DNA from: Gemmobacter caeruleus
GTDB taxonomy: Bacteria > Pseudomonadota > Alphaproteobacteria > Rhodobacterales > Rhodobacteraceae
Assembly: GCF_008271655.1 (NCBI RefSeq)
Contig: NZ_VKKX01000008.1
Span: 1-38,439, forward strand
Direction: 5' to 3'
Length of the DNA stretch: 38,439 bases
The position numbers were made by a program, and so were the translations under genes. The notes beneath the pieces are model-generated. The model was not told the origin of the DNA, did no database searches, and was given only the letters and a program-made list of their open reading frames with translations. Positions within the stretch are counted from its first letter, which is position 1. Every line of letters begins with the position of its first letter. Below, piece by piece: positions 1 through 38,439 of this stretch.

Positions 1-11
1 GATATGCACCG

Positions 12-77
12 TTATGTGTCCGACTTCGGTCCACAAGCCATTGAAAGACCAACCCATTTTGACGGTAGGACACATAA
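12..77. repeat. Inverted repeat TTATGTGTCC / GGACACATAA
   Basis: The 10-bp arm at 12-21 is repeated in exact inverted orientation at 68-77, with 46 bp between. The motif TTATGTG recurs in the adjacent palindrome (TTATGTGG at 101-108), so three or four related half-sites lie within 125 bp. This arrangement resembles an array of recombinase binding sites at an element end. Confidence 0.6.
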
Positions 78-96
78 GAAAACGGGGCACAAAAGA

Positions 97-124
97 TCCA
101 TTATGTGGCGCGCCACATAATGGA
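97..124. repeat. Perfect 28-bp palindrome at the radC junction
   Basis: The sequence reads the same on both strands over all 28 bases, with arms TCCATTATGTGGCG and no spacer. The palindrome is broken at the next base on each side (A at 96, C at 125). It lies exactly where the radC-like coding similarity stops. It could be a recombination core or a product of two element ends joined head to head. Confidence 0.85.
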
Positions 125-404
125 CCACGATCAGGGCGCTTGCGTTCAACATCAGCGCCCGCTTGATGATCTCGCGGGGATAGACTGGGACATGGTCCAC
201 AGTTCCGACCGCAAGCTGCTCGTCCGAGATGACGCGATTGCGTCGGTCGAGGTAGAGTACGTGGAAGCGCTCCACCTCGCCGCGTACCGTCAGCGCACAA
301 TAGTCGCGAACAGCCTGCCAGCTGCCAAGGACCGGGTTCTGGTTCAGATAGCGCCCGAGGATTTCGCGGGCCTCGAGGATGACGGTTTCTTCTTGCGGGG
401 TCAC
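122..404 (-). pseudogene. radC: RadC-like JAB-domain protein, C-terminus lost
   Basis: The fragment contains the characteristic RadC-like stretch with VLYLDRRNRVI, then a DHVPVYPREIIKRAL segment, then LNASALIVVH. In the family this is followed by the JAB metal motif HNHPSGD. Here only the first histidine remains and the frame runs into the palindrome, so the catalytic centre is lost. The likely start is the GTG at 404, with GGAGA about 8 nt upstream; this leaves about 94 native residues. Plasmid RadC-like proteins of this type commonly sit beside DUF932 genes, as here. It is almost certainly non-functional. Confidence 0.7.
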
Positions 405-526
405 GGTGAGTCTCCGAAAAATGAAAACGCCGACGCCACTGCCCTGTCGAAGGGCGAGCCGTCGGCGCAATTATGAAAAGCTGACCGCCCAACGGGCTTG
501 GGCGGTCAAGCGGATGACGCGCGGCC

Positions 527-1726
527 TCAGCCGACCCGGTCGAGAAGCTTCTTGGCGCGGCCCTCCATGTCGAGGCGGGCATCTTGCTGGGTCTTATCGC
601 GCGCAAGCCGCGTGATGCCCTGCACGAAGTCGAAGATGCTTTCGGGCGGACGACCCTCTTCCATCAGCACCTTCTCAATGATCTTGCCAGACTCAGCCTT
701 GGAGAAGCCGCGTTTGCGCAGAAAGTCATCCCGGTCCTCGTCCGTCCGTGCGACGATCTGCTGCCGCGCAGCCTTGATCCCGTTCACGAAGCCCTGCGGC
801 GAGGAATTGGCGAAGCGCGTAAGCGCCGGAGCTGCCTCATGGGCGAAGCGCGAGGCGGCGTATTTCGAGTGGCGGATTGTGATCTCCTGGAAATCCTCGA
901 CACCCCAAAGGTTGCGGTTCTGGCACACCGCCCGCAGGTAGAAGCTCGCCATGCCGAGGGTTTTCGCCCCCACCTCGGAGTTCCAGCAATAAAAGCCCCG
1001 GAAATAGAGATCAGGGGAGCCGTCCGGCAGGCGGCCCGCCTCGATCGGGTTGTGATCATCCACCAGGAACAGAAAGACATCGCGGTCAGAGGCATAGAGC
1101 GTGGTCGTGTCGCGGCTGATCTCGACATCGGGGTTGTAGACCCCGGTCGACCAGTCCAGCACGCCTGGCACCTTCCAGCGCGTGTCGCCCGTGCCATTGC
1201 CCGCGATGCGCTGCACCGCCTCGACCAGCTCATGGTCATGGATGCGGCCATAATCCGGACCGGTGACCGCGCGCAGCTCCGTGCGGCCGTCCTCGGTCTC
1301 AAAAGTCTTCACCTGCTCGGCGCGGTGGTTGGTCAGACCGTATTGCAGGTTGATCCCCGCCAGCGGCGCGGGCAGCTGGCGCAAGTAAGACGCCGGGGCA
1401 CCGACGATGCTGGCAAGCTGGCCAAAGGCCCAATGCGTGGGCGCCACCGGTTCATGCGCTTTCGGCAGAACGAGGTGCAGCCGGTCGGCGCTGTCGCGCG
1501 CCGCCTCGACGCGAATGTCCGCCGTCTGCACCACGCGGCTGCGGCTGCGCTCGGAGCGACCCTTCACATTGGCCCAAAGATCATCGAGGGAAAGATACCG
1601 CTCGTCATCGGGGCGGTTGAACCATTCGGACGACACCCGCCCGTTCCGCTCCCCCCGGCTCACATCCACTTTCCAGCCACCAGACCGTACCGGTGCGACC
1701 GGATCCAGAACTTCCACAACGCCCAT
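527..1726 (-). CDS. DUF932 domain plasmid protein
   Basis: This 399-aa protein belongs to the DUF932 family (phage/plasmid-like protein), seen on many alphaproteobacterial plasmids and in phages; its biochemical role is unknown. The region containing FYCWNSEVGAKTLGMASFYLRAVCQNRNLWG (split here as the FYCWNSEVG and AVCQNRNLWG motifs) is typical. The length fits the family and the frame is intact. The ATG at 1726 has AGGAGA about 6 nt upstream. The 5' leader holds a hairpin block nearly identical to that of the 730-aa ParB-like gene, suggesting common control. It is the last backbone gene before the sugar island. Confidence 0.8.
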   Translation of the reverse strand: MGVVEVLDPVAPVRSGGWKVDVSRGERNGRVSSEWFNRPDDERYLSLDDLWANVKGRSERSRSRVVQTADIRVEAARDSADRLHLVLPKAHEPVAPTHWAFGQLASIVGAPASYLRQLPAPLAGINLQYGLTNHRAEQVKTFETEDGRTELRAVTGPDYGRIHDHELVEAVQRIAGNGTGDTRWKVPGVLDWSTGVYNPDVEISRDTTTLYASDRDVFLFLVDDHNPIEAGRLPDGSPDLYFRGFYCWNSEVGAKTLGMASFYLRAVCQNRNLWGVEDFQEITIRHSKYAASRFAHEAAPALTRFANSSPQGFVNGIKAARQQIVARTDEDRDDFLRKRGFSKAESGKIIEKVLMEEGRPPESIFDFVQGITRLARDKTQQDARLDMEGRAKKLLDRVG

Positions 1727-1739
1727 CGGCTATCTCCTG

Positions 1740-1765
1740 CGACGGGCGCCAGGAGCCACTCTCCC
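1740..1765 (-). promoter_or_regulatory. Conserved leader hairpin upstream of DUF932 gene
   Basis: Read on the minus strand, the 26-nt block begins GGGAGAGTGGCTCC and ends GGCGCCCGTCG, 13 nt before the ATG. It matches the block before the ParB-like gene (18512-18537) at 25 of 26 positions. The first part folds as GGGAG-AGTGG-CTCCT, with a G-U pair where the other copy has G-C. Further upstream both leaders share GTGAGAG and GGTTGAGGG-type motifs at nearly the same spacing. It looks like a cis-acting RNA or protein-binding site; its class is not known to me. Confidence 0.7.
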
Positions 1766-1887
1766 AGCCCTCAACCCGTCAACGGGAAACCTGCACTCCT
1801 CTCACTCTACGAGTCGCGATGGGCGGAAAGCGGACGGTCGGGTGAGCGGTGAGAACATCTTTCAGATGTGCCTACCGCCCCAGAATG

Positions 1888-3000
1888 TTAGGCCGCCGTC
1901 CACGTTCCACCCGCCTCATTCGAACGGACACACGCGCGGATGAAACGCATTCCTGCAAGTCCGTCCTCGGCGGTAGCCAGCGCTCGCGTCGACGCCAAGC
2001 CCTTACCTTCGATCAGATCCGCCGCATCTGCGTATAGAGTTGCGAACGCCTCCAGATAGCCCTCGGGATGGCCGGACGGTATGCGGCTTGGCGTTTGGGT
2101 CAAGCCGTCACCGCGGCGCAGCAGGCGGGTCGTGTCGCCAAGCGGGGTGAATTCGAGCAGATCGGGGTCTTCCTGATCCCATGCCAGCCCCCCCCTTTCG
2201 CCGGCGATGCGGAACCGCAGCGCGTTCTTGGTGCCAGAGGTGATCTGGCTTGCCCAGATCATCCCCTTCGCGCCGCCGTCGAAACGCAAGAGGACTGCCG
2301 CGTTGTCATCCAGTCGCCGTCCCGGCTCGAAGGCGGTGAGGTCGGCAAGAACGGCCTGAACTCCAAGCCCCGAAACAAATGTGGCGAGATTTACGGCATG
2401 CGTTCCGATATCCGCGATGCAGCCGCCCTCGCCCGACAAGCCGGGATCGGTGCGCCAGACGGCCTGTTTCTGCCCGCTCTGTTCCACGGGTCCGGCCAGC
2501 CAGTCCTGCAAGTATTCCACCTGCACGTGACGCACCGCCCCGATTGCCCCTTCGGCGATCATCCGGCGCGCCTCGCGCACCATCGGATAGCCTGTATAGG
2601 TCTGGGTCAGCACGAAGGGCACGGATGTTTCGGCTGCCAGGGCAGCCAGTTCCTCGGCCTCGGGAAGCGTCGCGGTCATCGGCTTGTCGCAGATCACTGC
2701 AATGCCTGCCCGCAGGAAGGCCGTCGCCACCTTGGCATGAAGGTGGTTCGGCGTGACGATCGCCACCGCAGCGATCCCGTCAGGACGGGCTGCCTCGGCC
2801 AAAGCCATCTGCGCGAAATCGGAATAGCTGCGGTCGGGCGCAATGCCGAGATCCGCCGCCGAAGCCGCGGCCCGTGCCGGGTCGGAGGACAACGCCCCCG
2901 CAACCAACTCCCACCGCCCATCCAGCCTTGCGGCCATGCGGTGGACCCCGCCGATGAAGGCCCCTTGTCCTCCGCCGACCATGCCCAGTTTCAGTGTCAT
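1888..3000 (-). CDS. Gfo/Idh/MocA-family sugar dehydrogenase (operon distal)
   Basis: This 370-aa protein is an NAD(P)-dependent oxidoreductase of the Gfo/Idh/MocA family. It has the N-terminal Rossmann glycine-rich start (LGMVGGGQGAFIGGVH), the family motif in the form CDKPM (DKP rather than the commoner EKP) and the C-terminal catalytic segment ADIGTHAVNLA. The ATG at 3000 is chosen because it overlaps the stop of the upstream gene as ATGA, indicating translational coupling; a longer frame to 3267 lies wholly within that gene. It is the last gene of the eight-gene sugar operon. Substrate unknown: probably an oxidisable sugar, cyclitol or glycoside. Confidence 0.82.
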   Translation of the reverse strand: MTLKLGMVGGGQGAFIGGVHRMAARLDGRWELVAGALSSDPARAAASAADLGIAPDRSYSDFAQMALAEAARPDGIAAVAIVTPNHLHAKVATAFLRAGIAVICDKPMTATLPEAEELAALAAETSVPFVLTQTYTGYPMVREARRMIAEGAIGAVRHVQVEYLQDWLAGPVEQSGQKQAVWRTDPGLSGEGGCIADIGTHAVNLATFVSGLGVQAVLADLTAFEPGRRLDDNAAVLLRFDGGAKGMIWASQITSGTKNALRFRIAGERGGLAWDQEDPDLLEFTPLGDTTRLLRRGDGLTQTPSRIPSGHPEGYLEAFATLYADAADLIEGKGLASTRALATAEDGLAGMRFIRACVRSNEAGGTWTAA

Positions 3001-4061
3001 GACCGGATCCCCAGCATCGCGTCCAGCACCGCCTGATCGGCCCTCCCGCCTGCGAAATCGTCGAAGGCCTGCCCCGTCACCTCGATCAGATGACGGGCGA
3101 TAAAGAGCGCACCCTCGGCGGCACCCTGCGCCGGGGATTTCAGGAAGCACTCCCATTCCATCACCGCCCAGCCGCGATAGCCGTGCTGGGTCAGCCGCGT
3201 GAAGACGGCCGCGAAATCCACCTGCCCGTCGCCAAGGCTGCGGAAACGCCCCGCCCGTTCCGCCCAAGGCGAATAGCCGGAATAGACGCCCTGCCGACCA
3301 TCGGGGCGGAACTCGGCGTCTTTGACGTGGAACGCCGAGATACGGTCGTGATAGATGTCGATGAAGGCCAGATAATCCATCGCCTGTAACAGGAAGTGCG
3401 ACGGGTCGTAGTTGATCCTCGCGCGGGGGTGTTCCGCCACGGCGGACAGGAACCTCTCCCAGCTTGCGCCGTCGAACACATCCTCTCCGGGGTGCAGTTC
3501 GAAGCCAATATCGACACCCGCATCGTCATAGGCATCAAGGATGGGGGTCCAGCGGCGGGCAAGTTCGGCGAATGCCGTCTCGACCAGTCCGGCGGGGCGC
3601 TGCGGCCAAGGATAGAGATAGGGGAAGGCCAGCGATCCGGTGAAGCTGACCGTTCCCGAAAGCCCCAGACGCCGCGCCGCCGTTGCGGCCTTGGTCACCT
3701 GATCGACCGCCCATGCCTGCCGTGCGCCGGGATTGCGCCGCACCGTTTCCGGCGCGAAGGCATCGAAGGCCGCGTCATAGGCGGGATTCACCGCGACCAA
3801 CTGTCCTTGCAAGTGCGTGGACAGTTCCGTGATGGCGATGCCCGCTTCGGCGCAAATGCCCACCACCTCGTCAGCATAGGTCTGACTTTCGGCGCAGAGG
3901 TCCAGATCGAACAACCGCCGATCCCAGGACGGGATCTGCACGCCTTTGTAGCCCAGCCCTGCCGCCCAGGCCGTGATCGCGGGCAGGCTGTCGAAGGGTG
4001 CATCATTCCCCGCGAATTGCGCCAGAAAGATGCCCGGACCCTTGATCGCACTGCCCGTCAT
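2997..4061 (-). CDS. TIM-barrel sugar isomerase/epimerase (AP-endonuclease-2 fold)
   Basis: The 354-aa protein has the xylose isomerase-like TIM-barrel signature of the sugar phosphate isomerase/epimerase family. Likely metal ligands are visible in ELHPGE, INYDPSHF, FHVKD and VMEWE. It is longer than the second TIM-barrel protein at 9348-10169 (273 aa), so they are not recent duplicates. It overlaps the neighbouring genes by 4 nt (ATGA) at both ends, so it is tightly coupled within the operon. In related pathways such proteins isomerise, dehydrate or cleave the keto-sugar made by a Gfo/Idh dehydrogenase. The exact reaction here is not determinable. Confidence 0.8.
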   Translation of the reverse strand: MTGSAIKGPGIFLAQFAGNDAPFDSLPAITAWAAGLGYKGVQIPSWDRRLFDLDLCAESQTYADEVVGICAEAGIAITELSTHLQGQLVAVNPAYDAAFDAFAPETVRRNPGARQAWAVDQVTKAATAARRLGLSGTVSFTGSLAFPYLYPWPQRPAGLVETAFAELARRWTPILDAYDDAGVDIGFELHPGEDVFDGASWERFLSAVAEHPRARINYDPSHFLLQAMDYLAFIDIYHDRISAFHVKDAEFRPDGRQGVYSGYSPWAERAGRFRSLGDGQVDFAAVFTRLTQHGYRGWAVMEWECFLKSPAQGAAEGALFIARHLIEVTGQAFDDFAGGRADQAVLDAMLGIRS

Positions 4062-4357
4062 GCCGCCCTCTCCGACAGCATGGTCAGGGGCCGGATCTCC
4101 ACCGGACAGGCCAGCAGACGGTCAAGCTGCGAAACCAGCGGTTGCAGATGCGGCATCGCCAGATGCGCGTCCAGCGCCGCGCGGTCGGTCCAGTTCTCGT
4201 AGAAGACAAAGACGCAAGGATCGGCAGCATCGACGTGGAAGTCGTAGTTGATGCAACCCGCCTCGGCCCGCGTCGGCGCCACTAGCGCCATCAGCAGCGA
4301 TGCCAGTTCCTCGCGCGTTTCCGTGCGGGCGGTGAGGGTTCCGATGATCGTATACAT
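4058..4357 (-). CDS. ABM-domain putative quinol monooxygenase (YgiN-like)
   Basis: The 99-aa protein has the size and pattern of the antibiotic biosynthesis monooxygenase (ABM) family: a ferredoxin-like fold with MYTIIGTLTARTETREELASL at the N-terminus (given here only by its first part, MYTIIGTLTAR), then INYDFHVD and FVFYENWTDRAALDAHL. Members act as cofactor-free monooxygenases or small-molecule binding proteins. It begins 2 nt after the permease stop and overlaps the next gene by ATGA. Its role in a sugar operon is unclear; it could protect against or rearrange a reactive intermediate, but that is inference. Confidence 0.8.
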   Translation of the reverse strand: MYTIIGTLTARTETREELASLLMALVAPTRAEAGCINYDFHVDAADPCVFVFYENWTDRAALDAHLAMPHLQPLVSQLDRLLACPVEIRPLTMLSERAA

Positions 4358-4359
4358 GG

Positions 4360-5316
4360 TCAGCCCCGCTTCTGGCTCAAGGCAACGGCAAGGATGATGA
4401 TCGCGCCCTTGGCGATCAGCTGCTGGCTGAACTCCAGCCCCATCAGGATCAGCCCGTTGTTGATCATCCCGATCATCAACGCGCCGACGATGGTGCCGAT
4501 GACCGTCCCCTTGCCGCCGAACAGGCTCGTCCCGCCAAGGACGGCCGCGGCGATGACCGACAACTCATCCCCTTCGCCAAGCTGGAAGCGGCCCGATTGC
4601 AGACGGCCAGCGTAAAGCATCCCGGCCAGAGCGGCAGCGCAAGAGGACAGGACCAGCACCTTGAACTTGATGCTGCGCGTGTCGATGCCGGAGTAGCGTG
4701 CGGCCATTTCGCCCCCGCCCGTCGCCAGAACCTTGCGGCCAAAGCCGGACCGGCGCAGCGCGACATGACCGACGCCCGCGATTACCGCCATCCAGAACAT
4801 CAGGACCGGGATAGGGCCGACCGAGCCGCCCCCGAAGATCCAGGAATAACCGGGGGACAGGATCGGCACCGCCGCCGTGTCGGAAATCCACATGGCCACG
4901 CCCTTGGCGATGCCCATCATGGCAAGGGTCGTCAGGAAGGACGGAATGCCGATCCGCGTCGTGAGCCAGCCGTTGAACACGCCCACGGCCAGCCCTGTCG
5001 CCAACCCGGCAAGGACACCGCCAACAGGCCCGGCGACGGCAATCGCCATGGCAACCGTCACCGTGGTCAGCCCCGCCACCGCGCCCACCGACAGATCGAT
5101 CTCGCCGGCCGACAGCACGAAGGTCATGGCCACCGCCATCACCGCGATCATCGCGGTCTGCCGCACGATGTTCAGCAGGTTGTTCGGGTTCAGGAACCCC
5201 TTGTCGTTCAGCGTCAGCGCAAAGACGACAAAGATCACCACGAAGCCGATATAGATGATGTTCTGCCGCCAATTGGCGAAGAATGCCCCGGCGGGGGCGG
5301 TTGCTGCCTTAGCCAT
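4360..5316 (-). CDS. Sugar ABC transporter permease (RbsC/BPD_transp_2 type)
   Basis: This 318-aa integral membrane protein belongs to the ribose/galactose-type permease family that forms the inner-membrane channel of sugar ABC importers. It has about eight to ten hydrophobic segments, the family segment VLSAGEIDLSVGAVAGL near residue 65, and a C-terminal part with AAAVLGGTSLFGGKGTVIGT. The start overlaps the end of the ATPase gene by 8 nt. With the ATPase (5309-6880) and periplasmic binding protein (8171-9292) it completes one importer. Only one permease gene is present, as expected for a homodimeric channel. Confidence 0.93.
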   Translation of the reverse strand: MAKAATAPAGAFFANWRQNIIYIGFVVIFVVFALTLNDKGFLNPNNLLNIVRQTAMIAVMAVAMTFVLSAGEIDLSVGAVAGLTTVTVAMAIAVAGPVGGVLAGLATGLAVGVFNGWLTTRIGIPSFLTTLAMMGIAKGVAMWISDTAAVPILSPGYSWIFGGGSVGPIPVLMFWMAVIAGVGHVALRRSGFGRKVLATGGGEMAARYSGIDTRSIKFKVLVLSSCAAALAGMLYAGRLQSGRFQLGEGDELSVIAAAVLGGTSLFGGKGTVIGTIVGALMIGMINNGLILMGLEFSQQLIAKGAIIILAVALSQKRG

Positions 5317-6880
5317 GGCTGGCCTCCTTTACGGTCAGGGCTTTCTGGATTTCCACCTGAAGGCGGCGCTCGGCCGCTTGCAGGGCATGTTCGGGGTCGC
5401 GCTCCTCCGGATCGTCCAGATCGGCGCGGTCCAGCATCTGATGCGCGCGGCCATCCGCCATCACGAGGATGCGGTCGCAGGCCGTCAGCAGTTCCGACAG
5501 TTCCGAAGAGATGACGATGACGGCCTTGCCAGACTGCGCGAGGTCGCGCACCAGCCGGATGATTTCGGCCTTGGACCCGATATCGATTCCTGCCGTCGGT
5601 TCATCGAGGATCAGGATTTCCGGCTCCGTCGCCAGCCACTTGCCGATCACCACCTTCTGCTGGTTGCCGCCCGACAGCGCGGACACCGCATGGTCGCGGC
5701 TTGCCGTCTTGATCGACAGTCGGGCGATCATGTCCTCGGCGATGTCCCGCACGCGGGCACGGTCCACGAACCCCTTCGGCGCGATGCGCCCGATCACCGA
5801 CATCACCATATTGTCGGCTACGCTATGGGCCGGGATGATGCCCTGCGTCGCCCGCGCCTCCGGCACCAGGGCGATGCCATGGGCCACGGCATCGGCGGGG
5901 CGGCGGATCGCCACTTTCGCGCCCTTGATGTGGATCTCGCCCGAAACGGCAGGTTCGATACCTGCAATCACGCGCGCCAGGGCGGACCGACCGGAGCCGA
6001 GCAGTCCCGCAAGTCCCAGCACCTCGCCCCGATGCAGCGCGAAGCTGACGTTTTCCGGTTTGTGCGGGCCGGTCACCTGCGCAAGGTCCAGCAGAACCTC
6101 GCCCCGCGACACGTCACCCCGCGCCACATCGGCCAGCCCCTTGGATTTCTTGCCGACGATATGTTCGATCATCACGTCGATGGGCAGATCGGCCAGCGGC
6201 GCGGTGATGACATGGCGGCCATCCCGCAGGATCGTGGCGCGGTCCGAGATGCGGGCGATTTCGTCCATGCGGTGGCTGACATAGATGATCGCCACGCCCT
6301 TGGCCTTGAGTTGCCGCAGGAAGACGAAGAGTCGTTCAACATCCGACACCGAAAGTGCGGTCGAGGGTTCGTCGAGGATCAGGACGCGGGCATCCTGACT
6401 GATCGCCTTCGCAATCTCGGTCAGCTGCTTTTGACCCGCCCCCAGATCGCCCACCAGCGCAGTGGGATCGACCTCGACCTGCAACATGTCGAAAATCGCC
6501 TGCGCCCGCCGGACGGAATCGGCATCGTCGATCATCCCGCGCGCATCGCGGGCTTCGCGGGTCAGGAAGATGTTCTGCGCCACAGTCAGCGTGGGGATCA
6601 GCGACATTTCCTGAAAGTTCATGGCGATCCCCGCCGCCCGCGCCGCTTCGGGCGAGTGGGCGGCCAGTTTCTGGCCACCAACCTCGATCTCGCCCTCCTC
6701 CGGCACGTGAACACCGTTCAGAACCTTGAGGATGGTGGATTTCCCCGCCCCGTTGCCGCCAAGCAGGGCGTGGACTTCACCGGCAAACACCTCGAAATCC
6801 ACACCATCCAGCGCGCGAATGCCGCCGAAGGATTTGGAAATCCCCGTCATCCGCACGGCAACCGGGGCGGGGGCGGTCAT
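5309..6880 (-). CDS. Sugar ABC transporter ATPase (RbsA/MglA type, two ABC domains)
   Basis: The 523-aa protein carries two ATP-binding cassettes in tandem, as in RbsA and MglA. The first has Walker A GGNGAGKST near residue 40, a divergent signature region GAGQKQLTEIAKA and Walker B VLILDEPS. The second has LLGSGRSALAR, the LSGGNQQKVV signature and Walker B ILILDEPT, typical of the RbsA C-terminal half. The ATG at 6880 overlaps the stop of the upstream dehydrogenase (ATGA) and is preferred over an in-frame ATG five codons earlier. It energises import of the operon's substrate. Confidence 0.93.
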   Translation of the reverse strand: MTAPAPVAVRMTGISKSFGGIRALDGVDFEVFAGEVHALLGGNGAGKSTILKVLNGVHVPEEGEIEVGGQKLAAHSPEAARAAGIAMNFQEMSLIPTLTVAQNIFLTREARDARGMIDDADSVRRAQAIFDMLQVEVDPTALVGDLGAGQKQLTEIAKAISQDARVLILDEPSTALSVSDVERLFVFLRQLKAKGVAIIYVSHRMDEIARISDRATILRDGRHVITAPLADLPIDVMIEHIVGKKSKGLADVARGDVSRGEVLLDLAQVTGPHKPENVSFALHRGEVLGLAGLLGSGRSALARVIAGIEPAVSGEIHIKGAKVAIRRPADAVAHGIALVPEARATQGIIPAHSVADNMVMSVIGRIAPKGFVDRARVRDIAEDMIARLSIKTASRDHAVSALSGGNQQKVVIGKWLATEPEILILDEPTAGIDIGSKAEIIRLVRDLAQSGKAVIVISSELSELLTACDRILVMADGRAHQMLDRADLDDPEERDPEHALQAAERRLQVEIQKALTVKEASHG

Positions 6881-8043
6881 TCCACCCGCTCCCACTTGCC
6901 GGTTTCACCCGACCGCAGCAGGGCATCGGCCACCAGTTCCGTCAGCAGACCGTCCTCGAAATTCGGGCTGGGCTGCTTGCCGCTGGCAATCGCGCTGAAC
7001 AGGTCGAAGCATTCGACGATCTTCGTTTCCGAATAGCCGATGCCCAGACCGGGGATCGGCCACAGACCGCCGCCATAGGGATGGGCTGGACCAGTGTAGA
7101 CCGTGCGGAAGCCGCGTGCATCGGCGGGGTCGTCGGCGAACATCACCTGCAACTCGTCACGGCGTTCGTAGTTGAAGTGGATCGACCCCTTCGTCCCGTG
7201 GATTTCCAGCGTGATGAAGTTGTTCCGACCCCATGCGTTGCGCGTGGCCTCCAGGCTGCCGATGGCCCCGTTGCCGAAGCGCAGCATCGACACCACCTCG
7301 TCATCCACATCCACCGGAGCACGTTCGGCATCAGCGGATTTCTCCGACGCACCCAGCTTGTCCACCCCGCCCTGCTGGATGGGGCGCGTCGTGACATAGG
7401 TCTTGGTCATGGCGATCACCTCGGCAATGGGACCGACGAGGTAATGCGCAAGGTCCACCACATGGGTCCCGATATCCCCCACCGTGCCCGACCCCGCGAT
7501 CTTCTTCTGAAAGCGCCAGGACAGCGGCCCGTTCTCATCCGCCGACCAGTCCTGAAGGTAGGTGCCGCGGAAGTTCAGGATGCGGCCGATGCGGCCTTCC
7601 TCGATATATTTCTTGGCCAGCGCCACGGCGGGCGTGCGGCGGTAGTTGAAGGCCACCATGTGGATGATGCCTGCGGCCTTCGCGGCTTCGGTCATCGCGC
7701 GGGCCTCTTCCACGGTGCGGGCGAGGGGCTTTTCGCAGATGATGTGCTTGCCCGCCTTGGCCGCCGCAATGGCAATCTCGGCATGGACATTGTTCGGCGT
7801 GCAGATGTCGACCACGTCGATATCGGGCCGCGCGACGACGGCGCGCCAGTCGCTCGACGCCTCGTCGAACCCGAAACGGCGACGGGCTTCCTCGGCCGCC
7901 CCGTCGGTGACATCGACGACGACCTTGCGGTGCGGGATTGCCGGGGCGGGCCAGAAGAACATGGGCATCGAGGCATAGGCCATGGCGTGCGCCTTGCCCA
8001 TGAACCCGCCGCCGATCATGGCAACGTTCATCACTTTGGTCAT
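6877..8043 (-). CDS. Gfo/Idh/MocA-family sugar dehydrogenase (operon proximal)
   Basis: The 388-aa NAD(P)-dependent oxidoreductase has an N-terminal Rossmann motif (AMIGGGFMGKAHAMAY), the canonical EKP motif in IICEKPLART and the catalytic GDIGTHVVDLAHY segment. It is distinct from the distal dehydrogenase (1888-3000), which has DKP and a shorter C-terminal region. The ATG at 8043 has GGAG about 8 nt upstream. It lies directly after the binding protein and hairpin, and directly before the ATPase with an ATGA overlap. Two non-identical Gfo/Idh enzymes in one operon suggest two oxidation steps or an oxidation-reduction pair. Confidence 0.88.
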   Translation of the reverse strand: MTKVMNVAMIGGGFMGKAHAMAYASMPMFFWPAPAIPHRKVVVDVTDGAAEEARRRFGFDEASSDWRAVVARPDIDVVDICTPNNVHAEIAIAAAKAGKHIICEKPLARTVEEARAMTEAAKAAGIIHMVAFNYRRTPAVALAKKYIEEGRIGRILNFRGTYLQDWSADENGPLSWRFQKKIAGSGTVGDIGTHVVDLAHYLVGPIAEVIAMTKTYVTTRPIQQGGVDKLGASEKSADAERAPVDVDDEVVSMLRFGNGAIGSLEATRNAWGRNNFITLEIHGTKGSIHFNYERRDELQVMFADDPADARGFRTVYTGPAHPYGGGLWPIPGLGIGYSETKIVECFDLFSAIASGKQPSPNFEDGLLTELVADALLRSGETGKWERVE

Positions 8044-8135
8044 CGTCAGTCTCCGGTGCTGTGCGGGACGGGTTGTTGAGAAAGGGCCGGACCTTCACTG
8101 GCAGGGAGCAATTCCCCCGGCAAAGGCCCGGCAGG

Positions 8136-8163
8136 CGCGCGGGGTGATAGGGCACCCCGCGCG
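8136..8163 (-). terminator. Strong GC hairpin after the binding-protein gene
   Basis: An 11-bp perfect inverted repeat (CGCGCGGGGTG at 8136-8146 and its complement at 8153-8163, 6-nt loop) begins 7 nt beyond the stop codon of the periplasmic binding-protein gene. No T-run follows on the minus strand. In sugar ABC operons such a hairpin after the binding-protein gene typically protects the upstream mRNA and partly attenuates the rest, giving more binding protein than permease. The position is seen; that effect is inferred. Confidence 0.6.
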
Positions 8164-8170
8164 GCATCGC

Positions 8171-9292
8171 TTACTGCATCGAGGCTTTCACGTTTTCGGT
8201 CGCTTCGGTCGAATAGACCTGCTTCCACGCGTCCAACAGGTTCTCTTGGCTGACCGGCAGAGCAGGCAGCGCCACAAAGTCTGGCGCGTCCTTGCCCAGA
8301 AGGGCGTAACCGGCCAGCTTCGCCTCGACCACACCGGCGTCATAGGGACGCTGCGCGCCAAGGCCCTTGATGAAGCCGCCCTGCGCCATGCTGATGGCGA
8401 CGTTTTCGCCAAGGTCGACGGTGGTGATGATCAGATCATCGCGGCCATTGGCGCGGGCGGCGGCCATCACGCCTTCGGCCGGAACGTCCCAGACCGCCCA
8501 GATGCCCTTGATGTTCGGGTTCGCGGTCAGCATCGCGCCAGCCGCCTTTTCCGCATCGCCCGAGAAGTCCGGCCCGCCGATCCCCTGTTCATCGACGATC
8601 TTGATGTTCGGGTAGTCGCTGGCGATCGTCGTCTTGAACCCATCATAGCGCTGCTTTGTTACGAAGAAGTCGGCGGCGTGGAACACCAGCCCGATTTCGC
8701 CCCCGTCAGGGCCAAGCGCCTTGGCCATCAGATGGGCTGCGGCGACGCCATTGCCGTAATTGTCCGCCGACACGATCGAGACATAGTCGGTCCCCGGAAC
8801 GAAGCCCGTCGGGACGTTGTCCATGAACACGAGCTTGGCCCCGGCCTCATGCGCGGCGCGGTAGGCGGCGGCGGTGGCGGTGGGGTCGGTCGGGATCGAC
8901 ACGATGATGTCGGGCGACTGCGCCATGATGGTTTCAAGGTCGCTGACCTGCTTTTCGGGCTTGAAGCCCGCATCGGTCACGGCAATCACTTCGATCCCCA
9001 TGGCGGCGAACTGGGTCTGCAGGCCGTTGATCTGCGCCTGGCTCCAATCGTTGCCGCCGTAATGCATCACGATGGCAGCGGTGGCGCCCATCTCCTTGAT
9101 CTTGGCCAGCTCTTCATCGCTGAGCACGACATCCGAGGCCGGCGAGGGGTCTTCACCGCTCGGCCCCTTGGACAGGACGGTTTCCTGCAACTTGGCAAGC
9201 GCCGCGTCCGGATCCGCAAAGGCCGGGGCGGCGATCCCCATCAAAAGCGCAAGCGCGGTCGCCGAGCCCATGAGGCTGCGTCTGGTCATCAT
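8171..9292 (-). CDS. Periplasmic sugar-binding protein of ABC importer
   Basis: The 373-aa protein is a Peripla_BP_4/RbsB-type substrate-binding protein. The N-terminus is a signal peptide: MMTRRSLMG followed by a hydrophobic stretch and a cleavage site near PAFA-DP. The twin arginine with a nearby leucine makes Tat export possible. The first ATG at 9292 has GGAGG with about 8-nt spacing. Segments such as MDNVPTGFVPGTDY, HAADFFVTKQR and TTVDLGENVAIS are shared with the signal-less protein at 11760-12770, so the two are paralogues. It should capture the operon's substrate in the periplasm; the ligand is unknown. Confidence 0.92.
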   Translation of the reverse strand: MMTRRSLMGSATALALLMGIAAPAFADPDAALAKLQETVLSKGPSGEDPSPASDVVLSDEELAKIKEMGATAAIVMHYGGNDWSQAQINGLQTQFAAMGIEVIAVTDAGFKPEKQVSDLETIMAQSPDIIVSIPTDPTATAAAYRAAHEAGAKLVFMDNVPTGFVPGTDYVSIVSADNYGNGVAAAHLMAKALGPDGGEIGLVFHAADFFVTKQRYDGFKTTIASDYPNIKIVDEQGIGGPDFSGDAEKAAGAMLTANPNIKGIWAVWDVPAEGVMAAARANGRDDLIITTVDLGENVAISMAQGGFIKGLGAQRPYDAGVVEAKLAGYALLGKDAPDFVALPALPVSQENLLDAWKQVYSTEATENVKASMQ

Positions 9293-9347
9293 AACTTCTT
9301 CCTCCCAGAGAAGTGTCGGGGTTGCCCCCGTGTGGTGGGCAGGGCGT

Positions 9348-10169
9348 TCAGCCCGCGATTGCCCGGTTCAGGTAGTCCATGCTCAGCCGCGCCCCTTCGG
9401 CGGGGTCGAGCCAGGAGTCGAGTTCGGTGCAGACCCAGCCCGCAAAGCCCACATCCCGCATCGCCTGCAGGATCGGCCCCGTCGGCACATCGCCGCGGTC
9501 AAGCGGGGTGAAGGCAAAGGGTTCACGCTGGAAGCCCTTGAGATGAATGTAGGAAATCCGCTTCGCGTGGTCGCGGATCAGTTGCGCCGGATCACCACCG
9601 GCTGCGGCCAGATGCGCCGTGTCGGGGCAGAAATCGATGGCGGTCAGATCGAAGATCTTGGCCACTTCGGCAGGGCCTTCGACGATGGTGGACAGATGCG
9701 GGTGGTAATGCGCCCGCAGCCCCCGCGCCTCGGCCAGCGCCTTCACGCGGTCGAGGGCTGCGCCCAGCTTGTGATAATCCGACTCGCGCGTGCCGTCGAA
9801 ACGCTTGGCCCCGCCGCCCACCACCAGATGCGGCGCGCCCAGTTCGGCGGCACGGTCGGCGGCGCGCGTCACGCGGGCCAGTTCCTCGGGCAGAATGTCG
9901 TCGAAGATGAAGTTCCCGCCCGCATAGGTGGCGACCAGTTCCAGCCCGTTGTCGGCCAGAAGCTTGCGCATCTCGGCGGCGCTGTAGTCCAGCAGGTTGC
10001 CGTCGAACAGCTCCACCCCGGCATAACCAGCGGCAGCGATGTCGGCGCAGGCGCGGTCCATATCGCCGAAGGTGCGGTAGGCCAGTTGCGTGATCGAGGT
10101 GACGCCCACGGCATCGCCCCCGAGACCCCCCCAGCAATTGGCGTGATAGGCCAGCTTCCACGCTGTCAT
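9348..10169 (-). CDS. TIM-barrel sugar isomerase/epimerase (first gene of operon)
   Basis: The 273-aa protein belongs to the xylose isomerase-like TIM-barrel family (IolE/Hyi-like size). Candidate metal ligands lie in GVELFDG, AHYHPHL, FCPDTAHL, YIHLKG and CTELDSW, a near-complete set for a divalent-metal isomerase or epimerase. It is the promoter-proximal gene of the sugar operon, 55 bp before the binding-protein gene, and faces the ROK regulator across a 223-bp divergent region. It is likely to act on the keto-sugar product of one of the Gfo/Idh enzymes. Confidence 0.83.
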   Translation of the reverse strand: MTAWKLAYHANCWGGLGGDAVGVTSITQLAYRTFGDMDRACADIAAAGYAGVELFDGNLLDYSAAEMRKLLADNGLELVATYAGGNFIFDDILPEELARVTRAADRAAELGAPHLVVGGGAKRFDGTRESDYHKLGAALDRVKALAEARGLRAHYHPHLSTIVEGPAEVAKIFDLTAIDFCPDTAHLAAAGGDPAQLIRDHAKRISYIHLKGFQREPFAFTPLDRGDVPTGPILQAMRDVGFAGWVCTELDSWLDPAEGARLSMDYLNRAIAG

Positions 10170-10253
10170 TGGTATCCCCTCCCCGTGCCGCAGGCGGTGC
10201 GGGATGGCCCGCCTTGCCTGCTTTCCTGCCGGCCTCCTCTGACCGTGGCACTT

Positions 10254-10282
10254 TTGTTAGGCCTCAATTCCGCTTTGGTCAA
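10254..10282 (-). promoter_or_regulatory. Candidate promoter of the sugar operon
   Basis: On the minus strand TTGACC (10277-10282) is followed after 17 nt by TAACAA (10254-10259), a good sigma-70-like pair oriented toward the first operon gene starting at 10169. It lies in an AT-rich stretch of the 223-bp region between two divergent transcription units, where a ROK-regulated promoter is expected. Confidence 0.45.
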
Positions 10283-10293
10283 TAATAAATCTG

Positions 10294-10330
10294 CTTATGT
10301 CAGACTACTTCTGCATTTTTACAGCATAAG
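10294..10330. promoter_or_regulatory. Possible ROK operator: spaced inverted CTTATG/CATAAG
   Basis: CTTATG at 10294-10299 and CATAAG at 10325-10330 form an inverted pair about three helical turns apart, in the AT-rich divergent region and just upstream of the candidate operon promoter. ROK regulators bind AT-rich inverted sites, so this is a plausible but short operator candidate. The region has no other obvious palindrome. Confidence 0.3.
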
Positions 10331-10392
10331 TTTTTTCTTGAACGGCAGAAGGCCGCCCTTTATCCCTGCTGAAACCCTGCAAGGACGCGATT

Positions 10393-11763
10393 TTGCCCCT
10401 GACCGCCCAGGTCCTGACCGAATCGTCCCGCCCCCGTGGCAAGGGACGGCCGCGCACGGTGGAAACCGCTGCGCCATCGCTGGTCGAACTCCTGAACCTC
10501 GTCCGCACGGGTGCCGCAAACACGCGGCAGGAACTGGAACGCCAAAGCGAATTCGGCCGCGCCGTGGTGGCGGATCGCCTGACGATGCTGGGCGATCTGG
10601 GACTGGTGGACGAAAGCGAACTGGGCACCGCCACGGGGGGCCGCGCCCCGCGTCTGGTGCGCTTTGCCGCGCGCCGCGCCGCGATCCTTCTTGCCACGCT
10701 CGACCAGACCGCGATCGGGGTGGGTGTGGCCGACCTGTCGGGCAAGCTTCTGACCGAACATCACGAAGCCGCCGACCTGACCGCCCCGCCCGCAGAACTG
10801 GCCGAGCGTCTGACAGCACTCTTCCGCTGGTCGATGGAGCGTCATGCACCGCAGGGCAGCATATGGGGTATCTCCCTCTCCGTCCCCGGTGCCGTTCAGG
10901 GCGCAACGGAGGGTGACTTCCTGACCGCCACGCCGCCTGTCCTTCCCGCCTGGGAAGGCTTCCCGCTGGTCGAGACGCTGACCCGCGATTTCGGCGTGCC
11001 GGTCTGGATGCGGTCCAGCGTCGAGACGATGACGATGGGCGAGCTGCACGCAGGCGCGGGGATCGGCACGCGCAGTATGCTTTTCCTGAAGGTCGGCCGC
11101 CGCATCGGGGCGGGCATCGTCTGCGACGGCCAGCTTTACCGTGGTGCGCATGGTGCAGCGGGTCTGATCGGATCGCTTCCGGTCACCTCAGGCGGGCGGA
11201 GCGGCCCACTCGATGCCCTCGCAGGATTGGACATGATCCAGAGCGAAGGTCTGGCCGCCGCACAAGACGGGCGCAGCCCCATGCTGGCCGACATCCAGCG
11301 CCGCGGGGGCGAGATCACGGCAATCGAAGTCTCACAAGCCGCACAGACCGGCGATCCCGCCTCGGTCGCGATCCTGACGGAGTCGGGCCACCTGATCGGG
11401 CAGGTCGTGGCGACGCTGGCCAATGCGCTGAACCCGGAACTGATCGTGCTGTCGGGGTCCATCGTGCAGACGAACGACATCCTCCTCGCCGCGCTGCGCG
11501 AGGCGGTCTATGGCGCATCGCATCCATTCGTCACCCGCGACCTGCGGATCATCCGGTCGCAGATGGGAAGTTCCGCTGGCTTGGTCGGCGCGGCCCGCGT
11601 GGCATCGGAACAGCTCTTCGCGCCCGCCTTCCTGAAGGAATGGGTGATGCAGGGCAGCCCCCTTTCCTATCCTGCCTTCACCGCCCTGCAGGATCGGCTT
11701 TCGCAAACCGCATCGCCCCCTCCGCCGCCAAGGGCGCGGAACGGACAGGAGCTTCCGAGATGA
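10393..11763 (+). CDS. ROK-family transcriptional regulator
   Basis: The 456-aa protein has an N-terminal winged-helix region (about residues 28-75, including VADRLTMLGDLGLVDE) followed by a ROK domain. The ROK part appears non-catalytic: the usual ND dyad before the helix is replaced (VETMTMGELHAG), the GEIGH-type histidine position reads GLIGS, and the cysteine zinc cluster is absent. It would therefore be a sugar-responsive DNA-binding protein, presumably a repressor of the divergent operon. The start is a TTG at 10393 with AAGGA about 8 nt upstream; no nearer ATG fits. Its stop overlaps the next gene as ATGA. Confidence 0.88.
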   Translation: MPLTAQVLTESSRPRGKGRPRTVETAAPSLVELLNLVRTGAANTRQELERQSEFGRAVVADRLTMLGDLGLVDESELGTATGGRAPRLVRFAARRAAILLATLDQTAIGVGVADLSGKLLTEHHEAADLTAPPAELAERLTALFRWSMERHAPQGSIWGISLSVPGAVQGATEGDFLTATPPVLPAWEGFPLVETLTRDFGVPVWMRSSVETMTMGELHAGAGIGTRSMLFLKVGRRIGAGIVCDGQLYRGAHGAAGLIGSLPVTSGGRSGPLDALAGLDMIQSEGLAAAQDGRSPMLADIQRRGGEITAIEVSQAAQTGDPASVAILTESGHLIGQVVATLANALNPELIVLSGSIVQTNDILLAALREAVYGASHPFVTRDLRIIRSQMGSSAGLVGAARVASEQLFAPAFLKEWVMQGSPLSYPAFTALQDRLSQTASPPPPPRARNGQELPR

Positions 11764-12770
11764 CGATTTCCGGCCTCGGCCCGCATGGTGAACGCGCCGC
11801 CCCGCCCGAACGGGTCATCCTGCTGCCCGACGACCGCACCGCCGCTAAGGCCGCCGGATGGCGCGTTGCTGTGGTCCTGCACACCTTGGAAAGCGACTGG
11901 GCCAAGCAGCAACTTGCCGGCATGATGGGCATCTTCGGCGATTGCGGCGCGGCGGTGATCGACGTTGTGGATTGCGCCTTTTCCCCCGACATGCAGGTGT
12001 CCGAACTTGACCGGCTGATCTCTCAAAGCCCCGACGCAATCATTTCGCTGCCCGTGGCTAACGAACAGGTTGCGGCCGCGCATCGCCGGGTGTCCGAGGC
12101 GGGGATAAAGCTGGTCCTGCTCGACAACGCCCCGACCGGCCTGTTGCCGGGCAAGGACTATACGGCGCTGGTGTCGTCGGACAATTTCGGTCTGGGCAAG
12201 ATCGCGGCAAAGGGACTTTCGGCGCATGTTCCCGACGGTGCGAAGGTCGGCGTCCTCGGCTTCGCCGCCGACTTCTTCGCCACGAACGAGCGCGAGATCG
12301 CCTTTACCAAATGGCTTCTGGTAAACCGCCCCGACATCATCCCGCGCATCCACCGCTTCGCACGGATCGAGGACGCTGCCGCAGCCGCGGATGATCTTCT
12401 GTCGGCGAACCCCGATCTGGCCGGGCTATTCGTCGTGTGGGATACGCCAGCCCTTGCCGCAGCCACCCGCCTTGCAGAACGCGGCGCGACGATGCCCGTG
12501 GCAACCGTGGACCTCGGAGAGGCCGCTGCCATCGCCCTCGCACAAGGCGACTCTTTCTGCTGCATCGCCGCCCAACAACCTTTCCTGCAAGGGATCGCAG
12601 CCGCGCAGACCGTGATCCTGTGCCTTCTCGGCCGCCCCGTTCCCGCCTGGATCGCCCTACCCGGCATTGGCGTCACACGGGACAACGTGGTCGAAAGTTT
12701 CCAGACGATCTGGCGGCAACCGGCCCCGCGCGAAGTGCTCCGCGTGCTGGGCCTGTCACGCGGCAAATGA
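11760..12770 (+). CDS. Cytosolic paralogue of the sugar-binding protein
   Basis: The 336-aa protein resembles the periplasmic binding protein at 8171-9292 through most of its length, sharing DN-PTG--PG-DY, ADFF-T--R, VWD-PA and TVDLGE motifs. Its N-terminus (MTISGLGPHGERAAPPERV) has no hydrophobic signal and no helix-turn-helix, so it should stay in the cytoplasm. The ATG at 11760 overlaps the ROK stop (ATGA), so both are made together. Inference: it binds the imported sugar or a metabolite and works with the ROK protein as a sensor, or buffers the ligand. The function is not established. An alternative is a binding protein that lost its signal. Confidence 0.75.
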   Translation: MTISGLGPHGERAAPPERVILLPDDRTAAKAAGWRVAVVLHTLESDWAKQQLAGMMGIFGDCGAAVIDVVDCAFSPDMQVSELDRLISQSPDAIISLPVANEQVAAAHRRVSEAGIKLVLLDNAPTGLLPGKDYTALVSSDNFGLGKIAAKGLSAHVPDGAKVGVLGFAADFFATNEREIAFTKWLLVNRPDIIPRIHRFARIEDAAAAADDLLSANPDLAGLFVVWDTPALAAATRLAERGATMPVATVDLGEAAAIALAQGDSFCCIAAQQPFLQGIAAAQTVILCLLGRPVPAWIALPGIGVTRDNVVESFQTIWRQPAPREVLRVLGLSRGK

Positions 12771-12803
12771 AGGCCGGCATGGAAGCGATGCGACAGGCTC
12801 ACC

Positions 12804-12821
12804 GGCGGATTTGAATCCGCC
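12804..12821 (+). terminator. Hairpin downstream of the ROK/binding-protein pair
   Basis: GGCGGAT (12804-12810) and ATCCGCC (12815-12821) form a 7-bp stem with a TTGA loop, 34 nt after the stop at 12770. Only weak T content follows, so this may be a weak terminator for the plus-strand regulatory pair. Confidence 0.4.
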
Positions 12822-12932
12822 AAAGTTCCATTACGACTGTCCATCGACATATCGCCGCGACCGTCCGCTTTGGGCCGAAACTGTCGATCTTGTCCTTTGC
12901 CCCGGCAACCCGCGTACTAACGGGGCCTGAAA

Positions 12933-12954
12933 CCCGGCGGGTTGCCCCGCCGGG
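12933..12954 (-). terminator. Rho-independent terminator of ssb
   Basis: CCCGGCGGG (12933-12941) and CCCGCCGGG (12946-12954) form a perfect 9-bp stem with a 4-nt loop, followed on the minus strand by TTTC. It lies 22 nt beyond the ssb stop codon, in the right orientation to end ssb transcription. Confidence 0.65.
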
Positions 12955-12976
12955 CCTTAGGGAGACCCCGTTCTTT

Positions 12977-13381
12977 TCAGAACGGGATCTCGTCGTCGCG
13001 GTCGACCAGCTCGGGGTTTTCATTCTCGGTCGCTTTCGGGCGGCTGAGGAAGTCGACCTTCTCCGCGATGATCTCGCAGCCGTAGCGGTCAACGCCGGTT
13101 GCGTCGGTCCACTTTGTGTAGTGGATGCGGCCGTGGACCATGACCTTCATGCCCTTTTCGCAGTGCTCTGCGACAGTCTTGCCGAGACCGTTGAAGCAGG
13201 TGATGCGGTGCCATTCGGTGTCCATGACCCGGTAGCCGTTTTCGTCGCGGATCGCGCGACCTTCCGAAAGGCGGGGGCGCGAGGTGGCGAGGGTGAAGTT
13301 GGTGATCTTGGTGCCGCTCTGGGTGGCGCGGACTTCGGGCTTCTGACCGATGTTGCCGGCGAGGATGACGATGTTCTGCAT
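12977..13381 (-). CDS. ssb: Single-stranded DNA-binding protein
   Basis: The 134-aa protein has the SSB OB-fold pattern: MQNIVILAGNIGQKPEVRAT at the start, then TEWHRITCFNGLGKTVAEH and GRIHYTKWTD. It ends with the acidic tip DDEIPF, which in SSBs recruits replication and repair partners. It is shorter than chromosomal alphaproteobacterial SSBs, which have a long disordered linker, and fits a plasmid-borne copy. The ATG at 13381 has AGGAG about 6 nt upstream; a longer frame to 13426 is not needed. It probably protects single strands during plasmid replication or conjugative transfer. Confidence 0.93.
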   Translation of the reverse strand: MQNIVILAGNIGQKPEVRATQSGTKITNFTLATSRPRLSEGRAIRDENGYRVMDTEWHRITCFNGLGKTVAEHCEKGMKVMVHGRIHYTKWTDATGVDRYGCEIIAEKVDFLSRPKATENENPELVDRDDEIPF

Positions 13382-13821
13382 GTTAAGCTCCTGTGTTTCC
13401 TGTCCCCGGGACCGTCCCTTCGACAAGACCCGAAAGAAGCCTGTCGGGTGAGGCGTGCACGGCTGGGCCAGCAGACCAGACGGAAACCCCCAAAGGTCCG
13501 GGGTGGAGCGGGCAGGTGCCGCGTTTCCAAAGAAACGCTAGCCAACACGGCCCAGACTGACGCGGGGTTGCGCGCATGAGGCCGAACAGGCTTAGGGGAT
13601 TGTCAGTCGAAGGGATGGCACCGGGGACAGGAGTGATCGGAGGCACTTGCAGAACATGTCTTTCCTCGCCCTGATAAGACGGTAAGCCCGAAGTCCTTAT
13701 CCCCATAGCGGCGGATCACCTCAGAGCCCCTTTCTTGCCATTCGCGCCTAAGCCCGATCGGAGTTGCGAGCCCGCGCCGTGACGGCTATCCCAAGGGCAT
13801 CATTTTGGACACGAGGCACCC
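13382..13821. other. 440-bp region between ssb and the H-NS-like gene, with structured ssb leader
   Basis: No convincing gene is present. On the minus strand the ssb-proximal 200 nt are GC-rich and contain several possible hairpins. The clearest is GCGTTTC-CAAA-GAAACGC at 13521-13538 (perfect 7-bp stem, tetraloop). A G/C-rich GGGAC...GTCCC fold lies closer to ssb. The minus-strand frame up to 13706 has no domain similarity that I recognise and no good initiation signal. The plus-strand part near 13810 contains only the ribosome-binding site of the H-NS-like gene (GAGG). Confidence 0.5.
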
Positions 13822-14142
13822 ATGGCTGAATTCGACGTTGAGACACTGTCGCTCAAAGAGCTCAAGAGCCTGCAGAAGGATCTGGCCAAGGCCATTTCCT
13901 CATTTGAGGACAGGCAGAAAAGCGATGCCCGCAGCAAGCTCGAGATCATTGCCAAAGAGATGGGCTATTCCCTGGCCGACCTGATTGGCACCGAGGTGAA
14001 ACCCACCCGTGCGCCCGCCGCCGCGAAATACCGCCATCCAGAAAACGCGGCCCTCACCTGGTCAGGCCGGGGGCGCAAGCCGCTGTGGTTTGTCGCGGCC
14101 CTAGAAGCAGGCAAATCGCCCGAGGACATGGCAGTCAACTGA
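13822..14142 (+). CDS. H-NS/HvrA-family nucleoid-associated regulator
   Basis: The 106-aa protein has the H-NS family layout: an N-terminal coiled-coil oligomerisation part (about residues 8-45, with LKELKSLQKDLAKAISSFED) and a C-terminal DNA-binding motif TWSGRGRKPLWF near residue 80. This C-terminal motif is typical of the alphaproteobacterial HvrA/Spb group and proteobacterial H-NS-like proteins. The ATG at 13822 has a GAGG site 7 nt upstream. Plasmid-encoded H-NS-like proteins often silence transferred DNA and limit the plasmid's burden on the host, which suits a replicon carrying a large cargo operon. Confidence 0.9.
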   Translation: MAEFDVETLSLKELKSLQKDLAKAISSFEDRQKSDARSKLEIIAKEMGYSLADLIGTEVKPTRAPAAAKYRHPENAALTWSGRGRKPLWFVAALEAGKSPEDMAVN

Positions 14143-14195
14143 CCGCCTATGCGTGACCCAGCAGTGGGGCGTTCGTGTTATAGAAATCCACATTT

Positions 14196-14223
14196 GTGAA
14201 CATGTCGCCTCGGTCATGTTTAC
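14196..14223. repeat. Inverted repeat GTGAACATG / CATGTTTAC
   Basis: A 9-bp inverted repeat with one mismatch (G-U in RNA) and a 10-nt spacer lies 54 bp after the H-NS-like gene. It could be that gene's 3' hairpin or a DNA-binding site. No T-run follows. Confidence 0.4.
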
Positions 14224-14361
14224 AGAGCGCAGTTCTCCCAACATGAGAAAGTCCCCTGCCCTATCTGCTTCAGTTTCTTGCCACCGCCTTCCTTGGATTT
14301 CGGAATGCCGACAAGACGTCGGCGCAGTGGGCCTGTCAGGCTCTTGAGGGCAGACAGGCGA

Positions 14362-14398
14362 AAGGCCCGGAGGCGCGATAGCGCCGAGCCCGGGCCTT
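14362..14398 (-). terminator. Long bipartite hairpin terminator of the 54-aa protein gene
   Basis: The outer arms AAGGCCCGG (14362-14370) and CCGGGCCTT (14390-14398) enclose an inner stem GGCGC-GATA-GCGCC (14372-14385). It lies 18 nt beyond the stop of the small minus-strand gene and is followed on that strand by a TTTC-type run. It could also act on plus-strand transcripts. Confidence 0.65.
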
Positions 14399-14415
14399 CT
14401 TAACGAGCGTGGGCA

Positions 14416-14580
14416 TTACGCCCACGGGTCGATCTCAGCCAGCACCTGAACCTCATCGCCGTCGATTTCATCGGCGGGGACGGCACCAAAGGTTCCATCC
14501 CCTGCCTGAAAGACCACGATCGAAACCATGAGCGTGGCGGCGAGAGAGGCGGCGAAGGCGTGTGCATCTTTGCGGGACAT
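14416..14580 (-). CDS. 54-aa putative membrane microprotein
   Basis: The short frame starts MSRKDAHAF, has a hydrophobic helix (about residues 9-25, with AASLAATLMVSIVVF) and a very acidic C-terminus (ADEIDGDEVQVLAEIDPWA). It has all the marks of a real gene: an ATG with AGGAG about 8 nt upstream and a strong terminator hairpin 18 nt past the stop. The charge pattern suggests an N-in membrane anchor or an uncleaved signal, with the acidic tail outside. I do not recognise a family. A decayed inverted copy of its second half lies at 14874-14935. Confidence 0.65.
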   Translation of the reverse strand: MSRKDAHAFAASLAATLMVSIVVFQAGDGTFGAVPADEIDGDEVQVLAEIDPWA

Positions 14581-15030
14581 CTGTTTTGGCTCCTGCTGGG
14601 AGGCGAGGGACCATCCCCCGCGCTGACAGGAACCCGCAGGCCCAAGGACGGTCTGACATCACCGGGTGCGTTCGGGCTTGCCCCGAATCCGGCCGGCGGC
14701 ACGGGCTCGCCCCGTAGTCCGAGCCCTTGTGGCTTGATCTCGAAGACGGGCTTTGGGCCAAGGAAGGGACTGGCAAGCGGGGGATGGTACTTTGACACAA
14801 GGAGCCGAATTGTCCCGCTGATGCTCACCCCGCCAGCCTTGCAGACATGCTCTTAGTTAACCGAGGCCTTACTGGGGATGGAGCCTTTGGTGCCCCGCGC
14901 AGATGCACGGGAAAGGTTGGTGCTGGATGAGAGGCCCGCGTGCGGCGGGCCCCCTTGGTCTCTGAGAAGGCTCGGGCGGCGATGTCCGCCTTCTGTGCCC
15001 TCTACCGTGCGTTTTGAAATTGAGAGTTGG
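14581..15030. other. 450-bp region between the microprotein gene and parE
   Basis: No intact gene was found. The part 14581-14830 is GC-rich and would form the long leader of the microprotein gene on the minus strand, with possible hairpins (for example GGGCTCG...CGAGCCC near 14703-14727). The several overlapping frames there are proline- and arginine-rich, without family features or start signals. The part 14840-14940 contains the gene relic listed separately. Nothing else was seen up to parE. Confidence 0.45.
14874..14935 (+). pseudogene. Decayed inverted copy of the microprotein gene (3' half)
   Basis: The plus-strand segment 14874-14894 matches the minus strand of the microprotein gene (14482-14502) at 20 of 21 positions; both encode GDG-FGA. 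Similarity continues with small gaps, through GGTT-GTGCTGG-TGAGA, to about 14935, although the frame is lost. A 25-codon frame from an ATG at 14847 lacks a ribosome-binding site. It is best read as a remnant of an inverted duplication. Confidence 0.4.
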
Positions 15031-15369
15031 CTATTCGCCGCTGTCGCCTTCGCCCAGGGCGGCAAGCCGAGCAGGCAGGTCCATCCTGACATGCAGGAAG
15101 TCGACAACGATCATCCGGTCTGGCGCTGCGATAAAGACCACATAGTGCTGCCCGGACCGGGCATAGCGCAGGTTTTCGGGCAGCGACGGGTCAACCAGTC
15201 GACGGCAGTCTTTGGAAGGTGCGGCACCGTCTGCCAGTGCCTGGCACTTGTCGATGAGGTCTTCAGCATAAGCGTCCGCCTGCCGCTTGCCAAAAGTCTC
15301 GACTGTCCAGACCGCAATATCTTTCAGTGCGGCTTCTGCCTGCCGCGTCAACACCCATGGTTTTGGCAT
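15031..15369 (-). CDS. parE: ParE-family toxin (RelE/ParE superfamily)
   Basis: The 112-aa basic protein has the ParE layout: MPKPWVLTRQAEAALKDI at the N-terminus, TFGKRQADAYAEDL in the middle and the conserved RYARSGQHYVVFIAAPDRMIVVDFLH region (seen as LRYARSGQHYVVF and VVDFLHVRMDL). ParE toxins poison DNA gyrase. Its start overlaps the parD stop by one base (TGATG), the usual antitoxin-first coupling. On a plasmid it serves as a post-segregational stability system. Confidence 0.9.
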   Translation of the reverse strand: MPKPWVLTRQAEAALKDIAVWTVETFGKRQADAYAEDLIDKCQALADGAAPSKDCRRLVDPSLPENLRYARSGQHYVVFIAAPDRMIVVDFLHVRMDLPARLAALGEGDSGE

Positions 15370-15629
15370 CAGGATGCGGACTTTTGCGCCGTTGCAAAGA
15401 CCCGCCGGATTGCTTCTTCACCGGGTCCGCGCGCGAAAGCGCCTTCTCGGGCCTCTAGCACGCCACGTGTTAGCCGTGAGCGCAGGTCACGGAACTCGGC
15501 CTCTTCGCGCTCCAGCAAGCGCAAACCGGCCCGCAACGCCTCGGAGGCGTTCTGGTAGCGGCCCGAGGCAACCAAATCATCGATCAGCTTTGATTGGGGT
15601 TCGGTCAGCACAACGTTGCGGGTGGCCAT
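15369..15629 (-). CDS. parD: ParD-family antitoxin
   Basis: The 86-aa protein has an N-terminal ribbon-helix-helix region (MATRNVVLTEPQSKLIDDLV) followed by the ParD motif GRYQNASEALRAGLRLLE and a flexible C-terminal part that would bind ParE. The ATG at 15629 is supported by GGAG about 9 nt upstream; an open frame continues to 16010 but has no ParD-like sequence. It neutralises ParE and, with it, should repress the operon through the palindrome at 15647-15665. Confidence 0.92.
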   Translation of the reverse strand: MATRNVVLTEPQSKLIDDLVASGRYQNASEALRAGLRLLEREEAEFRDLRSRLTRGVLEAREGAFARGPGEEAIRRVFATAQKSAS

Positions 15630-15646
15630 GCAGTGATCTCCGTTTG

Positions 15647-15665
15647 ATTGGCAATATATGCCAAT
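15647..15665 (-). promoter_or_regulatory. parDE operator palindrome
   Basis: ATTGGCA and TGCCAAT are perfect 7-bp arms around ATATA, 18 nt upstream of the parD start. Ribbon-helix-helix antitoxins bind such palindromes to autoregulate; the AT-rich centre may be part of the promoter. Confidence 0.65.
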
Positions 15666-15735
15666 GGCGCCTGTCTGTCGAGAGAGGCTCGGCCAAACCG
15701 CAAGACGGCAGTGGCCGAGCCAGAAATTAATCCCC

Positions 15736-16206
15736 TCAGGCGGCGATACCCGCCTCCCCTGCCCTATCGCGCTCATTGCCGACGATCTGCAGCCTCGCAT
15801 TGCGATAGCCCTCCCTCGCGATCCAGAGCTCGGCCGCGGTAATGGATTCCGCCAGATGCAGCAGCTCGGTGTTGCCACCAAAGTCCAGAAGAACACGCAC
15901 TTGTCCAGCTTTGGGTTCCTCAGCCACCTCGAAGACCAGCCGACTGTCAGCCGAATGGCTGCGCATGATGGTGACAAGGATGACCCCCTCTGAGGAGAAG
16001 TTGCCCTCATGCAGCGTGAAGGACGCCGGAGCCGTCCAGGTTGGATAAGGCCGCGGCGGTTCTTTCTTCACCAGGCGGCCAACACCGTTGGACCTTTCCC
16101 ATGCCGCCAGCTTCTTGGTGAAGCGTGCGGGCGGTTTGGGACTGCCGTCGGTGTAACGAATAAGCGCGCCCAAGGGCGCTGTGTCGATTATTGTGGTTGC
16201 AGACAT
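15736..16206 (-). CDS. Conserved-looking plasmid protein of unknown function
   Basis: This 156-aa soluble protein starts MSATTIIDTAPLGALIRYTDG and has a basic N-terminal half (PPARFTKKLAAWE, KKEPPRPYPTW) and a more acidic C-terminal half (VFEVAEEPKAGQ, LDFGGNTELLHLAES). It has no signal peptide, membrane helix or recognised motif. The ATG at 16206 follows an AGGATGAGGA purine stretch. It sits between the ParB-like gene and parDE, all on the minus strand, so it is probably a plasmid backbone gene. I cannot assign a function. Confidence 0.65.
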   Translation of the reverse strand: MSATTIIDTAPLGALIRYTDGSPKPPARFTKKLAAWERSNGVGRLVKKEPPRPYPTWTAPASFTLHEGNFSSEGVILVTIMRSHSADSRLVFEVAEEPKAGQVRVLLDFGGNTELLHLAESITAAELWIAREGYRNARLQIVGNERDRAGEAGIAA

Positions 16207-16272
16207 GATTCCTCATCCTGAATGCGAGCTTTCGCACTCATCATATTGATATTGTTGTATTTCGTAGTTATT

Positions 16273-16294
16273 GAGGGCGAGTTTCCCCGCCCTC
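16273..16294 (-). terminator. Hairpin downstream of the ParB-like gene
   Basis: GAGGGCG (16273-16279) and CGCCCTC (16288-16294) form a perfect 7-bp stem with an 8-nt loop, 12 nt beyond the stop of the ParB-like gene. No strong T-run follows on the minus strand, so termination may be partial. Confidence 0.5.
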
Positions 16295-16305
16295 GGGGGC
16301 TCAGA

Positions 16306-18498
16306 TCACTCCGCAGCCATCATCGCGGTGCTTTCCACAGGCAGATCGGCCATCAGGAAGGCGGGCAAGTCGATCTCAGCGTCAATTTCAGCAGCGCCCA
16401 AGGGTTCTTCGTTCAAAGCCCCCTGCCCTTCTGCTGCGTCATCCCCGTCCAGAGCGGCAAGATCACTACGCCGCAGAACCTCCGGCAACCAGCCGCTGCC
16501 CTTGAGCAAGCGCTCGGCTTCCGTCGCCATCTCGCCCTTCTTCAGATGGTCGAGCAGCTGTGCGGTGCCCTCCCCCTTCGCCTCACGCACAGCTTCAAGG
16601 ATACGCGCCTTGGGAACACGGTTCAGGTAATTGTCCGGTGTCGGCTCCCAGCCTGCCGCTACCATATCAAGATCGACAGCTTCAGCCACGATCTCAGACT
16701 GCGCCATGCGGCGGACCAACCCACTGGCCGAGATGCCCGCCCCATAGGGGTTCACCTTCTCATGCAGAGCATTAATCCCGAAGCTCAGGCAATGCGCCAG
16801 CAGAGACAGACGGCTGGCCTGATCGAGGGCCGAGAGATAGTCCCAAAGCACGGCATCGTCGCCAAGCGGCAGATCGGCCTCCCAGGCAGCATGACGATCG
16901 TCCACCGCCTTGGCCACCGGACTATCCTTCAGATCGGGGGCCTGTGCTGACATGTAGACGGGGCGCACAGATGCCTCCAAGCAACTGCCCGAAGCCCCGG
17001 AACTGCGGAAGGTGTCATTGACCAGCTTCATCAGCAGAAGGGTCAGGGCAACGTCAGGCGAACGCCCAATCGCCTCCCGCAAGGCGAGGGTGCGATGTGC
17101 GGTCAGCTCCATCACCAGGCGCTCCGGCAAAGGCTTCAACGCGCCATCGTCCTCATCGTCTGGCAGACCGGCACTGATCGGCTGGCCCCCGGAAGTGATG
17201 ATGGTGGTCGCAGACGAACCAGAGGGAAGCTGATAAGCCGAGACACCATCATCGGCCCCCTGCCCTTCCGCACCCAGTTCATCGCCAAAGTTGGCCACGG
17301 TCTCTTCGCGAGGCTCATCCTCCGGCCGGACATAGCCGCGATGGGCAGCCAGGTTGCCATCCCGATCCAGCGTTACGAATACGCCGGCACGACCAACCTC
17401 GGCCGCATCAAAATTCAGCGGGCGCCGCTCGAAGGCTTCCATGGCAGCTTCCAGCTCGCCGAGCCGGGCGTCGATCTCTTCGGGGTATTCGTCCTGACCA
17501 GAGTATTCCTCTTCCAGTGCGCGATACTCGGCGAGCAGCTTGGCGTGCTCTGCAGCTTCATCAGCGCTCAGCGGTGAAGGATCGCCAACAAGACGCCGCA
17601 GACCGTGACTGTAGCCGTAAGGCAGATCGGTTGACACCTCGATCCACTTCCAACCCTCAGCGGCGATTGCCTGGGCCTCGGCTTGCAGCTTGTCCGCGAC
17701 CAAACGGTCGAGCAGGGCAGGGTCCTCCAACCAGCCGCCATCATCGCCTTGGAAGAGATCACGCAAGACAACGCCACCCGCAGCATCATAGACATCAACA
17801 CCGACAAACACTGCGCGCCGATCGGAGGCCCGCACAGAGGTCTCAGTCAACATGCGCCGGATGGAATAGGGCTCCTTGTTCCAGGAGTTCTTCACCGCAT
17901 CCCAGACCTGCACCTGACGCGCGTGATCGGGGTTCACCGTGAAGGCAATCAGCTGTTCCAGCGTCATGCCATCCTCGGCGTAGACCTCGAGCAGGGCAGG
18001 GGCCACGGACGCGAGTTTCAACCGCTGTTTCACGATCTGCGGCGTCACAAAGAAGGCCGCCGCGATCGCCTCCTCACCCTGACCCTTATCGCGCAAAGCA
18101 ACAAAGGCGCGGAACTGATCGAGCGGGTGCAACGCAACGCGCTGCATGTTTTCAGCCAGGGAATCGTCCTCGGCCAGAATATCTGATGTCACATCACGCA
18201 ACACACAAGGCACAGGCGCCGTCTTTGCCAAACGCTTCTGCTTTACCAGCAGCGACAGCGCCTGAAAGCGTCGACCGCCAGCCGGGATCTCGAACTTGCC
18301 GGTCTCGACGCCATCGGCATCTAATACAGGCCGCACGCTGAGGCCTTGCAACAACCCACGGCGAGCGATGTCCTCGGCCAACTCTTCTACCGACACACCG
18401 GCCTTGATGCGCCGGACGTTGGACTGGCTCAGCACCAGCTTATCAAAGGGGATGTCCCGTGAGGACGACAGGGTGATCTTCTGGGCAGCTTGGGCCAT
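16306..18498 (-). CDS. Large ParB/Spo0J-family plasmid protein
   Basis: The 730-aa protein starts with a ParB nuclease-like domain (residues about 15-130, with SQSNVRRI, EIPAGGRRFQAL and DDSLAENMQRVALHPLDQFRAF, given here in parts). A KorB-like helix-turn-helix region follows (IAAAFFVTPQIVKQRLKLA), then a long C-terminal extension rich in acidic residues. It is twice the length of partition ParB proteins. The family occurs on plasmids of Rhodobacteraceae and rhizobia beside, but separate from, RepB, and its role is not well defined. The ATG at 18498 is preceded by GGAGAA. The leader carries the same hairpin block as the DUF932 gene. Confidence 0.85.
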   Translation of the reverse strand: MAQAAQKITLSSSRDIPFDKLVLSQSNVRRIKAGVSVEELAEDIARRGLLQGLSVRPVLDADGVETGKFEIPAGGRRFQALSLLVKQKRLAKTAPVPCVLRDVTSDILAEDDSLAENMQRVALHPLDQFRAFVALRDKGQGEEAIAAAFFVTPQIVKQRLKLASVAPALLEVYAEDGMTLEQLIAFTVNPDHARQVQVWDAVKNSWNKEPYSIRRMLTETSVRASDRRAVFVGVDVYDAAGGVVLRDLFQGDDGGWLEDPALLDRLVADKLQAEAQAIAAEGWKWIEVSTDLPYGYSHGLRRLVGDPSPLSADEAAEHAKLLAEYRALEEEYSGQDEYPEEIDARLGELEAAMEAFERRPLNFDAAEVGRAGVFVTLDRDGNLAAHRGYVRPEDEPREETVANFGDELGAEGQGADDGVSAYQLPSGSSATTIITSGGQPISAGLPDDEDDGALKPLPERLVMELTAHRTLALREAIGRSPDVALTLLLMKLVNDTFRSSGASGSCLEASVRPVYMSAQAPDLKDSPVAKAVDDRHAAWEADLPLGDDAVLWDYLSALDQASRLSLLAHCLSFGINALHEKVNPYGAGISASGLVRRMAQSEIVAEAVDLDMVAAGWEPTPDNYLNRVPKARILEAVREAKGEGTAQLLDHLKKGEMATEAERLLKGSGWLPEVLRRSDLAALDGDDAAEGQGALNEEPLGAAEIDAEIDLPAFLMADLPVESTAMMAAE

Positions 18499-18511
18499 CA
18501 GGTTTTCTCCA

Positions 18512-18537
18512 CGACGGGCGCCGGGAGCCACTCTCCC
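18512..18537 (-). promoter_or_regulatory. Conserved leader hairpin upstream of the ParB-like gene
   Basis: On the minus strand this block begins GGGAGAGTGGCTCCC, which folds as a perfect 5-bp stem with an AGTGG loop, and continues GGCGCCCGTCG. It ends 13 nt before the ATG, exactly as in the DUF932 leader, and matches that copy at 25 of 26 positions, whereas the coding regions are unrelated. The one difference (C for T) keeps pairing in the stem. Confidence 0.7.
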
Positions 18538-18640
18538 GATCTCACTTCCCGCCACCCTCAAACCAACCATTCTCTCACTTTCGTACTGGATATAGGTGCT
18601 AACGACAGACCGGCAGGGCGGCGCGTTTCAGTTGGATGAT

Positions 18641-19819
18641 TTATGTACCAACGCAAAGTTGGCCATGGCCAACTCTTGTCTTGGCGCAACCGGCTAGGAT
18701 TCTCGATAGGTAGTTGTCTGGGCTTTTGACCTGGTCGATCTTGCAGGCCATTTGATCTGCCACCTGAATCGCTTTTTCTAGGCCAAGCACAGACACCGCC
18801 CTACCCAACAGAGCGCTGTCTATTCTCAGCATCTTACCAAACTCAAATAGCAGCTGTAGGAGGCCGTGTTCTGTGGTGGGGTAGTCTGGATAAAAGGCCG
18901 GGATTTCGGTCAAGCAAGCCCATAGCTCTGTCATCGTGCGCGGGAAGGTTTTTTTTGTATATGATTTTTGAGTCTCTTTGTGCCGGACATTTTGCCCGTC
19001 TGAGGCGGTCGGTTTGTTCGAGTTAGAAGGCGGGGCTTGTTCTTGGCGTTGTTCGTGTTGCAGATCGTTGGCCGTGGCCAACTCTTCCAAATGCGGTACG
19101 CTTGGAGTGACTACCTTACTTTGCAGGATGCATTTGAGTCTGCTGATGACGCTGCTTGCCTGAAGTACAGTGACTCCGGTTCGACGCATAAAGTTGCGGG
19201 CGGCTTCGACGAACTCTAGGGTCTCGCCGTGCAGGCATAGGGAGAGGCATTCACCGCGCAGTTTTTGGATGTAGGCTTTCATGCCTCGAAGTTCGTCGGC
19301 TTCCTGACGATGTTTCTGAGACAGTGCAAGGATTTCGCCAGACCGTGCGAGCAGGGGCGACAGGTCGATGCCGAACGCGCCGATGACTTTACCGTTGCGC
19401 ATAATTGGGAATCGTTTGCCGTTGGCGCTGTCTCGCCGTTGGATTAGGTTCGCAGCTTCAAGTTTCTCAAGGTGTCGCCGAAGTTGCCTGTCCGTTATGC
19501 CTTTCGCGCGGAAACATAAAGTGTCGTTGCAAGCGAACACGGTCAGCAGGGTGAGTGGCGTGATTGGGCTGTCATTCCCTGTTTTCGGATCGTTGCAGGG
19601 AAGGCAGCTCAAGAGTGCGTCAAGCACAACGACTGAAGGCGGCCGCAGGCCCAGTGCGCGACCTGTGGTGTTGACCGCCGCCATAAGCGCGCGCCGCGTT
19701 ACAGGTACGAAGTGTGGCTGGTGTTCGATCGTGCCAATACCGGCGAAAGAATCGAAGATTGAAGGCGCACAACTCAGGTGTGCCTCGACCTCGATGGTCG
19801 TGACTGCTTCTTGTTCCAT
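18641..19819 (-). CDS. repC: RepC replication initiator (RepABC type)
   Basis: The 392-aa protein matches RepC initiators of alphaproteobacterial repABC plasmids: an N-terminal VPVTRRALMAAVNTTGRALGLR-like region (seen as FVPVTRRALMAAV), a winged-helix stretch with GITDRQLRRHLEKLEAANLIQRRDSANGKR (in part) and a C-terminal DNYLSRILAGC segment. It is the essential initiator, and in this family the origin usually lies inside repC. The ATG at 19819 lacks a good ribosome-binding site, consistent with repression by the antisense RNA in the repB-repC gap. Two parS-like palindromes are embedded in its coding sequence, one at its very 3' end. Confidence 0.93.
   Translation of the reverse strand: MEQEAVTTIEVEAHLSCAPSIFDSFAGIGTIEHQPHFVPVTRRALMAAVNTTGRALGLRPPSVVVLDALLSCLPCNDPKTGNDSPITPLTLLTVFACNDTLCFRAKGITDRQLRRHLEKLEAANLIQRRDSANGKRFPIMRNGKVIGAFGIDLSPLLARSGEILALSQKHRQEADELRGMKAYIQKLRGECLSLCLHGETLEFVEAARNFMRRTGVTVLQASSVISRLKCILQSKVVTPSVPHLEELATANDLQHEQRQEQAPPSNSNKPTASDGQNVRHKETQKSYTKKTFPRTMTELWACLTEIPAFYPDYPTTEHGLLQLLFEFGKMLRIDSALLGRAVSVLGLEKAIQVADQMACKIDQVKSPDNYLSRILAGCAKTRVGHGQLCVGT
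18657..18674. promoter_or_regulatory. parS-like palindrome 1 (3' end of repC)
   Basis: AGTTGGCCATGGCCAACT is a perfect 18-bp palindrome inside the last codons of repC. It shares the core GTTG-CC-TGGCCAAC with the sites at 19067-19082 and 20001-20016. RepB proteins bind palindromes of this size, with GTT and AAC at the ends. Confidence 0.75.
19067..19082. promoter_or_regulatory. parS-like palindrome 2 (inside repC)
   Basis: GTTGGCCGTGGCCAAC differs from site 1 at one central base, lies in the repC coding region, and encodes different residues there from those at site 1. Retention of the same 16-mer in a different reading context suggests DNA-level selection. Confidence 0.65.
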
Positions 19820-19897
19820 CTGTTTTCAGACAGCAAAAGGATACCGGTCACCGAAATCGGTGTTGCAGTGATTCGATTTTTTGGGTACCAATAGATT

Positions 19898-19952
19898 GCG
19901 AGTAAATCGGGACCCTCTGGAGTGCTTCACCGCCTTCGGGGGGTTTCTTTTT
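19898..19952 (+). ncRNA. Candidate antisense ctRNA (inc-alpha type) opposing repC expression
   Basis: In repABC replicons a short countertranscript is encoded between repB and repC on the opposite strand and limits repC expression. Here the plus strand has TTGCAG (19863-19868), 17 nt, TACCAA (19886-19891), then about 45 nt leading to a hairpin around a TTCG loop (19929-19944, one mismatch) followed by TTTCTTTTT. This predicts an RNA of roughly 50-55 nt starting near 19898. The boundaries are inferred. Confidence 0.5.
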
Positions 19953-20000
19953 GCGCTACGTCTGCCTCCTTTTTGATTGTTTCTTGCCTGTTTGACTAGG

Positions 20001-20016
20001 GTTGACCATGGCCAAC
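20001..20016. promoter_or_regulatory. parS-like palindrome 3 (repB-repC gap)
   Basis: GTTGACCATGGCCAAC is flanked by TAGG and CCTA, extending the palindrome to 24 bp (19997-20020) with a single mismatched pair. It lies 34 bp beyond the repB stop and is likely to be the principal RepB site. Confidence 0.7.
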
Positions 20017-20049
20017 CCTATAAAGATCAATCACTTAACCGTTTCGGCG

Positions 20050-21006
20050 TCATGATTTTTCTTTCCACTCCTTGTAGAGGCGCTCAAGCTGCGTCTCCAC
20101 GAAGTTGATGAACCCGCGCTCCTTTTTGTCGGAAACCTCGATCAAAAGACGTTGGCCTTTGGACCTGAAAGCCACCGAAGTTGCGTGCATCTTGTTGAGC
20201 GGGGCAGGGGAGGGGCCCTTGGCGGCAGACTCCGCTGCGTTCTGCTGTGCATCCGCAACCTTCTGCAGCGCATCGATGACAGCGCTGAGCTTCTCTGCCG
20301 CAGTGCCTTCTTCAGGAACAAGCAAGAGGACAGAACTGTCTGAAGGGGCGTTTTCGGTTTTGACCAGACGACGCAGTTCCAGCCATGGGCGACGGCCTGC
20401 TTCATGCGCGGCGCCAATTTTGTAGATCACTGCGTCGGGCACGTCTCGGGCAACGCCAATCAGTTTGCTTAGCGTTCCCTTGTCGACAGCTAGCACATCG
20501 CCGATCTCGGCCCGGGTGAAGCCCTGGTCCTCTAGCTTGGTGGCGAAAATGGCTTGTTCGATGAAGCTGCGTTCTAGGCGCGCAGAGTTTTCCAGGGCCT
20601 GTGAGACAAGCGCCTCACGGTGGTCCATTTCCTTGACATAAGCCTTGACCTTGATCCCAAGCACGCGGCACGCGGCAATTCTGCGGCGTCCGTAAACCAC
20701 CTCATAGCGAGGGCCAGGGCCACGGCGATAGCGGAGCAGTGCAGGGAGCTGTTGTCCTGATGTCCTGATAGACTCGATCAGATCATCAAGCCCTTCGGAT
20801 ACGTCAAAACGATCCGCGATTTCAGAATCGCCGATCTCATTGACATCTACGTCCTGGGCGGCTTGTGCCGAGACCTGAGAAAGGACGTCTGACATGCTCC
20901 TCAGGGAACGAGGCGAGCTTTCGTCCACCTTCGACCCGGCCTCGGCAGCAACCAAAGGCTTTGAGCCCATTTGTGCTAGGCTCTTGGCAAGAAGATCACG
21001 CTTCAT
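20050..21006 (-). CDS. repB: RepB partition protein (ParB type)
   Basis: The 318-aa protein has the N-terminal RepA-interacting start MKRDLLAKSLAQ, a ParB-type domain with YEVVYGRRRIAACRVLGIKVKA (in part GRRRIAACR) and the box ENSARLERSFIEQA, then the helix-turn-helix FTRAEIGDVLAVDKGTLSKLI. It should bind the nearby parS-like palindromes and work with RepA in segregating plasmid copies. Its start overlaps the end of repA by 11 nt, the usual repAB coupling. Confidence 0.94.
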   Translation of the reverse strand: MKRDLLAKSLAQMGSKPLVAAEAGSKVDESSPRSLRSMSDVLSQVSAQAAQDVDVNEIGDSEIADRFDVSEGLDDLIESIRTSGQQLPALLRYRRGPGPRYEVVYGRRRIAACRVLGIKVKAYVKEMDHREALVSQALENSARLERSFIEQAIFATKLEDQGFTRAEIGDVLAVDKGTLSKLIGVARDVPDAVIYKIGAAHEAGRRPWLELRRLVKTENAPSDSSVLLLVPEEGTAAEKLSAVIDALQKVADAQQNAAESAAKGPSPAPLNKMHATSVAFRSKGQRLLIEVSDKKERGFINFVETQLERLYKEWKEKS

Positions 21007-22222
21007 TTGTGCCCCCTCGACCCCATGCTGACTGGATCATCTTTTCAATGTCATTTGAAAAGCTCATCACCGACTCTAGGGCTCGCTCATAAGTCTTTCG
21101 GTTCTTGGTCGTAGCGAGGTCCACTTCGAAGATTGTCTTCTGCGAAAGGCCGGCCTCGCTAACCGCCGAAGACTTCACGAAGGGCGTCTTGATCACACTG
21201 TCGCCTAGCAATTGCCTGAGCCATTCAGACAAGTCCTGCTGCGTGCTGATAGCGGTGTCGAAGCGCGTCAGGAGGTAGGCGAAATTGTCATACGCGCCGA
21301 TGCCACCGTTCGAGTACAGGACTTCCAACACGCCCGACGCCATCGTCAGGAACTGGCTGGCCGAGGCCAGGTCGACACGCTCAGGGATGATGGTCATGAG
21401 AAGCGACGTCGATGCACAGACCGCCGCCATCGTCAGATAGCCAAGCTGAGGCGGGCAGTCGATTAAAACGATGTCATAATCGTCTTCAACCTGTCGTAGC
21501 GAGTCGCGGATCCGATTGAAGAAGACGGGTTGTTCGCCACGGCTCAGCGCGGTTGGAGTTTCGGTTTCGAATTCCGAGAGCATGATCCCGCCGGGCACTA
21601 GATCGAGGTTCGGGAAGTAGGTCTTGCGCAAAACGTCCACGATAGGCACCCGGGACGTTTCGCCATCGTTGTAGCGAATTGCATCATACAGCGTGCCGCC
21701 GTGACGGAAGTCGATCTCTGGCTGGTATCCAAAGAAGGTCGTCAGTGAGGCCTGAGGATCTGCATCGACCAAACACACACGGTATCCACGCAGGGCGAGC
21801 CTCATCCCGAGAGTCACGGTGGTCGTAGTTTTGCTGGATCCGCCCTTGAAGTTGACGGTTGACCAGATCTGAAGCTTGTCACCTTGTCGCCGACCGGGAA
21901 GGAACTGAAACGGATCCTTTGCATTCTGAGCCAGAATGTTGCGGATCTGGAGAATGTTCTCGGCGGAATAAAGGCGCTTGTTACCCGGTCCCTGTTCGAC
22001 TTCTGGAATTCTGCCGTCGAAATGCGCCTTGCGCAGATAGCCGTCGCTCACCCGCAACAACTCTCCGACCTCTGCGCTTGTGAAGGCGCGGAGTGTCTTT
22101 TCTTCCTTTGGTGCCAGAAAAAGCTTCGACATATGTTCAAGGGCTTCAGAAAGCCGCTCTGCGTCTGCCTTGAGCTTGTCATGCAACACTTGGTGCATCA
22201 TCATTCGCCTGTCTCGAGACAT
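20996..22222 (-). CDS. repA: RepA partition ATPase (ParA type)
   Basis: The 408-aa protein has an N-terminal MerR-like helix-turn-helix (residues about 48-72, TSAEVGELLRVSDGYLRKAHF) used for autoregulation, then a ParA ATPase domain with the deviant Walker A motif KGGSSKTTTT near residue 126, the VDADPQASLTT motif and Walker B-like IVLIDCPPQLGYLT. The ATG at 22222 is followed by three clustered ATGs (MMM), so the true start may be seven codons later. It is the first gene of the repABC operon. Confidence 0.94.
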   Translation of the reverse strand: MSRDRRMMMHQVLHDKLKADAERLSEALEHMSKLFLAPKEEKTLRAFTSAEVGELLRVSDGYLRKAHFDGRIPEVEQGPGNKRLYSAENILQIRNILAQNAKDPFQFLPGRRQGDKLQIWSTVNFKGGSSKTTTTVTLGMRLALRGYRVCLVDADPQASLTTFFGYQPEIDFRHGGTLYDAIRYNDGETSRVPIVDVLRKTYFPNLDLVPGGIMLSEFETETPTALSRGEQPVFFNRIRDSLRQVEDDYDIVLIDCPPQLGYLTMAAVCASTSLLMTIIPERVDLASASQFLTMASGVLEVLYSNGGIGAYDNFAYLLTRFDTAISTQQDLSEWLRQLLGDSVIKTPFVKSSAVSEAGLSQKTIFEVDLATTKNRKTYERALESVMSFSNDIEKMIQSAWGRGGTNEA

Positions 22223-22644
22223 CTCTTAAGCGTTACCCGTGATCTGCAGTCGATCGGTGCCAGCAGGAACGCAGTGGACGTCGTTTTCTTAGTTTTCGCG
22301 TTACAGATATGACGCCCGTCGGGAAGAAACTCAAGGCAAATCTTGTGCAGCTATCTTGTGCTTTCTGCGGACCATGGCACCATATGATGCGAAAAGGCTA
22401 ACGTGACCTGTTAAAGATTGGGTGTAGGACATTGTAAAGATTACAGAAAATGTCGCGAGACTTATCCACAGGACCCGACGCCCTTGAACCTACGCGTGAT
22501 GCTTGGAAAATCTCTGACCAGGCTCAGTAACGCTGTAGCAGACCTGACCACGGCAATCGTGTTCGCGTGAGCATCGCAAGCGATTCTTCGTCTGAGCCCG
22601 TCGGTAGAATGCCTTTTGGCCTATTGGGCACCGAAAAGCGTTAC
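22223..22644. promoter_or_regulatory. repA upstream region: promoter, DnaA box and short repeats
   Basis: No gene is seen in these 422 bp. A perfect DnaA box, TTATCCACA, lies at 22462-22470. ATCTTGTGC occurs twice (22340-22348, 22353-22361), as does AAAGATT (22413-22419, 22436-22442). On the minus strand TTGAGT (22329-22334), 16 nt and TCATAT (22307-22312) form a possible repA promoter. The segment 22490-22640 has only a short frame without recognisable content and may be relic sequence next to the resolvase gene. Confidence 0.45.
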
Positions 22645-23568
22645 CTAATACAACAGTCTCAACTTCTTCGCCCGCTCCAAGATCATCTTGACCGATGACG
22701 GCTCCCACTTGCTGCGGCCCCTAGGTGTCCGTTCGCGCATGGTCTCTAGCCGGTCGCAGATGGCTTGAAGAGTCATCTTGGGATCTGCGCCTTTGATGCC
22801 CGCGACGATGGCGGGCAGGCGATCATCCTTGTCGGATGCGGTCGCACGGGAAAGGACAGTGTCTGGCAGCAGGCCTTCGCGGACGAAGGTTTTGGCAGCA
22901 CGGATCAGGCGGGGCAGGGACCAAGGCTGCGCCTCGCTCGGCAGACCTGAATTGACGATGCGCAGCACGTCTTCCCAAGGCAGGCCCGGTCTCAGACGGC
23001 GCACTTCCGGCACCCACTGTTCAGCACTGGCATTCAGTTTCTGGAAATGGCTTTCCACTCGCGCGGCTCTTGCCTTGCGGATTGCCACGGGGTCGCCCGC
23101 CTTTAGGCCTGGGTTGCCGCCAACCCGCCCTTCTGCCTTCGCAGATCGCAACCCGGCCTTGGTGCGCTCGCGTATCAAGGCCCGTTCAAACTCGGCGGCC
23201 GCACCCAGAACCTGCAAGGTGAACTTGCCCTGAGGCGACGCCGTGTCGATTGGATCCTGCAAGGATCGGAAATGTGCGCCTTTCGCCTCCAACCGCTCAA
23301 TGATCTCCAAGAGGTGAGAGAGTGAACGGGCCAGGCGGTCGATCCGAACCACGACAAGTGTATCGCCAACGCGCAGTTGATCCAGCACACGCGCCAGAAC
23401 AGGCCGGGTGCGACTGCCGCCCGAGGCTTGCTCTTCGGCAATTTCCACGCAGCCTGCGGAGCGCAACTCCAGAACTTGGGGCAGGGCGGTTTGATCTTCG
23501 GTGGAAATACGCGCGTATCCGATGAGTGGCACGGGGCAGGGGGCCTCTTTTGCAATTGCGGATGTCAT
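22645..23568 (-). CDS. Serine recombinase (resolvase/invertase family)
   Basis: The 307-aa protein has an N-terminal resolvase catalytic domain: YARISTEDQ with the nucleophilic serine, VVRIDRLARSLSHL with catalytic arginines and GAAAEFERALIRERTKAGL at the E helix. It is much longer than classical 185-200-aa resolvases, with about 150 extra C-terminal residues of alternating helical segments ending WEPSSVKMILERAKKL, a pattern common among alphaproteobacterial plasmid recombinases. The ATG at 23568 is chosen because resolvase similarity starts just after it. It may resolve plasmid dimers or transposon cointegrates. Confidence 0.9.
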   Translation of the reverse strand: MTSAIAKEAPCPVPLIGYARISTEDQTALPQVLELRSAGCVEIAEEQASGGSRTRPVLARVLDQLRVGDTLVVVRIDRLARSLSHLLEIIERLEAKGAHFRSLQDPIDTASPQGKFTLQVLGAAAEFERALIRERTKAGLRSAKAEGRVGGNPGLKAGDPVAIRKARAARVESHFQKLNASAEQWVPEVRRLRPGLPWEDVLRIVNSGLPSEAQPWSLPRLIRAAKTFVREGLLPDTVLSRATASDKDDRLPAIVAGIKGADPKMTLQAICDRLETMRERTPRGRSKWEPSSVKMILERAKKLRLLY

Positions 23569-23578
23569 GAGTAAACGA

Positions 23579-23592
23579 CCGTTTATAAACGG
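23579..23592. promoter_or_regulatory. Palindrome over the resolvase translation start region
   Basis: CCGTTTATAAACGG is a perfect 14-bp palindrome 10 nt upstream of the resolvase ATG, with a TATAAA core that could be a -10 box. No clear ribosome-binding site is present. It is a candidate autoregulatory operator or part of a res site. Confidence 0.5.
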
Positions 23593-23762
23593 ACGCAAGC
23601 CCGATCTCTGTGGCGCCATTCCTTCGAAACCTCTTAGTTTGCTTGCCCGCTGAGCTATTGGGGTGGTCATGCGAGGTCGCACCCGCGCATTCTATATAAG
23701 GAGAGGTGAGGGCGCCCCCGAATTTACTTGGGTAGTGAGCATAATGCGCGTATTTTGCACAC

Positions 23763-24209
23763 ATGAAGCCTCACCCTATTTACATTCCTGACGAATTTGA
23801 CGGCATCGGCTACACAAAGGTTGAGGCCGATGACCCGTCCGATCAGGATTTGTGGTTCCTACCCGGTCCGTTGGAAGAGGAGCCCGACGTCCTGCCTCCC
23901 GGACCGCGGGCCGAGCGATCGGAAACCTCGATCCTCGACGATTGGGCCCGGGCCGAATCCGGGCTTGCCGCGCGTCTGGCTCGGACTGCCGGCCGGCTTG
24001 GCGCGCTGGACGATCGGTTGCGACGCGGACCGGTGGGTTGGCGACACCGGCTGGCATTGCTGGAAGCGGCAGACCTCAGCTGGTTCGTGGGCGAACGGAT
24101 CGGTGCCGATCGTTTGGCGCTCTGGATTGCGCTTCGACTTTCAGGCGCACAAGAAGACGCCGGAGCTTTGAGCCGCCTCGGTTGGGCCGTGCGCCGCTTG
24201 ACGGGTGGG
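23763..24209 (+). pseudogene. Truncated plasmid protein (RHE_PE00001/DUF1612-like N-terminus)
   Basis: About 149 native residues remain before the transposon end at 24210; the frame then runs 21 codons into the element and stops. The visible part starts MKPHPIYIPDEF, is rich in acidic and proline residues, and contains LGALDDRLRRGPVGWRHRLALLEAADLSW and ADRLALWIALRLSGAQEDAGALSR (given here by LDDRLRRGPVGWRHRLALLE and LRLSGAQEDA). This resembles the N-terminal part of RHE_PE00001-type plasmid proteins from memory; the assignment is moderate. The usual C-terminal half is missing, so it is probably inactive. Confidence 0.5.
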
Positions 24210-24216
24210 TGTCGCG

Positions 24217-24325
24217 TAGCCCTTAAATGCGGTATGCGAAAGTCAACAAATTCAACGGGGCGGCTTTGCCATTAAATATGTTATCTTGCCTTTAAATCCG
24301 ACATACTTGCCGTTAAATCTGACAC
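24217..24325 (+). repeat. Left-end transposase-binding repeats (four copies)
   Basis: Copies begin at 24217 (TAGCCCTTAAATGCGGTAT), 24266 (TTGCCATTAAATATGTTAT), 24286 (TTGCCTTTAAATCCGACAT) and 24307 (TTGCCGTTAAATCTGACAC). The inner three are spaced 20-21 bp, two helical turns. Arrays like this bind TnsB/TniA transposases at Tn7- and Tn5053-type ends. They also overlap the region where the tniA promoter must lie, so transposase may repress itself. Confidence 0.8.
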
Positions 24326-24346
24326 AGGGTTCACGGGGTTAGACGG

Positions 24347-25990
24347 TTGGCAGCGATAGAAGGTAATGACGAAGAAGGTGGCGATGCTGGTGCTGAGGCG
24401 CTGCGCCGGGCATCGGTCCTTCGACCGCTTGTACAGGCGTATCTCAACCGCACCGGGAGCCTGGAGAGCGGCATACGTGATGCAGTCTGGGAGCTTGGCG
24501 TCAGCAAGACCACAGTTTGGCGCTGGATCCGTAGGCTTGCAGAGGAAGGTGGCCGGACAAGCGCTCTTGTTCCCCGCAAACGTGGTCGACCCACGGGGTC
24601 GGTCATGGTGCCCGGTGATGTCGAGGGCATCATCGAAGACCATCTGACTCGATACTACCTTCGGCGAGAACGCCCCAGCCTAGCGCGAGTTGTGACAGAC
24701 ATCCGGAGTGCCTGCCTTGAGAGGGGGCTTCAGCCCCCGACGCGCCGAACCGTTCAGCGACGGCTTGATGCAATGGATGCCCGCGAAGTCATGAAAGCGC
24801 GCGAGGGCGCAAAGGTAGCGCGCCAAAGGTTTGCGCCGGTGACGGGAAGGAACAGATCAGAACGACCGCTGGACGTTGTGCAGATCGATCACACACCAGC
24901 GGACATCATCCTTGTCGACAGTTTCGAGCGCAAACCCATCGGCCGGCCTTGGGTGACCTTGGCGATTGACATCGCCACGCGCATGGTTACGGGATACCAC
25001 GTCAGCTTTGAAGCGCCGTCTCGCCTTTCGGTGGCTTTGTGCCTCACGCGTGCTATTGCGCCCAAAGCAGAGTTTTTGGCCGATCTCGAGTGTGCTGTCC
25101 CGTGGCCCGCGCAGGGCAAGCCCGACAGCATTCACGTCGACAATGGCCGCGATTTTCGATCCCGTGCCTTTCAATCGGCTTGCGCAGAATGGGGGATCAA
25201 TCTGGTCTATCGCCCGCCGGGAAGTCCTCACTTTGGTGGGCATGTCGAGCGGCTGATCGGGACCATGATGGGTGCGGTGCATCTCCTGCCAGGAACAACG
25301 CAGTCGTCGGTCGCGGCCAAGGGCGGCTATGATGCGGAAGCCATGGCGGCGATGACCTTGCGAGAGTTTGATCGGTGGTTTGCCTTGGAAATCTGTCGCT
25401 ACAACAACAGCATTCATTCGAGCCTTGGCTGCACACCCGTCGCCAAGTGGGAAGCGCTCGCCGGGGAAATGTCCGGCGACATCCCTTTCGACATGGAGGC
25501 GTTTCGGGTGAGTTTCCTGCCAAGTGAGCTGCGGCAGGTGCGTCGTGACGGCATCCACCTGTTCGACCTGCGCTACTGGTCCGACGCCCTCGCGGGCTAT
25601 GTCGGTCGCCGGGACGGAAAGGTGGTCGTACGCTACGATCCCCGCGATCTCTCGGCCGTCTGGGTCGAACTGGACGGCGGCAGATGTGTCGAGGCCCGGT
25701 ACCGCAACCTGGAAATCCCGCCGGTGTCACTCTGGGAATACCGCGAGGCCATGCAAAAGGCACGGGCCATGGGGAAAGTGGGCACGAATGAACTGGTTCT
25801 CGCCGAATTGATCCGGCAGCAACGCCAAATCGAGGGTAAAAGCCGCGCGCTCACCAAGGCAGAGCGCCGATCCCGTGAAAGGAATTCTTCGATGAAGGGT
25901 CTGGTCACCGATGATCGGGTGTCGGAGGGGCTGCGACCAGTCGACACCGGTGATACATCGCGCCCCATGTTTAAGGTGGAGCGCTGGTGA
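24347..25990 (+). CDS. tniA: TniA-type DDE transposase
   Basis: The 547-aa protein has N-terminal helix-turn-helix segments (VWELGVSKTTVWRWIRRLAE, residues about 48-67), an rve/RNase H-like core with D181 (VQIDHT), D265 (HVDNGRDF) and E301 (GHVERLIG), spaced as DD35E, and a Mu-type C-terminal beta domain. This is the TnsB/TniA class that cuts and joins transposon 3' ends. The start is a TTG at 24347 just after the left-end repeats; no better ATG exists in frame. It is followed directly by tniB. Confidence 0.93.
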   Translation: MAAIEGNDEEGGDAGAEALRRASVLRPLVQAYLNRTGSLESGIRDAVWELGVSKTTVWRWIRRLAEEGGRTSALVPRKRGRPTGSVMVPGDVEGIIEDHLTRYYLRRERPSLARVVTDIRSACLERGLQPPTRRTVQRRLDAMDAREVMKAREGAKVARQRFAPVTGRNRSERPLDVVQIDHTPADIILVDSFERKPIGRPWVTLAIDIATRMVTGYHVSFEAPSRLSVALCLTRAIAPKAEFLADLECAVPWPAQGKPDSIHVDNGRDFRSRAFQSACAEWGINLVYRPPGSPHFGGHVERLIGTMMGAVHLLPGTTQSSVAAKGGYDAEAMAAMTLREFDRWFALEICRYNNSIHSSLGCTPVAKWEALAGEMSGDIPFDMEAFRVSFLPSELRQVRRDGIHLFDLRYWSDALAGYVGRRDGKVVVRYDPRDLSAVWVELDGGRCVEARYRNLEIPPVSLWEYREAMQKARAMGKVGTNELVLAELIRQQRQIEGKSRALTKAERRSRERNSSMKGLVTDDRVSEGLRPVDTGDTSRPMFKVERW

Positions 25991-25991
25991 A

Positions 25992-26870
25992 TTGAGGGCA
26001 GAAACAATAGAAGACGGCCGTATCGCCCTCATTCAATCGGACATCTGGATCGGCTTTCCGAGGGCGGAACAAGTGCTGGACCGGCTGCAAGGTCTCATCG
26101 AGATGCCACGGCAGACTCGAATGCCGGGCCTTCTCGTGCATGGGGCATCCGGCATCGGCAAGACGATGATCGCCCGCAACCTGTCGCGCAGGTATGCGCC
26201 GGAATATGATCCGGAGACAGGTATCACGCGCACTGCGCTGCTTCTTTTGCAGGCACCACCGGCCCCGGACGAGCGTCGGTTCTATATGCACATCCTCGCT
26301 GCCGTCGGCGCTCCGTCATCGGCGCTAAGCGTGCGGGCCCAGAGTGTCGCCTCGCTTGAGGTCCGCGTTGTTGGCCTTCTTCGCGACCTCGGACTTCGGA
26401 TGATCATGATCGACGAAGTCCACAACCTCCTCGCGGGAACCCATCGCGAACAACGCCGCTTCCTGAATGTTCTACGTTATCTCAGCAATGAACTCGAGGT
26501 ATCGCTGATTTGCTTCGGAGTCAGCGAAGCGGTCGATGCCATTCGTGGCGATGTCCAACTCGCGCGACGCCTAGACGAACACCACCTGCCGAACTGGCGC
26601 GATGATGCGGAGTTCTCGGATATGATCCAGACCCTAATCGCGGCCATGCCGCTCGCGAAGAAGTCCAATCTGAAGGTTAAATCGCTCAAGCAGATACTGG
26701 CTCTGACCAGCGGGGTGACCTCGCGCATCTTTTCTTTGGTCAAGGACCTGTCTATCGACGCAATCGTCACCGGTCAGGAATGCATCACTGACGATGCAGT
26801 TGCTAAATGGACACCGGTTTGGTCGCGCCATGCGAATGCCCAACGGCGGCTTGAGAAGGCCAGAGCTTGA
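25992..26870 (+). CDS. tniB: TniB-type AAA+ transposition ATPase
   Basis: The 292-aa protein has Walker A GASGIGKT at residues 51-58 and Walker B LRMIMIDEVHNLL, with LRYLSNELEVSLICFG sensor-like and ARRLDEHHLPNW segments typical of TniB/TnsC. These ATPases activate the transposase and select target DNA. The TTG at 25992, 1 nt after the tniA stop, is the most reasonable start; the open frame extends upstream into tniA but has no family similarity there. The stop overlaps the tniQ start as TTGA. Confidence 0.93.
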   Translation: MRAETIEDGRIALIQSDIWIGFPRAEQVLDRLQGLIEMPRQTRMPGLLVHGASGIGKTMIARNLSRRYAPEYDPETGITRTALLLLQAPPAPDERRFYMHILAAVGAPSSALSVRAQSVASLEVRVVGLLRDLGLRMIMIDEVHNLLAGTHREQRRFLNVLRYLSNELEVSLICFGVSEAVDAIRGDVQLARRLDEHHLPNWRDDAEFSDMIQTLIAAMPLAKKSNLKVKSLKQILALTSGVTSRIFSLVKDLSIDAIVTGQECITDDAVAKWTPVWSRHANAQRRLEKARA

Positions 26871-27652
26871 AGCAGCGCCCGTTGCCGAAAACTGTCGCGC
26901 CTATTGCGGATGAGCTGCTTTCTGGATGGCTGACGCGACTGGCGGTCACCAACCATTGTGAGGTCGACGAACTCTTGGCGCATATCGGAGTCGAGACGCG
27001 ACAGGTCGCCATGCTGGATTTTGAAGTTGAGGTGGCCGCGGCCACAGCAGAAAAGATATCGATTGCGGCCCGTGTTGCCGCTGAAACTGTTCAGTCCCTT
27101 ACCTTTGGGACAATGACCCAAACCGAAGCCCTTATGACGGCGCAGGTTGCGTTCCAGTCGTGTCCCGACTGCTCTCGGCGTGGCATAGCGCTCAAACAGT
27201 GGCGGAAGTTGTGGGCATTCGACTGCCAGATCTGCGGCACCCGACTCCTTTCGATCCTCATCAAGCCTGATCGCAACCGACTATCCGAAAAGCTGGTGCG
27301 TCGTGCCCGAAGCGGGGCAGGGCTGCTCGAAAGCGCGGTGACGTCCAACTGCGCCAACAAACTTCGACGCGCCATGCGAGCGGCCACCTATGCCAAGGCG
27401 CTCAAGTCCGTTCGCGCCGATACGGCCTTTGCCCTTCAAAGTCCCAGACCCGACGTGAGACTCTTCTGCCTTGCCGCCATCGCTGCAGCTCAGTCACGTC
27501 CACTTGTTAAAGCGGCAATGTTCAGCACTGGCCTCGATGGGTACGCAAGAGTTGCCTTGCTTCGTGCGTTTGAAAAGGAGCCCCGCCTTCTTGCCGCAGT
27601 TGACCGGATCGTACTGCGAAACAGGGAAAGACCCCAACGAGCCGGCGTCTGA
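26867..27652 (+). CDS. tniQ: TniQ-family targeting protein (short form)
   Basis: The 261-aa protein starts with the TniQ N-terminal motif (PIADELLSGWLTRLA) and contains a zinc-finger pattern CPDC...CQIC (near residues 100-125). TniQ proteins connect the TniB ATPase to target choice. It is shorter than Tn5053 TniQ (about 400 aa), lacking most of the C-terminal region, and ends 67 bp before the transposon end. The start is a TTG at 26867 overlapping tniB; all three tni genes thus use TTG. Confidence 0.88.
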   Translation: MKQRPLPKTVAPIADELLSGWLTRLAVTNHCEVDELLAHIGVETRQVAMLDFEVEVAAATAEKISIAARVAAETVQSLTFGTMTQTEALMTAQVAFQSCPDCSRRGIALKQWRKLWAFDCQICGTRLLSILIKPDRNRLSEKLVRRARSGAGLLESAVTSNCANKLRRAMRAATYAKALKSVRADTAFALQSPRPDVRLFCLAAIAAAQSRPLVKAAMFSTGLDGYARVALLRAFEKEPRLLAAVDRIVLRNRERPQRAGV

Positions 27653-27712
27653 ATGCCACGTTTAAGGGCAACAAACGCTGCCCAACGCGCGGTGTGTCGG
27701 ATTTAAAGGCAA
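27653..27712 (-). repeat. Right-end transposase-binding repeats (two copies)
   Basis: On the minus strand TTGCCTTTAAATCCGACAC (27694-27712) and TTGCCCTTAAACGTGGCAT (27653-27671) match the left-end motif, 41 bp apart. With four sites on the left and two on the right, the ends are asymmetric. Confidence 0.78.
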
Positions 27713-27719
27713 CGCGACA

Positions 27720-28045
27720 ACCGGGCCAACATCGAAGTCGAGAGCGCATACAATCCGGCTGCACGTAGCCCTGTCGGTGCCATAGGCCTTGGCCAGCTTA
27801 TGCCGGATACCGCCCGCGACCTCGGCGTTGACCCACATGACATTGCGCAGAACCTCGACGGATCAGCCCGCTACTTGCTGATGATGCTCGACCAGTTCGG
27901 CGAGGGCTCTCTGGCCCTTGCGGCGTACAACGCTGGCCCTGAGGCGGTCACACGCCACGGCGGCATCCCCCCTTTTCGAGAAACCCAAGGGCATGTGGCC
28001 CGTGTGACTGCCGTGTTTGAGCGGCTCAGAGGAGATCTTTCATGA
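27720..28045 (+). pseudogene. virB1: VirB1-like lytic transglycosylase, 5' end removed by the transposon
   Basis: The frame entering from the transposon junction encodes an SLT domain from just before the catalytic glutamate (VES in place of QES), through SPVGAIGLGQLMPDTA and LALAAYNAGPEAV. The promoter, start codon, signal peptide and first SLT residues are missing. A start at the ATG at 27800 would omit the catalytic glutamate and export signal. It overlaps virB2 by ATGA, so it was the first gene of the T4SS operon. The transglycosylase role may now rest on the chimera at 31247-32413. Confidence 0.85.
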
Positions 28046-28356
28046 CATCGAGGAAACGTCAAAGCGTGCTCCGCACGCGGGCGATCACCGCGTCCGGCGC
28101 GATGGCCCTTATCTTGCTGGCGGGTCCTGCGCTTGCACAGAGCATCGACCTCTCGCCGGTACAGACCCTGCTTCAAGGCATTGTCGATGCGATCACCGGT
28201 CCCTTGGGGATCGTGATTGGCACGCTCGCACTGATCGGGGTGTTCCTTTCCTGGCTCTTTGGCATCCTCGACTTTCGTCAGGCGCTTTGGGTCGTGGTTG
28301 CAATCGCGGGCATCGCCGCAGCACCCACCATCGTCGCCGCCATCTGGACCACCTGA
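28042..28356 (+). CDS. virB2: VirB2 major pilin of the T4SS
   Basis: The 104-aa protein is a TrbC/VirB2-type prepilin: a long basic signal sequence (MTSRKRQSVLRTRAITASGA... to ALAQ, residues about 1-33), then two hydrophobic helices separated by a short polar loop (LSWLFGILDFRQALW). After signal cleavage it would form the pilus. The start overlaps the truncated virB1 stop. Confidence 0.9.
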   Translation: MTSRKRQSVLRTRAITASGAMALILLAGPALAQSIDLSPVQTLLQGIVDAITGPLGIVIGTLALIGVFLSWLFGILDFRQALWVVVAIAGIAAAPTIVAAIWTT

Positions 28357-28377
28357 GCAATCCCGGAGTTCTTGGCC

Positions 28378-28656
28378 ATGGCTGACCAGTCCCGCGTGTT
28401 CATCGGCCTTCTCAGGCCACCCAAGCTGATGGGCTTGCCGATCATGTACGCAATGGTCTGGCTCTTCGGCTCGACGCTTCTGTTCCTCTGGGTGCAGAGC
28501 TGGGTGGTGGCTGTGTTCGCCGGGCTGGCCTGGCCGGCGCTCTGGAAGGCCGCAGACTGGGATCCGAACTTCCTCGATGTCCTGGTGATCACCCTGCAGG
28601 AAACCCCGCCCACGACGAACCGCAAGCTGCACGGAGGCGACAGCTATGCCCCGTGA
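28378..28656 (+). CDS. virB3: VirB3 inner-membrane T4SS component
   Basis: The 92-aa protein has the VirB3 layout: a short N-terminus with LLRPPKLMGLP followed by two close membrane segments (residues about 25-60) and a C-terminal cytoplasmic part. The ATG at 28378 has GGAG about 9 nt upstream. It overlaps virB4 by 11 nt, the typical pairing of VirB3 with the VirB4 ATPase. Confidence 0.88.
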   Translation: MADQSRVFIGLLRPPKLMGLPIMYAMVWLFGSTLLFLWVQSWVVAVFAGLAWPALWKAADWDPNFLDVLVITLQETPPTTNRKLHGGDSYAP

Positions 28657-31030
28657 TGGAATTGCCGATGAGGTTGAGAACGCCATCGATCCACTGACCG
28701 CGCTACCCGCATGGGTCAAGGGCGAGAAGCGGCTCTCAATGATGCTGCCTTATGTGAGCCTCGTGAACGACCGAACGATCCGGACACGCGGCAACGAACT
28801 GATGCAGTGCATCCGCCTCGAAGGGGTGAACAGCACCACGAGCGAGAACGGGCATCTCGACCGGATCGGAGGGTTGCTGGCTGGCATCGTCGCGCAGGTG
28901 GGGACGGAGTTCTCCTTCTACCTGCACAAGGTCTCGAAAGCGGTCGATGTGACCCTGCCGCCCATTCCGGGCGAGGGGTTTGCTGCCGCCCTCGACAAAC
29001 GATGGCACGCGCATCTCGGCCGCGCGGGCTTGCGCGACAAGACGCTGACCCTGACCGTGCTGAAGCGACCTGAGACCGGCAGCCGCTTGCCGTTCGGACT
29101 TGGGGCGTCTCGCTCGCGACATGCGGCTGACACCACCCGCCGCTTGCGCAAGCTCGACGAGGTTGTGGGGTTTCTGCTGTCGTCCTTCGATGAGCTGAAG
29201 CCCCGCCTGCTCGCTGCAAGCACCGGAGAGCTTCTGGGCTTCCTCGGTTCACTCAACACGGGCGAGGAGCACCCGCTCTTTCCCCGGTCGCGCCTCGGTG
29301 TGATCGCCGAGGACGTAGCCAATACGCGCGTCACCTTCCGCGGCACGACCATCGCACTCTCGGACGGTGCCGTCGGCGACAAGCTCGGGGCGATCTTTGC
29401 GGTGAAGAACTACCCCGCCAAGACCGATAGCCTGATGCTCGACGAGTTGAATCTGCCCGTCGACATGGTGGTCACGCACTCTTTTGTGCCGATCAACGCC
29501 AACATCATGGCGGGCCGGATCAAGCGGCAGCTGCGGCTAATGCAGGCCGCCAATGACGGAGCCGTCAGTCTCGCCCAGGAACTGGAACTCGCGCAGGACG
29601 ATCTGGAATCCAAACGCCTGATCTTCGGCGAGCACCACATGACCGTGGCCGTCTATGCCCGCACCCAGACTGCGCTTGACGATATCGCGGCCGAGATCCG
29701 CAACATCTCCGCCACTTCCGGGATCAACCTGATCTCGGAAGCCTTCGGGGCACGGGCGCATTTCATGGCGCAGCATCCCGGGAACACAGGGGCGCGCAGC
29801 CGCAAGGCCGCAATCACGAACCACAACTTCGCCGATCTCGCCACCTTCCACCGCACCCCGCTCGGAAAGACAGGGCGGGAAGTCCCCTGGGGCGTGCCGA
29901 TCACACTCTTCCCGACGCCAGAGCGCAGTGGTTTTCGCTTCAACTTCCACGAACAGGGCGCGCCGGATCGCGAGCCCACGGGAGGCCACACGCTGATCCT
30001 CGGCCGTCCCGGCTCCGGGAAATCCGTCCTGGCGGCTTTCCTGATGACCATGGCACGGCGGGCAGGTGCGCGGGTCTTCGTATTCGACTATCGCGCGGGC
30101 ATGGAGATGGCCGTCCGCGCGCTCGGCGGCAGCTATTCGACGGTGCGGGCAGGGCGACCCACGGGTCTGAACCCTCTGCAAACCGAGATCGACGCCCGCG
30201 GGCAGGCCTGGCTTGCCGACTGGCTTGCAAGTCTTCTCGAGCGCCGCGACCGGCCTCTGACCCCGGTGCAGACCAACCGACTGCAGGAGGTGGTACGCCA
30301 GAACGCGAGCGCAGGACATGCGGGCCTACGGAACTGGTTGGATTTCGCCTCGCTGCTGGTCTCGACCGATGACGAGGGCGATCTCTTCGAGCGTATGCAG
30401 GAATGGACGGCCGAGGGTCGCTACGGCTGGATCTTCGGGGCCAATGCCGAGGACAGTTTCAGCATCGATGGAGACGTCGCGGGCTTTGACCTCACCGGCA
30501 TCCTCGATTCCGAGAGCGAGCGGGAACGCATGGCGGTCCTGTCCTACCTCTTCCGCCGGGTCGAGCGGGTGATCGAGGACCGCAAGCCCACCATCATCGT
30601 CATCGACGAGGCATGGAAAGCCCTCGACAACGCCTACTTTGCGGAGCGCCTCAGCAACTGGCTGGTGACCGCCCGCAAGCAGAACGCCGTCGTCGTGATG
30701 ATGACGCAATATGCCAGCCAGCTCGAGCGCACGCGCACCGGCAAGACCATCGTGGAAGCGGTGCCGACGCAGGTGCTCTTGCCCAACATTCGTGCTTGCG
30801 CCGCTGACTACGCGATGCTCGGCCTGACCGAGAAAGAGCTCGACGTGCTTCTGGGCGTCGGCTCGGCCTCGCGGCTCGCGCTTGTACGCGACGACCGTGG
30901 TTCCGTCGTGATCGATGCCGATCTCAGCGCGCTCGGCCCGCTCGTGACCATCCTTGGCGGAATGGAGAAGGGCGAAGCGCTTGTCGGCGCCGATTATCGC
31001 GAACGTCCTGATTTCTGGAGAGTGACATGA
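28646..31030 (+). CDS. virB4: VirB4 ATPase of the T4SS
   Basis: The 794-aa protein has the VirB4/CagE N-terminal domain and a C-terminal ATPase with Walker A GRPGSGKS near residue 453, Walker B IIVIDEAWKAL near 650 and the following TARKQNAVVVMMTQYASQ segment (in part). Length fits the family. VirB4 powers pilin extraction and substrate transfer at the inner membrane. The gene is intact, and its stop overlaps the next gene by ATGA. Confidence 0.95.
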   Translation: MPRDGIADEVENAIDPLTALPAWVKGEKRLSMMLPYVSLVNDRTIRTRGNELMQCIRLEGVNSTTSENGHLDRIGGLLAGIVAQVGTEFSFYLHKVSKAVDVTLPPIPGEGFAAALDKRWHAHLGRAGLRDKTLTLTVLKRPETGSRLPFGLGASRSRHAADTTRRLRKLDEVVGFLLSSFDELKPRLLAASTGELLGFLGSLNTGEEHPLFPRSRLGVIAEDVANTRVTFRGTTIALSDGAVGDKLGAIFAVKNYPAKTDSLMLDELNLPVDMVVTHSFVPINANIMAGRIKRQLRLMQAANDGAVSLAQELELAQDDLESKRLIFGEHHMTVAVYARTQTALDDIAAEIRNISATSGINLISEAFGARAHFMAQHPGNTGARSRKAAITNHNFADLATFHRTPLGKTGREVPWGVPITLFPTPERSGFRFNFHEQGAPDREPTGGHTLILGRPGSGKSVLAAFLMTMARRAGARVFVFDYRAGMEMAVRALGGSYSTVRAGRPTGLNPLQTEIDARGQAWLADWLASLLERRDRPLTPVQTNRLQEVVRQNASAGHAGLRNWLDFASLLVSTDDEGDLFERMQEWTAEGRYGWIFGANAEDSFSIDGDVAGFDLTGILDSESERERMAVLSYLFRRVERVIEDRKPTIIVIDEAWKALDNAYFAERLSNWLVTARKQNAVVVMMTQYASQLERTRTGKTIVEAVPTQVLLPNIRACAADYAMLGLTEKELDVLLGVGSASRLALVRDDRGSVVIDADLSALGPLVTILGGMEKGEALVGADYRERPDFWRVT

Positions 31031-31242
31031 CCCGTACCATCATTCGCAGCGTCGTGCTGCTCGGGCTCGGCCTGACCCTGACAGCCTGTGCGCAGCATAA
31101 CCCCCCGCAAGCCAACTGCTTCAATTTTCGCGAGGCTCCTGCGCAGGCAGGAACCGCCACCGCCACGATCTCGACCATGGGGGCGGAGGTTACGCGCCGC
31201 GACACGGCCTGCGATTTCGTCCTCTTGGGGGCGGGCGGCTGA
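31027..31242 (+). CDS. Small lipoprotein, possible VirB7 counterpart
   Basis: The 71-aa protein has a lipoprotein signal with the lipobox LTAC (cysteine about residue 21) and a short mature part containing two further cysteines. Its size, lipid anchor and place in the operon suggest the VirB7 role of anchoring the outer-membrane core with VirB9, but there is no sequence match I can rely on. It is coupled to virB4 by ATGA and lies 4 nt before the next gene. Confidence 0.65.
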   Translation: MTRTIIRSVVLLGLGLTLTACAQHNPPQANCFNFREAPAQAGTATATISTMGAEVTRRDTACDFVLLGAGG

Positions 31243-31246
31243 GCCA

Positions 31247-32413
31247 ATGCGGACCTGGCTTCCTCTCTCGATGATCGGCTTTGCACTGGCAGGTCCCACG
31301 GCGGGGCCAGCGGTCGCCCAAGGCGTGCCGACCTTCGATCTGCGCCTCTTCGCAGAGCGGCAGGCCATCCTTGAGCAGACCGATCGGGACCTGGCATTGC
31401 AGCAGGACCGGCTAAGCCGCGAGGAGGAACTGGCCGAAATCGAGCGCCAGCAACTCGCCTCCCTCGAAGGGCTGATGGATGCCATGTCGCTTGGCGCTGG
31501 AGACGTGGCCGGAACCGTGGCAGGGCTCGAGGCGGGGCAGGGGGCGGTAGACGACGTCGAAAGCGCGGCCGCCAGTCTTTATGCACCCGAGGACACCAAT
31601 CCAGCGGCAGCGCGGATGTTCGGCGATGCCAGGGAGGGGATCGAGGAGCTGATCATCCGCGCAGCACGCGACACCCATAGTCTGTCCGGGGTCGGCCGCG
31701 CAGGTCTTTCGCTCGTGCAATGGCGCTGTCTCTTGCAGGCGCTGATCTGGCAGGAAAGCCGTTTCCAGATCGGGGCACGCTCACCCGTGGGTGCCTTCGG
31801 ACTTACCCAGATCATGCCCGATACCGCGGGCGATCTCGGGATCTACCCGGCCTATTACGACGATCCTTATCTGCAGGTCACCGGCGGTGCGCGATACCTC
31901 GCACAAATGCTGAACATGTTCGATGGCAACATTATCCATGCGCTCGCCGCCTATAACGCCGGGCCGGGCAATGTGCAGGATTATGGCGGTGTGCCACCCT
32001 TCGCGGAAACCCAGCATTATGTCGTGGTGATCCCGCAGCAGTACAACAGCTACCTCGCGGCCGTAGGCGGCATCGATGCGCTCGGCACCATCGACCCTGT
32101 GCTCCTCGCCAACGCGAGTTTCAGCCTCTCGGCCCACGGCGCAGGGGTCTATGGCGACTATTCGCTGGTTTCGGTCCGTGCCGCCGCCCTGCGGGTTCAG
32201 GACATCATCACCCGCATCGGTGAGACCGAGGATCTCCACGAGGCCATCGCGCTCAACACCTATGCCCGGGCCGAACTGGCCCGGCTGGTCGCAATCCGGA
32301 CCCGGATCAAGGCCGCCCGAACCGAGCCACTCAGCGCCGAGCAGATCGCCTTGGCGGCAGCGCAAGCTGTCGAGCGGCAATACATGGATTTCAGTCAGGA
32401 GGATTTGCGTTGA
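31247..32413 (+). CDS. Exported SLT lytic transglycosylase with VirB5-like ends
   Basis: The 388-aa protein has a signal peptide ending near AVAQ, then GVPTFDLRLFAERQ and a coiled coil (residues about 35-80). The SLT domain spans about residues 155-265, with catalytic E170 in WQESRF, SPVGAFGLTQIMPDTA and HALAAYNAGPGNV. The C-terminal tail ends AVERQYMDFSQEDL. Both the mature N-terminus and the tail resemble the VirB5 protein encoded next (AQGVPTVD; AEERRYMDFTLPDL). The ATG at 31247 follows a G-rich stretch. It should open peptidoglycan for T4SS assembly, and the ends may place it at the VirB5 position. Confidence 0.8.
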   Translation: MRTWLPLSMIGFALAGPTAGPAVAQGVPTFDLRLFAERQAILEQTDRDLALQQDRLSREEELAEIERQQLASLEGLMDAMSLGAGDVAGTVAGLEAGQGAVDDVESAAASLYAPEDTNPAAARMFGDAREGIEELIIRAARDTHSLSGVGRAGLSLVQWRCLLQALIWQESRFQIGARSPVGAFGLTQIMPDTAGDLGIYPAYYDDPYLQVTGGARYLAQMLNMFDGNIIHALAAYNAGPGNVQDYGGVPPFAETQHYVVVIPQQYNSYLAAVGGIDALGTIDPVLLANASFSLSAHGAGVYGDYSLVSVRAAALRVQDIITRIGETEDLHEAIALNTYARAELARLVAIRTRIKAARTEPLSAEQIALAAAQAVERQYMDFSQEDLR

Positions 32414-33207
32414 ACCTGCGCCTGCCCCGTTCCCTTTTCGCCGGTAGCATCGCTCTCGCGCTCGCCCTCAATGTCACCGGACCTGTCGCGGCACAGGGTG
32501 TGCCCACGGTGGACACCCAGAACATTGCTCAGGAAATCCGCCAGCTTCAACAGATGCTGCAGGATTTCGGGATCCAGACCGATCTTCTGGACAATGCGTT
32601 GGAGCAACTGGGCATGCTGCAAAGCCAACTCGATCAGCTGAACGAGATGTATGCCTCGCTCACCGGGCCGCGCAGCATCCTCGGACTTGCCATGGGCGGG
32701 GACCTCGATACCTTGCTTGAGGCCAACTTCGAAGACATCCCCGGCCTGATCCGAGGCATCCAGGCGGGCAATTGGAGCGCTCTCATCGGGCCCAATGCCG
32801 GGCCCATGCGCACGCAGATGGAACAGGCGCTGGCAAGCGCCGGGTTCGACGAGGATTCACTCCGCGAGATCGCCACCAGCGGCAATCCGGGCGCCGAAGG
32901 CGTGGCCACGCGGGCCACCACAGGTGCTGTGATGTCGGCGGCGGCGCAGAACAGCCACGCAGAGGCGGAACAGTCTCTCGAACGGGTGGAACGTCTGGTC
33001 GAGATGATCCCCGACATGGAGGATCTCAAAGCCTCGATGGATCATAACACACGCGTCACGGCGGAACTCGCCATCGCCATGACCCGGATGTGGGAGCTGG
33101 AAGCGATCCAAACCCTAGGCGCAGGCAATGCAGGCGTGGTCGACGCCGCCACGGTTGCCGAAGAACGCCGCTACATGGACTTCACCTTGCCGGATCTTGA
33201 GCCATGA
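32410..33207 (+). CDS. virB5: VirB5-family pilus-tip protein
   Basis: The 265-aa exported protein has a signal peptide ending near VAAQ, a helical coiled-coil N-terminal part (QNIAQEIRQLQQMLQDFGIQ) and a C-terminal helical bundle typical of VirB5/TrbJ. It starts with a TTG at 32410 that overlaps the previous stop (TTGA); a strong GGAGG lies 7-8 nt upstream. VirB5 is a minor pilus component that mediates recipient contact. Confidence 0.82.
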   Translation: MNLRLPRSLFAGSIALALALNVTGPVAAQGVPTVDTQNIAQEIRQLQQMLQDFGIQTDLLDNALEQLGMLQSQLDQLNEMYASLTGPRSILGLAMGGDLDTLLEANFEDIPGLIRGIQAGNWSALIGPNAGPMRTQMEQALASAGFDEDSLREIATSGNPGAEGVATRATTGAVMSAAAQNSHAEAEQSLERVERLVEMIPDMEDLKASMDHNTRVTAELAIAMTRMWELEAIQTLGAGNAGVVDAATVAEERRYMDFTLPDLEP

Positions 33208-33869
33208 GTGGGGCAGGGGTGATGACTGCGCGCGAGCTCGTGGAAGAGGAACTTGTCTACGGTGCCCTGCGCCGGGAACAGCTTTGGCGGATGATCGGCA
33301 TTTCCGGGGCAGGCTTTGGCGTATTCGGCTGTTTGACGGCTGCGGCTGTCGCGCTGATGGTCGAGACGCCGCCTCCCGTGGTTGTGCCCTACGATCCCGC
33401 GACCGGGATGGCGCTCCCCAATGCCACGGTTGAAACCGTGTCGCTCGCCGAACGGCCTGCCGTGATCGAAGCGCAAATCTACCGCTACATTTTCGACCGC
33501 GAAACCTACAACCAGCTCGACAACGATCTTCGTGTCCGCCGTGTCCTGGCACAGTCTTCCGGATCGGCCGAGGCCAGCATGCGCGCGATGTGGACATCGG
33601 AGCAGGACAGCTATCCGCCGACGCGTTACGGGGCTGCGGCCGAGATGGCTGTCGAGATCGCATCGATCACCCTTATTGGCGATAACCGCGCCCAGGTGCG
33701 GCTCAGAAAGCGCCTGACCAGCCCTCAGGGGGTACAGGATGGATCGTTCACTGCCACGTTGATGTTCGAATTCCGGCCCGAGCGGACCCGCGCGATCGAC
33801 GATGTTTGGCAAAACCCTTTCGGTTTCACCGTTACCCAATATGCCATCCGATCGGACCGTTCCGAATGA
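33204..33869 (+). CDS. virB8: VirB8 inner-membrane assembly protein
   Basis: The 221-aa protein has a short cytoplasmic N-terminus, one membrane helix (about residues 32-53) and a periplasmic VirB8 domain with YRYIFDRETYNQLDNDLR, RYGAAAEMAVEIASITLIG (in part) and FEFRPERTRAIDDVWQNPFGFTV. Length and order fit VirB8, the scaffold linking inner- and outer-membrane parts. virB6, usually between virB5 and virB8, is instead at the operon end. Confidence 0.9.
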   Translation: MSGAGVMTARELVEEELVYGALRREQLWRMIGISGAGFGVFGCLTAAAVALMVETPPPVVVPYDPATGMALPNATVETVSLAERPAVIEAQIYRYIFDRETYNQLDNDLRVRRVLAQSSGSAEASMRAMWTSEQDSYPPTRYGAAAEMAVEIASITLIGDNRAQVRLRKRLTSPQGVQDGSFTATLMFEFRPERTRAIDDVWQNPFGFTVTQYAIRSDRSE

Positions 33870-34567
33870 CTCGCACTCCAATCTCTGCGCTGCTGGCCGC
33901 CAGTATTCTCGCGTTCGCGGGAACGACTGCTTTGGCCGAAACTACGCCCCGCCCAGGTTCTCATGACAATCGCGTGCGCGTCGCGACCTGGACTGAAGGC
34001 CAGGTTTACCGTGTCGTCACGACTCTGACCCGCGTCACCACAGTCGAATTCGGTGAGGGTGAAACCATCCGCTCGATCATCGCCGGCGATACGGTCGGGT
34101 TTCAGTTCGACGGTGTCCCGGGTGGCCGTGCCTTCGCCATCAAGCCGACAGCATCTAACGTCGCCACCAACATCACCGTCTACACCAACCGCCGCTCCTA
34201 CTACTTCCATGTCGTCGAAGCCCGGGAGACGCCGCATTATGTTGTGCAGTTCCGCTATCCTGAAAACCGCGTGCAACCCACCAGGGCGGTTGCGGCCGAT
34301 GCGCCGAATGCGAACTATGCGGTCAGCGCCCGAGAAGAGTTCACGCCGACGGCCATCTGGGATGATGGTACCTTCACGTATTTCCGGTTCGCACGGAATG
34401 CGCCGGTGCCCGCCATCTTCCGATATTCGAACGGCAGGGAACGCGCGGTCAACAGCCAAGCCTTGAGTGACGGCGTCATCCGCGTGTCCGGCGTCAACCG
34501 ACAATGGGTCCTTCGCCTTGGCGAAGAGGTGATTTGCGTCCAGGACGCAGGACAGGCCACATCATGA
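33866..34567 (+). CDS. virB9: VirB9 outer-membrane core protein
   Basis: The 233-aa protein has a signal peptide (cleavage near ALAE), an N-terminal beta domain with DNRVRVATWTEGQVYRV and EFGEGETI, and a C-terminal CagX/VirB9 domain with ARNAPVPAIFRYSNGRE. It forms the outer core with VirB7 and VirB10. The ATG at 33866 overlaps virB8 as ATGA; the frame upstream of it lies in virB8. Confidence 0.92.
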   Translation: MTRTPISALLAASILAFAGTTALAETTPRPGSHDNRVRVATWTEGQVYRVVTTLTRVTTVEFGEGETIRSIIAGDTVGFQFDGVPGGRAFAIKPTASNVATNITVYTNRRSYYFHVVEARETPHYVVQFRYPENRVQPTRAVAADAPNANYAVSAREEFTPTAIWDDGTFTYFRFARNAPVPAIFRYSNGRERAVNSQALSDGVIRVSGVNRQWVLRLGEEVICVQDAGQATS

Positions 34568-35889
34568 CCGAAGGTACGGAAGACCTCGCCGCGCGCCTCG
34601 CGGCTCTCGAAGGATCGACGGGCAAAGCGAAGGCCAACAAGCGGCCTGCGCCGCTTGCCGCGATCCTTGGAGTCGTCGGCATCGCCGCAGCAGGTGGTCT
34701 GGCGTGGGCCGCCCTGCAGCCGTCGGCAGAAACACCAATGGCGACCGCCGCGCCGGAAGAGTTCCAGAGCAGCGGCCCCGGATTCGGAGATCTGGCGCCG
34801 ATTTCTGCCCCGGAGCCCAGCCAAGCCCCGACTGCGGACACAGGTCCGAGCGAGTCGGAACTCGCGCTGATGGAAAGTCTTGCGACATTGAGAGCGGAAC
34901 TCAAGGACCTGCGCGCAAGACCGGCCGAGGCCGCGGATAGCGGGGCGGAGCAGGCTATTGCCGACCTGACGGCGCAAATTGCCACCTTACAGGAAGCATC
35001 CGCCGAGGCTCAGCGGGCCCTCGAGCGGCAACTGACCGAGCGGGATCGCGAATTGGATCAGCTCCGCATGGACTTGGAGCTTGCACGGCTTGCACCACCA
35101 GAGCCGACCTCATTGGGACCAAGTGAAGAAGAATTGCGGCTGGCCGAACTCGAAAGGCGGCGCGCTGCTGAAGCTGAGGCCCGCGCAGAGCGTATCGCGT
35201 CTCCTATGATCGCGTTCTCCGGGATGGGCGCAGGTGCGGATAGGGAGAATACGCTGGAAGCCGCACGTCTGAATGCAGATGAAGCCTTTGTTCGTTCGGG
35301 CGCGCAACCTGCACAGGTGACACGTGCCGAAGTGATCGCTAACCCATCGAACACGGTTGTTCAGGGCACCATGATTCAGGCTGTGACAGAGACGGCCCTC
35401 GACAGCACACTGCCCGGCGCGATCCGCGCCATCGTTTCGGAAGACGTCCATTCTTTCGATGGAACGCGTATCCTGATCCCGCGCGGCGCGCGGCTGATCG
35501 GGCGCTACCGCTCCGATGTCGCACTCGCCCAATCGCGCGTCATGGTGGCCTGGGACCGGATCATCCTTCCCGATAATCAGACCGTTCAGATCAGCGCCTT
35601 CGGTGGAGACGAACTCGGCCGTACTGGCACCACCGGGTTTGTCGACACCCGTTTCGCGCAACGCTTCGGCTCCGCCGCGCTGATCTCCTTGATCGGCGCC
35701 CTGCCTGCGGCTGCAGCGGGTCAAATCGACAGCGAGGCGGCGGCCGATGTTGCGAGTGATGTCGGCACCGATCTGCGCGATAGTACGCAAAGCGTGATGC
35801 AGGACTATCTGGCGATCCGGCCGGTGATACATGTCGATCAGGGTACACGGATCACGGTCATGGTTGATCGTGACCTCGAGATTTTCTGA
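34564..35889 (+). CDS. virB10: VirB10 core-complex energy transducer
   Basis: The 441-aa protein has a cytoplasmic start, a membrane helix (about residues 30-48), a proline- and acid-rich linker, a coiled coil (residues about 98-210, many E/R/L) and the TrbI/VirB10 beta-barrel domain with VVQGTMIQAVTETALDS, GTRILIPRGARLIGRYR and FAQRFGSAALISLI. The ATG at 34564 overlaps virB9 by ATGA. It spans both membranes and responds to ATPase activity. Confidence 0.93.
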   Translation: MTEGTEDLAARLAALEGSTGKAKANKRPAPLAAILGVVGIAAAGGLAWAALQPSAETPMATAAPEEFQSSGPGFGDLAPISAPEPSQAPTADTGPSESELALMESLATLRAELKDLRARPAEAADSGAEQAIADLTAQIATLQEASAEAQRALERQLTERDRELDQLRMDLELARLAPPEPTSLGPSEEELRLAELERRRAAEAEARAERIASPMIAFSGMGAGADRENTLEAARLNADEAFVRSGAQPAQVTRAEVIANPSNTVVQGTMIQAVTETALDSTLPGAIRAIVSEDVHSFDGTRILIPRGARLIGRYRSDVALAQSRVMVAWDRIILPDNQTVQISAFGGDELGRTGTTGFVDTRFAQRFGSAALISLIGALPAAAAGQIDSEAAADVASDVGTDLRDSTQSVMQDYLAIRPVIHVDQGTRITVMVDRDLEIF

Positions 35890-35890
35890 C

Positions 35891-36925
35891 ATGGCTGCAA
35901 GTTATCTGGAAGCGTCGCTCGACCGTTTCGGCCCCGAGATCCTGCGCGACGACATGATCGAGATCTGCATCAATCCCGACGGACAAGTCTGGGGCGAATT
36001 CCAGGGCGATCACTTCATGCGAGGTCTCGGCAGCCCGCTGAGCCAGACCGAGATCAAGGACCTCGGCAACCAGATCGCCTCCGCTGCCTCGACGACGCTC
36101 AGCACGAAGAAGCCCATTGTCTCGGTCTCAATCCTATATCGAGATCGCCCGATCCGCGCGCAGGTAATCCAGCCGCCGGCAGTCGAGGGCGGGTTTTCGA
36201 TATCGTTGCGGTTTTTCTCCTCCCTGCCGCTAGAGGCGATCCGGCTCGGATTTCTCTATGGCAAGGAGCGCAGCCTTGAGGGTCTGCGCCGGGAACGGAA
36301 CGCCGCGCTGCGCGATGTGGTGAGGTCCGGCGACATCGACGCCGCGCTGCGCTTCTGCGTCGAGAACAAGCTCAACATAATCGTTTCGGGCGGTACATCG
36401 ACCGGCAAAACGGTCGCGGCGCGCAAGATCCTCTCGCTGATCGCACCCGAGGAACGGATCATCACCATCGAGGAGGCGGCCGAATTGCGGCCCGAGCAGC
36501 CGAATGCCGTAACGCTGATCGCCGACCGGGACACCGAGGCCCGCAGCGCCGATGTGCTTCTGGCCTCCACCCTGCGGATGCGGCCCGACCGGATCGTATT
36601 GGGCGAGGTCCGTGGCCGCGAGGCCATGACCTTCCTCGAGGCGATCAACACCGGGCATGGCGGCTCACTGACCACCTTGCACGCCGAGACCCCGCAACTC
36701 GCTGTCCGCCGCCTCGCCATCGCTGCGCTGAAGACCGATGTGCCGATGACCTATGCCGACATGGTCGATTATATTGAGGGCTCGATCGACGTGATCATAC
36801 AGGCAGGCCGCCATGAAGGCGCGCGCGGGATCACCGAGTTCTTTCTCCCGGGGCAAACCACAGATTTGAACCTCGACACGGTCGACGGCACAGGCAACAA
36901 GAGCCCCTCCGTTGCCGCTGAGTAA
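35891..36925 (+). CDS. virB11: VirB11 traffic ATPase
   Basis: The 344-aa hexameric ATPase has Walker A SGGTSTGKT near residue 166, the Asp box region IITIEEAAELRP, Walker B RPDRIVLGEVRGREA and the His box TGHGGSLTTLHA. It works with VirB4 on the cytoplasmic side. The ATG at 35891 is 1 nt after the virB10 stop. The intact motifs suggest a working enzyme. Confidence 0.94.
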   Translation: MAASYLEASLDRFGPEILRDDMIEICINPDGQVWGEFQGDHFMRGLGSPLSQTEIKDLGNQIASAASTTLSTKKPIVSVSILYRDRPIRAQVIQPPAVEGGFSISLRFFSSLPLEAIRLGFLYGKERSLEGLRRERNAALRDVVRSGDIDAALRFCVENKLNIIVSGGTSTGKTVAARKILSLIAPEERIITIEEAAELRPEQPNAVTLIADRDTEARSADVLLASTLRMRPDRIVLGEVRGREAMTFLEAINTGHGGSLTTLHAETPQLAVRRLAIAALKTDVPMTYADMVDYIEGSIDVIIQAGRHEGARGITEFFLPGQTTDLNLDTVDGTGNKSPSVAAE

Positions 36926-36941
36926 AAAAGGACCCCCCCAG

Positions 36942-37361
36942 ATGCGAAAACCAATTCTCGCACTCATGCTTGCCGCCTTGGCGGGTCCCCTTATGGCGCA
37001 GACTTCGCCTCCGATCTCAAACGATCTCACGGTCGATATGTCGCCTCAAAAGTACCGGATTTGCAACGATCGTCCGGCGCGCCCGACCTGGATGGACGAA
37101 ATCAATCCGCGGGAAGCCTACAAGGCGCTGACGTTGATGCGTCTCTACGAGTTGCGGTCATGGGAGACGATCAACGAAAGTGGCGATTGCGGCTGTGATG
37201 TGCGCTTCCCGTCTTGGGATGCCGCTTCGACCGAGTACGAGGAACAGTTCGCGAGCAACACCCAAGCGGAGCACACTCAAGCCCAATTGGCCCTCCGCAA
37301 CGAACAGAACCAGATCGCCCGCGCCGTCCAGGATATCTGCGAAGCGCAAGGCAACTGGTAA
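36942..37361 (+). CDS. Exported protein of unknown function in the T4SS operon
   Basis: The 139-aa protein has a signal peptide (MRKPILALMLAALAGPLMAQ) and a mature part with several cysteines (RICNDRP, GDCGCDV, QDICEAQ), suggesting disulfides, and a helical C-terminus. The ATG at 36942 follows AGGA about 10 nt upstream. It is coupled to virB6 by TAATG overlap. Its place suggests a periplasmic partner of VirB6, but no family was recognised. Confidence 0.75.
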   Translation: MRKPILALMLAALAGPLMAQTSPPISNDLTVDMSPQKYRICNDRPARPTWMDEINPREAYKALTLMRLYELRSWETINESGDCGCDVRFPSWDAASTEYEEQFASNTQAEHTQAQLALRNEQNQIARAVQDICEAQGNW

Positions 37362-38386
37362 TGAGCATCGTCAGCTGGATGGTTGGAACCGCCGACGGCT
37401 TCCTCGCCGATGCGGCCGAGTCCCAGTTCGGGACCGTGGCGAGCAATACCGGCACGATCGTCCTGCTGATGGTCACGCTTTCGCTGATCGGCGTCTGCGT
37501 CAACATGGCATTCCAGTTCCGCAGCATGGATGGGGCAAGTTTCTTCTGGTACCTGATCAAGCTGATGCTGATAGGGGTCTTCGCTTTCAACTGGGCCAAC
37601 TTCAACGCTGTCGCAAATGCAGTCATTGGTGGGCTCGACTATGTGGCGGGCGCACTGATTTCATCAGTCGGGGGCGGCGGGGCGGGCGCTACCTATTTCG
37701 CAGCCGAATTCGACCGATTGATTACAGAGTTCAGCCAATACCTTAACGCTATCGGCAACAACCTCAACTGGATGACCGGAGCGATCCTCGGCGGCATTGG
37801 CCTGGTGCTCCTCAGCCTTCTCGGCTTCATGACCGGCATCGTACTCATCTTCGCCAAGATGATGCTGACACTTATGCTTGGCCTCGCTCCGATCATGATC
37901 GCACTGTCGCTCTTCGACGCGACCAAGGATTTCTTCCATAGGTGGGTCTCGACGACGGTCAGCTATGCTTTCTACCCCATCGTCATCGCAGCGATGTTTT
38001 CGACCGTCGTCGGCATGGCGAATTCGCTGCTGGCCCAACTCGGTGAGCCAAACTCGGCAACCAACATCGGCGCGCTCGTACCGTTCTTCGTCATGGTCTT
38101 TCTGGCGAAGGGTTTCGTCGCAGCAACACCCCTGATCGTGCGCGGTATCTCGGGTAACCTGATGGTGGCTGCGGCACCCGCTGTGATCGCAGGATCGACC
38201 GGGATCATGCGGGGGATCTTCAATACAGCGGGCGTCAAAGGGAGGTCACGGATCGGGGCGTTGACTACCGGTGAAGTGATTGGACGAGGTGTTGTGGAGA
38301 GTCCAGCGGCTATGCGGGCGGCGGCAGCGACGGTCGGTATACAGGTGGTTAGGATGGCCGAGCGTGCGAAACGATTGAGTCAATAA
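37361..38386 (+). CDS. virB6: VirB6 polytopic inner-membrane channel protein
   Basis: The 341-aa protein has the TrbL/VirB6 pattern: several membrane helices with the conserved central cluster (LLSLLGFMTGIVLIFAKMML, in part) and LGLAPIMIALSLFDATKDFFHRWVS, plus a polar C-terminal tail. It forms part of the inner-membrane pore. Its start overlaps the previous stop (TAATG). It is the last complete gene in the window. Confidence 0.9.
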   Translation: MSIVSWMVGTADGFLADAAESQFGTVASNTGTIVLLMVTLSLIGVCVNMAFQFRSMDGASFFWYLIKLMLIGVFAFNWANFNAVANAVIGGLDYVAGALISSVGGGGAGATYFAAEFDRLITEFSQYLNAIGNNLNWMTGAILGGIGLVLLSLLGFMTGIVLIFAKMMLTLMLGLAPIMIALSLFDATKDFFHRWVSTTVSYAFYPIVIAAMFSTVVGMANSLLAQLGEPNSATNIGALVPFFVMVFLAKGFVAATPLIVRGISGNLMVAAAPAVIAGSTGIMRGIFNTAGVKGRSRIGALTTGEVIGRGVVESPAAMRAAAATVGIQVVRMAERAKRLSQ

Positions 38387-38439
38387 GTGTAGAGGAGGTT
38401 CTTGTCAGAACACTATTCGTTGTGGTCGTAGGCGCATTT
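38387..38439 (+). other. Right edge: strong ribosome-binding site without a clear start
   Basis: GAGGAGG lies at about 38391-38397, after the virB6 stop, but no ATG follows. The TTG nearby leads to a stop after nine codons, while another frame is open to the edge and hydrophobic (TLFVVVVGAF). A following T4SS gene may begin here; it cannot be defined from this window. Confidence 0.3.

Follow-up and report, generated by a model that had tools for sequence, protein, structure and literature searches.

A conserved two-helix leader before unrelated genes of an alphaproteobacterial plasmid module suggests a shared control element

Introduction

Among the cis-regulatory RNAs of Proteobacteria, the radC RNA motif stands before radC and before other DNA-handling or anti-restriction genes. 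Repeated elements at establishment genes are also described on plasmids. As described in PMC8708921, plasmids of the Bacillus pLS20 family carry near-identical sequences of 420–750 bp, EGeRS1, directly 5′ of the ribosome binding site (RBS) of several establishment operons including ardC. These sequences were used to define an establishment regulon, and the proposal is that they prevent readthrough and contain no regular promoter. In plasmid leading regions, anti-restriction and SSB genes are preceded by multiple copies of Frpo/ssi elements (PMC11541004), and ArdC of plasmid R388 is reported to be required in the recipient cell (PMC7213743). Here we describe an element of ca. 83 nt preceding genes of this kind in alphaproteobacteria, starting from two copies in a 38,439-nt stretch of Gemmobacter caeruleus DNA, hereafter the window.

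Two copies of the element in the window

A sequence-only reading of the window had pointed to two similar 26-nt hairpin leaders, at 1740–1765 and 18512–18537, before two genes of unrelated protein sequence. Both blocks are located there on the minus strand, agree at 25 of 26 nt and are separated by 13 nt from the ATGs at 1726 and 18498; the single substitution indeed retains pairing, as G·U in the DUF932 leader and as G-C in the ParB leader. With up to three mismatches allowed, the window contains exactly these two block matches and 100 dinucleotide shuffles contain none; two further copies are present in the same genome on contig C55 (backward-read control: 0). The two proteins are unrelated as claimed, one being a 730-aa ParB-like protein (16306–18498, minus strand; ParB_N, PF02195, E 8.7e-7) and the other a DUF932-type protein of 399 aa (527–1726, minus strand). 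The latter matches Pfam DUF932 below threshold (E 0.0011, 19.2 bits, cut-off 23), and a plasmid relative 99.7% identical to it bears the RefSeq name DUF932. Directly upstream of the ParB-like gene, the replicon genes repC, repB and repA occupy 18641–22222 on the minus strand.

The 26-nt hairpin is thus present, but it is merely the inner part, or core, of a larger two-helix element of ca. 83 nt on the coding (minus) strand. From 5′ to 3′, the element consists of AGAGNNAGAG and a helix P1 (GUGACGGG / CCCGUCRY), inside which lies a second helix, P2, closed by the loop AGWGG; the two helices together comprise ca. 14 bp, and the 3′ end of P1 lies at the Shine-Dalgarno (SD) sequence GGAG. The covariance model R2 matches the DUF932 leader at 1733–1815 (minus strand, 74.8 bits) and the ParB leader at 18505–18588 (minus strand, 80.7 bits). 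The shared upstream motifs noticed before proved real: the 5′ purine tract reads AGAGTGAGAG at 1808–1799 and AAAGTGAGAG at 18581–18572 on the minus strand, and the GG(C/A)GGG-like part of these motifs is the 5′ strand of the outer stem, which the earlier reading had missed. In the DUF932 leader (all minus strand), the P1 strands TTGACGGG (1775–1782) and CCCGTCGC (1739–1746), which here pair at 7 of 8 positions, enclose the P2 strands TGGGAG (1761–1766) and CTCCTG (1750–1755) with the loop AGTGG (1756–1760), and the SD-like GGAG (1734–1737) lies one base past P1. The ParB leader, likewise on the minus strand, is built of GTGGCGGG (18548–18555) and CCCGTCGT (18511–18518) as P1 strands, forming 8 pairs with 3 wobbles, CGGGAG (18533–18538) and CTCCCG (18522–18527) as P2 strands, the loop AGTGG (18528–18532) and an SD-like GGAG (18507–18510) immediately 3′ of P1.

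Distribution and gene association

At least 258 distinct copies were collected, reduced from 274 rows by removing 2 chance matches, both among the 66 matches of one search, and copies identical in element plus protein. Some of these copies came from a pattern search that fixed TGACGGG, AGAGWGG and CCCGTC and left P2 free, so that P1 is perhaps more constant in the collection than in nature. The 258 copies precede 127 ParB-like genes (ca. 710 aa), 48 genes for the anti-restriction protein ArdC (PF08401 plus PF18818), 43 DUF932 genes, 19 genes of a ca. 182-aa family and 7 other genes, and 14 are without gene assignment. The genes carrying the element are unrelated to each other and belong to one plasmid/ICE module. 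The covariance-model search proposed together with the original observation puts the element, across many families of alphaproteobacteria, in front of DUF932, ParB-like and related genes, and the placement is as consistent as anticipated, with a nearly fixed gap of 5–7 nt between element and ATG in 238 of the 252 copies having an assigned start. In the aligned copies, the unpaired parts that do not vary are AGAGNNAGAG and the loop AGWGG, and comparison of the collected copies revealed no conserved sequence upstream of the element, conservation spanning ca. 83 nt. A pattern tally with up to two mismatches matched 81 of 394 genomes and is weak alone, because the backward-read control also matched ca. 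47; a search of phage records for the element gave no match.

In each of the 78 loci with more than one copy, all copies share one strand (78 of 78). Distances were measured for 59 of the 87 pairs of consecutive copies, the others being more than 600 nt apart or having an incomplete upstream ORF; in 47 of these 59 the element begins at most 98 nt past the preceding stop codon, and in 2 it overlaps that stop. Common strand and nearness to the preceding stop are those expected of a per-cistron leader and not of a promoter.

Absence from orthologous loci, which would speak against a common element, was found in a minority of cases: the element is present at 14 of 14 ParB orthologs (at least 54% identity) and at 6 of 7 DUF932 orthologs, counts that include genomes which supplied sequences for the covariance model. 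The DUF932 genes of Sinorhizobium meliloti pSymA and Agrobacterium pAtCFBP6626c lack it, and a search for Rfam families as a substitute at leaderless relatives yielded nothing credible.

Covariation and folding strand

For the covariation analysis, 112 divergent copies (<82% identity) were kept from 255 usable ones and aligned with MAFFT without structural information. In this set 96.7% of the pair cells are paired and 12 of 14 pairs display changes on both sides; doubly changed cells amount to 101 compared to 29.0 ± 3.7 in shuffles, a number not reached in any of 500 shuffles. Compensatory changes, named in advance as a sign that would support the element, are thus abundant. The count reached significance with divergent copies; on 25 close sequences it had not, as many doubly changed pairs arising in 81 of 500 shuffles. 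On the sense strand, 190 G·U stand against 28 A·C combinations, or 87 against 22 when the two weak outermost pairs are excluded; this large excess of G·U over A·C identifies the sense RNA as the folding strand.

Among 87 leaders passing a text filter and folded through the SD sequence, the predicted minimum free energy (MFE) structure includes P1 in 86, a number falling to 71 when 12 nt of the ORF are added; the mean P1 probability is 0.88 for ParB, 0.82 for ArdC and 0.89 for DUF932 leaders. Single-sequence folding with flanks does not give P1/P2 as the MFE structure in either window leader (z-scores −1.69 and −0.99). For a proposed alternative hairpin, P3, which would sequester SD and AUG, permutation tests were performed on 99 and 208 sequences remaining after text filters. 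Between gene families, none of 200 and none of 300 permutations reached the real mean energy; within families P3 did not covary, 226 of 300 permutations giving folds equal to or better than those of the real combinations. P3 is kept as a mere possibility, because its support between families disappears within them.

Proposed function and alternative explanations

The two-helix structure and its association with the gene module are well supported; function, trans-acting factor and timing we infer. The original suggestion, a cis-acting RNA or regulator site common to plasmid genes and putatively coordinating them, is supported by the covariance-model matches, the compensatory changes and the near-fixed spacing. 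On the available sequence evidence we consider it fairly probable that the element is a structured leader, one per cistron, acting in cis on the mRNA at the translation start of the establishment (anti-restriction) genes that make up this plasmid/ICE module of alphaproteobacteria. An action at the RNA level is very likely, plasmid establishment is the likely time of action, and translation initiation is a reasonably probable step to be acted upon. Of this scenario, the formation of P1 and P2 in the sense RNA, with P1 ending at the SD sequence at a near-fixed distance from the ATG, is supported by the data, as is the sharing of the element by unrelated module genes. P1 might leave the ribosome site accessible, and the invariant unpaired AGAGNNAGAG and AGWGG might provide a putative contact site for a factor, either a protein or a small RNA, that sets the translation of all module genes jointly, probably upon plasmid entry into the recipient.

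A bolder scenario, which we regard as doubtful, is a new class of cis-regulatory RNA switching translation of the whole plasmid-establishment regulon by means of two folds. In one state P1/P2 would be formed and SD and AUG be free; in the alternative state, pairing across the SD would join the 3′ strand of P1 (GUCRYGG) to CCAUGAC or CCGCG-AUG. The choice between them would fall to a factor encountered during entry or produced by the established plasmid, and the anti-restriction proteins would appear in a burst and then be shut off.

Conversely, the leader might be a constitutive translation or stability element, a hairpin which opens the ribosome site and shields the 5′ end without any factor or switching. 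The predicted dominance of P1 in the ParB, ArdC and DUF932 leaders with free SD and ATG is in line with this simpler explanation, as is the finding that no alternative fold covaries inside families. We nevertheless judge it rather improbable, since a simple opener would require neither the invariant unpaired AGAGNNAGAG and AGWGG nor a common sequence before unrelated genes in many families.

An Frpo/ssi-type promoter in single-stranded DNA, from which the incoming transferred strand would be transcribed, would suit the sort of genes concerned, which resemble those behind the known elements (PMC11541004). In 4 of 5 plasmids viewed, moreover, the genes lie 5′ of the relaxase gene on its strand, a fit to a leading region which assumes oriT just 5′ of the mob/relaxase genes; in the fifth, that of G. 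aquarius, the arrangement is mixed, DUF932 flanking the relaxase-like gene on the opposite side. This proposal is very unlikely, as it is the sense RNA that maintains the pairs, with G·U far above A·C, whereas a hairpin of the template strand predicts the reverse ratio of G·U to A·C. The span of a −35 plus a −10 box exceeds ca. 14 bp, so the helices are too short to hold both; furthermore, the element sits on the SD sequence, at some loci it runs over the stop codon of the gene before, and a scan for sigma-70-like sites, covering this one promoter type, found none near either window copy.

Less probable still is a double-stranded DNA operator or promoter bound by a plasmid transcription factor. 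The high conservation of AGAGNNAGAG and the inverted-repeat-like core would agree with it, but an operator would conserve letters, whereas the stem letters vary freely as long as pairing, G·U included, is kept; the fixed offset to the ATG and the lack of a conserved region upstream of the copies also argue against it. Finally, coincidental similarity or a recent duplication within this plasmid, for which the 96% identity of the 26-nt block between the two genes might speak, is refuted by the absence of shuffle matches and by the leader identities, the window leaders being 71% alike over the 59-nt core but each 97–98% like its counterpart before the same gene in other places, and leaders of different genes within loci averaging 71% with none of 84 pairs reaching 90%.

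These results suggest a control element shared by plasmid-entry genes and previously undescribed in the literature found. They bear on the timing of anti-restriction gene expression after plasmid entry outside enterobacteria. With the element as a compact and countable RNA tag, the establishment genes of plasmids and ICEs from alphaproteobacteria can be listed, including genes of unknown function such as DUF932, DUF2958 and the ca. 182-aa family, and it renders a translational instead of a promoter-based mechanism directly testable.

Comparison with known systems

Rfam 15 gave no gathering-level match in the window, and at the leaders (20 loci, E up to 10) no match reached the gathering score. 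We found no description of the element in the literature, where a 2017 collection of 224 RNA motifs was compared solely via Rfam, nor in the available portions of PMC2864571, PMC6429828, PMC8632094, PMC11541004, PMC8708921 and PMC5512222. The radC RNA (RF01754) resembles the element as a cis-regulatory RNA of Proteobacteria in a similar gene context but differs in its 149-position model and structure. It was rejected as a candidate, no leader in the 20 loci, both window copies included, matching it at E up to 10; in 61 genomes the single hit of RF01754 stayed, at 31.4 bits, under the gathering score of 40 bits, had a different fold and lay on a chromosome contig distant from the genes of the element. 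Frpo/ssi elements, as described in PMC11541004, are likewise structured and repeated before anti-restriction genes of incoming plasmids; they are folded template-strand DNA holding −35 and −10 boxes, whereas here selection acts on the sense RNA beside the SD sequence. EGeRS1, compared by its published description, differs in length (420–750 bp versus ca. 83 nt) and host (Bacillus versus alphaproteobacteria), but both systems share the arrangement of one sequence placed directly 5′ of the RBS at several establishment genes including ardC.

Architecture of the leader

The two 26-nt blocks reported by the sequence-only reading as a common hairpin leader of two plasmid genes were located as claimed, on the minus strand 13 nt upstream of the ATGs at 1726 and 18498, and they are the only block matches in the window at up to 3 mismatches (none in 100 shuffles). 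The block itself is real but does not represent the whole element. Alignment with copies from other genomes revealed a larger two-helix element which spans 1733..1815 (-) before the DUF932 gene (527..1726, -) and 18505..18588 (-) before the ParB-like gene (16306..18498, -). The order of parts in this alignment is AGAGNNAGAG, about 14–17 variable bases, the 5′ strand of the outer helix P1 (GUGACGGG), an internal loop of about 9–10 bases, the inner helix P2 of 6 and often 7 pairs with the loop AGWGG, another 3–5 bases, the P1 3′ strand CCCGUCRY, the Shine-Dalgarno (SD) motif GGAG and the ATG. Of 252 copies with an assignable start, 238 have 5–7 nt between the ATG and the model end, defined as two bases beyond GGAG. 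Upstream of AGAG the information content drops to about 0.05–0.15 bit per position, the contrast at AGAG itself being inflated because the alignment was anchored there.

The window corresponds to the entire contig (38,439 b), carries repABC genes and encodes ParB-like and DUF932 proteins that match their counterparts on a Gemmobacter aquarius plasmid at 100% and 99.7% identity, respectively; two further leader copies reside on another contig (C55) of the same genome. The ParB leader begins 52 nt past the end of repC. An unrelated oxidoreductase ORF precedes the DUF932 leader, with its stop codon 72 nt before the leader start. A palindrome, AGTTGGCCATGGCCAACT, is found just upstream of the ParB leader (18657-18674); palindromes upstream of ParB leaders also occur in the loci L007, L029, L272 and L276, vary between plasmids, are often present in two copies and look like repABC partition (parS) sites.

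Covariation and folding

Covariation was unconvincing among 25 close copies and convincing among 48 more divergent ones. The main set comprised 112 copies less than 82% alike, aligned with MAFFT without structural information. Pairing is kept in 96.7% of 1547 cells, both sides are changed at 12 of 14 pairs, and slid partners, as a control, pair in at most 51.7%. The compensatory changes proposed earlier as a check were indeed found, with 101 doubly changed cells compared to 29.0 ± 3.7 in shuffles (0/500 as high), although such shuffle tests are inflated by the relatedness of the copies. For 189 of the 258 collected copies the stretches were retrieved by a pattern that fixes parts of P1 and the loop; P2, left free by this pattern, varies most. 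Both helices were independently recovered by RNAalifold. In the sense strand the pair cells contain 190 G·U versus 28 A·C, or 87 versus 22 without the two weak outermost pairs. This tolerance of sense-strand G·U indicates the mRNA, not the template strand, as the folding molecule; as judged from sequence comparison, the leader is structured as sense-strand RNA.

Folded singly with flanks, neither window copy adopts P1/P2 as the minimum free energy (MFE) structure (z-scores -1.69 and -0.99). When folding extends from the P1 start through the SD, P1 is part of the MFE structure in 86 of 87 leaders, and in 71 of 87 after addition of 12 nt of the ORF.

Occurrence and associated genes

The covariance-model search suggested by the sequence-only reading detected the element in 22 of 337 genomes sampled from the class of the window (model R1) and in 30 of 349 sampled from the phylum (model R2), all 30 within the class, the non-class share of the 349 not being given. 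An exact pattern search of GTDB contigs yielded at least 120 stretches. Going by their titles, the collected stretches are alphaproteobacterial (Rhodobacterales, Hyphomicrobiales, Sphingomonadales, Caulobacterales, Rhodospirillales and relatives, Hyphomonas, Maricaulis), apart from the MAGs labelled Gammaproteobacteria (L174), Proteobacteria (L114, L151, L201) or only Bacterium (L130). The element is present in 3 IMG/VR contigs, and the phage records searched gave no match. In PLSDB, sequences resembling the ParB leader occur in 177 plasmid records, of which 82 are typed as conjugative.

Assignment by blastp against seeds placed ParB-like (127), ArdC (48), DUF932 (43) and ~182-aa family (19) genes behind most of the 258 distinct copies, and rarely a ~125-aa family (2), RadC (2), DUF2958 (1), a 128-aa (1) or a 305-aa protein (1); 14 copies were left without assignment, several owing to a missed start or contig end. 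ArdC carries the Pfam domains ArdcN (PF08401) and MPTase-PolyVal (PF18818), the RadC of L137 PF04002 and the DUF2958 protein PF11171. The ~182-aa family has no Pfam match above cut-off; one member is named RadC in RefSeq. The neighbouring genes are annotated, among others, as encoding SSB, strawberry-notch-like, toprim and DUF2493 proteins. In one locus (L039:491-1495) an ArdC N-terminal domain behind an intact leader continues in the same frame into the C-terminal portion of TrbE, the conjugation ATPase, probably through gene rearrangement, and in another (L051:314-1495) a DUF932-like N-terminus with leader continues into an AraC-type HTH domain. In L276 a leader (18903-18983; 55.5 bits) is separated from a hypothetical gene by an IS256-type transposase gene beginning ~95 nt further on.

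Recurrent gene orders are ArdC-ParB (30 times), DUF932-ParB (25) and ParB-~182-aa family (11), and the leaders are co-oriented in all 78 loci with at least two copies, which mostly span no more than 8 kb. The element begins within 98 nt of the preceding stop codon in 47 of the 59 measurable pairs among 87 consecutive leader-bearing pairs, overlapping the stop in 2, and 297–591 nt behind it in the other 12. Such an arrangement of one leader per cistron provides little room for a promoter, though one inside the preceding gene is conceivable. On the complete Sphingopyxis indica plasmid pMC4 (404 kb; L288, L289, L088), clusters occupy both strands; its 8 leaders form three separate clusters (DUF2958-ParB, DUF932-305-aa protein-ParB and ArdC-ParB-hypothetical), a picture reminiscent of three establishment modules gathered on one plasmid. 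The leader-bearing 305-aa protein (L088:13330-14244) has no Pfam match and, as we assume, an N-terminal likeness to PAPS-reductase-like proteins.

Leader genes lie 5′ of a mobC/relaxase or DUF3363 gene on the same strand in Thioclava pLX01, Celeribacter pP73C (same backbone), Methylocystis pSS37A-Re-3 and one pMC4 cluster. In G. aquarius the ParB leader position fits, and DUF932 sits 3′ of the DUF3363 gene. If oriT is located just 5′ of these mobilization genes, the data would be suggestive of a leading-region location of the leader genes, for which the T-strand would serve as template.

Duplication and orthologs

A recent local duplication is ruled out: the window leaders are only 71% alike over the 59-nt core and thus no recent copies of each other, each being closest to a same-gene leader elsewhere (ParB 98% to L021, DUF932 97% to L085). 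Different-gene leaders within a locus share a mean identity of 71% and reach 90% in 0 of 84 pairs. Orthologs were surveyed in 190 genomes of the class, several of which had supplied training sequences and are not independent of the model. The leader precedes 6 of 7 DUF932 places, 16 of 23 ParB-like places (14/14 at ≥54% identity, 2/9 below) and 7 of 28 ArdC places (7/7 at ≥70%, 0/21 below). The leader is also missing before the DUF932 genes of Sinorhizobium meliloti pSymA and Agrobacterium pAtCFBP6626c, though the Agrobacterium ParB fragment has it.

In genome G494 (contig C40; L217, L231), the DUF932 and ParB-like genes lack this leader and share another upstream sequence, identical over ~80 nt, and a common leader therefore arose in more than one form. 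This alternative sequence contains GATCCCCCTCCGCCCC plus a GTGCAGCGCAGCGCTGCGC hairpin. Motifs like GATCCCCC(T/A)CCG precede some distant ArdC genes (L251, L252). Sub-threshold matches (19–20 bits) directly before DUF6878 genes (L276:20916-21009, L089:17409-17481) retain AGAGTCAGAG and GAGAGAGAGC with different outer stem letters, pairing being judged by eye, and possibly constitute a diverged member of the leader family.

Proposed function and comparison with known systems

P1 adjoins the SD, and its formation would leave SD and ATG free. In an alternative fold, the P1 3′ strand and the first SD bases (GUCRYGG) would pair with CCAUGAC or CCGCG before the AUG, a perfect 7–8 bp hairpin in many ArdC and DUF932 leaders. 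For all genes together, none of 200 and none of 300 permutations reach the real mean energy; when permutation is confined to gene families, 226 of 300 reach it. Since the hairpin is favoured across genes but not within families, and in the main families P1 is predicted to be the stabler fold by a mean of about 5–7 kcal/mol, a translation switch between the two is conceived as possible only. On comparative grounds, we consider it reasonably probable that the leader acts in cis in the service of plasmid establishment, and that a putative trans factor reads it when translation is initiated.

The comparison with catalogued motifs advocated earlier indicated an unlike element: no Rfam 15 family matches the leaders, including radC, the nearest RNA by gene context, which was rejected. 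No description was found in the literature searched, which covers part of the published work. Nearest in function are EGeRS1 and the Frpo/ssi ssDNA promoters. EGeRS1 of pLS20-family plasmids likewise directly precedes the RBS in several establishment operons, that of ardC among them, but measures 420–750 bp (PMC8708921) compared to ~83 nt for the leader. Frpo/ssi promoters fold as template-strand DNA (PMC11541004), whereas the leader is predicted to fold as sense RNA.
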